A stretch of DNA of 50,033 bases, taken from NCBI RefSeq assembly GCF_900100665.1, contig NZ_FNCS01000022.1, positions 1-50,033 on the forward strand, written 5' to 3'. The notes beneath the pieces were generated by a model that was not told where the DNA came from, did not search any database, and saw only the letters and a program-made list of their open reading frames with translations. This DNA comes from Pelagibacterium luteolum. GTDB taxonomy: Bacteria; Pseudomonadota; Alphaproteobacteria; Rhizobiales; Devosiaceae. The position numbers and the translations under genes are program-made. Below are positions 1 through 50,033 of this stretch, piece by piece. Numbering within the stretch: position 1 is the first letter of the stretch; each line of letters starts with the position of its first letter.

Positions 1-552
1 GAAAGGGTTCGAAAAAAGAACGGCAAGGGCGGCGCCATCTCTCCGGTTGCGCTCGAGGCGGTGCGCAGGATCGACGAGATCTTTGCCATCGAACGCGATC
101 TTTATGGCCTGCCGCCTGATCAGCGCCTTGCCGAGCGGCAGCGGCTTTGCGCGCCACTGGTTGAGGAGCTGCATGCCTATATGATGACCGAGCGCGAAAA
201 GCTCTCGCGTCACGCTCCTGTGGCAAAGGCCATGAACTATATGCTCGCGCGCTGGACAGGCTTTGCCGCATTCCTTGAGGATGGCCGCATATGCCTCTCG
301 AACAACGCAGCCGAGCGGGCGCTGCGCGGAATTGCCCTTGGCAGAAAAGCGTGGCTGTTCGCTGGTTCGGACCGCGGTGCCCGCCGGGCCGCGTTCATGT
401 ACACCCTTATTGTCTCGGCCAAGCTCAACGATATCGATCCCCAGGCCTGGCTCGCCGACGTCCTCGCCCGCATTGCCGACATGCCGCAGAACCGGCTCAA
501 AGAACTTCTTCCCTGGACCTGGGCGCCGCAGGCCATGACCAAGGCCGCCTGA
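1..552 (+). CDS. tnpC: IS66 transposase TnpC, C-terminal part (5' cut by window edge)
   Basis: This is the C-terminal 183 residues of an IS66 DDE transposase, open from the first base of the window. The catalytic glutamate region LSNNAAERALRG and the C-terminal IS66 extension are visible. It is nearly identical to the last third of the full-length TnpC at 47937-49586 until about the last 20 codons. There it diverges, with NRLKELLPWTW here against SKLGELLPWNW in the other copy. The two copies are therefore related but mosaic at the 3' end. The upstream two thirds, with the zinc finger and the two catalytic aspartates, are not in the window. Confidence 0.93.
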   Translation, partial: ERVRKKNGKGGAISPVALEAVRRIDEIFAIERDLYGLPPDQRLAERQRLCAPLVEELHAYMMTEREKLSRHAPVAKAMNYMLARWTGFAAFLEDGRICLSNNAAERALRGIALGRKAWLFAGSDRGARRAAFMYTLIVSAKLNDIDPQAWLADVLARIADMPQNRLKELLPWTWAPQAMTKAA

Positions 553-603
553 CCTAGCCCTAGCGACGAGCAATAGCCGCCGTGGTCCTCGCCGGAGGCT
601 TAC
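1..603 (+). mobile_element. IS66-family element, 3' part (left copy)
   Basis: This is the downstream part of an IS66-family insertion sequence; the 5' part lies outside the window. It contains the 3' portion of tnpC and about 50 bases of tail. The terminal inverted repeat is seen at 582-603, ending GGAGGCTTAC, whose reverse complement GTAAGCCTCC starts the matching end of the other copy at 47681. The host histidine kinase reading frame resumes directly at 604, so the element ends at 603. The 8-bp target duplication typical of the family would be 604-611, but its partner is outside the window. Confidence 0.85.
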
Positions 604-1050
604 CACATCTATCGCACTGACCAGTTCGAGAGCGCCGAGGTTTCCGATTATCTCACCAAGCTGGTGACCGACATCGTGGCAGGGTTTGATACTCGCGCTG
701 AAGTCACGACCGATATTGCGCCCGTTTACGTTCACCGCGATCACTTGATGCCGTTGGGGCTGATCGTGAACGAGGCGCTGTGCAACGCCATAAAATATGC
801 CTTTCCCGATGGCCGGGCCGGCACGATTTCAGTTGCGCTCTCACGCGTCGACCCCAAGCATGCGCTGCTGAAGATCGTCGATAATGGTGTCGGGTTCGAC
901 CCAAAGATGCCGTCCGAGGGTATGGGTCGGCGGCTCGTTATCGGACTGGCGCAGCAAATCGGCGGCACGCTTGCCTACGAGGCGTGCGAAAAGGGATCGT
1001 TGCTGTCGCTCGAATTTCCAATCGAGCCGGCGGCTGCAGACGAGAAGTGA
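604..1050 (+). pseudogene. HisKA_2-type sensor histidine kinase, 3' remnant cut by IS66
   Basis: The frame open from 604 (HIYRTDQFESAEVSDYL) matches the end of a HisKA_2 dimerisation and phosphoacceptor domain. It is followed by a GHKL ATPase domain: N-box NEALCNAIKYAF, G1 box DNGVGFD, and a G2-like segment GMGRRLVIGLAQQIGG. HisKA_2 kinases are common in alphaproteobacteria. The phosphoacceptor histidine and all sensor domains are missing because the IS66 element ends at 603. No start codon belongs to the native gene; an ATG-initiated product from about 664 would be an isolated ATPase domain. I infer the gene is dead. Confidence 0.85.
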
Positions 1051-1075
1051 AACTCCACCGCCCGACCGACGTAGC

Positions 1076-3103
1076 CTAGCGCCGGAGCATGCCGCGGGCG
1101 GCCTCAAGGCCGGCAGCGGCATCGCGATACCCCGTTGCCGCTACGGCCTCGAAAATCTGTGCCGCCTCGACGTAACGGCGTAAGTGGAAATATGACCACG
1201 CGCGCAACACTAGCAGATCGTTTTGCTCGGCGGCATAGAGTGACCGCTCGTCAAGCGCCATGAGCGCGCGACGGTAGTCGCCGGCGTCATAGGCCGATGT
1301 CGCGGTCAAAGTGAGGATCGAGGTCTGGAGCTCAACGATCCGCGACCGTGGTTGAGGTGCGGCGGCCGCGGAGACCGCAGCGTTTTCGGCAAGGCCCATG
1401 CGAATATAGGCCAGCGACTGACCATAAGCGGCGTCGGTCCGGACCGATTGTGAACCAGACTGCAGTGCGCGTCCGAAGGCTTCAGCAGCCTCGGCGCCCC
1501 GCAAAAGGTCGAGCAGGCACCATCCGCGATTGAGGGCGTCGTTGGCGGAAAGACTCGCGGGGGGCAGATAGGATGAACAGCCCCGGTAATTGACGGTGAT
1601 GGCGGTCGGAGCAGATGGCGCTGATGTCGGGGTCGTCGTCGCAACAGGCCGCGCCTGCTGGGCGGGTGCGGTCGACGCCTGTACGATTTGGGCAGGGCGT
1701 GCAGGGGGCGTGGGCGCCACTTCGGCGGTGGTTCGCGCAGGCGCCGTGATCACCGCAGCGGCGGTGCCGAAATCAGCGATCCGTTGCGACCGTGCACCCC
1801 ATTGCGATTTAATCGACGCAACCGTATCGGTTTCTCCGAGGCTGTCGCTGGAGACCAGCAGGCCGTAAGCGGCGGGTTCGTGTTCGGGGTCCCAGCCGAG
1901 TGCCGTGGTAAACCAGGCCTGGGCCGTGCGCGGCTGGTCGAAATCATAGGCAAACCAACCTAGTTCCTCCGCCACCGGGACGCTGCGGGCTTCCGATGCC
2001 GTGGCAACGATACGGGCCAGAATGTCGTCATCGAGTTCGATACGCGGGATCTGCGCCAGAAGCGCCGCGGCGGCGGAGAGATATACGGTCTGGAGTTCCG
2101 GGGTGTCCTCTGCGTAGGGGAAAAGGACATCTTCGGCATCCTCGAAGCGTTCGAGATCTACAAGCGTGACGCCCAGGCCGTTGGCCGAAAGGGCTGAGGG
2201 ATCGGCTTCACTGGCCCGCTCAAACCAGTCCAGCGCATCCGCGCTGCGGTTCTGGCTGCGCGCATACCATCCGAGAAGGCGCAAATCGTCGGCGGGCCCA
2301 TCCGCAAGCGCACTGGCCTCAAGCTCGGCGACGACATCGGAATCTGCCGACTGCGCCCGGCCGGCCAGGACGCCCAAAATGGTTTCGCGGGCCAGATCGA
2401 GACGGAGCGAGGCGAACTCGCCCGACCCGTTGACGCCGCGCTCAAGCGCCAAAAGGGGCGCGAGCTGTTCAGGAGTCAGCCGTTCGCTCGCCTGCTGAAG
2501 CGTGGCGAACCGCTCCTGCGGGTTATCGCAATTGGTGAGCACATAGCTGTAGGCGTCGATGCCGCGCTGGGTGACGTCGGTCGTGATAAACGCATCGGCC
2601 AGCCGCCAGAGCAGATCGACGCTGTCGCAGGTTAGAAGGCTGGGATTTTCAGCGGCGATCGATATGACGGTTTCGTACTGGCCGACATCGGACGCATTGC
2701 GCAGGCGTACACCAGCCTCGCCTTGCGCGAGACTGGTCAGCATATCCTCGGTGGGCTGCCAGCCGGGCTCGGCATCCTGCTTTTCAGCGATGGCGGCACG
2801 GGCGCCGGCAAAATCGCCCTGGCCATAGAGCTCCCAGATTCGCTCGATCATCGGGTCGGCGGCGAAATCGTCTTCGAGGAGATTGGTGGGCGGGGTCCAA
2901 TCGGGGAACAGCGCGCGCAGGCGGGCTATCTCGGCATCGACGCGGCGCTGGTCGCCTTCGCGGGCGAAGTAGCGCAGTGCGGTTTCATCGACCACGGTCG
3001 ACTGCGCGACGACGAACGGCTCCGACTGGGCGATAGCGAACGGCGTCGGGGCGGCAAAGGCAAGCGTGGCCAGGCAGAGGGTGGAAAACCGTCTCAAGAT
3101 CAT
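1076..3103 (-). CDS. TPR-repeat periplasmic protein of the cellulose operon (BcsK/BcsC-N-like)
   Basis: This is a protein of about 675 residues with an N-terminal signal peptide (ILRRFSTLCLATLAFAA, cleavage after AIAQ). Helical tetratricopeptide-type repeats run through most of its length. A Pro/Ala/Thr-rich linker at about residues 460-520 precedes a second TPR block. It lacks the C-terminal beta-barrel of enterobacterial BcsC, so it is more like the TPR subunit named BcsK in Agrobacterium-type operons. A scaffold or export role in the periplasm is inferred. The start is set at the ATG at 3103 because it overlaps the bcsZ stop (ATGA). It is the last gene of the operon. Confidence 0.8.
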   Translation of the reverse strand: MILRRFSTLCLATLAFAAPTPFAIAQSEPFVVAQSTVVDETALRYFAREGDQRRVDAEIARLRALFPDWTPPTNLLEDDFAADPMIERIWELYGQGDFAGARAAIAEKQDAEPGWQPTEDMLTSLAQGEAGVRLRNASDVGQYETVISIAAENPSLLTCDSVDLLWRLADAFITTDVTQRGIDAYSYVLTNCDNPQERFATLQQASERLTPEQLAPLLALERGVNGSGEFASLRLDLARETILGVLAGRAQSADSDVVAELEASALADGPADDLRLLGWYARSQNRSADALDWFERASEADPSALSANGLGVTLVDLERFEDAEDVLFPYAEDTPELQTVYLSAAAALLAQIPRIELDDDILARIVATASEARSVPVAEELGWFAYDFDQPRTAQAWFTTALGWDPEHEPAAYGLLVSSDSLGETDTVASIKSQWGARSQRIADFGTAAAVITAPARTTAEVAPTPPARPAQIVQASTAPAQQARPVATTTPTSAPSAPTAITVNYRGCSSYLPPASLSANDALNRGWCLLDLLRGAEAAEAFGRALQSGSQSVRTDAAYGQSLAYIRMGLAENAAVSAAAAPQPRSRIVELQTSILTLTATSAYDAGDYRRALMALDERSLYAAEQNDLLVLRAWSYFHLRRYVEAAQIFEAVAATGYRDAAAGLEAARGMLRR

Positions 3104-4170
3104 GACGCTACCCCCTGTGGGCTGGCCGGGGTGGGAAGACAATCGCGATGCTCGCGCCGCAGATAGTCGAGGGTGAGCAACTGCAGGGTGGCTGCATAAT
3201 AGGTCGTGGGCGCGAATGTGGCGAGGTCGGCGGGAATGGCGGTACCCTCAAGGATGCAGGCCGTAGCGGCGCCCATCAGGCGATAGCCCGGCTCCGACAT
3301 GATTTCGAGGCGTTCGCCCGTCGTAACATCGATGCGCGCCGGGGCGAAGTCGGCGTCGAAAATCTGCGCTGTCTGAGCGAGGATTTCACCCGTATGGCCG
3401 GCGCGCATGAGATAGAGCGGAATGCGAATGTTGTTGTAGCCAAATTCGGGCGGAAAGCCCTCGGCGGGTATGGCTTCGTCGCCGGCCAACGCCATCCAGT
3501 CGGCGGGAATCGCGCCGTCGGCGGTGAGACGGTCGATCAGATCCAAGCCACCGGCGCCGACCTCGGCCCAGCCCAGGTTCGGGACGAGACGGTCGAGCAG
3601 TGGGAAGGCTTCAAATACCCAGTATGACGGGTTGACCACCGGTCCATCTGGGCGGTCCTCGGCCGAAAAACCGATAACGCCGGGGCTGATCAGGCTCGCG
3701 CCGTCATGCTCGAAGATGGCACTCTGCGCGAGGGTGCGGGCAATCGACCCCGCCTGTAACAGCTTTTCCGCGTCGTCCCAGCCCTCGCCTGCACGTGCAA
3801 GGGCGTAGGCGATGAGGAGGTCGCCATCGGACGCGTTGTTGATATCGGTGACCGATGGCGTCGCGTCGGGCGACCACATCCAGGCCGAAAGCCCGTCATC
3901 GCGGATCATGAGTTCGGTGCGCGTAAAGCTCCAGATGCGCTCGAAGGTGGCGCGATCATTGGCGAGATAGGCGAGCAGCAGCCCATAGCCCTGCCCTTCG
4001 CTGTGGCTGATATTGCCGTTGGCCGTATCGATGACGCGTCCCTCGGCGGAGACAAAAGCGTCGCGATAGGCCTGCCATTCGGGCTGAGTGATGGTGGGAC
4101 CCGTGGAGTCCTGTGCCGGGGCGGTGGCGGAGAGCATGGCGATCATGATGGCTGTCGCAAGAAATCTCAC
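3100..4170 (-). CDS. bcsZ: Endo-beta-1,4-glucanase of the cellulose operon (GH8)
   Basis: This is a 356-residue glycoside hydrolase family 8 enzyme (BcsZ/CelC) that trims beta-1,4-glucan in the periplasm. The GTG start at 4170 overlaps the bcsB stop (GTGA) and gives a signal peptide ending near residue 20. The general-acid motif SEGQGYG (Glu58) and the SDGDLLIAY motif (about 114-122) are intact. The position expected to hold the catalytic base, normally GYD in family members I recall, reads GYNN here (Asn246, codon 3433-3435). Activity may therefore be altered. It lies between bcsB and the TPR gene. Confidence 0.93.
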   Translation of the reverse strand: MRFLATAIMIAMLSATAPAQDSTGPTITQPEWQAYRDAFVSAEGRVIDTANGNISHSEGQGYGLLLAYLANDRATFERIWSFTRTELMIRDDGLSAWMWSPDATPSVTDINNASDGDLLIAYALARAGEGWDDAEKLLQAGSIARTLAQSAIFEHDGASLISPGVIGFSAEDRPDGPVVNPSYWVFEAFPLLDRLVPNLGWAEVGAGGLDLIDRLTADGAIPADWMALAGDEAIPAEGFPPEFGYNNIRIPLYLMRAGHTGEILAQTAQIFDADFAPARIDVTTGERLEIMSEPGYRLMGAATACILEGTAIPADLATFAPTTYYAATLQLLTLDYLRREHRDCLPTPASPQGVAS

Positions 4171-6629
4171 TTGCGCCCTCCCCGGTCGTTGAGCAGGAGC
4201 GACGTGGCGAGGGTCAAAAGGACCGCAACGCCGCCCAGCGCCAGCGCGTAGGCCAGAACATTGGTCGAGAGCCAATTGGCAGCGACGAGCCGTAGATTGG
4301 TCAGCGACCATGGCTGGGTGGCGATCATGTGCACCTGGCGTGGCTGCAGGATCAGTGGTTCTGCATCGTTCGGACCGATGGCGGTCACGCGGCCATCGAT
4401 ACTCTGCCAGATTTCTGGCGTCACGAGCCGATCGACAGCAGCCTCGAAACCATCGGCGTCGGGGATGGTCAGAAAGGTCCACAATCCGCCCTCGGGCTGC
4501 ATGGCCTGGCTGAGGATTGCCGCTTCGGGAGCCTGCGGCACGTAGGCGCCATCGGCGCGGCGCAGCAGCCAGAAATTTTCGGGCCGCAGGTCGAAACGGT
4601 CGGCCACCCAGGACTGGACACGGTCCCATATATTTTCACTGCTGCCGCTTGCTGAGCGGCGCCACTCGTCGAGCGCGGAGTCGACGTCTCCGCTGGCCGC
4701 GAAATCGATGCTGGCCGGATCCACGATACGCCCGCGCGCCAACATGGCGGCATCCAACTGGTCCATCGGCGCAACGACGACCGCGGGACGGGTCGGGTCG
4801 AGCGCTTCGGGGGCAACGCGGGCGAATTGTACCGTACGCCCGGATGACAGCGCCATGTTGGCGGCGATGAGCATAGCGGAACGCATCGAGGCCTCGTCCG
4901 ACCCGACGACTATATCGACCACTGCATCGTCGGCGTAAGGCGCCCCTGCCCCGGCGAATTTGCCGAGATCGGGCAGTCGCGCCATGCGTCCGAAATCGGG
5001 GAACGCCAGCCGTGAACCCGACGAGAACAGGAAACGATCCTGTGCGCGTCCAACCGAACCCGGCAGACACAATTCATCCTCGCGCGTCAGGAGGATGATC
5101 TCCACATGGAGTTGATTGATGCCCGGGCGGAAATTAGTCATCGGAATGCGCAGCCGCGAATTGCGGAAGGTGCCGCCATCAGTCCGCAGGACGGGGAAGA
5201 CGGCAGCGATCTGGCCGTTGACGTAAACGTCGAGCTGGCTGCCGGGCAGCACTGCTGCGCTGTAGGCCGCATCGAGGATCAGTTCGGCCTCGCTATACAT
5301 CTCGGCATAGAAATCCCATGGCAGCGCGAACCGCATATCGGTGGTGTAGCGGCGGCCGTTGAACTGAACGGTGTCGACGCCGAGGTCATCGAGCGGGATG
5401 GTTTGGCGGCCCTCGACCATTGGTATCGAAGAGGGAATATCCACACGCATGGCGCCGAGATTGTCGGTCACGCCCTCGCCATGCAGCGAGGCGATGGCGA
5501 CACCGATGCTGGCCCAGTCGGGGCCACTCACCAAAATGGTGTTCGGCGCATCGCTTTCAGGCAGGACGGCGACGAGCGGTCCGCTGGCGGCACGATCGGC
5601 AAGGCCCTGCGCAGCTTCGGGAAGCTCGCCGGCCGTGGCAAGGATGGCGGTGATCGTCCCGCTGGACGTGTCCTCGCCCAACGCCTCGATCAACTCGATA
5701 TCGACCGAGGCCGCGCGCATGGCGAGCGCGAGGGACTGGACAAGTCCGAGGGCAGCGCTGCTCGCCTCGGGCGATACCATATCGGGCATCATGAGGCGTA
5801 TATGCGACGCGCCATCCTGCGCCATGCCGATGGCCGGGAGATCGGAAATCATCGATATCTGATCGAGAGCGGGGTCGGCAAAGCGAAGCCGGGTCTGTGG
5901 ACCGTAAATGTCGGTCCATAACTCGTAAGTCGATCCCACCGAACAGTCGGTTCGATGGCGTTGGGACGCATCGAACACGATGCGGTTGGCACCAGCGACG
6001 AGAATACCCTCTGGAACATCCGCCTGCAGGGGCGTTGGTTCCGAAGCAAAGCCGATCGGTGTCGACAACACGTTGGTTCCATTGATCGAAACGCCGAGGT
6101 TGGAACTCTCCGGCGCAACGAGAATGGCGTTGAGCAGGCCGAGATCGAGGGTGGCAGGCGCCGCGGCTTGAGCCTCGGTGAGGTAGAGATCGAACGCCCT
6201 CGTGCTCGCTTCGCCTTCGAGGCGAATGCCATCGCCCGGCAGAATGAACCGGTCGAGGGCGAGCGGCTCTACGGTTTCCGCAGGTTCGACGGCGTCCGGC
6301 TCGGCGGGCACAGGGTCGACAGGCGGGGCATCGACGGTTTCGGGCAGGGCTTCCGGTGTCGGCTCGCTCGGCTGCTCGGGAACCGGCGTGGGGATCGGTG
6401 CGGGTTGGGGTTCGGGCTCCTGTGCAGCGGGTGGCGGCGCTGGCGCCACGATCGGAGCGGCGGGCTCCTCTTCCACGACAACCGGCGCGGGGGCCGGCGC
6501 TTGCGGCATCGGCGCGGGCGTACGGCGCTGGGTGATTTCGGGCGACATGTCGAATGGCGCGATCTGCGCGCCGGCGGGTACGGGCACGGCCAGAATGGCG
6601 ACCGTGGCGAAAAGGACGCGCACGCTCAT
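4167..6629 (-). CDS. bcsB: Cellulose synthase regulatory/periplasmic subunit BcsB
   Basis: This 820-residue protein begins with a signal peptide ending PAGAQ. A long Pro/Ala/Glu-rich segment (about 30-115) is followed by the alternating carbohydrate-binding and flavodoxin-like domains of BcsB. A single C-terminal transmembrane helix (about 785-812) and the basic tail NDRGGRK close it. BcsB anchors to BcsA in the inner membrane and guides the nascent glucan through the periplasm. The ATG overlaps the bcsA stop (ATGA), so the two are translationally coupled. The Pro-rich extension is longer than in E. coli BcsB. Confidence 0.93.
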   Translation of the reverse strand: MSVRVLFATVAILAVPVPAGAQIAPFDMSPEITQRRTPAPMPQAPAPAPVVVEEEPAAPIVAPAPPPAAQEPEPQPAPIPTPVPEQPSEPTPEALPETVDAPPVDPVPAEPDAVEPAETVEPLALDRFILPGDGIRLEGEASTRAFDLYLTEAQAAAPATLDLGLLNAILVAPESSNLGVSINGTNVLSTPIGFASEPTPLQADVPEGILVAGANRIVFDASQRHRTDCSVGSTYELWTDIYGPQTRLRFADPALDQISMISDLPAIGMAQDGASHIRLMMPDMVSPEASSAALGLVQSLALAMRAASVDIELIEALGEDTSSGTITAILATAGELPEAAQGLADRAASGPLVAVLPESDAPNTILVSGPDWASIGVAIASLHGEGVTDNLGAMRVDIPSSIPMVEGRQTIPLDDLGVDTVQFNGRRYTTDMRFALPWDFYAEMYSEAELILDAAYSAAVLPGSQLDVYVNGQIAAVFPVLRTDGGTFRNSRLRIPMTNFRPGINQLHVEIILLTREDELCLPGSVGRAQDRFLFSSGSRLAFPDFGRMARLPDLGKFAGAGAPYADDAVVDIVVGSDEASMRSAMLIAANMALSSGRTVQFARVAPEALDPTRPAVVVAPMDQLDAAMLARGRIVDPASIDFAASGDVDSALDEWRRSASGSSENIWDRVQSWVADRFDLRPENFWLLRRADGAYVPQAPEAAILSQAMQPEGGLWTFLTIPDADGFEAAVDRLVTPEIWQSIDGRVTAIGPNDAEPLILQPRQVHMIATQPWSLTNLRLVAANWLSTNVLAYALALGGVAVLLTLATSLLLNDRGGRK

Positions 6630-8812
6630 GATGAGGGCTCCTCGGCGGCGCCCGGCTTGGTCGGCCGGCTGGTGCGTGCGAGATAGCCCAGTCCACGGAA
6701 AGTCTGGTAAAACGCGATGGCGATGAACTGCAGCGTGCCCATGATAATGCCGATATTGACCTGCCGTGCCGCCTGTCTGTCTTTCCAGAGCGCCGAGTTG
6801 GCATAAAGAAGGTCGGCGATCAGGCGATAGTCGTTGGGGCGATCATTGATAAAACGGCAGCCTAGGATGGCGGATTTTCCGGCTGTCTGGACGTTACGGA
6901 CGTAGATCCCCAAAGCGTTGTCGGGAATGTCCGACATGGGCGTGAACCGGACGAAGGTCGGGACGTCCCGAACCACGCCACGCATATTGGCGGGAACCGT
7001 GATGCCCAGCCCACCGCTCGAAACATTGACGATCGTGCCCTTGATCCAGTTGCCCTCGGCATCCTGGAACTCGCAGCGGCGATTGACCGGCACCCGTCGA
7101 CTGGCCCGCGCTTCGCGCCGCTCGGCAACGACGCCGAGTGCACAGCCGGCGATGATGAGGTTGAGCAGATTCCAGCCCCCGACCACCAAGGTGATTTCCG
7201 CGCGGTAGGGCTCGGTAACAAGCTTGTAAACCGTGAACCCCACACCAACCAGAAGCAGGAGAAAGATGAAAAAGAACGGTCTCGCGATTTCTGAAAGTCG
7301 GGATTCGTCGATCGACTCGTCCTTCGCCGTCACGTTGAACGTGGGCTTGCTCGGGTTGCGCAGAACGGCGAAAAGCGCCGGCAGCAGGTGGACGGACTGC
7401 ACATACTCGTAGAGTTCTGAAATCCACGGCCAGCGCCAGCGGCCATAGAGCGAGTTCTGCATGACCAGATTGACCAGCACATAGGTGAGCGTATAGGCGG
7501 CGAACTCACCGCCCGAAGCGGTAAAAATCTGCAGATCGAAGAAGAGATAGCAGAAGGGCGCGAGAAGAAAGGCGACCCGGGTAAACGGGAAGAGCCAGAA
7601 CATCGTGCTGGACATGTAGCAAAGGCGCTGACCGAGGGTCAGGCCGCGCTTGAGCAGCGGAAAGCTGAACAGCATGATCTGCATCATGCCCTGTGCCCAG
7701 CGCGTACGCTGGCCGATAAAGCTGGCGAAGGTCGCGGGCTGGAGACCTGCGATCAGCGGCTTGTCGATATAAAGGCTGTTCCACTTCTTGGCGTGGAGAT
7801 CGATCGCGGTCTCACAATCCTCGGTGATCGAGCGCCCGGAGAACCCATTGGCTTCCTGCAGCGCGCGGCGGCTGAGCAACGCCGCCGAACCGCAAAAGAA
7901 CGACGCGTTCCATTTGTCGAGGCCGCGCTGGACGAGAGAATAGAACATCTCGTTTTCGCTGGGCATGCGCTCGAACGTACGCAGATTGCGCTCCAGCGGA
8001 TCGGGATTGAGAAAAAAGTGCGGCGTCTGGACGAGAAAGAGGCGGTCGTCCTCGCCGAAATAGGGGACGGTTTCCTGCAGGAAGTCGCGGGCCGGCGCGT
8101 GGTCGGCGTCGAAGACCGCGACGAGATCACCGGTCGAATGAGCAAGCCCGTTGTTGAGATTGCCGGCCTTGGCGTGTTCGTTCCGCTCGCGGGTGAGGTA
8201 ATTGACCCCGAGTTCGGCACACAGGGCGTTCAGGTTGTTGTAACGGTCGAGCGCTGCCTGGGCTGCGTCGGGATTGGGATCGCTCCGCTTTTGCACGGTG
8301 CCACCATCGTCGAGCAGCCAGACGGTCATCTTGCCTTCGGGGTAATCGATGGCCTTGGCCGCGGCGAGCGTGCCGGCGAGAAGCTCGTAGTCTTCGTTAT
8401 AGGTGGGGACGAAGACGTCGACGGCGGGAACCGGCAGGGCGGGATCGAGGCGACGCGATTTGCGCGGCGGCACGGGAGACGACACCACGAACAGGCTGAG
8501 CGCCAGCATAAGGATGCAGTACATCTCGGCCAGATACAGCAAGAGGCCGGGAATAAAGTCGGCCCATTGCTCGACGGGTGGCAACGTGCTGGTCGTGCGC
8601 CAGAAGGCGTAGCGCAGGACGATGGCCGTGCCGAGCGCCAGAAGCATCAACCGCCAGAAACCTCCGAGACGCAGGGTCTTGATAGCCATCATACCCGCCA
8701 GGAAGAGGACGGCGCTGACCAGGTGGGCTTGCAGGCTGATGGGAAGCGAGATGATGGCGAGCAGTGCGACAACGCATAGCGCCCAGATCAATCCGCTGGC
8801 TATTCGCGTCAT
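6626..8812 (-). CDS. bcsA: Cellulose synthase catalytic subunit with PilZ domain
   Basis: This 728-residue inner-membrane GT2 glycosyltransferase polymerises UDP-glucose into beta-1,4-glucan and extrudes it. N-terminal membrane helices (about 8-110) precede the catalytic loop. All hallmark motifs are present: DDG at 168-170, DAD at 235-237, FFCGSA at 305-310, TED at 330-332 and QRTRW at 368-372. C-terminal helices are followed by a PilZ domain with the arginine cluster ERREARASRR (564-573) and NVSSGG (596-601), so activation by cyclic di-GMP is expected. It sits between bcsN and bcsB in one transcription unit. Confidence 0.97.
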   Translation of the reverse strand: MTRIASGLIWALCVVALLAIISLPISLQAHLVSAVLFLAGMMAIKTLRLGGFWRLMLLALGTAIVLRYAFWRTTSTLPPVEQWADFIPGLLLYLAEMYCILMLALSLFVVSSPVPPRKSRRLDPALPVPAVDVFVPTYNEDYELLAGTLAAAKAIDYPEGKMTVWLLDDGGTVQKRSDPNPDAAQAALDRYNNLNALCAELGVNYLTRERNEHAKAGNLNNGLAHSTGDLVAVFDADHAPARDFLQETVPYFGEDDRLFLVQTPHFFLNPDPLERNLRTFERMPSENEMFYSLVQRGLDKWNASFFCGSAALLSRRALQEANGFSGRSITEDCETAIDLHAKKWNSLYIDKPLIAGLQPATFASFIGQRTRWAQGMMQIMLFSFPLLKRGLTLGQRLCYMSSTMFWLFPFTRVAFLLAPFCYLFFDLQIFTASGGEFAAYTLTYVLVNLVMQNSLYGRWRWPWISELYEYVQSVHLLPALFAVLRNPSKPTFNVTAKDESIDESRLSEIARPFFFIFLLLLVGVGFTVYKLVTEPYRAEITLVVGGWNLLNLIIAGCALGVVAERREARASRRVPVNRRCEFQDAEGNWIKGTIVNVSSGGLGITVPANMRGVVRDVPTFVRFTPMSDIPDNALGIYVRNVQTAGKSAILGCRFINDRPNDYRLIADLLYANSALWKDRQAARQVNIGIIMGTLQFIAIAFYQTFRGLGYLARTSRPTKPGAAEEPSS

Positions 8813-8821
8813 GGTCCGCTC

Positions 8822-9796
8822 CTAATTGCTGCTCGATGGTGGAAGCGGAACCGTGACGCTGCCGCCGCCGGTGCCTTGCCCGCCGCCCGAACCCGACGGC
8901 AGCGGGACGATGGGACCGCTAGGCTGGGGCTCGACGATGGCCACAGGCGTGGCCGGCTGGGGCGCGGGCGCAGGCTGAACCGGGCGCGGCGCGGGCGTCG
9001 GCGTGGGATTGGGTCCCGCCACCAGCGCCGGAGCTTCGGCCGAGGTGGGCAGGATGGGCGCACCTGCCGCACCGATCCTGGGAGACGCGCGCCAAGGCTC
9101 GAACACCGGATCGCGCAGGCGCATCTGATACATCAGGTTGAGCAACCGCTCTTCACCCGCCGCGCGGTCGCACACCTGCAGCCTTATGGCAACCGAACCA
9201 CGCGAGATATTGCCGGACGGCGACAGGCCGGGTGCGATGCGCTGCCAGCCGTAAATGCAGACATCGGCGCTCGCGGCGCGCCCTACGGCGTAGCCGAAGG
9301 GTCCATAGGCATTCTGGGCGTAATAAGGGGATACTTCCATATTGGCGTCGGGCCACGCCGCGCGCGCCTCGGCGAGGAGGTCCGCATCGAGCAGCGAGGC
9401 ATCCTGCAGCTCACCGAAGGTTCCATCGCCACCGCGACCGGAGAACCGGGTGATCGTGAACTTATTCTCGCCGCGTGTGCGCGCGTCGGTTGCAAGCGTA
9501 ATCGACTGGCGAGTGGCGTTGGCGAAATTGGTTTCAACGACCGACACGAGGCCCGGACCACCGGGCGGCGGGAAGATCATCGCCTGAGCGAGCGGCACCG
9601 ACTGGGCGGTTCTGGCCGTCTCAGGTGCGCTGGTCGACGTGCAGGCCGCAAGCGAAAGCGCCAGAATGGCGGACGCGACGGAGCCGGCAAGTCTGCCTCG
9701 GCCGGATCTGAAATGGCTGGGACGGGTTGCGCTCCGTCCGCATATCGGGGTTTCCCTGTGACCGGAATTCCACAACAGCATACAGGGGCCCACCAT
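8822..9796 (-). CDS. bcsN: Cellulose biosynthesis protein BcsN (lipoprotein)
   Basis: This protein of about 324 residues fits the BcsN family found at the head of rhizobial cellulose operons. A lipobox (LSLAAC) follows a hydrophobic stretch, so it is probably a lipoprotein. The central domain (about 65-240) carries the family-like segments. The C-terminal 90 residues are Pro/Ala/Gly-rich and low in complexity. The start is uncertain. ATGs exist at 9796 and 9781, and either gives an unusually long n-region before the hydrophobic core; the 9781 ATG has the better upstream GGTGGG. It ends 9 bases before bcsA begins. Its molecular role is not established. Confidence 0.8.
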   Translation of the reverse strand: MVGPCMLLWNSGHRETPICGRSATRPSHFRSGRGRLAGSVASAILALSLAACTSTSAPETARTAQSVPLAQAMIFPPPGGPGLVSVVETNFANATRQSITLATDARTRGENKFTITRFSGRGGDGTFGELQDASLLDADLLAEARAAWPDANMEVSPYYAQNAYGPFGYAVGRAASADVCIYGWQRIAPGLSPSGNISRGSVAIRLQVCDRAAGEERLLNLMYQMRLRDPVFEPWRASPRIGAAGAPILPTSAEAPALVAGPNPTPTPAPRPVQPAPAPQPATPVAIVEPQPSGPIVPLPSGSGGGQGTGGGSVTVPLPPSSSN

Positions 9797-9993
9797 CGTC
9801 AATCAGTACCATCCGCCCTACCCGCAGCACCGCTGACAGGACATCGGCCAACCGCTACCCCAAAAAGCGAACGACCGATTCACGTGCAGACTATAGCAGC
9901 GAAATCAACGCGGCCAGCCAGCGAAGACTACTGATTTAACGACAAATTAACAGCGAGGCACCAAACGCCAGCGATTTGATGCGGGCTGTTACT

Positions 9994-10206
9994 TTATTGC
10001 ACTGTATTTATGACCCAGACGAGGGCGGAAACGATGATGCACAGCGAAATCGCCACTTCAATGCCGGTCGGCCGGTAAGGCGCATGTTCGCCTTCGCGCC
10101 TGGCGCGCTTTTCGAGTTTCTCGAGACTGCCCACGATCCAGAATCCTCCCAATTGCCGGATCTCAGACGTTTCAGACACAAAATCAGACTTGATCATTGC
10201 GCTCAT
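9994..10206 (-). CDS. Small protein with one C-terminal membrane helix, unknown function
   Basis: This is a 70-residue ORF with a well-placed ribosome binding site (GGAG, 7 bases before ATG). The first 50 residues are charged (LEKLEKRARREGEHAPYRP). The C-terminus is a single hydrophobic helix (GIEVAISLCIIVSALVWVI). I do not recognise a family. It lies upstream of bcsN in the same orientation, about 200 bases away, and could be a tail-anchored accessory of the cellulose machinery or unrelated. The interval 9797-9993 between the two shows no further gene. Confidence 0.5.
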   Translation of the reverse strand: MSAMIKSDFVSETSEIRQLGGFWIVGSLEKLEKRARREGEHAPYRPTGIEVAISLCIIVSALVWVINTVQ

Positions 10207-10371
10207 TCTTGAGCTCCAAAAATTCTTCTGGAGCGATTTGATCGAACTGCCGCGCGCGGTAAAGCGGAAGCCGCAAACACGCTTGCGGCCCCCTGAATCG
10301 ATAGGCGCAGATTCTCCAACGCATTTTAATCAAGTGTTCAGAGATGGCCGAAAACCACCGCGGATCGGGGA

Positions 10372-12825
10372 TTAGGGCCTGCGTTCGAGCGCCGTTTGGC
10401 GGGTGATTTTCCCTTCAGCTACACTCGACTGGGCGTCCGTGCCGATGGAGACGCGGTAGTTGCCGGGCGTAATCGCCCATGCGCCGCGAGACATTTCGAA
10501 ATAGGCAAAGGCTCGGGCATCGAGCGACAGGGTGACAGTACGGGATTCGCCGGGCGCGAGTCCGAGCTTGGCGAAACCCTTCAGCTCTTTCTCGGGACGC
10601 TCGACGGGCGGGGCTTCTGGATGGACGTAGAGCTGGATGACCGTCGACCCCGCGCGCGGGCCCGTGTTGGTGACCGTGACAGAGACGTCGACGCTGCCTT
10701 CGGTTTCGAACGCCGTATCGTCAATACTGAAGTCGGAGAAGGCAAATGTCGAATAGGACAGGCCGAAGCCGAAGGGAAACAACGGGGCTATGACGTGTCG
10801 GTCGTAATGCCGATAGCCGATGAACACGCCTTCGCGGTATTCCACCTCGCCATCCTGGCCGGGATAGACTTTTGGGTCCTGGCTGTGTGCCGGGTTGTCG
10901 GACCATTTGACCGGAAAGCTTTGCGGCAGGCGGCCACCGGGCTCGGCAAGCCCGAGCAAAACATCGGCGATGGCGTTGCCAGCTTCCTGGCCGGGATACC
11001 AAGCCTGCACCACGCCGGCGACTGCGTCCAGCCAAGGCATTTCGACCGGGCCACCGGTCTGGAGAACCACGACGGTGTTTGGATTGGCAGCTGCGACGGC
11101 GGCAACCAGTTCGTCCTGGCGGCCGGGGAGCGTTATGGATTCAAGGTCACTGCCTTCGGTGTCCCACTCGCCATTGCGGCCGACAAAGACGAGGGCGACA
11201 TCGGCATCGCGCGCTATGGCGACCGCCTCTTCGATTGCCGTGCCGCCCAACGGCGCTGAGATTCCCATGCGGAACGCGGCGATGCCGAGGGTCGAATGCG
11301 CCTTGGTGGCAAATTCGATAGTGATGTCGGCAGGCTGGCCGGCAACCAGATCGACCTCGCCAATGACCTCGTCGCAGCCATCCTCAAAAAACGTGCGGCC
11401 CTTGTTCCAATGCGTCCACGCGTCGGACACCAGCTTTCCGTTTACGTAAACTCTGGAGTAACCCGCTGAAAATACACCGACTCTGTGAATGCCGGAGGTT
11501 GTGGGAACAAATTGGCCAGTGAGACGGGCCGAGAAATGGTTGGGCGCGACCTTCCCATTGGCAATGCGACCGATCCAGAACGCCTGCGCCTCGTCTTGGG
11601 TCGCGGTATGAACCGGCTCGCCCGAAAGCGTGTCGTTGTCGAAGTAGGCGACCTGAAAAGGTGTTTCGAGCAGCGGTTCGAAGCGGGTGTTCGTGCAGCC
11701 GATGGCGTAGGTCAAAACCCCCTCGCCGCGCGCCGCGACCGAGCCCTCCCACGGGCTGACGCGATAGTGGGGATTGAGCTGAGCGCTGCCGCCGCCCATG
11801 ATCTGCGCGGCTTTGGCATTGGGGCCGATGACGGCGATCTTCTGGTCGCCGGACAACGGCAGGATACCGTCGTTCTTGAGCAGCACCATAGCCTCGGCGC
11901 CAGCCTTTCGGATCAGGGCACGATGTTCGGGGCGATCGTCGGCGGTCTCCTTATGCTCACGATGATCGTCAAGCGCACCGGTGCGCTCCATGACGGTGAG
12001 GATGGCGCGAGCGCGCTCGCGAATAGTTTCGGGCGCGACCTCGCCCGCGTCGACCGCTGCGAGGAGCTTTTCGCCCCGGTCGCGGGTGGGGCCGGGCATT
12101 TCGAGATCGAGCCCGGCATTGACGGTCTCGGCGGTCGAATGCGAGCCGAACCAGTCGGACATCACAACCCCGTCAAAGCCCCATTGCTGGCGCAGCACAT
12201 CGGTCATCAGCCATTTATGTTCGGACGCGAAGGTGCCGTTGACGCGGTTATAGGCCGTCATCACGCCCCATGTGCCGGCCTTTTTGACGGCATATTCGAA
12301 GGGGATGAGATAGACTTCGCGCAGCGTCCGCTCATCGATCTTCGAGGACATTGTGGTCCGCTCGATCTCGGATTCATTGCCGGCGAAATGCTTGATGGTG
12401 GCGGCGATCCCCTGCCCTTGCAGCCCGGTGACATAAGCCGCGGCCAACTGTCCGCCCAGAACAGGGTCTTCCGAGTAACACTCGAAATTGCGGCCATTGG
12501 TGACCGAGCGGTGGATGTTGACCGTGGGCGCGAGAAGCATGTGTGCGCCCTTGGACTTGGTCTCTTCGGCCAGCGCCTTGCCGATCTGTTCGACGAGGTC
12601 GACATTCCATGTGGCGCCGAGGGCGATGCCGACCGGGAAACTCGCCGATTTGACCCCACCGATCAGCGACCCGCCGCCGCGCGCGCCATTGGGGCCGTCG
12701 GTGACGCGGAGCTTGCCGATACCGAGCCGTTCGATGGCAGGCAGTGACCAGAAATCCTCGCCCGAAAGGAGCGAAACCTGCTCGGCCAGCGTCATCTGGT
12801 CCAAAAGCGTATCGATGCGGCTCAT
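10372..12825 (-). CDS. Beta-glucosidase, glycoside hydrolase family 3 with PA14 insert
   Basis: This 817-residue GH3 enzyme releases glucose or a related sugar from beta-linked substrates. The (alpha/beta)8 domain contains KHFAGNE (145-151) and the nucleophile in MSDW (Asp224). The second domain has EWDTEGSD and LPGRQDELV, which supply the acid/base region. A PA14 carbohydrate-binding domain is inserted at about 390-530, and a fibronectin-III-like domain closes the C-terminus. There is no signal peptide, so it is probably cytoplasmic. The ATG at 12825 is chosen for its GGGAGG site 5 bases upstream. It is downstream of a sugar transporter that is now broken. Confidence 0.92.
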   Translation of the reverse strand: MSRIDTLLDQMTLAEQVSLLSGEDFWSLPAIERLGIGKLRVTDGPNGARGGGSLIGGVKSASFPVGIALGATWNVDLVEQIGKALAEETKSKGAHMLLAPTVNIHRSVTNGRNFECYSEDPVLGGQLAAAYVTGLQGQGIAATIKHFAGNESEIERTTMSSKIDERTLREVYLIPFEYAVKKAGTWGVMTAYNRVNGTFASEHKWLMTDVLRQQWGFDGVVMSDWFGSHSTAETVNAGLDLEMPGPTRDRGEKLLAAVDAGEVAPETIRERARAILTVMERTGALDDHREHKETADDRPEHRALIRKAGAEAMVLLKNDGILPLSGDQKIAVIGPNAKAAQIMGGGSAQLNPHYRVSPWEGSVAARGEGVLTYAIGCTNTRFEPLLETPFQVAYFDNDTLSGEPVHTATQDEAQAFWIGRIANGKVAPNHFSARLTGQFVPTTSGIHRVGVFSAGYSRVYVNGKLVSDAWTHWNKGRTFFEDGCDEVIGEVDLVAGQPADITIEFATKAHSTLGIAAFRMGISAPLGGTAIEEAVAIARDADVALVFVGRNGEWDTEGSDLESITLPGRQDELVAAVAAANPNTVVVLQTGGPVEMPWLDAVAGVVQAWYPGQEAGNAIADVLLGLAEPGGRLPQSFPVKWSDNPAHSQDPKVYPGQDGEVEYREGVFIGYRHYDRHVIAPLFPFGFGLSYSTFAFSDFSIDDTAFETEGSVDVSVTVTNTGPRAGSTVIQLYVHPEAPPVERPEKELKGFAKLGLAPGESRTVTLSLDARAFAYFEMSRGAWAITPGNYRVSIGTDAQSSVAEGKITRQTALERRP

Positions 12826-12940
12826 TGTGCCTCCCATGGTTTTGCGATGGTTTGCGTATTCGGGATGCGGTTGCAAGCCATGCCGCGACAAAAAAGCGGG
12901 CACCGAAGCGCCCGCCAAGTTTTCCTTAGGAGGAGGAAGC

Positions 12941-14071
12941 TTATTGCACGCCGCCCCAAGCCTGGGGGTAGTTCGGCATCTCTTCGCAACCGCACATCGC
13001 GTAGTGGAGCGGCGGCATGCTAGCGTCGATGAAGTTATTGAGGGTTTCCTGGGTGATGGCCGGCTGCGGCAAGACCCATTCCGGACCCGGCACGGGTTCG
13101 CCTGCGAGGATGCGGACGGCGGCGATGATCGGGGTGCGCCACTGGTAGGTCGGATAGGTGGGGGCGATCGCGGTCATGTCGAGGTCGTTCCATTTCTGGA
13201 GGAAGTCCTGCTGGTCTTCACCCACGAAGACCGGGATGTCGTAGCCGCCATCTTCAAAAGCTTCCACGGCAGCAACTGCAGTCGCACCGGCATCCATCCA
13301 CACGGCATCGATTGTGCCGCGCTGCAGATAGTCTTCAACGATGGATTTCGTGTTTGCGTTGTCGCCATCGGTGAACTCGGCACCAACGACGTTGAGGCCG
13401 GCTTCATCGAGGATACGGCGGCCCGCCGAATAGCGGGTTTCGAGCACGTCGACGCCCGGCAGAATGCGCAGCATCAGCACGTTCGCGCCTTCGTCGACAT
13501 TGTCGGCGATGAACTGGGCGCCCTGAATGCCGAAGCCATAGCCACCAACGGGGTGGATGAAGGTGACGGGGCAGTCTGTCTCGACGCCACGATCAAAGAC
13601 GATGACGGGAAGCTGCTCGCATGCGTCTTCCACGGCGGGGGTCAGCGCTGCAGTGGTATTTGGCGAAACGATCAGGATATCGCAATTGCCGCCGGCCAGA
13701 AGGTCGGCAATGTCGGCGATCTGCTTGTCATCGGAGCCTTCGGCGTCAACATGGATGAATTCGCCGATCTCTTCGTGAAGAGCGACTTCCTCGGTCATGT
13801 TGGTGTAGCCGACGACGCGCCAGGGATTGTTGACGCCGGCATTCGAGAAACAGACCGTGTGTGGGCCTTCCGAGGCGAACTCAGTGGTATCGGCCATTTC
13901 ATCGACCAGATACTGCTCCCAGGGCATGCCCTCCGGGCCCATGGGCGCCATGGTCAACTGCTCCATCTGGCGCTGGAATTCTTCGGGATCGTCGAAGTTT
14001 TGTGCCTAGGCAAAGCCCGCACCGCCGAGCACCATGCCCGTGGCCAACGCGTAGGCTAGTATCTTTTTCAT
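12941..14071 (-). pseudogene. Sugar ABC transporter binding protein with in-frame amber stop at signal-peptide end
   Basis: This is a periplasmic binding protein of the ribose/LacI-like type (Peripla_BP_4), about 376 codons. A signal peptide starts at 14071 (MKKILAYALATGMVLGGAG). At codon 22 (14006-14008), just where the peptide would be cleaved, the frame reads TAG and then continues open as AQNFDDPEEFQRQM to 12941. The rest is intact with no further lesion. Either the gene is recently inactivated, or the stop is read through or is a sequencing error; CAG to TAG would be a one-base change. Internal ATGs downstream could only give a cytoplasmic protein. Confidence 0.85.
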
Positions 14072-14109
14072 CGTGGTTTCCTCCCTTTCGATGAAGGCTG
14101 CATGACGGG

Positions 14110-14997
14110 CTATTGCCCGGTTCGTTTGCGGCGGTACATGGCAAGCGCCACCGCCGCGATGAGAATGAGCCCCTGGACGACCTGCCGAACGGGCTGCGGC
14201 AATCCGAGGAAATTCAGCAGTGTGAAAATCGCCGTGAGCGTTAGGGCGCCGGCAATGGTGGCCGGCACCGAGCCGCGTCCACCCAAAAGCATGGCGCCGC
14301 CGAGAACTGCCGCGGTGATGGCCTGAAGTTCATAGCCGGTGCCGACATCGGTCGAGACCCCGGCAAAACCGCCAAGCAGAATGCCTGTGACCACGGCACT
14401 CAGTGACGAGATGATAAACGCCGTGATGCGGACGCGATTGACCGGGACGCCGGCCAGTTGAGCGGCGTGTGGATTGTCGCCGATGGCGTGGATCATGCGG
14501 CCGAGATTGGTGCGATGCATGAGCCAATAGAGAATGAACCCAACGACCACGAGCATGATCAGCGCGACGGGCAGCATGCGGATCAGGGGGACGTCCATGA
14601 TGTTGACGCGACCGAAGAACCGGAACGTATCGGGCAGATAGCCGCGCGGCGCACCGCCAGACCAGAGGAAAACGAAGCCGTTGAGCGTAATCATCATGCC
14701 CAGCGTCGCGATTAGCGAAGGCACTTTGAGGTAGCAGACGACGAGCCCGTTGATCAGTCCCACGCAGAGGCCGATGCCAAACATGACGGAAATAACCCAC
14801 CACGTGGCGTTGGGATCGTTGTTGGAAAGCATCGACGAGCCGACGACGACCAACGTGATCAGCGACCCCACCGAGAGATCGAAGCCGCCCGAGACGATGA
14901 CATAGACCTGACCCGCCGCAAGGATCGCGAGAGGCGCTGCGCGCTTTAAAAAGTTCATGTAGCCCGTCGGTTCGACGAAGGCCGTCGCGGCCTGAGG
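14110..14997 (-). pseudogene. Ribose-type ABC transporter permease, N-terminally truncated
   Basis: This is a membrane permease of the RbsC family (BPD_transp_2). Recognisable segments include GQVYVIVSGGFDLSVGS, the loop IGDNPHAAQLAGVPVNRVR and LGGAMLLGGRGSVPATIAG. The native start and first membrane helix are missing. The frame upstream of about 14997 belongs to a different gene, and the first ATG (14958) already lies inside the second helix. The cognate ATPase is absent. It precedes the binding protein by 38 bases. Together with the amber codon next door, this indicates a transporter decaying after a deletion. Confidence 0.8.
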
Positions 14998-15200
14998 ATG
15001 TTCAGGGCCGCTGCGGTGGCAAATCCGGTACAAGTGCCCTCATTCCCCTGATCGAGGATCAGCAATCCCGCGCGCGGGAAGACAGTGCTGTCGAGTTGAA
15101 TAAGGGGCGGCTCATAGTAGCGATCCCTCAGATCAGGAAAGTCCCGGACTGCCGTTAACCTGCGCTGATCTCCGGCCGCGTCAATCTCACTGCCTGGCAT
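14985..15200 (-). pseudogene. Papain-like (C1) peptidase, N-terminal fragment fused into the permease
   Basis: A start at 15200 with an AGGGG site opens a frame that reads like the beginning of a C1-family cysteine peptidase. DLRDRYYEPPLIQLDST is followed by ILDQGNEGTCTGFATAAALN, where the Cys in EGTCTGF is the expected nucleophile. After about 14990 the frame loses meaning (RPRRPSSNRRAT), and the sequence there is meaningful only in the permease frame. The junction of two unrelated genes is therefore at about 14985-15000. The catalytic His and Asn are lost, so the fragment cannot be active. Confidence 0.65.
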
Positions 15201-15452
15201 TGCTTAGCCCCTGAAGGACGATCCGCATTTTGATTGGTACCATACAATACATTGACGCCTGACTGTGCACAATCTGGCGCATGACACGCATTTAACAGAA
15301 ATCTTCACTTCCAGATGACTGCGACATACTCAGCTGTTCTGAAAAATATAGCGACGAAATGCATGAATGCCTTGTCGGCCCGCACCCTCATTTCACCCGC
15401 AGCGGTTTATAGTGCACCTTGGGACGGAGCATGCTGCCTCATATCGCTTAAC

Positions 15453-16241
15453 TCAGGTAAGCTCGACATCATGCCGCACGGACATGCCCACACGCAGATA
15501 TGTGCCATGTGCGGTGCAATAGGTGCCGAACGACGCTGGACGTGCAGCCGGGCGTTCGCGGCTCATGCGTCCCAAAAGCTTTAGCGGCTGTTTGCCTCGA
15601 GTGCCGTCTTTGGTGCTGATGTTGGGGAGTTCGCACCGAACGCAAGGCTCCCGGAGGGAAAGCGATGCCCCGTCAAACTGGAGCTGTGTTACCTCTTCTT
15701 CGGCAAAGGCTGCATGTGTGCCGGCGAGGACAATGTTGGGCCGAAAACGCTCGACCTCTACACTTGCCTCGCCAAGTGCTGCCAGACGCAGGTTAAGGGC
15801 AGACAGGGAGACGCTGGAAACCACGTGGATAGGGTAGAGCCCTCCCCACTGGTGAGCCTCCCTGCCGACGCGAGCGAGGCGACATTCGGCTCCCAATTGT
15901 TCCGTCAGCCACTCAGCAACGGCGTCGCCCTGATCCACGCCTGAAAGATAATAGCCCTCTTGCTGAACCGTAACATGCGGGCCGATTGCATCCCTAGGCT
16001 GTGTCCGGACTGAGCCGTCATGACCGCGCAGGACCAGATCGGCTCCTTCAAGACGCGCCGAGAGCAGTGTCATGCGCGGGATATCGCCCTGCCAGAGCGC
16101 ACTGCCATCCGGTCGCGTGACGACCCATTCCCGGTCCCCCACGAGCGACCCACTCGACGTAATCTCCGCTTCGTCGATCGCCATCCCGCCTAGCGACTTA
16201 ACCGGATAAATAAAGATGTCCTGGATGCTGAATGTCGTCAT
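15453..16241 (-). CDS. MOSC domain protein (YcbX/mARC-like, molybdenum cofactor binding)
   Basis: This is a 262-residue protein. An N-terminal MOSC_N-type barrel (IFIYPVKSLGG, then GDREWVVTRPDG) is followed by a MOSC domain with FRPNIVLAG and the conserved cysteine region CVRCELPNISTKDG, expected to hold the molybdenum cofactor. Relatives such as YcbX reduce N-hydroxylated compounds with an electron-transfer partner. No ferredoxin domain is fused here, unlike E. coli YcbX. The flavoprotein 41 bases upstream on the same strand might be co-transcribed, but a functional link is only inferred. Confidence 0.88.
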   Translation of the reverse strand: MTTFSIQDIFIYPVKSLGGMAIDEAEITSSGSLVGDREWVVTRPDGSALWQGDIPRMTLLSARLEGADLVLRGHDGSVRTQPRDAIGPHVTVQQEGYYLSGVDQGDAVAEWLTEQLGAECRLARVGREAHQWGGLYPIHVVSSVSLSALNLRLAALGEASVEVERFRPNIVLAGTHAAFAEEEVTQLQFDGASLSLREPCVRCELPNISTKDGTRGKQPLKLLGRMSRERPAARPASFGTYCTAHGTYLRVGMSVRHDVELT

Positions 16242-16282
16242 GCCGATCCATTCTCGAGGCGCTCGCCGCCTCTTAACTTACC

Positions 16283-17866
16283 TCATATCGCCGCCGCCAC
16301 CACCTCGGCCGCTTCCGAGCAGGCGACAAGGCCCTGCGCGAATGGATAGCGCTCCATCATCACGGGGATGGAGATGCAAAATATGTCTGCGTCCGATCGG
16401 TCCTCGAGGCGAAGTCTGAACTGATCCCCTTCGCGTTCGCTGTTCTTTCGCTTGAACGGATCGCTGGTCGCGAGCACCTTATCGAGTTGGCTGAAGCCCA
16501 GCTCCGATATTGAAGCAGCGCTTTGGCCCCGGGCATCGATAAAGGTGCCGAAACTCTCCTCCCTGCCGTTTGCCACGAGCGTAAAGGAGCCCGCCCCATA
16601 GCGGATCGTGCCGTCTTCACCCAAAGCAACGATGTCGAGGCAGCCAGCGCGATGTAGCGCAAGGAGGCGCCTGATGGATAGATGGGGCACACAGCCATAG
16701 GCGTCAGCGAACGCGGGCGCGAGATGCCGCCTGAACCGCTTGAGATCGCGCTGATCGAAGAAGGGAACGATTTCCCCGAAAACTTCATGAGCCCGCATCA
16801 TAGTATAACGCCACATGACGATGCGCCGGTCGCGATAGTCCCGCTCGGATTGGGCAAGGTTTTCCGCGACGGCGTCAAAACCCTGCCGCGTCTTGCGCAT
16901 GGCAAAATACGCTTTGGCAAAACCTTCGGGCGTGAACCGTTTTAAACCGAGACTCTCAACGAAATCGGCATCATCAGAAACCAGCTGCTGCTTGAAGAGC
17001 TTGAAGACCTTGGCCAACAGTCCCGTTTGCCCCTTCTCTCGAAGCAACTCGAGACGGGCCGGAGTAAAGATCATCAACGGCTCTTCAGGGATGGGATAAA
17101 AGAAGTCGGAGTCCGGGACAGTGCCCTTCCGCGAAGCCATGACAAGCCGAAGCTTTTGCTTTGACGAGGGCTTGTAGGACAGCGCCTCATCCTCGCCGAC
17201 GAAATCGCCATAGCGCGTTGCAAGGCCGACAGCGGCGTCGATGGCGCTGAGCGATGATCCGAGGATAAGTGCCGCACGATCTTCGCCCACCTGGAGCTCT
17301 TGAACGGGATAAGGCGAGCGGAAGAGCCTAGGCAAGGGTTCGGGCCGGTCAAAATCGGTACGATGGCCTGTGGCCATGATCACCGTGTCGAAGCGGCGGC
17401 GCGCACTATTTTTGCCGCGTTCGATGAAGACCGTGAACCCTTCCCCATCGGGCTTGACGTCCAGAACGCGGGTTTCCGTCTCGATCTGGATGGTCTGTCC
17501 GGGCGCAGAGGATTGAACCAAGCGCTTCAGCTGATCGCTGTAGTAGGCGCCGATCAGAACCCGCGGATAGAAGTCGCGATCATTCACGTTCTCGCGGACT
17601 ATGCCGAACCGCTTGAGCAAACGAGCATCAGCGGAGCGCACCCAATCTGAGAGCGAGACGAGGACCGGAGGAATTTCCACTGAGGTAATGTTTGCCAGCA
17701 TATCCGGGGTGTTGTGGTCTTCCGAATATGGGAGCCCGCAGCCGGCCACGCGGCCCGCTTCAAATATGGTTATGTGCAGCCCAGCTGCCTTTTGCAGAAG
17801 ATTTTTGACCGTATACACAGCGGTAGGCCCGCCGCCTACTATGGCGATCCGCTTGGTTTTCAACAT
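16283..17866 (-). CDS. FAD/NAD(P)-binding protein (NAD_binding_9 family)
   Basis: This 527-residue flavoprotein-like protein starts at 17866 (MLKTKRIAIVGGGPTAVY), with a dinucleotide-binding GGGPTA motif at residues 11-16. A second nucleotide-binding segment, ALILGSSLSAIDAAVGLA, and VIMATGHRTDF in the middle are typical of the uncharacterised FAD/NAD(P)-binding family with the NAD_binding_9 fold. The substrate is unknown; some relatives are annotated as hydroxyacylglutathione- or amine-oxidising proteins without proof. The longer frame to 17944 has no better start. It is followed by the MOSC gene. Confidence 0.78.
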   Translation of the reverse strand: MLKTKRIAIVGGGPTAVYTVKNLLQKAAGLHITIFEAGRVAGCGLPYSEDHNTPDMLANITSVEIPPVLVSLSDWVRSADARLLKRFGIVRENVNDRDFYPRVLIGAYYSDQLKRLVQSSAPGQTIQIETETRVLDVKPDGEGFTVFIERGKNSARRRFDTVIMATGHRTDFDRPEPLPRLFRSPYPVQELQVGEDRAALILGSSLSAIDAAVGLATRYGDFVGEDEALSYKPSSKQKLRLVMASRKGTVPDSDFFYPIPEEPLMIFTPARLELLREKGQTGLLAKVFKLFKQQLVSDDADFVESLGLKRFTPEGFAKAYFAMRKTRQGFDAVAENLAQSERDYRDRRIVMWRYTMMRAHEVFGEIVPFFDQRDLKRFRRHLAPAFADAYGCVPHLSIRRLLALHRAGCLDIVALGEDGTIRYGAGSFTLVANGREESFGTFIDARGQSAASISELGFSQLDKVLATSDPFKRKNSEREGDQFRLRLEDRSDADIFCISIPVMMERYPFAQGLVACSEAAEVVAAAI

Positions 17867-18104
17867 CGTGAGATACCCAGTGCTCCAACGTCCCGTGCCG
17901 AGCGCGACGCGTCGTACGCATGATTGCCCAGTGCGAACGCCCAACCCACGCCCTCGTTCCTATGCCCGCTGGCGAATTGTGTGTGACGGGCGCGCTGCAT
18001 GCTGAGCACTCAGCAACGCTAACGACCCACCATGTCATAAAGCACGCTGGATTGTGCTCGCAGAGTCAAGAAAGGTCAGCGCTCTGCGCCGAAGAACAGG
18101 GAGA

Positions 18105-18150
18105 TGGAGCGGGTGAAGGGAATCGAACCCTCGTCGTAAGCTTGGGAGAG
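18105..18150 (-). other. 3' fragment of a tRNA-Gly gene (attachment-site-like scar)
   Basis: Read on the minus strand, this is the 3' half of a tRNA. It shows an anticodon-loop-like CTCCCAA, the T-arm GGTTCGATTCC and an acceptor end ACCCGCTCCA at 18105-18114. The pattern fits tRNA-Gly(CCC). The 5' half (D-arm, acceptor 5' strand) is absent, and the 5' anticodon stem no longer pairs, so this is not a working tRNA. Such 3' tRNA copies are left by integrases that use tRNA genes as attachment sites. It lies at the step from GC-rich genes to the AT-richer island. Confidence 0.7.
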
Positions 18151-18521
18151 CTATATCCGTTGCTTGGCAAGAAGATAATTGTATCACATTGTTTGTCGCA
18201 CGTTGTAACGCAAAACACTAACTGCCTCGGTGGCTTTTCCTCCGAGCAATTCAACTCCCGGGCGATCTTGGTCTTGAACCCGGGCGAGTGCTGCATGCGT
18301 TTCGACGTCTCTAGGCTCCGTCTCGTTGAAGACTGGCAGACAGCAATCCGTAGCTTACGTCAGTGTCCCATTTTCGGGGATCAGCTCAGTACGCAAGCAA
18401 ACTGGTCCGGGGTAATTCTCAAAATTGCCCCCCCCGAAAAGCAAAGCTGCAACATCTTAGCGTAGACAAAAATGCTACGATATTTAGACAGTCACCCGGC
18501 CAATTGAAGGGGACTAAGTGC
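18151..18521. other. Intergenic stretch without recognisable gene
   Basis: I see no gene or clear RNA here. Base composition drops compared with the DNA to the left, and short runs such as eight C at 18428-18435 occur. No integrase remnant is recognisable. The stretch separates the tRNA fragment from the end of the SDR gene. Confidence 0.5.
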
Positions 18522-19307
18522 CTAGACACTACGAATCAGGCCACCATCGACCCGAATCTGAGTGCCCGTGACATAGCTCGCACGCTCACTCACCAAAAAT
18601 GCTACCATGTTGGCAAACTCCTCTCGTTCTCCATACCGGCCGATAGGAATAGTGGCTTTCGATGAGTTGACGATATCCTCCAGCGCCCTTCCGAGCCTCC
18701 GAGCATTCGCAGCATCAATTTGTCGAAGCCGATCGGTTGCAATCCGACCAGGCAAGACCGAGTTCACTGTGACTCCATCGCCTGCCACTTCGGCAGCCAG
18801 TGTCTTAGCGTAGCCGATAAGCGCTGACCGGAGGGCATTGGACATCCCTAGCCCCACGACTGGCTGCTGAACTCCCGAGGACACGATATTAAGAATTCGC
18901 CCCCATGCCCGCGTACGCATGGCAGGCACGACATGGCGAGTCAGCGCGAACACCGAGCCAATCATCTCTTCGAAACTTCTGCTCCATTCGTGGCCCTCCA
19001 CTTCCAGAACAGAGCCAGGCCTTGGGCCCCCGCCGTTGGCGACAAATATGTCGACATCCGTTTCGCCTGCGGGACCAAGTACCCCAAGGGCATTCTCGAT
19101 ACTCTCTCGATCGGCGAGATCGGCCAGCAGTATCGACGAGCCGTTTTCGTCCGACAATTCCTTCGCCAGCTGTTGCAAGCGATCCACATTTCGGCCACCC
19201 AAGATGACATGCGCACCTTCGGCATGAAGCTGGCGCGCCACAGCACCGCCCAATCCCCCTGTAGCGCCCATAACCAACGCCTTTTTGCCGTTCAAGCCGA
19301 GATCCAT
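18522..19307 (-). CDS. Atypical short-chain dehydrogenase/reductase lacking the Tyr-Lys pair
   Basis: This 261-residue Rossmann protein has a cofactor motif GATGGLGG (14-21), VANGGGP in place of NNAG, a serine region IVSSGVQ, and the C-terminal YVTGTQIRVDGG of SDR enzymes. Where YxxxK is expected the sequence reads SNALRSALIGYAKTL, so both the catalytic Tyr and the Lys are replaced. This resembles the beta-ketoacyl-reductase-like SDR subgroup known to have an imperfect tetrad. A ribosome site GGGAGAG precedes the ATG. It is divergent from the GntR regulator, which suggests it belongs to the same catabolic unit. Confidence 0.88.
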   Translation of the reverse strand: MDLGLNGKKALVMGATGGLGGAVARQLHAEGAHVILGGRNVDRLQQLAKELSDENGSSILLADLADRESIENALGVLGPAGETDVDIFVANGGGPRPGSVLEVEGHEWSRSFEEMIGSVFALTRHVVPAMRTRAWGRILNIVSSGVQQPVVGLGMSNALRSALIGYAKTLAAEVAGDGVTVNSVLPGRIATDRLRQIDAANARRLGRALEDIVNSSKATIPIGRYGEREEFANMVAFLVSERASYVTGTQIRVDGGLIRSV

Positions 19308-19529
19308 CTTCGCTCTCTCCCCCCACCCACAAGGTCGACATCGCAGGCTAACCTTCGCCTCAATGGCCCTCTAGGTACGTTACGCTCTTCGACAGTTAGT
19401 AGCGCACCTCCGTCCAGCCGCACATTCAATGGCCGAACTTCGCGCGACGATATCGTCCTTCCATCGCGCCGTGCCGCCACCGCGAACAGCACCAACACAG
19501 CACAGCACAGCACACACATATATACTATC

Positions 19530-19539
19530 TTGTATTCAA
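19530..19539. promoter_or_regulatory. Candidate GntR operator, TTGTATTCAA
   Basis: This near-palindrome, one mismatch from TTGTNNACAA, lies 48 bases before the GntR start codon. It overlaps a plausible -35 (TTGTAT), with TACCTT 16 bases on as -10. A second partial half site, TTGTATATGC, follows at 19542. The position in the divergent SDR-regulator interval suggests autoregulation. Related sites are at 24515, 28307 and 34966. Confidence 0.45.
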
Positions 19540-19586
19540 TTTTGTATATGCTACCTTAGAATGAGGTTTTATGCGAGAGGACGGAA

Positions 19587-20258
19587 ATGAAAACCGATGG
19601 TGAACACACCAATGCGGCCACAAAGTCAGGTCAAATTGCCGAACTCCTTCAAGAGAGAATTGCGAGCCAGATAATTGGACAAGGCACTCGGCTTCAAGAA
19701 GCCGAACTGGCCGCTGAGTTTTCATCTTCACGCACTGTCATAAGGGAAGCACTCGGTTCCCTGGAACAACGAGGACTAATTACACGGATACCCAACAGGG
19801 GCGCCATAGTAAAAAAGCTCGAGGTTGATGAAGTCGAAGAAATCTTTGAAGTTCGCGAATGGCTAGAAGCAATGCTCACCTATCGAGCTACGCTTAACGC
19901 CCCGGACGGCCACTGGCAGGCTTTTCACGGTATTTTCGATTTTGAACTCAAAAATCGCATAGCAAGTGGAGACATAAAATCCTACAATGACTGTTTGGAG
20001 CAGTTAAGGACTGAGACTCTAATCCAGTCACGCAATAAAATTGCTGTGCAATATGTTAACTTAATTCTTGACCGCGCTAGAGTTATAAAGAACAGAATCA
20101 CTCTTCTGCCTGGACGAGCCGAAGCTGGCCGGCAGATGCATGTCAGGATGCTGGAGTTCATGAATGAGCGAGATGCTGAAGGTGCCCAAGCGGTAAAGCG
20201 GGAGATCATTCGTTCGGCCCGCGCTCTATTTCAAAAATACCGTTCGCTCATCCTATGA
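19587..20258 (+). CDS. GntR-family transcriptional regulator (FCD type)
   Basis: This 223-residue regulator has an N-terminal winged helix (about 15-80) with the GntR signature: GTRLQEAELAAEF, then SSRTVIREALGSLEQRGLI and the wing IPNRGAIVKK. An all-helical FCD-like effector domain (about 85-210) follows. FCD regulators usually repress catabolic operons and are released by a small carboxylate or a pathway intermediate. It is the only regulator in the 18-35 kb island and sits divergently beside the SDR gene. GAGAGGACGG precedes the ATG. It is the best candidate to bind the four TTGTNNACAA-like sites. Confidence 0.92.
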   Translation: MKTDGEHTNAATKSGQIAELLQERIASQIIGQGTRLQEAELAAEFSSSRTVIREALGSLEQRGLITRIPNRGAIVKKLEVDEVEEIFEVREWLEAMLTYRATLNAPDGHWQAFHGIFDFELKNRIASGDIKSYNDCLEQLRTETLIQSRNKIAVQYVNLILDRARVIKNRITLLPGRAEAGRQMHVRMLEFMNERDAEGAQAVKREIIRSARALFQKYRSLIL

Positions 20259-20362
20259 ACCAAGGTTCCTGCAGACCGACGAACGATTGCTCCTCTTGAA
20301 AGCAATGGCCCCTGGAATATCCTCGGCTCATAAGGTCAAACTGCGAAGCGGCTACTCCAGTT

Positions 20363-21268
20363 TCAGGCGGGATGAAAGTTCGGAGCTGAATTTTTCCTGC
20401 CGTCTGATCTAAATATTTCTCTGATAGTAGTAATGTCTTCGTCATTGAGTCCGTATTCTGTTGCATATGAATAGAGGGAAGCGAAAAATCGAGCTGGAGA
20501 CTTTTCATAGGATGTCTCATTAGATAATTCGGCTGCCAACGAAAGGTCTTTCGCCGCCAGCGATAATCTAAAGAGGACGCTTTCGCGACTATTGCTCTGC
20601 AACCGGCTCGCGTGTTGTTCCAATGTTGCACTGCGCGCATTACCCGACATCAATGCTTGGACTAGCGGGCTGAATTCTACACTGTTGCGCTCGGCGAGCT
20701 CAAGCACCTCCGCAAGTAATGCAAGATGACCTAGGCTGAGAAGATTGTTAAGGGCCTTAACCGTGTGGCCCGCACCTAGCTTGCCAACGCGTGTGAAAGT
20801 ATCCCCCATCGCCGACAGAACCGGCATGGCACGCGTGATGACTTCACTTTCACCCCCTATAAAAAAAGATAAAGTTCCTGACTTGGCACCGGATACGCCT
20901 CGGACAACCGGCGCGTCGATGAATCCAACTTCTCTTTGAGCCAAGCGTTTCCCGATTAATCGAGTCGCAGCAGGAAGGCTGGTGGAGCAGTCGACTACAA
21001 TGCTGCTTGCCGCCATCGCCCGTCCTAGCCCCGAATCTCCCTCTATGACTGCCGAGACTTCTCGAGTGCCGGGTAGCATTAGTACTGCCAAATCGCTGCC
21101 TTGTGCGCATTCCGACAATGAACCCGTTTCATTCGCACCCGCCCTAATTAGCTCTTCAGCACCTGCTCGTCCGCGGCTAGCGAGAATACTCACGGAATGT
21201 CCAGCGCGCAGCAGATTGAGAGCCATCGGCGCACCCATACGGCCAGTTCCTATAAAGGCGACTTTCAT
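20363..21268 (-). CDS. 3-hydroxyisobutyrate dehydrogenase-family NAD(P)-dependent oxidoreductase
   Basis: This is a 301-residue beta-hydroxyacid dehydrogenase. The Rossmann motif GTGRMGAPMA is at 7-16, the substrate-binding segment DAPVVRGVSGAKSGTLSF at 118-135, and the catalytic lysine in GHTVKALNN is Lys171. Family members interconvert a 3-hydroxyacid and its semialdehyde; tartronate semialdehyde, succinic semialdehyde and sulfolactaldehyde reductases also belong here, so the substrate cannot be read from sequence alone. It lies 56 bases after tctA on the same strand and is probably the last gene of the tctCBA unit. It converges with the GntR gene. Confidence 0.9.
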   Translation of the reverse strand: MKVAFIGTGRMGAPMALNLLRAGHSVSILASRGRAGAEELIRAGANETGSLSECAQGSDLAVLMLPGTREVSAVIEGDSGLGRAMAASSIVVDCSTSLPAATRLIGKRLAQREVGFIDAPVVRGVSGAKSGTLSFFIGGESEVITRAMPVLSAMGDTFTRVGKLGAGHTVKALNNLLSLGHLALLAEVLELAERNSVEFSPLVQALMSGNARSATLEQHASRLQSNSRESVLFRLSLAAKDLSLAAELSNETSYEKSPARFFASLYSYATEYGLNDEDITTIREIFRSDGRKNSAPNFHPA

Positions 21269-21324
21269 ACAACAAACTCCATCCCGAAAGAGTTATTACC
21301 TCAACAATCTCAAATGCGCTGACT

Positions 21325-22824
21325 TCAGCTTATCGAGGCCAATGATCGTCTCCGATTACGCAAGCTGCTGAGTAATGACCAACCGACAACGCTGAGCGTG
21401 ATTGCGAAGAGCGCGACGGTTATTGGCTTGGAGACGAAAATGTCCCAGTTGCCATTGGAAACGACGAGTGCTTGGCGAAAACTTTCCTCCATGCGCCCCC
21501 CAAGAACTAGGCCGAGAAGAATTGGGGCAAGGGGAAAACCACCGGACCGCAAAAGCCAACCCGCTACGCCTAAAGCCAGCATAACCCACACATCGAAGAA
21601 ACTATTGTTGGTGCTATAGACCCCAGCCACGCTCACTACCAATATGGCAGCGGCAAGAAAAGGAAACGGGATCATAAGTATCCTAGCCCAAATTCCCACT
21701 AGAGGAAGATTCAGCACTACGAGCAGAACGTTCGCAAGATACAAACTTGCGATCAGCGTCCAAAAGAGCTCTGGTTGTTGCGCCACGAAAAGTGGTCCGG
21801 GCTGAATGCCTTGGATGATGAGTGCGCCCAATATTATCGCTGCTGGCGGGCTCCCGGGTATACCCAAGCTAAGAAGGGGAACCAGCGAGCCCGCAGCTGC
21901 CGCATTATTGGCGCTTTCTGGCGCTGCCACACCGCTCAGCGAGCCTTCGCCGATCGCTTGCTTGTTGCGTGAGAATCGCTTTTCTAGCCCATACGCCGCG
22001 AAGGCCGCCGGAGCAGACCCTGCACCAGGAAGCACACCAATTAGAAAACCCAACGGCGTCCCTCGCAGCATCGACGGAATGCAAGACAGAAGTTCATTAA
22101 ATGTTGGCAGAAGACGGCCGATTTTAGTCACTATTACTCCGGACATCTTTTGTTGCGCATTAATGAGGACCTCGCTAATTGCGAACAAGCCCATCGCTAC
22201 TGGAACTAGACCAAGACCGGAGTAAAGTTCGGGAAAGCCAAACGTCATTCTCGAGGCTCCGGACACTGGATCTGAGCCGGGTATTGTCAACAGCAATCCA
22301 AAAGTGGCCATACAAAGAGCCTTGACGATCGAACCTGTTCCCAATGCGGATACCAGCACCAGACCTAATATCAAAAGCGCAAGCGTTTCGGTGGGACCAA
22401 ACTGTAGCGCAAACGGCACGATGGTTTCGCTGAACAGCATCAGACCCAATGTACCGACCGTCCCACCCACGAAGGATGCAATTGCGGCTATGGCAAGAGC
22501 GGTCCCCGCTCTGCCACTCTTGGCTAGCTTATTGCCGTCTAGTGTTGTTGCGGCAGCACCCGGATCGCCGGGGATGTTCAGCAATATCGCCGAAATGGAA
22601 TTGCCGTATTGGGTTCCATAAAAGATACCGCAGAGCATTATCAGTGCTTGGGCCGACGAAAGGGTGTAAGTGAGAGGTAAAAGCAGTGCCATACCTGCTA
22701 ATGGTCCAAGCCCCGGCAGTACGCCAATTAGCGTTCCTAAAGTAACGCCGAGCAGGCAATATGCGAGGACACTTATATCTAGCAAGGCCGCAAAGCCGTC
22801 AAGTAAACCGAAGGTGCTTACCAT
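21325..22824 (-). CDS. tctA: Tripartite tricarboxylate transporter, large membrane subunit
   Basis: This 499-residue polytopic membrane protein is of the TctA family. It has the repeated signature GTLIGVLPGLGP near residue 30 and GVLPGAGSAPAAFAAYG in the second half, plus GTQYGNSISAILLNIPGDP. About twelve hydrophobic segments are visible, and the family-typical length is about 500. Together with TctB and the binding protein it imports a small carboxylate or another anion, driven by an ion gradient. It is 15 bases downstream of tctB. Substrate specificity depends on the binding protein. Confidence 0.95.
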   Translation of the reverse strand: MVSTFGLLDGFAALLDISVLAYCLLGVTLGTLIGVLPGLGPLAGMALLLPLTYTLSSAQALIMLCGIFYGTQYGNSISAILLNIPGDPGAAATTLDGNKLAKSGRAGTALAIAAIASFVGGTVGTLGLMLFSETIVPFALQFGPTETLALLILGLVLVSALGTGSIVKALCMATFGLLLTIPGSDPVSGASRMTFGFPELYSGLGLVPVAMGLFAISEVLINAQQKMSGVIVTKIGRLLPTFNELLSCIPSMLRGTPLGFLIGVLPGAGSAPAAFAAYGLEKRFSRNKQAIGEGSLSGVAAPESANNAAAAGSLVPLLSLGIPGSPPAAIILGALIIQGIQPGPLFVAQQPELFWTLIASLYLANVLLVVLNLPLVGIWARILMIPFPFLAAAILVVSVAGVYSTNNSFFDVWVMLALGVAGWLLRSGGFPLAPILLGLVLGGRMEESFRQALVVSNGNWDIFVSKPITVALFAITLSVVGWSLLSSLRNRRRSLASIS

Positions 22825-22839
22825 TTTCCTGTCCGTCCT

Positions 22840-23337
22840 TTATAACGGGAGCGGGACCCCTAGAAGGATATAGAATATCACGTAGGCGAAACCTGTAATG
22901 ACCGCTGAAAACAGTAACAGCGACCATTTGCGCCACGAGAAAATCAGCGCAATCGCCGTTACGAAAAAAAACGTCGAAACAACATATCCAATGCTTCTCA
23001 TAATCGGGACATAGGACACTAACAACGTTATTATCAGTAAGGGATCTACGAGATTTCTGAATTTTGGTACATTTGCAGTCTGTTTATTCTCTGAGGCTGC
23101 GGTTCTCGCCAGCGTGAGTTGTTCGAATATACTGATCGCCGCGAATACGGTCATTGAGCCACCGAACAGCAATGCGGCAAAGCCCGCACCGGGTCTCTGC
23201 ATACTTCCTACGCCGAGCGAGAGCGCTTCCGTCACGACAAAGATTCCGAGAGTGACCACTCCCAGCGCAACGCTCAGTTCCGGAACTGACGAAACCAGAC
23301 GACCGAGACGTGGACCTATTCTGTTTTCACGCGCCAT
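22840..23337 (-). CDS. tctB: Tripartite tricarboxylate transporter, small membrane subunit
   Basis: This 165-residue membrane protein has four hydrophobic segments (about 20-40, 50-72, 98-115 and 120-160), as expected for the poorly conserved TctB subunit. The call rests mainly on its place between tctC and tctA and on length and topology. The GxGAGFAALLFGG-like segment (GAGFAALLFGGSM) at the second helix agrees with the family. The spacing to the neighbouring genes (15 and 60 bases) supports one operon. Confidence 0.88.
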   Translation of the reverse strand: MARENRIGPRLGRLVSSVPELSVALGVVTLGIFVVTEALSLGVGSMQRPGAGFAALLFGGSMTVFAAISIFEQLTLARTAASENKQTANVPKFRNLVDPLLIITLLVSYVPIMRSIGYVVSTFFFVTAIALIFSWRKWSLLLFSAVITGFAYVIFYILLGVPLPL

Positions 23338-23397
23338 CTTTTCCTCGTGGCTAAGAACGGGCCAATGACTGAGTCAATGGCCCGCCCGCTCCAGTAG

Positions 23398-24387
23398 CTA
23401 CTCGTTGCTGGCAAGTATTTCGCCAAACAGTTCGAATTGCTCGTCTAAGAAGGCTATTGCGTCATCGCCAGCCAAAGCCATGTGGCCAAAGGCGAATTCA
23501 TCGAGAAAGTCCATGTATTCTTCATCCTGAGCGGCGGCAAAGAAAGCGTCGCGGAGTATCTCGAGTTCTTCCGAAGGAAGCCCTTTGGGCGCAAGGACAA
23601 CTCTAAACGCGCCCACGGGCGGAAAGTCGGTAGTGATACCGGCCTCATCATAGGTCGGAACATCCGGAATTTGAGCCATGCGTTCAGATGATCCAACAGC
23701 CAGCACTCGCACGGTTCCTGCATTCAGATGAGAATAAACTTCACCTAGGCTAACTCCGACAGACTCCACATGGTCGCCCAGAAGGGAAGTCACAGCTTCG
23801 GCCGCCCCACCTGGAAATGGCACAATATTCAGATCGAGACCCGACTGCTCTTCAAAAACACGAGCAGCGACGTGCCAAGCCCCTTGCGGAGGCGTTGTAC
23901 CGATAGTTAGCTGGCCAGGATTATTCTTCGCCCGCTCCACATAATCCTCGATCGTCTGCAATTCAGAGTCTGCTGCGACCGTAATGACGGGCGGATCGAA
24001 GTTGATAAGTCCAACTACGTCGAAATCTTCGTGAGACAAATCAGCGATGCCCAGGTGTTGTGCTGTAGCGATTGGGGTGGCAGCGGTCACAAGCGTGTAG
24101 CCGTCAGGTGCAGAGCGCATTGCCTCCATCATCCCAGGAATAGAGCCCCCCCCGGGCCGATTCTCTGGTACAATCGATACCCCGAGACCGTCCTCAGCGG
24201 CCATTGAAGCACGACGAGCCGCTTGATCGGTACCACCGCCAGCAGCAAACGGAATAATCATCGTTATTTCGTGCTCAGGAAAGCTCTGCGCACTAGCTGA
24301 TTGGGCGGCGACGATCATTGTGCACCCTACCGCCACTGCGATCAAACCTCTGGCGGGACGCAGTCCCCGTGTAATTTGCATATACAT
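23398..24387 (-). CDS. tctC: Tripartite tricarboxylate transporter binding protein (Bug family)
   Basis: This 329-residue periplasmic solute-binding protein is of the Bug/TctC family. It has a signal peptide ending ASAQS, then ITMIIPFAAGGGTDQAARR, the loop that holds the ligand carboxylate in this family. Other family segments are IGTTPPQGAWH, ALLGDHVESVG-like and FPPVGAFRVVLAPKGLP. The ATG at 24387 is preceded by GGAGGAG, 6 bases away. It is the first gene of the tctCBA-dehydrogenase unit. A candidate GntR operator lies 128 bases upstream. The ligand cannot be deduced. Confidence 0.93.
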   Translation of the reverse strand: MYMQITRGLRPARGLIAVAVGCTMIVAAQSASAQSFPEHEITMIIPFAAGGGTDQAARRASMAAEDGLGVSIVPENRPGGGSIPGMMEAMRSAPDGYTLVTAATPIATAQHLGIADLSHEDFDVVGLINFDPPVITVAADSELQTIEDYVERAKNNPGQLTIGTTPPQGAWHVAARVFEEQSGLDLNIVPFPGGAAEAVTSLLGDHVESVGVSLGEVYSHLNAGTVRVLAVGSSERMAQIPDVPTYDEAGITTDFPPVGAFRVVLAPKGLPSEELEILRDAFFAAAQDEEYMDFLDEFAFGHMALAGDDAIAFLDEQFELFGEILASNE

Positions 24388-24514
24388 TGTATTCTCCTCC
24401 TTCTCAGTGTGAAGATACTCCTGGGATCCGGCGCGTGTCGTCAGGTCAAGAGCCCTCCTTACGAAACTCATTCTAACAGAAAAAACCTTTTTGTGAACTT
24501 ATCGCGATACATTT

Positions 24515-24524
24515 TTGCATACAA
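24515..24524. promoter_or_regulatory. Candidate GntR operator, TTGCATACAA
   Basis: This lies between the tctC start and the end of the upstream gene, in an AT-rich interval. It differs from the perfect palindrome TTGTNNACAA by one base. It is placed to control tctC-tctB-tctA and the dehydrogenase. Confidence 0.45.
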
Positions 24525-24551
24525 TTTAATTTTTCCCACCTCCCGCTTAGG

Positions 24552-24923
24552 CTAGTCAGCATTCTTGCCAATTTCCTCAACAAGAATTGGCACACCGACG
24601 TTGAACGCATGTATGCCGATGAGCGACGATAGCTGGAGGCACTCCACGATCTCCTCGCGTGTCGCCCCAACTTTGAGTGCATTTTGAATGTGGCGCCGGA
24701 CACCTGGCTCATACATGTGTGTAGTAGATGCGTTAACCGCGATGAGTATTAGTTCCTTTACCTTATTGGGCAGGGGGCCCCTGGCCTGCGGCACCGAACG
24801 AAAATTAAGATAGGCCTCAAGAAAATCGGGGTCGATTTCCCTGAACGTGTCCCATAGATTATTCCAGTCCCCACTTTTGCGGTGTTCATCTGTTTTCGGG
24901 TAATTTTCTTTTGAACCGGCCAT
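24552..24923 (-). CDS. Carboxymuconolactone decarboxylase-family protein
   Basis: This 123-residue alpha-helical protein is of the CMD/AhpD-like family. The conserved block NKVKELILIAVNASTTHM is followed by YEPGVRRHIQNALKVGATRE and the region IGIHAFNVGVPIL. The redox CxxC of AhpD is absent, so it belongs to the gamma-carboxymuconolactone-decarboxylase side of the family, for which many members have no known reaction. It is 11 bases after the GMC oxidoreductase gene and so part of the ThDP enzyme-GMC-CMD transcription unit. A role acting on a small acid or lactone is inferred only from that context. Confidence 0.88.
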   Translation of the reverse strand: MAGSKENYPKTDEHRKSGDWNNLWDTFREIDPDFLEAYLNFRSVPQARGPLPNKVKELILIAVNASTTHMYEPGVRRHIQNALKVGATREEIVECLQLSSLIGIHAFNVGVPILVEEIGKNAD

Positions 24924-24934
24924 TAACTTTTACC

Positions 24935-26554
24935 TCACTTTGCGTCTTTGAGGATCATATCTGCTCCCTTTTCTCCAACCATGATTGCCGCAGCATTTGT
25001 GTTGGAGGAGGGTATTGTGGGAAATACAGAAGCATCTACTACCCGTAGATTTGTGACCCCCCGGACTCGCAGGTTTTGATCGACAACTCCATCCCCATTG
25101 GCCCCCATTCGGCAGCTTCCTACCGTGTGCCAGGCTGTCTGGCCTGTTTGCTTGGCATACTTCAGCAGCATGTCATCGCTTTCTGTTGGCAGATCAGGAG
25201 TAGTTTCCTTGACGATGACGCGTTGCATGGTAGGATTTTCGGCGATGCGGCGCACCATTCGAAGGATACGTACTGCTGTCTTAGTGTCCTCCGGATGATC
25301 AAAATAGTTGGGATCTATCGCTGGCAAAACCATGGGATCTGGATTCTTTATGTGGACGCTTCCTCTGGACTTGGGACTGAGTTGAAATCCACCAATGGTA
25401 AATCCTGAGAAAGCATCAATGCCCGCTCCCGGCGTTCTTGAGTAGCGGTCCTTTCCGCTGATCTGATAGAGACGAATCATCACGTCAGGAGCATCTAGAT
25501 CGCCATCCGATCTCGCAATCGCGTGTGCCGTGGATGAGGTACCAGCCAAAAGGCCTCGACGGAAAAGGAGATACTGTAAACCTGACTTAACTTTCACATC
25601 GATGCGACGCATTAGGTCGTTGATTGTCCGGTCAATCCGGCTGTGATAGGTGCGCCGAACTTGCAGATGGTCGCTGAGGTTCTCGCCCACCTGATCGTTC
25701 TCCACCAACGGCTCTATTCCATGCTCGGCCAGGAGTGCACCACCGCCGATTCCTGACAGCTCGAGCAGATGTGGGGACATAATCGCCCCACCGCAGAGAA
25801 TGACCTCGCATCTTGCTTCGGCGAACTTTTCTGCGCCACGGGCACGGTATTGAACGCCGGCTGCGCGTCGTCCTTCAAAAATCACTTTGGTAGCTTGACA
25901 TTCGGTCATGACGCTGAGGTTTTTCCTCCGCCGCCTTCCACTCAAGTACGCAACTGAAGTTGAGCATCGGCGACCATTGTAGGCGGTTTGCTCTAGATAC
26001 CTAACTCCCTCGTAACTACCAGCATTATAGTCCTCGGTTTCAGGTATCCCGGCATCCAAACATCCTGCGATGAACGCGTCAGAAATTTTATCGGGATCAC
26101 GATGCTTCAGATCGGAGATGCGCACAGGCCCGTCGCTCCCCCTTGTTCCGTTCGAGGAATAGGGGTTGTTTTCTAACTTTCTGAAATAGGGCAATACATC
26201 ATCGAACGACCAACCCGTCAGGCCTTCCTCTGCCCAGCTGTCAAATTGATTGGGGTCGCCCCATATGTACGCCATTCCGTTTATCGAGCTTGATCCACCA
26301 AGCACTCGACCTCGGGGACTGTAGATCTTCTGATTAGCCAGGTTTTTCTGAGGCTCACTGTAATATGGCCAGACGTATCTGTGATTGCTGAGCAGATTAC
26401 CCACACCAAGCGGTATGTGGAACCATACGTTTTTGTCTTCTTCTCCCGCTTCAAGCAGGAGAACTGAGTATCGGCCACTTTCGCTTAGCCGTGCCGCAAC
26501 AGTGGCACCCGCCGATCCGGCCCCCACGACAATAAAATCGAAGCTGTCGACCAT
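24935..26554 (-). CDS. GMC-family FAD-dependent alcohol/choline dehydrogenase-like enzyme
   Basis: This 539-residue flavoprotein starts with the FAD motif VVGAGSAGATVAARL. It contains the GMC signatures GRVLGGSSSINGM and GAIMSPHLLELSGIG. C-terminal catalytic elements are HTVGSCRMG, with the active-site His, and SSNTNAAAIM. The family oxidises primary alcohols such as choline; the isethionate dehydrogenase IseJ is also a member, which matters beside the Xsc-like enzyme. The ATG at 26554 has GGAG 8 bases upstream and begins 2 bases after the stop of the upstream gene. A TTG overlapping that stop is possible but less likely. Confidence 0.93.
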   Translation of the reverse strand: MVDSFDFIVVGAGSAGATVAARLSESGRYSVLLLEAGEEDKNVWFHIPLGVGNLLSNHRYVWPYYSEPQKNLANQKIYSPRGRVLGGSSSINGMAYIWGDPNQFDSWAEEGLTGWSFDDVLPYFRKLENNPYSSNGTRGSDGPVRISDLKHRDPDKISDAFIAGCLDAGIPETEDYNAGSYEGVRYLEQTAYNGRRCSTSVAYLSGRRRRKNLSVMTECQATKVIFEGRRAAGVQYRARGAEKFAEARCEVILCGGAIMSPHLLELSGIGGGALLAEHGIEPLVENDQVGENLSDHLQVRRTYHSRIDRTINDLMRRIDVKVKSGLQYLLFRRGLLAGTSSTAHAIARSDGDLDAPDVMIRLYQISGKDRYSRTPGAGIDAFSGFTIGGFQLSPKSRGSVHIKNPDPMVLPAIDPNYFDHPEDTKTAVRILRMVRRIAENPTMQRVIVKETTPDLPTESDDMLLKYAKQTGQTAWHTVGSCRMGANGDGVVDQNLRVRGVTNLRVVDASVFPTIPSSNTNAAAIMVGEKGADMILKDAK

Positions 26555-26556
26555 GC

Positions 26557-28248
26557 TCAACTCCGTTTGGCTCGATGAGCAAAGGAGTCGCGACGGAAGC
26601 TAAAGAGCGCCGCAGGATCGACTTTTACGTCCACAACAGCTGGACGGCCACAGTTCAATGCGGCTTCGACTGCCTCACCGACTTCCGAAGCATGGTCGGC
26701 CCGGAAACCTGCGGCGCCGTACAACTCAGCCAGTTTGTCGTAGGGTGGGTTGACAATGTCTGCTCCAATATAGCGTTCATTGAAGAAATCCCGCTGGTAA
26801 GCTTTTTCCGCACCCCAACAGCCATTATTCATGACGACAGTAACAGTATTGATTCCATACTGAACCGCCGTGCTGAGTTCGGAAGCAGTCATGCCAAATC
26901 CCCCATCGCCCATAAGGCTGACGACTGGTCGAGAGGGATCAGCAACTTTGATGCCGAGACCGGCCGCGAACGAAAATCCAACCAGCCCGAAGTCTAGCGG
27001 AGTAAAAAGACTATTTGGATGCCAGTAATTCAATGCATCGGTAGCTTGCAGGCAAAGAGTACCCGCATCCATGGTGATGGCAGCGTTGTGCGGCAGTACC
27101 TTCCGAAGCGTCTTAAAAAGGCCTGAAGGCTGCAGCGGATCAGTCATAATGGCTGCGGCATCACGTTGCTCCAGATAAGCGCTGCGGTGCCCCTTGAACT
27201 CTGTAAGCCAATCGTCTGCCATCGAACGCTCAGAGCGCTTTTCCAGCTCATCCGTAATCTGCTGTGCAGCAAGCGCTGCGTCGGCCCATATTCCAATGGC
27301 CACAGGAAAGAACCGGCCAATCGCAGTTGGTTCAATTTCAACTTGAATGATCGCAGCTTCACGATTGATATTATCGTAGGAGTAGAACGTCGAATTGAAG
27401 CCTACTCGCGTACCCAGTGCCAGTATTACGTCAGCCCTCTTGACCAAATCGGTCGCAACCTGATTGCCTCTCGGCCCCATTTGCCCTGCGTTCAGGGGGT
27501 GCCCAAATGGGACCGCATCCCCGTGCCCAGGAGACGTCACGAGTGGCGCCCCTACTTTCTCGGCTAGAAGGCAAGCTGCTTCAGAAGCTCGCGCGTTTTT
27601 TACGCCTGCGCCAGCCAGTATTACAGGCCGCTTTGCGTTACCAAGTAGCTCCGCCGCCCTCCGGATGGCATCGGGCTGGCCTGCAGGCAGCACGTGGGGG
27701 CGATAGCCAGAGGGAGCGGGAGCATCCCCATACTCGGCAGTTTGAGCAAGGACGTTTCGCGGCAAGTTGACGACCACGGGACCCTTTCTCGGCGTTAGTG
27801 AGACGCGAAAGGCTTGCCGTAACATTTCCGGAACACGGGAAGTCTCTGTCACGGTCCAAGTCTTCTTGGTGATCGGTGAGAAGAGCGCCTGTTGGTCTAC
27901 TTCTTGAAAGGCATCTCGACCGGCATGCTGCGTTGACAGGGATCCAGCGATGGCGAGAACAGGGGAAAACGCGGCCGAAGCTTGAGCCAGACCTGTCACC
28001 AAATTAGTTGCGCCAGGGCCATTCTGCCCGGCCAGAACAACGCCTGCATTCCCCGTGACCCTTGCATAGGCATCGGCCATGTGTGTGCCAGTACGTTCAT
28101 CACGAACACCAATAAGGTTGATGTCCGGCGCATCGTACAGCGCATCGAACATTTCCATGGTCGCCGAGCCAATAAGCCCGAACACATGTTGCACATTCTC
28201 GACCTGCAGTGCCTCGACGGCCGCCTGCCCACCGGACTTGAGTCCCAT
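26557..28248 (-). CDS. Thiamine-diphosphate enzyme, acetolactate synthase superfamily (Xsc-like)
   Basis: This 563-residue ThDP enzyme has three domains. The activating glutamate is Glu51 (VRDERTGTHMADAYA). The cofactor-binding motif is MGDGGFGMTASE, running to VVMNNGCWG. Residues 74-79 read GQNGPG, a variant I associate with sulfoacetaldehyde acetyltransferase (Xsc) rather than the SGPG of acetolactate synthases. The substrate is nonetheless not proven. The ATG at 28248 follows AAAGGG; the same frame continues upstream only through IS remnants. It is first in a unit with the GMC and CMD genes. An operator-like site sits 59 bases upstream. Confidence 0.9.
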   Translation of the reverse strand: MGLKSGGQAAVEALQVENVQHVFGLIGSATMEMFDALYDAPDINLIGVRDERTGTHMADAYARVTGNAGVVLAGQNGPGATNLVTGLAQASAAFSPVLAIAGSLSTQHAGRDAFQEVDQQALFSPITKKTWTVTETSRVPEMLRQAFRVSLTPRKGPVVVNLPRNVLAQTAEYGDAPAPSGYRPHVLPAGQPDAIRRAAELLGNAKRPVILAGAGVKNARASEAACLLAEKVGAPLVTSPGHGDAVPFGHPLNAGQMGPRGNQVATDLVKRADVILALGTRVGFNSTFYSYDNINREAAIIQVEIEPTAIGRFFPVAIGIWADAALAAQQITDELEKRSERSMADDWLTEFKGHRSAYLEQRDAAAIMTDPLQPSGLFKTLRKVLPHNAAITMDAGTLCLQATDALNYWHPNSLFTPLDFGLVGFSFAAGLGIKVADPSRPVVSLMGDGGFGMTASELSTAVQYGINTVTVVMNNGCWGAEKAYQRDFFNERYIGADIVNPPYDKLAELYGAAGFRADHASEVGEAVEAALNCGRPAVVDVKVDPAALFSFRRDSFAHRAKRS

Positions 28249-28306
28249 CTTGCTACCCTTTGGCTGTTTTATGCATACCACGGAGCAATAGCTCACATTT
28301 CCAACA

Positions 28307-28316
28307 TTGTAAACAT
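28307..28316. promoter_or_regulatory. Candidate GntR operator, TTGTAAACAT
   Basis: One mismatch from TTGTNNACAA, 59 bases upstream of the Xsc-like gene. On the minus strand it is preceded by TTTTGTG at the same spacing as in front of the second ThDP gene (site at 34966), so 17 of 25 positions agree between the two promoters. On that strand it contains TACAAT, a possible -10. Confidence 0.5.
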
Positions 28317-28474
28317 TCTTGCGCACAAAATTGGATATGTTTGAATGTCGTTTTTTGTTGGGGCTGACTCGTCGCTGCGAAGCAATGAATCCTGAGAAAT
28401 TCACACTCACCCGCGAATGGTTTAATGAGGGCGCATGAAGGGCCTCAGTCGCTCCGTAAGCGCTTTGCCGGCCC

Positions 28475-28543
28475 CTATGCGGCGAGGCTTGACGATTGTT
28501 TGAAGGCCCATGACATGAGCTCTTCAATACGGCTTTTCGGGTG
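28475..28543 (-). pseudogene. Possible C-terminal scrap of an IS66 transposase
   Basis: A short frame ends with [19 protein letters not shown] followed by a stop, like the last 20 residues of IS66 TnpC proteins (SRIxELxPW). Nothing upstream in the frame supports it, so it would be a scrap left at the edge of the IS graveyard. Confidence 0.3.
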
Positions 28544-28599
28544 GCAGTCGAGCAAAGCCCGGTGGGTGCCCATGATTGGTCTGCGGGGTTCACTTCGTT

Positions 28600-29026
28600 T
28601 CGCAATGGTGCCGATTGGTGTTTCAGAAACAGGAATAACCGACATGGCGATCGCTCGAGCTTGCATCCGCAATGGGCCCGAGGGCGCTTCTTCAACGTTG
28701 TGGATCTGGTCAATAAGCTCGAGGCCGAGACACGCGCTGGAAGGCAGGGACGGCTGGCGGGGTATATGGGACGCAAGGACTTCGTCATTCTCGATGAACC
28801 CGGGTATCTCCCCTTCGCGCAGTCAGGCGGCCAATTTCTCTTCCATCTCATCAGTCGGCTTTACGAGATGACCTCCGTCATCGTCACCACCAACCTCACC
28901 TTCGGCGAGTGGCCGACGGTCTTCGGTGACGCGAAGATGACCACGGCTCTTCTTGATCGGCTCACGCACCACTGCGATATTGTCGAGACCGGAAACGACA
29001 GCTGGCGATTCAAGAACCGAGCATAA
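28600..29026 (+). pseudogene. istB: IS21-family helper ATPase IstB, frameshifted C-terminal remnant
   Basis: The 3' two thirds of an IstB ATPase are readable. The Walker A region is degenerate ([19 protein letters not shown]), with the lysine lost. A one-base frameshift near 28680 is followed by [15 protein letters not shown], then the Walker [15 protein letters not shown] and the conserved tail [18 protein letters not shown] ending with RFKNRA. The gene start and istA are missing. The C-terminal half is still well conserved, so the damage looks moderately recent. It is not part of the IS21 element at the right end of the window. Confidence 0.85.
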
Positions 29027-29149
29027 ACCGCACTCGGTACTGCACCGCGGGTCAACCGGCTGCGCAGCCCCTGACGTTGCCCCCATCTTTTATTCAGCGT
29101 GACGTAGACTCCGGTGCTTGTTTTGGCCCTTTTGAGCCGGGTGGAAGAC

Positions 29150-29604
29150 GGGAGCTGGCGTGGAGCTGGCGTGGAGCTGGCCATTGAGCGTAGCGCCAGA
29201 TTCCGTCGGTGGGTGAAGGTGGTGGCGTATTCGATCGGGGTGAGCCAGCTCAGCCTCGAGTGGGGGCGATTTCCCTTGTCGTCGGCCCGCCATTCTCGAA
29301 GGGCAATGCGGGCGTAGGAGAGGCTCGGGAACAAGGTCTCGTTGAGCATCTCGTCTCTGAGCTTGCCATTGAACGATTCAATGAACGCGTTCTACATCGG
29401 CTTTCCCGGTGCGATTTAATGCCAATCGACCTTGTGCCGATCAGCAAAGCCCAGAATGGCATTGGAGGTGAACTCGGTGCCGTTGCCGCTGACAATCATC
29501 TTCGGCTTTCCTCGCGTTGTCATGAGGGTCTCCAGCTCTCGGGCAACCCGCAGCCCTGCAGCGCCTGATGCCGGTGTTGTTTTTGCTTCCCGATCGGCGG
29601 GCAC
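29150..29604 (-). pseudogene. IS3-family transposase OrfB, C-terminal remnant with stops
   Basis: This is an rve-type transposase tail: LMTTRGKPKMIVSGNGTEFT, then FADRHKVDWH, stop, IAPGKPM, stop, NAFIESFNGKLRDEMLNETL, and LREWRADDKGNRPHSRLSWL. Two in-frame stops replace expected Tyr and Gln codons. The second catalytic Asp, normally in SDNGTEF, reads Gly. It is clearly inactive. Its upstream part is replaced by an IS4-family fragment at about 29570-29604. Confidence 0.85.
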
Positions 29605-29935
29605 TCCGTCATTGTCGCGTGCCGGATTGACAGCATGGCGCGCTGGTCCTTGCCCTGCGCATTGCGGAACTGAACTTCGTGGGTGCCGCTGGACTGCACC
29701 GCCGCCATCACTTTGGCAACGGTGGTATCCCCATCCTCCGCAAGGCGATTCACACAGCTCCGGACCAGGAAGCTGGTTTCTAGCTCCTCGGCCAGGCAGT
29801 AGAGTTCATAGATATCGCTTTCCCGGTCCCGGATATGTACGCAGCGCTCCGGCGCGCCCGTCAGTTCGGTAGACAGTTGCAAATTGTCGAGCCAGCGCAT
29901 GCTCTCTTTGCTTTCGAGGCGCTTACGTCGCTCCT
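29570..29935 (-). pseudogene. IS4-family (Tn5-like) transposase, internal fragment
   Basis: The frame reads SKESMRWLDNLQLSTELTG, CVHIRDRESDIYELYCLAEE, VRSCVNRLAEDGDTTVAKVM and TMTECPPIGKQKQ, as in transposases of the IS50/Tn5 branch of IS4. DRESDIYEL carries one of the catalytic aspartates. The N-terminal third and the C-terminal third with the catalytic Glu are absent. It abuts the IS3 remnant, so two elements were joined by insertion or deletion. Confidence 0.8.
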
Positions 29936-30237
29936 AACACTTGAGCAAAGATAGAGCTGGCAGAACGGGTTGAAGCTGCCACCAACCCGCCGTCGTGGCC
30001 TCGTTCGATGGGCTGGGTGGAATTTCAGAAGATCATTCAAGACTGCTTCGGGAACGACTCTCACCACGTTATATTACTAGTAGCGAGCAGCTCATGCAGC
30101 TGGACACCCGCAAAAATTGTTGTTTTGGTTGCCGTAGGAATGTCATCTCGGCTTGGGGCTCCGTTTTGGTGCCGCTCTCGGCGATTTCGGCTGCAGTCGA
30201 TCCCCCATTCGGGGCCTTTCCCGGTTTCCGGGCAGAG

Positions 30238-30552
30238 TCATCCCACGATCGCCCGCTTTTCATGAAAGACCAAGCGGTCGAAATTGTAGGCCAGGTTGGC
30301 GAGCGTGAGTTTTGCCTCCGCGCGCTTGATGCCAATGGTGCGGATGAACAGCCCGAATTTGTTCTTCTGGTGGGCGAACACATGTTCGACCTTGGCGCGG
30401 ATTGCAGACTTGGCGGCGTTGGCTCGTGCCATGGTTTTGGGCACTGGCTTACCCTTGGGCTTGCGCCGGTGATCGTTAAGGCTGAACAGCGACTGTGGAT
30501 CCATATCGGCACTCCCCCATGGTCCACCGAACTGAATCATGAAGTCGCTCAA
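30238..30552 (-). pseudogene. IS5-family transposase, C-terminal remnant
   Basis: This is a C-terminal piece of an IS5-type DDE transposase, with AAKSAIRAKVEHVFAHQKN and FIRTIGIKRAEAKLTLANLA followed by YNFDRLVFHE, the usual end of these proteins. The upstream portion (to about 30640) survives only as frame-shifted traces. No inverted repeats are evident. It lies directly behind the YeiH gene stop. Confidence 0.8.
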
Positions 30553-30652
30553 CAGGCCAGGGTTTTTGCGGGTGTCCAGCTCGGCTTTTCTCGTATCAGT
30601 GCCGACCTCGACATCCCGGGCAGGATGCGCGTGTGATCACCGAATGAACGAA

Positions 30653-31687
30653 TTACTTCACGGCAACGATTGCCGCCAATGCCAATGCCGCTGTAGGAAA
30701 CAGGACTATCACCAGCTTTCTTTTGTCCACTTGCATAAGCGCGTTCAAGGAAGTCTTGATACCCAAGGCTGAAATTGCCACTGCCAAAAATACCTGCGAG
30801 GCATTTTGCAGTCCAGTCAGCATCCATGTTGGAATATTAAACACACTGTTGACTACGGCCAAAGCAAAAAACGCGATCACGAAGAGAGGAACTGTAGCCA
30901 ATCTTCCCTTTCTCTCCTCTCTCGGCAATAGCAAGGCAACAGATATGAGGACGACCGGCAGTAGCGTTACCCTGAACAACTTGGTTACGGTAGCTGAATC
31001 ACCTGCTTCTTCCGAGATCGAATAGCCTGCTCCAACAACCTGCGCAACGTCATGGATCGTCGCACCAAGGAGAAATCCTAGTTCCGCATCCGAAAATCCC
31101 AGGAGACTGTAGAAGACTGGATATGCGACCATAGCGATAGTCGAAAGTGCCGTCACGGCAATTACAGTGAAGATAACATCATTCTCATCGCTCTTCTGAT
31201 TGGAAACAACCGCTGCAATCGCAAGAGCAGCCGAGGCTCCACAAATCGCAACAGCTCCACCGGCCAGCATCCCAAACCTCCAGCGTTGCTTAAGTATCCT
31301 TGCGGACAGCAAACCAAGCGCAATGGTAAAAACAACTAATGTCGCCACGGTCGACATGCCGGTAACACCGAACGACTGAAATTCTTCGACAGATAAACGA
31401 GCGCCGATCAGGGCCACCCCCAGTCGAAGTAACGTTTTTGCGCTAAAATCGATTCCCGCTTCAAAATTGCTCTCTTCTCTTAGCAAGAAATTGAAGGTCA
31501 TTCCGATCAGCAGCGCAAGCAACATAACGGGCGCGCCAAAGGCACCTTCAATGAAACTTGCTGCGCCAGCGACTGTGGCCGCGAGTAAAACGCCTGGCCA
31601 AATCAGACGCAACTGCTTGTGCCCTCTGGCCGCTTCGACGCAGATTCCGTTTTCCCGGTGCAGAATATCCAACCGCCCCTCCAACAA
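30653..31687 (-). CDS. YeiH/UPF0324-family membrane protein, putative sulfate/anion exporter
   Basis: This is a membrane protein of about 344 residues with ten or so hydrophobic segments. UPF0324 features include the repeated helix pairs LLRLGVALIGARLS, GGAVAICGASAALAIAAV and LGATIHDVAQVVGAGYS. The family is annotated as putative sulfate exporter and appears in sulfonate catabolic clusters. No ATG lies near the N-terminus. A TTG at 31687 or 31675 is the best available, and a GGAGGGG sits between them. It lies 72 bases after the aldehyde dehydrogenase gene, probably in the same unit, followed by IS debris. Confidence 0.85.
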   Translation of the reverse strand: MLEGRLDILHRENGICVEAARGHKQLRLIWPGVLLAATVAGAASFIEGAFGAPVMLLALLIGMTFNFLLREESNFEAGIDFSAKTLLRLGVALIGARLSVEEFQSFGVTGMSTVATLVVFTIALGLLSARILKQRWRFGMLAGGAVAICGASAALAIAAVVSNQKSDENDVIFTVIAVTALSTIAMVAYPVFYSLLGFSDAELGFLLGATIHDVAQVVGAGYSISEEAGDSATVTKLFRVTLLPVVLISVALLLPREERKGRLATVPLFVIAFFALAVVNSVFNIPTWMLTGLQNASQVFLAVAISALGIKTSLNALMQVDKRKLVIVLFPTAALALAAIVAVK

Positions 31688-31759
31688 TAAGTGTATTTTA
31701 ACTAGGGTGTTGTTCGAGACCGTTTGTCCGCACTTGCTCGTGCTGGTCGTCTTGTCCGC

Positions 31760-33196
31760 CTAAAAGGCGGTTGTGCTGACTACTTTGGGTTTAAGATATC
31801 CTTGAAGCATCTCGATGCCGCCCTCAGTGCCGTAACCACTGTCCTTCCATCCCCCAAAAGGTAGTTCCGGCAAATGGAAAGGAACATCGTTAACTCCAAC
31901 CATTCCGACCTGCAAATCAGCACAAACACGCTCTTGTCGACCGATGTCTTGCGTAAAGACGTAGCTGGACAACCCAAAATCCAACGAATTAGCGGCTTCA
32001 ATGACCTGATGTTCGCTAGAGAACCTATTAACTGGAGCCACAGGTCCAAATGGCTCGCTCTGCATCATACTGCAGTTTGGATCGACCTCTGAAAGGACGG
32101 TAGGCGGGTAGTACAGGCCCCTGTTCCCGATCCTGCTACCTCCGGAGTGTATTTTAGCACCCGATTCCGTAGCTTCAGCTACCATTTGCTCGATTGCATC
32201 CAAACGTCTGCGGTTGGCTAGTGGCCCCATGGTCGTTTGAGGCCGAAGCCCATCCCCAAGAACAATCTTATTGGCTGCCTCGGTGAATGACGTCAAAAAG
32301 CGATCATAGGCAGCGTCCTGCACGTAGAATCGTGTTGGTGCTACACAGACTTGCCCAGCGTTCACAAACTTCCTGGCTGCAAGATAGCGAGCAACTTTCT
32401 CCACATTCACGTCATCGAACACAATTGCCGCGGCATGCCCACCTAGTTCCATGGTAGCCGGTTTCATGTACTTCCCGGCCATGGATGCCAAGAGCTTGCC
32501 TACAGGGACAGACCCAGTGAAAGTTACTTTTTGGATATGAGGCGAGGCGATCAGATGGGAGGAAATTTTATCGGGAATGCCAAACACCAAATTTAATGCC
32601 AGAGGTGGCACCCCCGCATCCAAGAGGACCTCTATAAGTGCTACACAGGAGGTCGGCGTTTCTTCAGCTGGCTTCGCGACGCAAGTACAGCCCGCTGCTA
32701 GTAAGGCCGCAATTTTCTTGGCCAATTGAACAATGGGGAAATTCCATGGCGTAAATGCAGCAACTACCCCTATCGGCTCAAACCTGACTTGGAAAACGTT
32801 GCCGACACTCCGTCCGGCATGCACTCTATCATAAAGCCGCCGCGCCTCGCCTGCCCCCCATTCCAGAAAATCCGCCGCGCGACGAACTTCTGCGACTGCC
32901 TCCTGTAAAGGTTTACCTTCCTCTATCGTTATGCTACGTCCGACGTCCTCCGCCCTGCCTCTAAGTTGCCGGGCCGCGTCGAACAATATTGTCCCCTTGT
33001 CCCACGCAGGAACTTTGCGCCATTCACCAAGACCGACTTGAGCAGCTTCTATCGCTGTATCAAGGTCTTCGGCAGCAGCCACACAGACTTCGCCTACCAA
33101 CTCTTCTGTAGCGGGATTATAGACCGGTAATCGTTCACCAGAACTACCTTCTGTCCACTCCCCCGCAATAAACAGCTTCGCTAAACTGCTAGACAT
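31760..33196 (-). CDS. NAD(P)-dependent aldehyde dehydrogenase
   Basis: This 478-residue ALDH is of the succinate-semialdehyde/GabD-like group. The cofactor site is FTPWNFPIVQLAKKIA, the general base Glu lies in MELGGHAAAIV, and the nucleophile is the Cys in NAGQVCVAPTR. The C-terminal SEPFGPVAPV and PFGGWKDSGYG are intact. It oxidises an aldehyde to an acid; relatives act on succinic semialdehyde, glutarate semialdehyde and sulfolactaldehyde, so the substrate is open. It starts 18 bases after the upstream ThDP gene with AGGTGG before the ATG, and is co-transcribed with it. Confidence 0.95.
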   Translation of the reverse strand: MSSSLAKLFIAGEWTEGSSGERLPVYNPATEELVGEVCVAAAEDLDTAIEAAQVGLGEWRKVPAWDKGTILFDAARQLRGRAEDVGRSITIEEGKPLQEAVAEVRRAADFLEWGAGEARRLYDRVHAGRSVGNVFQVRFEPIGVVAAFTPWNFPIVQLAKKIAALLAAGCTCVAKPAEETPTSCVALIEVLLDAGVPPLALNLVFGIPDKISSHLIASPHIQKVTFTGSVPVGKLLASMAGKYMKPATMELGGHAAAIVFDDVNVEKVARYLAARKFVNAGQVCVAPTRFYVQDAAYDRFLTSFTEAANKIVLGDGLRPQTTMGPLANRRRLDAIEQMVAEATESGAKIHSGGSRIGNRGLYYPPTVLSEVDPNCSMMQSEPFGPVAPVNRFSSEHQVIEAANSLDFGLSSYVFTQDIGRQERVCADLQVGMVGVNDVPFHLPELPFGGWKDSGYGTEGGIEMLQGYLKPKVVSTTAF

Positions 33197-33214
33197 CTAA
33201 CGCCACCTTTCAGA

Positions 33215-34918
33215 CTACATTGGGATCGCAATATCCGACATTGGCCGACCGCACCTTCTTGGAATTTTGACGTCTAGCAAGCACGGGACTTTAGCAGCCA
33301 TTAACTCGTCAACGGCCGCATCAAGATCATTTTCGCTCTCGACGTGGATACCTTTTGCGCCGACTAGCTCGGCAAATCGGTCAAGACGATGGGTTGGCAG
33401 CAGGCACTGAACTGATTCTCCGAATTCTGCCTCCTGGAGTCGAAGTTCGACGCCCCAAGCAGAGTCATTTCCGACAACCAGTTTGATCGGGAGGTTGTTC
33501 TCGACCGCCGTACTCAATTCCCATGACGCCTGCGCAAAGCCGCCGTCCCCCATGAAAGCGACGATCGGATCGCCCGGGAACGCCAATTGCATCCCGATGG
33601 CCTGTGGCAATGCGGCGCCCAGCGTTCCCATGACACTTCCATCCATCAGGTGCCCGCGCTGGAGGGCCGGGAAGTAGGTACGCGGCCAATGAACGAAGTC
33701 GCCCACGTCGACGGTCATGCCGGTTCGGCTGGTAAAATGCCGCGCTAAACTGCGGCAGATCTGTAGTGGATGAACGCCTTCTGATGGCGCGAACCCCTTG
33801 GCAATGTCTTTCCAGTCACTCTGCGAGCTGGCATGAAGTTCACGTAGGCTCGCAATCCATGCTTCTGTAGCCGGCTGCCGCAGGTCTTCAACTAAATCTC
33901 CCAGTTCGAGCAATATCTTGCCAATATTTCCACAGATTACCACATCCGATGGACGGCAGACGCTGGAGCGCAATGGATCGTCCACGATCTGAATGATCTT
34001 AGCATTCGATTGGAAAAGGGGCGGCTTTCCAAATAGCGTGTGGAAGTCGAATGAAGTTCCCACTAGCAGAACGAGATCCGCATGTTCCACAGCACGAAAT
34101 GTCTTATTGAACCGCGGATCGGCGTAGCCGAAGCAAACCTCGCCGTCGTCGGGCACCAATCCTCGGGCCAGCTCCACCGTAAACAAAGGAATTCCCAACG
34201 ACTTGAGGGACGACTGCATATGTTCTGCACCGCTATCCCAGTGGGCTCCGGAGCCAACAATTGCCACCGGCGCCTTAGCCGAGCTGAGTAAAGACCGCAC
34301 TCCCTCCAAATCGTGAGAGACTGAGCGTATTTTGGCAAAGTTAGATTTTCTCGGGTGCGGCTCGAAAGACGCCTCGTAGCCACTCGCTCGCGCGTTGAAC
34401 ACGTCCACAGGAAACGACAGACTTACCGGCCCCGGGGTTGGTGAAACTGCGGCCATGTAAGCGCGATAGAGCATCTCGGGCACTAGCCGCACATCTGTGA
34501 CCTCTCGTGCGAACTTGGTGACAGGCTCAACAATTTGCTGTTGATGCAGAACTTGAGTCCCACCACGGTCACGCTTGTCAATGGGCGCCTGACCGGAGAT
34601 GACAATTACGGGAGAACCAGCACCATGAGCTACCGCCAGGCCAGTCACCGCGTTTGTGTGCCCCGGGCCCCCGGTAACGATAGCGACCCCGACCTCCCCC
34701 GTCGCGCGCGCCCAGGCATCGGCCATGTGAACTGCCGCGGTTTCGTGTCTGGTGCCTACAACTTCGATACCTACTTGCGAAAGGGCATTGAAAATCGCAT
34801 TCACCTGGTCGCCGCAGAGAGCGAAAACCCGAGAGATCTCCAGCGCCTTTAGCCCACCAGCGAGTAATTGTGCACCAGTTTGGGCGTTGTGCGCCTCCGT
34901 GGTTAGCTTCGCATCCAT
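33215..34918 (-). CDS. Thiamine-diphosphate enzyme, acetolactate synthase superfamily (second, distinct)
   Basis: This 567-residue ThDP enzyme is only distantly similar to the one at 26557. Glu59 (GTRHETAAVHMADAWARATG) is the activating residue. TGGPGHTN replaces the GQNGPG loop, and MGDGGFAQASWE to VVGNDSAWG binds the cofactor. No FAD-type acetolactate synthase features are obvious, and no small subunit gene is near. It could be a 2-hydroxyacid/acyl lyase, decarboxylase or carboligase. A strong GGAGGAACC precedes the ATG. It heads the unit with the aldehyde dehydrogenase and YeiH, and has a perfect TTGTNNACAA site 48 bases upstream. Confidence 0.9.
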   Translation of the reverse strand: MDAKLTTEAHNAQTGAQLLAGGLKALEISRVFALCGDQVNAIFNALSQVGIEVVGTRHETAAVHMADAWARATGEVGVAIVTGGPGHTNAVTGLAVAHGAGSPVIVISGQAPIDKRDRGGTQVLHQQQIVEPVTKFAREVTDVRLVPEMLYRAYMAAVSPTPGPVSLSFPVDVFNARASGYEASFEPHPRKSNFAKIRSVSHDLEGVRSLLSSAKAPVAIVGSGAHWDSGAEHMQSSLKSLGIPLFTVELARGLVPDDGEVCFGYADPRFNKTFRAVEHADLVLLVGTSFDFHTLFGKPPLFQSNAKIIQIVDDPLRSSVCRPSDVVICGNIGKILLELGDLVEDLRQPATEAWIASLRELHASSQSDWKDIAKGFAPSEGVHPLQICRSLARHFTSRTGMTVDVGDFVHWPRTYFPALQRGHLMDGSVMGTLGAALPQAIGMQLAFPGDPIVAFMGDGGFAQASWELSTAVENNLPIKLVVGNDSAWGVELRLQEAEFGESVQCLLPTHRLDRFAELVGAKGIHVESENDLDAAVDELMAAKVPCLLDVKIPRRCGRPMSDIAIPM

Positions 34919-34965
34919 CCGGTTCCTCCATTCACCTCGAAATCATTTCAGTCTAGTAAGCATTA

Positions 34966-34975
34966 TTGTTCACAA
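34966..34975. promoter_or_regulatory. Candidate GntR operator, perfect palindrome TTGTTCACAA
   Basis: ATTGTTCACAAT at 34965-34976 is fully palindromic around its central TC. It is the strongest of four related sites. It lies 48 bases upstream of the ThDP gene; on the minus strand TTGCAC and TTACTA, 17 apart, could be the promoter with the site in the spacer. Confidence 0.55.
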
Positions 34976-35237
34976 TGTGCAACACAAAAATGCACTGATG
35001 CTGGAGACAATTGCCCCTGAGCCTCACCGATGCGGTGGTCAGGTAAGACGTTTCCAAGGAAGCCTCCGGGTTTCGCGTTATCGGTGGAAGAGAACGTTTC
35101 CGTTGAACGAACGCCCTCAAAGGCGAGAGCATCTATGGCCAACGTCCGTGCCTAGTCTGTGCTCCACCGAACAAGTGTTCAAACAGATTTCACACGAGAG
35201 TTGATTTGGATCCGATACCGTACTAGGGTTGGCGGAT

Positions 35238-35323
35238 TCCGTTGGGGTGCCCCGCAAGGGGCTGAGAGGCTGAAAGGCTAACCCATCGAACCTGATCCGG
35301 ATTGTACCGGCGTAGGGAACGGA
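35238..35323 (+). promoter_or_regulatory. TPP riboswitch (THI element)
   Basis: Conserved THI-box elements occur in order: GGGGTGCC (35244-35251), GGCTGAGAGGCTGAAA, ACCC, GAACCTGATCCGG and TACCGGCGTAGGGAA. P1 is closed by TCCGTT (35238-35243) pairing with AACGGA (35318-35323). It lies about 80 bases before thiD and should switch off the thi operon when TPP is plentiful. No strong terminator stem is evident before thiD, so control of translation is more likely than attenuation. Confidence 0.97.
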
Positions 35324-35402
35324 GCGCGTAAGCCCCTTTGGCCATTCCGGTCTGTATTTGGGCACTGCCTTCTCCTTCCACGTGCTGGATGGAGAATGAA
35401 CC

Positions 35403-36203
35403 ATGGACACCCCGACAGCACTGACCATCGCCGGCTCCGACAGCGGAGGCGGGGCGGGTATTCAGGCCGATCTCAAGACTTTCTCCGCCTTATCGGTATT
35501 TGGTGCCAGCGCCGTAACGGCCGTCACGGCGCAAAACACGCGTGCGGTCACGCTTGTGAAAGTCCTCTCCCCCGAGACGGTGATGGCGCAGATCGAGGCG
35601 GTGCGTGCCGACATCGCGGTGCATGCCATCAAGATCGGCATGCTCGGCAGTGCTGCCAACGCCCACGCCATCGCTCAAGCGCTAAAGGATTTTCCAGGTC
35701 CTATTGTCCTCGACCCCGTCATGGTGGCCAAGTCCGGCGACGCGCTTGTGGCCGACAACGCTGTGGCTGCACTGCGCGAGGCCTTGATCCCGCTGGCGCG
35801 CGTTTTGACGCCGAACCTTCCGGAGGCTGCCCGGCTGCTCGATCGTTCGGTGGCTGAGACTCAGGAAGAGATGGCCACCCAAGGGCGCGCGCTCCGGGCG
35901 CTGGGTGCCGAGGCCGTCTTGATGAAGGGCGGACACGGCGCCGGCCCGGTCTGCGTCGATGTGCTCGTCACCGCTTCGGGCGCCACCGCCTTCTCCTCCG
36001 CCCGTATCAAAACCCGCAACACACACGGCACCGGCTGTTCGCTGTCCTCGGCGATCGCGGCGAATCTGGCGTGCGGTGCAACGCTAGAGGCCGCTGTGGC
36101 GGCGGCCCATGCGTGGCTCCAGCGCGCCATTGCCCGGGCCGACGAGCTCACCATCGGCAGCGGTCACGGCCCGGTGCACCATTTCCATGCGGTGTGGTCA
36201 TGA
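35403..36203 (+). CDS. thiD: Hydroxymethylpyrimidine (phosphate) kinase
   Basis: This 266-residue ribokinase-fold enzyme phosphorylates HMP and HMP-P to HMP-PP for thiamine synthesis. The N-terminal TIAGSDSGGGAGIQADLKTF, DPVMVAKSGD and the C-terminal anion hole NTHGTGCSLSSAIAA with the catalytic Asp/Cys region are typical. The length equals E. coli ThiD. It is the first gene after the TPP riboswitch and overlaps thiO by ATGA. It allows use of HMP brought in or released by ThiXYZ/TenA. Confidence 0.97.
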   Translation: MDTPTALTIAGSDSGGGAGIQADLKTFSALSVFGASAVTAVTAQNTRAVTLVKVLSPETVMAQIEAVRADIAVHAIKIGMLGSAANAHAIAQALKDFPGPIVLDPVMVAKSGDALVADNAVAALREALIPLARVLTPNLPEAARLLDRSVAETQEEMATQGRALRALGAEAVLMKGGHGAGPVCVDVLVTASGATAFSSARIKTRNTHGTGCSLSSAIAANLACGATLEAAVAAAHAWLQRAIARADELTIGSGHGPVHHFHAVWS

Positions 36204-37186
36204 GCGTGCCGATCACCGTTCTCGGCGCCGGGGTGGCGGGGCTATGCGTGGCCACCGAACTCAGCGCACGCGGCCATGCGGTGCGCGTCCACGATCCCAA
36301 CGGCATTCCCGGCCCGCATGCGTGCTCGTGGTGGGCCGGCGGCATGCTGGCTCCGTTCTGCGAGGGGGAGACGGCCCCAGAGCCAGTCGTGCGCCTGGGC
36401 CAGGAAAGCGCCGCCTGGTGGCGGCAACACGGCGCGCAGGTGATCTCGGACGGCTCGATGGTTGTGGCCTTGGGGCGCGATCGCGGCGAGCTCGACCGCT
36501 TCGCCCGCCGAACGACCAGCCATCAATGGCTCGATGTCGACCAGATCGCCGCCCTCGAACCCGATCTCGCGGGGCGGTTTTCAAGGGCGCTGTATTTTGC
36601 CGACGAAGGCCATCTCACGCCCCGCGCGGCCCTGGCCGCCCTTACGGACCACCTCGGCACGCGCGGCGTCCCGATCACGCGCGACCGCCCCGCCCAAACC
36701 ACCGGCCCGACGATCGATTGCCGCGGCCTCACTGCCCGCGACGCTCTGCCCGATCTGCGCGGGGTCAAGGGAGAAATGCTGGTCCTGCGCTGCCCCGAGA
36801 TTACGCTCCGTCGGCCCATACGACTGCTGCATCCGCGCATTCCCATCTACCTCGTGCCACGCGGAGACGGCCACTACATGCTCGGCGCTACCCAGATCGA
36901 GACGGCCGAACGCGCCCGTGCAAGCGTGCGCTCAGTGCTCGAACTGCTCAGCGCCGCCTACGCGCTGCATCCCGCTTTCGGTGAGGCCGAAATCGTCGAA
37001 ATCGGCGTCGATGCCCGCCCCGCCTTTCCCGACAATCTGCCCCGCATCCGGCGCAGAGGCGACACGATCTATGTCAACGGCCTGTTTCGGCACGGTTTTC
37101 TGCTGGCACCCGCGCTGGCGCGCATGACGGTTGACCATATCGAATACGGAATAATCCCGGAGGTGATGCATGACGCTCACAGTTAA
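36200..37186 (+). CDS. thiO: Glycine oxidase ThiO (FAD)
   Basis: This 328-residue FAD-dependent amine oxidase is of the DAO family. It starts MSVPITVLGAGVAGLCVATE with the GxGxxG fold. HACSWWAGGMLAPFCEGE is the ThiO-type FAD loop, and the C-terminus NGLFRHGFLLAPALA closes the flavin site. It oxidises glycine to iminoglycine, which ThiG uses for the thiazole ring under aerobic conditions. The ATG overlaps the thiD stop. It overlaps thiS by 17 bases at its 3' end. Confidence 0.94.
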   Translation: MSVPITVLGAGVAGLCVATELSARGHAVRVHDPNGIPGPHACSWWAGGMLAPFCEGETAPEPVVRLGQESAAWWRQHGAQVISDGSMVVALGRDRGELDRFARRTTSHQWLDVDQIAALEPDLAGRFSRALYFADEGHLTPRAALAALTDHLGTRGVPITRDRPAQTTGPTIDCRGLTARDALPDLRGVKGEMLVLRCPEITLRRPIRLLHPRIPIYLVPRGDGHYMLGATQIETAERARASVRSVLELLSAAYALHPAFGEAEIVEIGVDARPAFPDNLPRIRRRGDTIYVNGLFRHGFLLAPALARMTVDHIEYGIIPEVMHDAHS

Positions 37187-37367
37187 TGGCGAGCGCGTCG
37201 CGCTGCGCGCGCGAACGCTCGCCGAAGCGCTCGAGGAACTGGGCTATGGCGAGGAGCGCATTGCCACGGCCCTCAACGAGACGTTCGTTCCGGCCGTCGC
37301 GCGCGAAACGACCATGCTTGAAGACGGGGACCGGCTTGAAATCGTCGCGCCCCGGCAGGGAGGTTGA
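37170..37367 (+). CDS. thiS: Sulfur carrier protein ThiS
   Basis: This 65-residue ubiquitin-like carrier starts [12 protein letters not shown] and ends in the essential Gly-Gly. The C-terminal glycine is adenylated by ThiF and converted to a thiocarboxylate that donates sulfur to the thiazole. The start lies inside the 3' end of thiO, and the gene ends 2 bases before thiG. Confidence 0.95.
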
Positions 37368-37369
37368 CG

Positions 37370-38143
37370 ATGCCCATTTATTACGGAACGCAAATCGACT
37401 CGCCCTTGATGCTGGGCACCGCGCAATACCCATCCCCTGCGGTGCTGGCCGAAGCCTTCCGTCGCTCGGGCGCCGGAATCGCCACCGTGTCGGTGCGACG
37501 CGAAGCGCGCGGTGCTCGCGCAGGCGATGGTTTCTGGGCCCTGATCCGCGAGCTCGGTGTGCACATCCTGCCCAATACCGCCGGGTGCCATTCGGTGCGC
37601 GAAGCGGTCACCACCGCGCAGATGGCGCGCGAGATCTTTGCTACCGATTGGATCAAACTCGAGGTCATCGGCCACAGCGACACCCTCCAGCCCGATCCCT
37701 TTGGCCTGGTGGAGGCCGCCCGGATCCTTTGCGGCGAGGGGTTCAAGGTCTTCCCCTACACCACCGAGGATCTGGTCGTCGCCGAACGCCTTTTGGAGGC
37801 AGGTTGCGAGGTCCTCATGCCCTGGGGAGCGCCCATCGGCACGGGACTGGGCCTCAACAACGTCTATGGATTGCGCAGCCTGCGGGCGCATTTCCCCGAC
37901 CTTCCTCTCGTGGTCGACGCGGGGCTGGGCCTGCCCAGCCACGCCGCCCATGCCATGGAACTGGGCTATGACGGCGTGCTGCTCAACACCGCGGTCGCCC
38001 GCGCCGGCGATCCGGCGGCAATGGCCGAGGGCTTCGCTCGCGCGCTGGAAGCCGGGCGTCTCGCCCATGGCGCCGATCCCATGGAGCCCCGCGACATGGC
38101 GGCGCCTTCGACCCCAGTCATCGGCCAAGCCTTTCTGTCATGA
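37370..38143 (+). CDS. thiG: Thiazole synthase
   Basis: This 257-residue TIM-barrel enzyme condenses deoxyxylulose phosphate, iminoglycine and ThiS thiocarboxylate into the thiazole phosphate. The Schiff-base lysine lies in [22 protein letters not shown] and [18 protein letters not shown] form the phosphate site. The ATG at 37370 is preferred over a TTG two codons upstream. It overlaps thiE by ATGA. Confidence 0.97.
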
Positions 38144-38736
38144 CCCTCGATCGCTTCTATCCCATCTTCGACGATGTTTCCTGGCTCGAACGCATGCTGC
38201 AGCTTGGGGTAAAGCTGGTGCAATTGCGCCTCAAGGATCGTACCGAAGACGCCGTTTGCGACCAGGTGGGACGAGCGCAAGCGCTGTGCCGCGCACACGG
38301 CGCGACCCTCGTCGTCAACGATCACTGGCAGGCGGCGATCGCGGCGCGGTGCGACTGGGTGCATCTGGGCCAGGAAGACCTCGACACCGCCGATCTGGAC
38401 GCGATTCGGGCCGCTGGCCTCAGGCTCGGCGTGAGCACGCATGACGAGGCCGAACTGGCGCGCGCCCTCGCCCTTTCTCCCCACTATGTGGCGCTCGGCC
38501 CGGTTTACCCAACCATCCTCAAGAAGATGAAATGGCACGAGCAGGGGCTCGACCGGGTCACGCAATGGAAGCGCCGCATCGGCCCGATCCCGCTGGTCGC
38601 TATCGGCGGTATGCGGGTCGACCGCGCCGCCGGTGTGTTTCAGGCGGGCGCCGACATCGTCTCGGCGGTGACCGACATCACACTCAACGCCGATCCGGAA
38701 TTGCGGGTGCGTGAATGGCTGGAGGCGACGCGATGA
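38140..38736 (+). CDS. thiE: Thiamine phosphate synthase
   Basis: This 198-residue TIM barrel couples HMP-PP with thiazole phosphate. [14 protein letters not shown] is the pyrimidine-diphosphate site. [34 protein letters not shown] and [10 protein letters not shown] match the family, as does [20 protein letters not shown] at the end. It is slightly short compared with E. coli ThiE (211). It is translationally coupled to thiG and to the ThiF gene on either side. Confidence 0.95.
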
Positions 38737-39722
38737 TCCGCTATGACCGCCAGATCGCTGTGCCCCAGTTCGGAGTTGAAGGCCAGCGGCAGCTCGCCAA
38801 AGCACACATGCTCGTCGTCGGGGCTGGCGGGTTGGCCGCGCCAGTGCTGCAATATCTCGTGGGCGCCGGTGTCGGGCGCATCCGGCTGGTCGACCCCGAT
38901 CGGGTCGCGGTCTCCAACCTGCATCGCCAGACACTGTTTCGCCGACACGACATCGGGGAATACAAGAGCCAGGCCGCCGCCCTGCACATGAGCGGGCTCA
39001 ACCCCGATTGTACGATCGATGCGGTCACCGCGGCTCTGGCGCCCGAGAATGTGGCAGCGCTTTGCCACGACATCGATCTGGTGCTCGATTGTGCGGACAG
39101 TTTCGCGGCAAGCTACATTCTGTCCGACCAATGTCTGGCAGCCGCAGCACCACTGGTGAGCGCCTCGGTGCTGCAGCTTTCGGGTTATTGCGGCGGGTTC
39201 TGCGCCGGGGCCCCCTCGCTGCGTGCCGTCTTTCCCGATCTGCCGCAGCAATTGGGCTCCTGTGCCGACGACGGCGTGCTCGGACCCGTGGTGGGCGTGA
39301 TCGGCGCGATCCAGGCCCAGATGGCGCTCGCGATCGCTGCCGGAATGACACCAAGCCCTTTGGGCCGGCTCGTCACCTTCGACGCCCAGACCTATCGCTT
39401 CGGCGGCTTCCGGTTCGAGGGTGCGCCCGAGCCCGATCACGCGCCGCGCTTTATCGCGCCCAGTGACATAGGGCGCGATGACTACATCGTCGATCTGCGG
39501 GCCGAGATCGAGGCGCCCCTGGCCGCGCCCGGCGCCCATCGCCTGACTGTGGCCGATTTCGGCCCCGGCGGTCCCGTCCCCCCGGCCGGACGACGGGCGG
39601 TCCTGTGCTGCCGCACCGGCCTGCGCTCCTGGCAGGCGGCCGAACGGCTCGGCCGCGCCTGGTCCGGCCCCATCGTTCTCGCCGCCCTTGGCACGTCCAC
39701 CATTAACGGAGACTCCAGATGA
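38733..39722 (+). CDS. thiF: ThiF/MoeB-type adenylyltransferase with C-terminal rhodanese-like domain
   Basis: This is a 329-residue E1-like enzyme that activates the ThiS C-terminus. The ATP site is [20 protein letters not shown], followed by [21 protein letters not shown] and the catalytic Cys region [14 protein letters not shown]. The zinc CxxC pair usual around PCYRCLFP is absent (APSLRAVFP here). Residues about 255-320 form a short rhodanese-like tail with VDLRAEIE and a possible persulfide Cys in [10 protein letters not shown]. It could thus both adenylate and pass sulfur to ThiS. The start overlaps the thiE stop. Confidence 0.88.
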
Positions 39723-40657
39723 AACGCTTCCTTGCAACCCTCGCGACCGTCCTGCTCACAACGCCCGCGCTGGCCCAGGATCGGATGACCGTCCTGCTCG
39801 ACTGGTTCGTCAATCCCGACCACGGCCCTATCATCATCGCTCAGGAGCAGGGCTATTTCGCCGATGAGGGCCTGGAGATCGAAATCGTCGCGCCCGCCGA
39901 TCCGTCCGATCCCCCCAAAATGGTCGCGGCGGGCCGCGCCGACCTCGCCATCGGCTATCAGCCCCAACTCCACCTCCAGGTCCACGAAGGCCTGCCGCTC
40001 GTGCGCGTCGGGACCTTGATCGCCACCCCGCTCAATTGCCTCATCGTGCTCGAGGACGGCCCCATCGGGGCAATCGCCGACCTTGCGGGCAAAACCGTGG
40101 GGTATTCGGTCGCCGGGGTCGAAGAGGCGCTTTTGGGCTCGGTCCTGCGCGCCAACGGGCTCACCCTCGAGGATGTCGAGATGGTCAATGTCAGCTTTGC
40201 GCTCTCGACCGCTCTGATGGCGGGGCAAGTCGATGCCACCATCGGCGGCTATCGCAATTTCGAGCTCAACCAGATGGAGATCGAAGGCAGGCCGGGCCGG
40301 TGTTTCTACCTCGAGGAGGAAGGCGTGCCCTCCTATGACGAACTGGTCTATCTCGCCAATCCCGAGACCCTCGACGCCGACCTGATCGCCCGCTTTCTCG
40401 CCGCGACCGAGCGCGCCACCCAGTTCATCGTCAACCATCCCGAGCAGAGCTGGGAGATCTTTGCGGCCACCGCCCCCGAACTGCAGGACGAGCTCAACGA
40501 ACGCGCCTGGGCGGACACCATCTCGCGTTTCGCGCTGCGGCCCGCCGCGCTCGATTCGGGCCGCTATGTCCGGTTCGAGCGCTTCCTGTCCGAAGCCGGG
40601 CTGATCGGCGATACAGTCCCTGTGTCCGACCTCGCCATCGATGTGGGGGCATTATGA
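39719..40657 (+). CDS. thiY: ABC transporter binding protein for thiamine pyrimidine precursor (NMT1/THI5-like)
   Basis: This 312-residue periplasmic binding protein has a signal peptide ending TPALAQ. The NMT1/THI5-like fold is shown by [20 protein letters not shown], then [18 protein letters not shown] and [18 protein letters not shown]. Members bind formylaminopyrimidine or HMP. Its place between thiF and tenA in a TPP-controlled operon supports that ligand. The start overlaps the thiF stop. ATPase and permease genes follow after tenA. Confidence 0.93.
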
Positions 40658-41328
40658 GCGCGTATGGGACGAGCTTTCCGCTCTGGCGCGCCAGCGCCGG
40701 AGCCCTCTGGCAGGATTACACCCGCCACGCTTTCGTGTCCGGGCTGGCAGACGGCACGCTGCCGCGCGCGGCGTTCCTGCGCTATCTGACCCAGGACTAC
40801 CTGTTTCTTGTCCATTTCTCCCGCGCCTGGGCACTGGCGGTCACCAAGGCGGAAACGCTCGACGAGATGCGGGTTTGCGCCGCGACCGTCAACGCGCTGG
40901 TCGGGGAGGAAATGCGGCTTCACGTCGAAACCTGCGCCGCCGAGGGGATAAACGAGGAAATGCTGTTCGCGGCGGAGGAAGCACCGGAAAACCTCGCCTA
41001 TACGCGCTACGTCCTCGATGCCGGCCATAGCGGCGATCTGCTCGACCTCCTGGCGGCGCTGGCGCCGTGCGTGCTGGGCTATGGCGAGATCGGCGCGCGT
41101 CTTCAAGGCGACGCCCGAAATACTCCCTATCACGACTGGATCGCGACCTATGCCGGCCCTGACTATCAGGCACTGTGCCATATGGTCGGCGACCTGATCG
41201 ACGGGGCCGTGCGCCGCAGGCTCGGAGAGACCCCCGAGGCGAGCCCGCGCTGGCCGCGTCTGTGTGACCGGTTCACAACCGCCACCCGGCTCGAAGTGGG
41301 GTTCTGGCAGATGGGGCTCGTAGCGTAG
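40654..41328 (+). CDS. tenA: Aminopyrimidine aminohydrolase TenA
   Basis: This 224-residue all-helical enzyme hydrolyses aminomethylpyrimidine from degraded thiamine to HMP. FLRYLTQDYLFLVHFSRAWA and the catalytic Cys in LAPCVLGYGEIGARL match TenA. YHDWIATYAGPDYQ and a late Glu (TRLEVGFWQMGL) complete the site. Its position inside the ThiXYZ genes supports salvage. It starts on the thiY stop and ends 2 bases before the ATPase ATG. Confidence 0.95.
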   Translation: MSAYGTSFPLWRASAGALWQDYTRHAFVSGLADGTLPRAAFLRYLTQDYLFLVHFSRAWALAVTKAETLDEMRVCAATVNALVGEEMRLHVETCAAEGINEEMLFAAEEAPENLAYTRYVLDAGHSGDLLDLLAALAPCVLGYGEIGARLQGDARNTPYHDWIATYAGPDYQALCHMVGDLIDGAVRRRLGETPEASPRWPRLCDRFTTATRLEVGFWQMGLVA

Positions 41329-41330
41329 TG

Positions 41331-42053
41331 ATGGCACCAGCGCTCCAGATCACCGGCAGCGCCGCCGTGGGCGCCACGACGATCTTCCCGCCCCTGCGTC
41401 TGGAAATTGCCGCCGGACGCTGGACGGTGTTACTAGGGCCTTCGGGCGTGGGCAAGTCGACGCTTTTGCGCTTGGTGGCCGGCGTCGAAACGACAATCGC
41501 CTTTACCGGCACCATCACCGCCGACGACGGCTCCGCAATCGCGCCACGCGTGGCCATGATGGCGCAATCGGACCTGCTGCTGCCTTGGCTCGACGTCTTC
41601 GACAACGTCACCCTTGGTGCCCGGCTGCGCAACGAGATGCCGGATCGCGCTCGCGCAAGAGCGATCGTCGAGCGGGTCGGACTAACGCCACACATGGACA
41701 GGAAGCCCGGCACTCTTTCAGGCGGACAACGTCAGCGCGTGGCCCTGGCGCGCACCCTCATGGAAGCGCGCCCCATCATCCTACTGGACGAGCCGTTCTC
41801 CGCCCTCGACGCCCGCGCCCGTGCCGCCATGCAGGAACTGGCCGCCGACGTCCTCTCCGACCGCACGGTCCTGCTGGTTACCCATGATTGCGCCGAGGCG
41901 GCCCGGCTCGGCGACGCCATCTTTATCATGACAGAGAAGGGAATGGACGCAGTCGCGCCCCCCGCCACCGCCCCGATCCGCGACTTCGACGCCTCCGAAG
42001 TTCTCGACGCCCAGGGCGCGCTCCTGGCGCGGATGCGGGGCGCGCCCGTATGA
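41331..42053 (+). CDS. thiZ: ABC transporter ATPase for thiamine pyrimidine precursor
   Basis: This ATPase of about 240 residues has Walker A GPSGVGKST, Q-loop MMAQSDLLLPWL, signature LSGGQRQRVALAR, Walker B IILLDEPFSALD and switch His in THDCAE. It is of the nitrate/taurine/HMP type that pairs with NMT1-like binding proteins. The ATG at 41331 is used; a GTG directly before it is possible. It overlaps the permease by ATGA. Confidence 0.93.
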   Translation: MAPALQITGSAAVGATTIFPPLRLEIAAGRWTVLLGPSGVGKSTLLRLVAGVETTIAFTGTITADDGSAIAPRVAMMAQSDLLLPWLDVFDNVTLGARLRNEMPDRARARAIVERVGLTPHMDRKPGTLSGGQRQRVALARTLMEARPIILLDEPFSALDARARAAMQELAADVLSDRTVLLVTHDCAEAARLGDAIFIMTEKGMDAVAPPATAPIRDFDASEVLDAQGALLARMRGAPV

Positions 42054-42847
42054 AAGCAGCGCGACAAGGAGCCTTGAGCACCACCCTGCGCCTTGCGGGC
42101 GTAACCGTCCTGATGCTTGGGCTCTGGCAAGCCTTGGTCGCCCTCACCGACACTCCCGCCTTCATCCTGCCGGGCCCGCTGCGCGTGGTCGAGGCCCTCT
42201 GGACCCATCACGCGCTCATCACCCATCACGCCTTGGTCACAATGACCGAGGTGCTGATTGGACTTGTAATGGGCGCCTCATTGGGGGCCGCGACGGCCAT
42301 CGTTCTGGCCGCGTCGCGCGGGGCCCGCGCGCTGTTGCGACCCGTTCTCGTCTTCTCTCAGGCGGTTCCTGTTTTCGCCCTCGCGCCGATCCTCACGCTC
42401 TGGTTCGGCTACGGCCTGGAATCCAAGATCGCCATGGCCCTCCTGATTATCTATTTCCCCGTGACCAGCGCGTTTTTCGACGGCCTGATGCGCACGCCCG
42501 GCGAATGGCTGGAAATGGCCAGTGTGATGGGCGCGACGCCCGCGCGCGTCCTGACCCGCATCCGCATTCCGGCGGCCCTGCCGGCTCTCGCCTCCGGCCT
42601 GCGCCTTGCGGCGGTCTACGCGCCCATCGGCGCCATCATCGGGGAATGGGTCGGCGCCTCCCAGGGCCTGGGCTATTTGATGCTCTTTGCCAACGGACGG
42701 GCCATGGCCGATCTCATGTTCGCCGCGCTGGTGGTTTTGGCCTTCCTGACTCTGGTCCTTCACGCCGTGGTGGACAAGGCCGCTCACTGGCTGGTGGAGC
42801 ACCAAACTCAGTCACCTGACTCTAAAGTCCGGCGCATTGTTTTCTGA
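42050..42847 (+). CDS. thiX: ABC transporter permease for thiamine pyrimidine precursor
   Basis: This 265-residue membrane protein has about six helices. The cytoplasmic coupling loop EWLEMASVMGATPARVLTRI contains the EAA-type Gly, and PALPALASGLRLAAVYAPIG and IGEWVGASQGLGYLM are typical of the SsuC/TauC/ThiX group. Its ATG overlaps the ATPase stop. It is the last gene of the riboswitch operon; the final 20 residues after VDKAAHWLVEHQ are polar. Confidence 0.92.
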   Translation: MKAARQGALSTTLRLAGVTVLMLGLWQALVALTDTPAFILPGPLRVVEALWTHHALITHHALVTMTEVLIGLVMGASLGAATAIVLAASRGARALLRPVLVFSQAVPVFALAPILTLWFGYGLESKIAMALLIIYFPVTSAFFDGLMRTPGEWLEMASVMGATPARVLTRIRIPAALPALASGLRLAAVYAPIGAIIGEWVGASQGLGYLMLFANGRAMADLMFAALVVLAFLTLVLHAVVDKAAHWLVEHQTQSPDSKVRRIVF

Positions 42848-43644
42848 CAGAAGCGTTGCACGGCGGCGGACTTTGCTCCACTTGTATGGGTGGGGTTGTC
42901 ATTACGGATAGATTGGACACGTTTATAATTACCATCAGTTCGACCGGTAAACGCCCCCGATGGAGCTGCTTGCGAGTCAACTTGGCGAACTAGCGTTCGA
43001 CCTGAGATGCGGGACGCCGATGTCGGCGCAAGTTGGACGCGCCAGTGAGGGCGACGCTCAAGCCGAGACTTCATCCTTGGTGTTATGTGAGTGGCGTCGT
43101 TGACCATGTGCATGTCCGGTCCGGATGGAACGTGCTGGCCGATTTCCCTGAGAGAGTGGAGGAAATCGGTAGAGCGATGGAGTTTGCAATTCTCCGATCA
43201 TTGCCCCGGTGACGATATCGAGCGCGGCACAGCGAAGATGTGCCAAAACGGATATAGGCATGGGTACTGCGCTCGGATACGCCCAGGCGCCATTGGGAGA
43301 GCCGGCTTTTCCCGATCGAGCGCCTTTTCATTCACGCATAGACAATCGATCAGTGGTGGGGATATCGAGAGCCAACAAGGCCCTGCACCCTTTCTACAGT
43401 AAATCGGCTGGGAGCTTGAACACTTCGCTTCGATGCGGCTCCGGTTCGAAAGCGGCCTATATGCACCGGATGGTCGGGATTGGCCAATCTCGGCGACAAT
43501 GCTGAGTATCGACCAATTGGTTGCACCCTCGGGCGGGGTGTTCAGCATGCGTTCGATGACTGCGGCCCACCTGTGCATCCGAGACTGCGCGCTTCCGCCC
43601 AGCGCGGAGTTGCCAGTTAGCCTTCGATGAGAAATTCCCAAGGG
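42848..43644. other. Gene-poor stretch of about 800 bases
   Basis: Several overlapping frames of 60-180 codons exist on both strands, but none has family-like sequence, a clean ribosome site or consistent codon bias. It is probably degenerated DNA between the thi operon and the accessory zone, perhaps old mobile-element debris that I cannot identify. No terminator with a clear U-run is seen directly after thiX. Confidence 0.45.
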
Positions 43645-43662
43645 TGCACAGGTGTAGGAAGA

Positions 43663-43706
43663 ACAAAAAAGAGCAGTTCGTGAATGCTCGAAATTGCTCG
43701 CTAGAT
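43663..43706. repeat. Imperfect direct repeat, copy 1
   Basis: These 44 bases match 44253-44296 at 35 positions (about 80 percent), counted by eye, and weaker similarity extends some 15 bases to the left. It lies downstream of the 83-codon gene. Its role is unknown. Confidence 0.6.
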
Positions 43707-43763
43707 AATACTGGGGCTCTCGTGCGGCCGAGAAACCTTTCGTCAAGGCATCGATATTGGGAA

Positions 43764-43793
43764 GGAGCCGGCATCTTGTGTGATGCCGGCTCC
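43764..43793 (-). terminator. Strong hairpin after the 83-residue gene
   Basis: GGAGCCGGCATC (43764-43775) pairs perfectly with 43782-43793 across a 6-base loop. It lies 10 bases after the minus-strand stop at 43804. The U-run is weak on both strands, so it may act as an mRNA stabiliser or as a terminator. Confidence 0.6.
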
Positions 43794-43803
43794 CCGCTTT
43801 CGC

Positions 43804-44055
43804 TTACTCCGGGAGCCCTATAACGCTAAGCGCTTCAAGCGCCCAGAGTATGCCTTGCACCCTGAGAAGGTCGGCGGCAACTTCGTCTTCTGGAAGACGA
43901 TTTGGAACTTCACCAAACGGCATATAGCCGAGGGTTTCGCTCCATACGTCTTCTGCGAATTCAAAATCACGCCCATCGTCGTGTCCACTCAAGGTACGGA
44001 GAAGGTCATGCGCCTTGAGACCGGCGACCTTCAGCCGGAAAAGATCCCTGTTCAT
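43804..44055 (-). CDS. Hypothetical protein, 83 residues
   Basis: This is a small acidic soluble protein with a good ribosome site (AAAGGTGA, 3 bases before the ATG) and a hairpin behind it, so probably a real gene. It starts MNRDLFRLKVAGLKAHDLLRT and contains EFAEDVWSETLGYMPFGEVP followed by a leucine-rich C-terminal helix. I do not recognise a family. It is flanked by two imperfect direct repeats (43663 and 44253), which suggests a small mobile or duplicated cassette. An immunity-like or regulatory role would be speculation. Confidence 0.6.
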   Translation of the reverse strand: MNRDLFRLKVAGLKAHDLLRTLSGHDDGRDFEFAEDVWSETLGYMPFGEVPNRLPEDEVAADLLRVQGILWALEALSVIGLPE

Positions 44056-44252
44056 AGTTCACCTTTGGCATTCGTAAGGTGCCACACCTCCGCAAGTCCT
44101 GAGTCACCTCAGACTGCACGATCGCGGCGCTGGGGGGTGGCTTGTCGATCGATGATCCAAGGTTGTCAGTGAATGTTGCAGGACACTCCGGAAGCCAATT
44201 TCGCACTGTGAAAGATCAAGCATTCTCGGACCGGTCACACGGGCGACTGGAA

Positions 44253-44296
44253 ACAAAACAGAGCGTTTCGCGAATGCCTCAAATTGCTCTCTTGAT
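44253..44296. repeat. Imperfect direct repeat, copy 2
   Basis: This is the partner of 43663-43706, in the same orientation. It lies upstream of the 83-codon gene and 40 bases before the next plus-strand gene, so it might also carry promoter elements for either. Confidence 0.6.
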
Positions 44297-44335
44297 CGGG
44301 AGAAATGCTGAAGACTCCGGTGATACCGATGCGTC

Positions 44336-44815
44336 ATGGCAGAACAATCACCTCAGCGATGGGCAGAAACGTTTGCATCAGATCTTGTGCTCGATGGTGA
44401 GCGCATACCCTTTGATCGCGTCGTGCAACGGCACTACGCAGCGCTTGTCCATCAGCGTGCGACCGGGTTGACGTGGAAGGCATTGGCGAACCTGCTGCGC
44501 CGGGCGGGCGCTGTACGCGAGAGCGGCAAGGCCTACACAGGCGACCATCTACGGGTGGCATTCGGTCGGATCGATCGCGCCGAGCGCAACCTGACCTCCA
44601 AAGCAACTGGTGGCTACGCCAAACCAACCTCGCCGATGCGCCCCACCGAAAAGGTTGGTCGTTCTGAACCTCTCTCGTCGACGTCCACGCGCCAGAAAAT
44701 ATCCGGCTCCACCCTCCCACCGTCTGAGAAGCCTTTAGCCGTCGGTGGCGAAAAAGATGTCAGCGAAGCCGAAATCGGCTTGGCGCTGGACCGCATAACC
44801 AAACTCAAGCGATAG
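44336..44815 (+). CDS. Hypothetical protein, 159 residues, possible DNA-binding, accessory type
   Basis: The N-terminal half is helical, with a helix-turn-helix-like stretch ALVHQRATGLTWKALANLLR followed by RAGAVRESGKAYTGDHLRVA. That pattern resembles small proteins of conjugative plasmids and ICEs in rhizobia. The C-terminal half (about 95-140) is Ser/Thr/Pro-rich and probably disordered. No confident family can be named. It ends 9 bases before the 572-residue gene and is probably co-transcribed with it. Confidence 0.65.
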   Translation: MAEQSPQRWAETFASDLVLDGERIPFDRVVQRHYAALVHQRATGLTWKALANLLRRAGAVRESGKAYTGDHLRVAFGRIDRAERNLTSKATGGYAKPTSPMRPTEKVGRSEPLSSTSTRQKISGSTLPPSEKPLAVGGEKDVSEAEIGLALDRITKLKR

Positions 44816-44824
44816 GAACCCCAT

Positions 44825-46543
44825 ATGAGCTTTTCAGATTTGCAACGACCGGCCGAAGACGACGCCATCGACATACGCGAGTTTCGGAGCATGAAAACTG
44901 CGTTGGAAAACCAAATTTACCCCAGCGATCGAGAGTACAACAATGGGGTCTATTTTGATTCCGACCGCTTCGCTCCGGGCGCCGAGGTGGACATGATCGT
45001 TGCAGGTTATTCCGAGCAATTTCCCGATCTGACCTTTACCCATTGGTTTGTCACCGCAGATTTCTTTGCCGATCAACGAGTCATCACATCAAAGCGGGCT
45101 CAGAATACATTTTTCAGGCAGGGTTACGTTTCCACGGTTGAAGATCGGCAAGTGCCCGTAGCGAACAAGGGTGACACCAAATTCGCGAAGGCCCACAAAG
45201 ATATTCTCTTTGCCCACGGGTTTACCATGGCGCAAATCCTCCAGCTAATTGGCGAAGAGCAGTTGGGGATTCAGTATCAGGATCACGCTCATCCGGGAGG
45301 CGAAGCCTCTTTGATTTGCAGGCACCCCTTGTCCCCGCTAGTGGGCAGGGATAGCCGGCTGACCGAACAACAGCATGGTAACGCCCGACCAGATTGGCAA
45401 GAAGCTTTCGAGGAAGAAGAGGGACCAGCGGCGGATTGGTTGGGCGACAGGCGTTACGATAGAGTTTGGCAAGAGTTCAAGCGCCAGAAGCTCGCTCGAT
45501 ATAATTATGCTCTCGTGGAGAGTCACGGTCTGCTGTTGGGCCGAAGACTCGTCAATTCCGATGATAGAATCCATATGGCCCATGAAGGCACCCCCGGAAC
45601 TCACCTCAAGTGCGGGAAGGAATACATCAACAAACTAACCTGGTCCCGATACCGGAGCGAGATCATTACCGAACGCCTAAGAGCCGAGCTGGATCATGGT
45701 TTCACCACTGAAGCGTTTTCTGGTGCGCATTGGGAGGAAACCGTGGAGAACCAGGATACGCAGGTCACGCCGGCAATGCTCGCTGTATGGGAAAGTCAGG
45801 CACTCGCATCGCTTCGTAAAATTGCCTGGCGGGTGAGCGCGGAAGAGTCCGCATCTGCGTTAAACAACGAGCTTTTGCGAGAAAAGCAGGCTCTCCGTGC
45901 CAAGAACGGAAGGCGAAAGTTGCCTGTTGGCACATCGAGGATGGACAACAGCACGCCTGAATTTTCAGCATTGAAGGCCGTGCAAACCAACGAAGCTGGA
46001 AGCTATATCGATCTCATGCTGCAGGGGCGTCGAAAAGCACACTGGACCAATGCGGAGCTGGGCTTAAGCCACCGAGACCTGCTGATTGGGGCTTACTATG
46101 GGATGACGTACGACGAGACGGACCTCATGACGAAGCCAAACGAGACCTATGAAATTGCGTACTGGCTGGGACAACTTCGACGCCATGGCCGGGCAACGAT
46201 CACCAACGATTTCTGGTCCAGCATCTTTGATCATGTTGAACATGACTCTCAAAGAAATTTGGTGATATCGATGCTTTCTGAACAGGCGTGGGACGTGTTG
46301 CTCATCGCCGCCCGGGAACTGAGTGAACAGATTGCGAAGGGCAATTTTGATACCAAGCGGACCATTGAGGTCACCTACGATTGGTCAAGTGCAAACGAGC
46401 CATGGACGGCATCTCGCAATGGCGACACTATTGCAATTAAAGGCCCCCTGCTCTTTTTCCCCGTGCATGAGCGTGATTTCTGGCAGGAGAAGGCTGAATT
46501 TATTCAAGCAAACGGTGGATTCGCTGCACCAATGGTGCGATAG
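44825..46543 (+). CDS. Large hypothetical protein, 572 residues, no recognised family
   Basis: This is a soluble protein without signal peptide or membrane segment. It is rich in aromatic residues (FTHWFVTADFFADQR near 75-90; WSRYRSEIITERLRAELDHG near 280) and has an acidic patch EEEEGP at about 197-202. A helical segment FTMAQILQLIGEEQLGI (about 133-149) is seen. A later part, LSHRDLLIGAYYGMTYDETD, is followed by WLGQLRRHGRATITNDFW. No catalytic signature is visible. AGGA precedes the ATG. It is paired with the 159-residue gene, and a GC-rich hairpin follows the stop. It is among plasmid/ICE-like small genes, so probably cargo of a former mobile element. Confidence 0.8.
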   Translation: MSFSDLQRPAEDDAIDIREFRSMKTALENQIYPSDREYNNGVYFDSDRFAPGAEVDMIVAGYSEQFPDLTFTHWFVTADFFADQRVITSKRAQNTFFRQGYVSTVEDRQVPVANKGDTKFAKAHKDILFAHGFTMAQILQLIGEEQLGIQYQDHAHPGGEASLICRHPLSPLVGRDSRLTEQQHGNARPDWQEAFEEEEGPAADWLGDRRYDRVWQEFKRQKLARYNYALVESHGLLLGRRLVNSDDRIHMAHEGTPGTHLKCGKEYINKLTWSRYRSEIITERLRAELDHGFTTEAFSGAHWEETVENQDTQVTPAMLAVWESQALASLRKIAWRVSAEESASALNNELLREKQALRAKNGRRKLPVGTSRMDNSTPEFSALKAVQTNEAGSYIDLMLQGRRKAHWTNAELGLSHRDLLIGAYYGMTYDETDLMTKPNETYEIAYWLGQLRRHGRATITNDFWSSIFDHVEHDSQRNLVISMLSEQAWDVLLIAARELSEQIAKGNFDTKRTIEVTYDWSSANEPWTASRNGDTIAIKGPLLFFPVHERDFWQEKAEFIQANGGFAAPMVR

Positions 46544-46583
46544 CCCGCCGAGCGTGACGCGACACGGCTAGGTGTGCAGAATG

Positions 46584-46615
46584 GGAGGGGGCGCTTACGC
46601 GCCCTCCTCCTGTTT
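46584..46615 (+). terminator. Probable terminator after the 572-residue gene
   Basis: A GC-rich stem (about 46587-46594 with 46599-46606, one G-U pair) and a 4-base loop are followed by TCCTGTTTT. It overlaps the 3' end of the convergent 68-codon gene. Confidence 0.5.
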
Positions 46616-46801
46616 TGCTTTAGGTTCTCGAAGGACGATGCGCCCGGTGAAATTAACGGGAATGAGATCGAGTTGCAGGTTGAGCCCTTTCTCGTCCTCG
46701 TGGTCCCAGGCGGCGCCAATGCGGGTCCAGATGGCGTTCTCGCTCTCACTAATGCAGTAGGCGATAAAGTTTGGGGTCTTGCGAGTTGCTTTGTCGGTCA
46801 T
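46595..46801 (-). CDS. Small conserved plasmid/ICE-type protein, 68 residues
   Basis: It has the sequence pattern TPNFIAYCISESENAIWTRI, GAAWDHEDEKGLNLQLDLIP and VNFTGRIVLREP. This closely resembles a small protein of unknown function often seen on rhizobial plasmids and integrative elements (xWTRIGxAWxHxDGxGxN). The beta-strand-rich layout suggests a small barrel. The ATG overlaps the stop of the upstream membrane gene (ATGA), so the two form a unit. Confidence 0.75.
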   Translation of the reverse strand: MTDKATRKTPNFIAYCISESENAIWTRIGAAWDHEDEKGLNLQLDLIPVNFTGRIVLREPKAKQEEGA

Positions 46802-47097
46802 TTGTCAGTTCCTTTCGGTATCGTTGCTTGGATGCGAGAGGAAAGGCGGGCGTCATAAGCCGCTGGCGTCAAGACCAACACGGGAGCGTAGCGAATGGAG
46901 CGGGCAGCATCATTGACGACAAGGCGACGACCGCCAAACCAGAGTGAGACAAGCAATGGGCCGAGGCACTGACATGCCACACCCAAAAGCACGCAGGCCA
47001 ACCCGAACGCGATACCCACAGCAGTCGCGTGTTTGAAGAGCGGCTTGGATTTCGCTGGCACCGTAGCTCCAACTGGCGTGTGTGGCTTCATAGCCAT
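46798..47097 (-). CDS. Small membrane protein, 99 residues, unknown function
   Basis: A basic N-terminus (MKPHTPVGATVPAKSKPLFKH) precedes one long or two close hydrophobic helices (AVGIAFGLACVLLGVACQC, then LGPLLVSLWFGG). A soluble tail with RSIRYAPVLVLTPAAYDAR follows. It is not a family I recognise. Its stop overlaps the start of the 68-residue gene, so the two are co-translated. ATGs at 47097 and 47091 are both usable. Confidence 0.6.
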   Translation of the reverse strand: MAMKPHTPVGATVPAKSKPLFKHATAVGIAFGLACVLLGVACQCLGPLLVSLWFGGRRLVVNDAARSIRYAPVLVLTPAAYDARLSSRIQATIPKGTDK

Positions 47098-47680
47098 AGC
47101 TTTGAATCGTCCCCTTCCCTAACCGTTTCAACGACCGATTCAGCCACGGAGAAACCAGATCACTCGTGCGGGATGACTGAGCCCCAGAACAGTGTGAGCT
47201 CGCGATGACCAGGCGCGACGGTCCGTAAAAGCATTCCGTTAGGCCTACCAGGGGCGGGCCGGTTGGCTCTGCAATGCCGTAGGTCCCATGATTTCGGGAT
47301 CAAAAAACGTTGCAGCATGACCGTTGCGGAATGCCATATGGCAACATCGATGGTATGAAACATACGCGCGCTTCTCAGCGATCATGGGATCTAAGGACTA
47401 TCGCCAGAACAATCACCCTGAGTTACCGGCGTGCATCTCGACAATCCCGTGCCGCTTGTCCGCGGGCTTGCGCTCGCAAGCTATCCGGCGTCCGCTCGAA
47501 GCGGACGCCGGATTTTTGACCTATCCTGGGCCGGCACAAAGCACTGGTCAGGCGGCAGCGACGTCCGGATCGGATGCAGCCTGCGCTCTTGGTTGCAGAT
47601 CGATAAGATAATCAGCGGCGCGCTGGGCGTGAGCCGCTGCGGCAAAGATTGCGCGCTTATCATCGTTGAGCACTTTCAAC
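47098..47680. other. Intergenic stretch between accessory genes and IS66
   Basis: No convincing gene is seen in about 580 bases. It contains a strong terminator (47481-47515), and CCCATGAT and ATCATGGG at about 47285 and 47383 form a distant inverted repeat. A short plus-strand transcript ending at the terminator is possible, but its start and product are not visible. Confidence 0.45.
47481..47515 (+). terminator. Rho-independent terminator
   Basis: TCCGGCGTCCGC (47482-47493) pairs perfectly with 47499-47510 around a TCGAA loop and is followed by TTTTT. The orientation implies a plus-strand transcript, yet no plus-strand gene is recognised within 900 bases upstream. Confidence 0.8.
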
Positions 47681-47709
47681 GTAAGCCTCCGTTGAGGACC
47701 ACGGCGCTG

Positions 47710-47934
47710 TCAGGATTCAGCTGATTGGTGCTCTTCGATGAGATTTCTGAGGCACTCGACCCCGTCTTCAGTAAAGTCGATCGTGCCACCGTCATCGGCG
47801 AGACTATAGATCCAGATCACGCCGTCTTCCGTTTCCATTTCGATGGCGATATCGAAGATGCGGTCGACCGTTTCGCCGAGCTCAGCAGCGACGCGGTCGA
47901 TGGTTTTGACGGCATAAACCTTATTGCGCTGCAC
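47710..47934 (-). CDS. IS66 passenger ORF, about 74 residues, unknown function
   Basis: This small acidic ORF lies between tnpC and the inverted repeat, absent from the left copy. It reads VQRNKVYAVKTIDRVAAELG, ETVDRIFDIAIEMETEDGVI, WIYSLADDGG and FTEDGVECLRNLIEEH. Similar short ORFs accompany IS66 transposases in rhizobia. The GTG at 47934 sits just after the tnpC stop; a frame from 47970 inside tnpC is also open. Function is unknown; the sequence suggests a small cytosolic alpha/beta protein. Confidence 0.6.
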   Translation of the reverse strand: MQRNKVYAVKTIDRVAAELGETVDRIFDIAIEMETEDGVIWIYSLADDGGTIDFTEDGVECLRNLIEEHQSAES

Positions 47935-47936
47935 GA

Positions 47937-49586
47937 TCAGGCGGCCTTGGTCACGGCCTGCGTCACCCAATTCCAGGGAAGCAGTTCTCCCAGCTTGCTC
48001 TGCGGCATGTCGGCAATGCGGGCGAGCACGTCAGCGAGCCAGGCCTGGGGATCTATATCGTTGAGCTTGGCCGAGACAATGAGGGTGTACATGAACGCGG
48101 CCCTGCGAGCACCGCGGTCCGAACCGGCGAACAGCCACGCTTTTCTGCCAAGGGCGATTCCGCGCAGCGCACGCTCGGCTGCGTTGTTCGAGAGGCATAT
48201 GCGGCCATCTTCAAGGAATGCGGTAAAGCCTGTCCAGCGCGCGAGCATATAGTTCATGGCTTTGGCCACAGGAGCGTGACGCGAGAGCTTTTCGCGCTCG
48301 ATCATCATATAGGCATGCAGTTCCTCAACCAGTGGCGCGCACAGCCGCTGCCGCTCGGCAAGGCGCTGATCAGGCGGCAGGCCATAAAGATCACGTTCGA
48401 TGGCAAAGATCTCGTCGATCCTGCGCACCGCCTCGAGCGCAACCGGGGAGATGGCGCCGCCCTTGCCTTTCTTCTTTCGGACCCTTTCGATATCGGCGAG
48501 CTCGAACAGGGGGCGTCGTCCGTGAGCCCAGCAAAAGGCGGGGCGAATGGGCTCGCTGCGACGTTCGGGGTCGAACAGGCCGTTGTAGCCGGCAAAGGCG
48601 TCGACCTGCAGGATGCCGGAATAGTCGGCGAGATGAGCCCTCGGATGTTCGCCCCTGCGATCGGGTGAGGCGTAGAACAGAGCTGCCGGACCTTCGATGC
48701 CGCCGAAGGGGCGGTCGTCGCGCACATATGTCCACACCCGACCCGTTCTGGTCTGACCCTTGGCCAGGATCGGCACCGTGGTGTCGTCCCCGTGCAATCG
48801 ATCGGCGGCCATCACGTGATCGGCGATCAGATCATGGAGCGGCTTGAGCGCCACGGTTGCCGCGCCAACCTGGTCGGCCAGCGTCGAGAGACTGACGGGC
48901 ACGCCCTCTCTGGCAAAGCGCTCGGACTGACGGTTGAGCGGCTGATGCTGACCGAACTTCTCAAACAGGATCGTCGCCAGAAGATTGGGCCCGGCAAAGC
49001 CGCGCGGTGTGGGATGGAACGGCGCCGGTGGTTGGCTGATCTTCTCGCAGTCCCGGCAACTGAACTTCTCCCGTACCGTCTGGACCACCTTCCACTGACG
49101 CGGGATCACTTCGAGCGTTTCGGTCACATCCTCGCCCAGCTTGACCAGGTGGTCCGACCCGCAGCATTGGCAAGCTTCGGGCGCCGACACGACGACGCGC
49201 TCGCGCGGCAGGTGGTCGGGAAAGCCGCGCCGTTGTGCCCGCTTGCGGGTAAAGGCCTTGACCGGCGTGGTCCTGGCTGCGGCCATCTCGGCGGCAAGCT
49301 CGTCTTCGGTGGCCGCCGCTTCGAGATCCTCGAGTTCGAACTCGAGCTGGTCGAGCAGCTTGGCCTTCCTCTCGGAGCGCTGCCCATAAAGACTGCGCTT
49401 GAGCTTTTCGATCTCGAGCTTGAGACGGGCGATCTCGGCTTCGCCATCGGTCTTTTCTGCAACAACCCGGGCGGCTTCAGCTCGAGCCTGCGCCGCCTTC
49501 AGTTCAGCCAGATCGGCGCGCTGTTCAGCTGCGGCAAGAGCAGCGCGAAGGGCAGCAATCTCGGCGTTTCCGGCAGGTTCGACCAT
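47937..49586 (-). CDS. tnpC: IS66-family transposase TnpC, full length
   Basis: This is a 549-residue DDE transposase. An N-terminal coiled coil (about 10-75, ending LKRSLYGQRSERK) is followed by a zinc finger region (ACQCCGSDHLVKLGED, later FSCRDCEK). The catalytic Asp lies in LHGDDTTVP, the second in LQVDAFAGYNGLF and the Glu in LSNNAAERALRG. A C-terminal IS66 extension closes it. No disruption is seen, so it could still be active. It is nearly identical to the partial copy at 1-552, except for two isolated changes and the last 20 codons. Confidence 0.96.
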   Translation of the reverse strand: MVEPAGNAEIAALRAALAAAEQRADLAELKAAQARAEAARVVAEKTDGEAEIARLKLEIEKLKRSLYGQRSERKAKLLDQLEFELEDLEAAATEDELAAEMAAARTTPVKAFTRKRAQRRGFPDHLPRERVVVSAPEACQCCGSDHLVKLGEDVTETLEVIPRQWKVVQTVREKFSCRDCEKISQPPAPFHPTPRGFAGPNLLATILFEKFGQHQPLNRQSERFAREGVPVSLSTLADQVGAATVALKPLHDLIADHVMAADRLHGDDTTVPILAKGQTRTGRVWTYVRDDRPFGGIEGPAALFYASPDRRGEHPRAHLADYSGILQVDAFAGYNGLFDPERRSEPIRPAFCWAHGRRPLFELADIERVRKKKGKGGAISPVALEAVRRIDEIFAIERDLYGLPPDQRLAERQRLCAPLVEELHAYMMIEREKLSRHAPVAKAMNYMLARWTGFTAFLEDGRICLSNNAAERALRGIALGRKAWLFAGSDRGARRAAFMYTLIVSAKLNDIDPQAWLADVLARIADMPQSKLGELLPWNWVTQAVTKAA

Positions 49587-49679
49587 GCCGTGACTTTACC
49601 AGAATCTGGTCCTCGCCACGAGCCGATATGCCCCGTTTTGCACCAGATGAGTCACCGTGTCGCGGTGCAATATTGTCAT

Positions 49680-50033
49680 CCCGCCGAGAGTTGTCGGGCG
49701 AAATGAGAAACTGCCCCCCAAACGAAACGAAGAACTGACCCCTTGTTTTTGAGAGGATCAGTAGATGCACGATGAATTTCCCTCCAAGCTCGTGGTGACA
49801 AAACCAGGGCGAGTTGAGGAGATGCGGTCGGGGGAGGAAGTTTCAGCAATGGTTCGACTGCATGAGCTGGGCTGGGGAGCGAAGCGGATCGCGCAAGAGT
49901 TCGGGTGCGCGCGTAACACGGTTCGTCGCTATCTTCGCGAAGGCGGTGTGGTGCCCTATCGCCAACCCGTCCGTCGCACAGCATTTGACGGGCTGGACGA
50001 TTGGCTTCGGGAGCGTTTCTTCCGCCACGAGGG
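49680..50033 (+). mobile_element. IS21-family element, left end (runs off the window)
   Basis: Upstream of istA the sequence has two similar short blocks, GAGAAACTGCCCCCC (49707) and GAAGAACTGACCCC (49729), as in the multiple repeats at IS21 left ends. The exact tip is not certain (about 49673-49690, at a TGTC). Only the first 350 bases of the element are in the window. Confidence 0.7.
49765..50033 (+). CDS. istA: IS21-family transposase IstA, N-terminal part (3' cut by window edge)
   Basis: The frame starts MHDEFPSKLVVTKPGRVEEM and is open to the window end (89 residues). A helix-turn-helix (VSAMVRLHELGWGAKRIAQE, then FGCARNTVRRYLREGG) matches the IstA DNA-binding N-terminus. The DDE domain and istB would follow outside the window. 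AGAGGATCAG precedes the ATG. No start/stop damage is visible. Confidence 0.93.
   Translation, partial: MHDEFPSKLVVTKPGRVEEMRSGEEVSAMVRLHELGWGAKRIAQEFGCARNTVRRYLREGGVVPYRQPVRRTAFDGLDDWLRERFFRHE

Follow-up and report, generated by a model that had tools for sequence, protein, structure and literature searches.

Genes and transcription units of the island

The analyzed window is a 50,033-nucleotide (50-kb) stretch of the Pelagibacterium luteolum genome that carries an island composed of a regulator gene and three transport and catabolic units. The regulator gene, gntR (19587..20258, plus strand), encodes a protein of 223 aa in which both the GntR domain (3.7e-15, 55.8 bits) and the FCD domain (1.4e-10, 42.1 bits) score over the Pfam cut-off, with the GntR domain starting at residue 14 and hence preceded by 13 residues. 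As the initial annotation had stated, this is the single FCD-type GntR gene of the island, one GntR being found among the 20 open reading frames run against Pfam between approximately 14 and 36 kb.

The three units lie on the minus strand and were assigned by Pfam domains. The tct unit encodes a tripartite tricarboxylate transporter (TTT), with its substrate-binding protein (tctC, 23398..24471; TctC, 4e-42), TctB (22840-23337) and TctA (21325-22824), and, at its end, a beta-hydroxyacid dehydrogenase-like protein (20363..21268; NAD_binding_2 and NAD_binding_11) that is under every NCBIfam cut-off among those displayed. The real start of tctC is probably the ATG at 24387, which is preceded by GGAGGAG. 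The second unit (24552..28248) consists of the Xsc-like ThDP1 (26557-28248), a GMC oxidoreductase (24935-26560) and CMD (24552-24923), and the third (30653..34918) of ThDP2 (33215-34918), ALDH (31760-33196) and a YeiH-type exporter (30653-31687). Against NCBIfam, ThDP1 reached 422.1 bits with the Xsc model TIGR03457 (sulfoacetaldehyde acetyltransferase), short of the 676.4 cut-off, and the exporter 128 bits with TIGR00698, short of 233; ThDP2 and ALDH were also under the cut-offs displayed. A sulfonate route is suggested by the Xsc-like ThDP1 together with the YeiH exporter. Between both ThDP units lies the insertion-sequence debris (28541..30552) that had been expected within the island, comprising an IstB_IS21 fragment (28541-29026, 1.3e-38), a DDE transposase fragment (DDE_Tnp_1, 30238-30552, 1.3e-5) and, at about 30212-30468, a stretch that matches an IS5-family transposase record at 79.5%.

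Palindromic dyads in the promoter regions

The initial annotation had placed TTGTNNACAA-like palindromes at four positions, and their letters were verified in the sequence. The dyads at 19530 (TTGTATTCAA), 24515 (TTGCATACAA) and 28307 (TTGTAAACAT) each have one mismatch to TTGTNNACAA, and the dyad at 34966 (TTGTTCACAA) is perfect; a fifth dyad, absent from the earlier list, occurs at 28319 (TTGCGCACAA). All four promoter dyads agree with the description of FadR-subfamily sites as AT-rich palindromes with TKGT/ACMA boxes in which GT and AC stand 2-3 nt apart. The TTTTGTG reported at identical spacing near two of the sites is also present, since the sites at 28307 and 34966 are both followed by CACAAAA, whose first base comes 17 bases after that of the site and which belongs to the next unit of the 12-bp array described below. 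As had been reported, gntR, tctC, ThDP1 and ThDP2 each have a site immediately upstream. The SDR gene, which had been counted with gntR, starts about 228 bp away from the array, which is near gntR, and we therefore treat SDR as a putative regulon member only.

With at most one mismatch, TTGTNNACAA occurs 17 times in the window (shuffles: mean 9.1, sd 3.3; 1 of 100 reached 17), and five of these dyads fall within the four promoter regions, which total 743 bp. Dinucleotide shuffles of the promoter regions contained 0.47 dyads on average, and none of 2000 gave either five dyads or one per region. The four promoter sites are thus real and above chance, with 5 dyads against 0.47 expected. Equally good matches scattered elsewhere had been named as evidence against a shared operator, and for single dyads they do occur in part, 12 of the 17 lying outside the promoters. 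The single dyad was rejected as a specific signal: there are 32 perfect copies of TTGTNNACAA in the genome versus 24 of the reversed control, and perfect dyads also precede three paralogous FCD-GntR genes.

Predicted operator arrays with a 12-bp step

In the predicted operator, dyads follow one another at a 12-bp step instead of standing alone, and it is this row rather than the dyad that is specific. Of the palindromic operator originally proposed, what stands is that the same putative operator occurs at the regulator and at three units; the lone palindrome is replaced by the 12-bp row, and its extension to SDR is putative only. The predicted arrays precede the regulator gene itself as well as the transport and catabolic units. 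Before gntR the array spans 19518..19551 (units at 19518, 19530 and 19542; triple score 17 of 24), before tctC 24491..24524 (units at 24491, 24503 and 24515; score 16), before ThDP1 28295..28340 (units at 28295, 28307, 28319 and 28331; score 18) and before ThDP2 34942..34999 (units from 34942 onwards; highest triple score 18, at 34954).

Three regularly spaced units at lag 12 were found in 4/4 island promoters, the 12-bp step having been spotted by eye in these same sequences ahead of testing. In the window, triple scores of at least 16 occur at ten positions for lag 12 and at none for lags 10, 11 and 13-16, and scores of at least 17 are reached at four positions, all within island promoters. 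The score of the tctC triple (16) is equalled by a stretch within the CMD gene, and intragenic lag-12 triples scoring 16, which might serve as auxiliary operators, lie at 19036, 24562 and 32373. Summed over 12 promoters (the four of the island and eight of homologous gntR genes), lag-12 triples gave 209, followed by 172 for the second-best lag, and the maximum across 300 shuffles x 18 lags was 160. Ten of these promoters have their highest score at lag 12, and in the other two lag 12 shares the top place.

The insertion-sequence debris shows past rearrangement in the island, and copying of one segment could have made the promoters alike with no regulator holding the likeness. We regard this as the least probable of the alternatives, because the four promoter regions do not share flanks; BLAST between them returned exact matches of 7-10 bases and one 12-base piece at 91.7%.

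At tctC, TTCACA-16-TAGAAT (24470..24497, minus strand), in which TG stands ahead of the -10, was assigned as a candidate promoter by consensus match only; it matches 10 of 12 consensus positions (shuffles: mean 0.3). Its -35 falls within the last array unit, and the bulk of the array lies upstream. For gntR, ThDP1 and ThDP2, the promoter scan gave no sigma-70-like site. FCD-GntR proteins are repressors for the most part. The same GntR could nevertheless act through the same arrays as an activator at some units, a position mostly upstream of the -35 being equally fit for that role and three of the promoters having no recognized -35/-10 to place the array against. The overlap of one tctC unit with the -35 and the predominance of repressors in this family make activation unlikely, though it is the most credible of the alternatives considered here.

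Homologous promoters and matrix tests

Arrays with the 12-bp step are also found upstream of gntR in the nearest homologues of the regulator (32-39% identity). Among the promoters of 52 more distant FCD-GntR homologues, none reached 17 at lag 12, and their mean lag-12 score (11.94) was not above that of other lags. In all three homologue pairs given, the array is better conserved than its flanks (29/34 vs 92/166, 26/34 vs 105/166 and 23/34 vs 77/166). ThDP1 homologues (L085-L090) are 65-72% identical, and four of their promoters (L085, L088, L089, L090) have no dyad at up to two mismatches, the other two (L086, L087) having only dyads with two mismatches; the arrays therefore follow gntR, not ThDP1. 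Of 101 genomes, two (that of the island and G065) have matches to the regulator at E below 1e-20. A limit of 1e-25 leaves only the island's own genome among 398 of the phylum, and one of 1e-20 retains two of three genomes in the family of G065. ThDP2 matches of 1e-120 or better are confined to one of 101 genomes, its own.

With a matrix built from nine foreign gntR arrays, the six best matches in the window all fall in the four island promoters (gntR ranks first, ThDP2 second and fourth, ThDP1 third and tctC, at 24503, fifth), and column-shuffled matrices placed all top six there in 0 of 500 cases, although neither test is wholly blind, the island TTGTNNACAA having guided the choice of frame for the foreign units. 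A single unit alone already puts 4 of its 6 top matches in island promoters. In the reverse test, nine homologue loci were scanned with a matrix built on the island's own four arrays: the gntR promoter came top in six of them and took second, fourth and fifth place in the other three. A sequence-only profile from eight foreign arrays and their reverse complements (L099 was omitted as nearly identical to L098) placed ThDP1, tctC and gntR on top in the window, followed by an unrelated position at 37125 and then by ThDP2; over the whole genome this profile yielded nothing even with E allowed to reach 10, an outcome that we take as uninformative because the profile holds only 0.627 bits per position.

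The column-shuffled matrices typically put one to three of their top six matches in island promoters, and AT-richness thus helps the island-promoter ranking. This partial preference, together with the 12 window dyads outside the island promoters, is in line with sites that are ordinary AT-rich promoter sequence, alike by chance or base composition. Such an origin appears very improbable, however, given that dinucleotide shuffles of the promoter regions never match the observed counts (0/2000) and that high triples appear at lag 12 only.

Own genome and GntR paralogues

In the 4.3-Mb genome, a two-unit pattern with up to three mismatches occurs in 18 places versus 5 in the control; four of the 18 are in the window, and the 14 others are all inside open frames of at least 132 codons. 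The ThDP1 array is the joint best two-unit match of the genome.

The genome contains 17 GntR-like matches, i.e. 16 paralogues beside the island gene. An upstream dyad is present at no fewer than three other FCD-GntR genes, the paralogues L121, L122 and L123, each with a perfect TTGTNNACAA not more than some 120 bp from the gene start. Given this number of regulators and the shared dyad core, the arrays might be bound by another FCD-GntR from elsewhere in the genome, the island gntR being a bystander. Against such a binder, none of the 14 paralogue promoters examined (of 16) exceeded 16 at lag 12 (L122 scored 16 at lag 12, and L123 scored 18 at lag 11), the arrays accompany homologues of the island gntR in other genomes and plasmids, and the foreign matrix scores highest at the promoter of the island gntR itself. 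We consider it improbable that the island regulator is a bystander.

A probable local regulon of the island GntR

We interpret the island as a regulon controlled locally by the FCD-type GntR that it encodes, with predicted arrays at gntR, tctCBA, ThDP1-GMC-CMD and ThDP2-ALDH-YeiH, and assign this reading a probability of roughly 0.8. The single local regulon of the initial annotation is thus supported, the arrays at the four island promoters and at the gntR promoters of the nearest homologues being mutually predictive and the 52 distant homologues being devoid of arrays. In the proposed mechanism, GntR would recognize TTGT-NN-ACAA dyads in rows with a 12-bp step that occupy about 34-58 bp per promoter, and two to three dimers would bind side by side on each row, probably cooperating. 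Bound dimers would cover the promoter and cause repression, as the candidate tctC -35 within the row suggests, and the array at gntR may provide autoregulation. Repression would probably be lifted once a pathway compound binds GntR, the inducer possibly being the compound that TctCBA imports or a product derived from that compound.

Four short motifs thus lead to a testable regulon. The model would join four units of an unassigned pathway as one inducible system, narrowing the substrate search, and suggests a single switch for a nutrient-use island despite its split by mobile-element debris. The dyad core is common to FCD-GntR proteins, and a row with several weak units would be what distinguishes the island GntR. 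More tentatively, and at somewhat less than even odds, the regulator may belong to a clade of TTT-linked FCD-GntR proteins, carried on islands and plasmids of Proteobacteria, whose cooperative dimers bind side by side on rows of weak dyads repeated every 12 bp. If so, the row and not the dyad would insulate a mobile regulon from other FCD-GntR proteins with the same dyad core, a possible answer to how a horizontally moved regulator escapes cross-talk with some 16 other GntR-like genes that may read nearly the same dyad. The rule of dyads at a 12-bp step could be used to find targets of this GntR clade across species.

Comparison with known systems

The gntR-TTT clusters L094-L099, from plasmids of Cupriavidus and Variovorax, are among the closest parallels; they encode homologous GntR proteins (32-36% identity by alignment) and have 12-bp arrays. 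A TTT substrate-binding gene adjoins gntR in L096-L099 and lies inside the cluster in L095, where another array precedes it; L094 and L095 have an extra array facing bio genes and carry a second GntR gene, a possible binder of the arrays there. Unlike the island, these clusters encode CoA transferases, carboxyl transferases and bio genes, and no ThDP enzymes.

According to PMC4494728, FadR-subfamily (FCD) GntR regulators recognize TKGT/ACMA palindromes, and the island resembles them in the combination of a GntR helix-turn-helix with an FCD domain, in a GT-NN-AC dyad with TTGT/ACAA boxes, and in sites that precede the regulator gene and transport and catabolic genes. Most of the sites described there are single palindromes, double sites of divergons, or palindromes accompanied by a weaker half-site box whose distance from the palindrome centre is 7-12 nt, whereas every promoter of the predicted island regulon has at least three units at a fixed 12-bp step. 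E. coli NanR, a FadR-type GntR repressor, is described in PMC8012715 as binding cooperatively, as three dimers, to a (GGTATA)3 operator shared by several operons; the island operator likewise has three repeated units and is common to several operons, but NanR units are GGTATA direct repeats and the island units are TTGTNNACAA-like dyads at 12 bp. The cooperativity of NanR depends, by the same account, on a 32-residue N-terminal extension, whereas the island GntR has only its short segment ahead of the GntR domain, and cooperativity in the island is our proposal. By comparison with these systems, the kind of regulon predicted here is already known, and the form of its predicted operator is a new variant.

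Dyads and arrays in the island promoters

The initial annotation had proposed one palindromic operator shared by the regulator gene and three transcription units, and its four sites are all present in the sequence, together with a fifth dyad (TTGT-NN-ACAA) at 28319. The sites lie 5' of gntR (19587-20258, plus strand; Pfam GntR and FCD) and of three minus-strand units with the following Pfam content: the tctC unit (TctC, TctB, TctA, and a beta-hydroxyacid dehydrogenase-like protein), the ThDP1 unit (ThDP enzyme, GMC oxidoreductase, and CMD), and the ThDP2 unit (second ThDP enzyme, ALDH, and a YeiH-type exporter). Transposase fragments were found between the ThDP1 and ThDP2 units, in line with the IS debris described there. 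At another locus (L087, 5502-13580), a ThDP1 homologue (about 70%) lies beside genes for an aldehyde dehydrogenase, a luciferase-like monooxygenase, an alpha/beta hydrolase, and a sulfatase, as well as a CMD protein (62% to the island CMD); this gene set may give a hint at the island pathway.

Allowing one mismatch, the four promoter regions (743 bp in total) contain five dyads, compared with a mean of 0.47 in dinucleotide shuffles, none of which reached five in 2000 trials. The proposal of a shared operator is upheld to this extent, but the lone dyad does not mark the island, as 12 of the 17 such dyads in the window lie outside these regions. Perfect dyads occur 32 times in the 4.3-Mb genome versus 24 times for a reversed control, and upstream of three of the 14 FCD-GntR paralogues examined (16 were listed, two without local alignment).

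When the promoters were aligned in register, dyad units appeared at 12-bp steps: 19518/19530/19542 for gntR, 24491/24503/24515 for tctC, 28295/28307/28319/28331 for ThDP1, and from 34942 for ThDP2, with the best triple at 34954. The shared TTTTGTG noted earlier is explained as part of an adjoining array unit. Scoring three units together at a given spacing, or lag (triple score, maximum 24), we found ten positions of at least 16 in the 50-kb window at lag 12, all confined to 19.0-35.0 kb, and none at lags 10, 11, 13, 14, 15, and 16. Those with at least 17 (19518, 28295, 28307, and 34954) are each in an island promoter. Three of the ten are intragenic with a score of 16, at 19036-19071 (SDR), 24562-24597 (CMD), and 32373-32408 (ALDH), and may be auxiliary operators or chance matches. 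Other loci, 1.03 Mb in total, hold 22 triples of at least 16 at lag 12, compared with 14, 7, 5, and 12 at lags 10, 11, 13, and 14; four positions there reach 17 at lag 12, in two loci (L103 and L104) preselected for matching the two-unit pattern.

Arrays of homologous regulators

The nearest homologues of the island GntR, at 32-39% identity, come from G065 (L002/L056), whose genome belongs to the same order, from the betaproteobacterial MAG L021, and from Cupriavidus and Variovorax plasmids (L094-L099). In G838, a relative of G065, the gntR homologue has one in-frame TAG stop (locus L107, about 1750), and the array is still conserved despite it. Array columns are better conserved than flanks in all three homologue pairs given (29/34 vs 92/166, 26/34 vs 105/166, and 23/34 vs 77/166).

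For the four island promoters and eight homologue gntR promoters (150 bp each), the summed triple score was 209 at lag 12 versus 172 at lag 9, the next best, so that lag 12 exceeds the remaining lags by 37. In 300 shuffles over 18 lags the sum was at most 160. Since several other lags also surpass the shuffles (169 at lag 10, 168 at lag 15), there is a general difference between real promoters and shuffled sequence. No lag-12 peak was seen in the promoters of 52 other FCD-GntR homologues (none reached 17; mean 11.94), and three of them reached 17 at lag 10; these controls were longer (200 bp plus 15 each) and some were higher in G+C, which leaves the lag-to-lag comparison inside each promoter set unaffected. 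For one FCD-GntR paralogue in the island's own genome (L123, 1333-1365; G000:C14, about 762700), whose upstream region includes a perfect dyad, an 11-bp step gives a triple score of 18, and array pitch may thus differ among regulators.

Reciprocal prediction

Nine foreign gntR arrays, with no island sequence, were used to build a matrix whose six top window matches (19518, 34942, 28295, 34954, 24503, and 28307) all fell within the four promoters; the seventh was inside gntR. Among 500 column-shuffled matrices, none matched this result; five of the six fell in promoters for three of them, and one to three for most; composition therefore contributes to promoter placement but does not suffice. 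With the foreign units re-spaced, six of six top matches fell in promoters at 12 bp, four at 10 bp, and at most three at the other spacings of 11-18 bp, while one unit alone gave four of six.

Conversely, a matrix was made from the four island arrays. Among nine homologue loci, this island matrix gave the gntR promoter its top rank in six; the rank was second in L021, fourth in L095, and fifth in L094. The higher-ranked matches in the two Cupriavidus plasmid loci are additional arrays: both L094 (8675-8734) and L095 have an extra 12-bp array between gntR and divergent bio genes, and of the extra L095 arrays (8661-8720 and 16724-16781) one is about 184 bp 5' of a tripartite tricarboxylate transporter substrate-binding gene. 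A second GntR gene adjoins the first on these plasmids. The higher-ranked L021 match, at 3600, is perhaps spurious, with unit scores of just 6, 5, and 3. Across 828,023 background positions, an island-matrix score of 20 was reached twice and 22 never. Because the 12-bp step was spotted by eye and units were framed with the island dyad, this cross-prediction is held-out in sequence and not fully blind.

Genome-wide scope

The two-unit pattern (at most three mismatches) matched 18 places in the genome versus five for the control. Those in the window are 28307 (two mismatches, joint best of three), 34954, 34966, and 19036, of which 19036 falls within the SDR gene. Each of the 14 outside places is spanned by a stop-to-stop frame of at least 132 codons, and none of the 11 scored with the island matrix exceeded 11.2. 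Given these open frames and low scores, the regulon looks local, with the proviso that arrays of the low strength seen at gntR and tctC would escape the two-unit pattern. A genome-wide search with a weak profile model gave zero matches.

Promoters and proposed mechanism

The candidate tctC promoter is a good match (TTCACA-16-TAGAAT, with an extended -10); its -35 falls within the last array unit, and its -10 overlaps the listed ORF start at 24471 (23398-24471, minus strand). This start is probably too far upstream, with translation from an ATG at 24387 that follows a strong ribosome site (GGAGGAG); the candidate transcript would begin after the first ORF start, in agreement with this choice. 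A scan of the gntR, ThDP1, and ThDP2 promoters found no consensus promoter match. A row filled with bound regulator would obstruct RNA polymerase. The 12-bp step is a little over one helical turn, so neighbouring dimers would lie on similar faces and could touch.

Comparison with known GntR systems

Local FCD-GntR regulons are ordinary and already known. An arginine (R141) is invariant in the homologue alignment where two solved GntR proteins carry histidine, which we take to be an FCD metal ligand. The usual FCD metal site may thus be lost in the island GntR clade, and one could guess that this loss fits a metal-free, anion-binding pocket. Rows of dyads at 12 bp were not found described in the literature searched, which was mostly outside subscription papers. 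The FadR-type repressor NanR binds cooperatively as three dimers to a three-repeat operator (PMC8012715). For GntR-family palindromes, extra half-site boxes 7-12 nt away are known (PMC4494728); compared with the palindrome and half-site box given there, the island has a longer, regular row of dyads. Judged from its sequence, the island operator is a standard FCD dyad extended into such a row.
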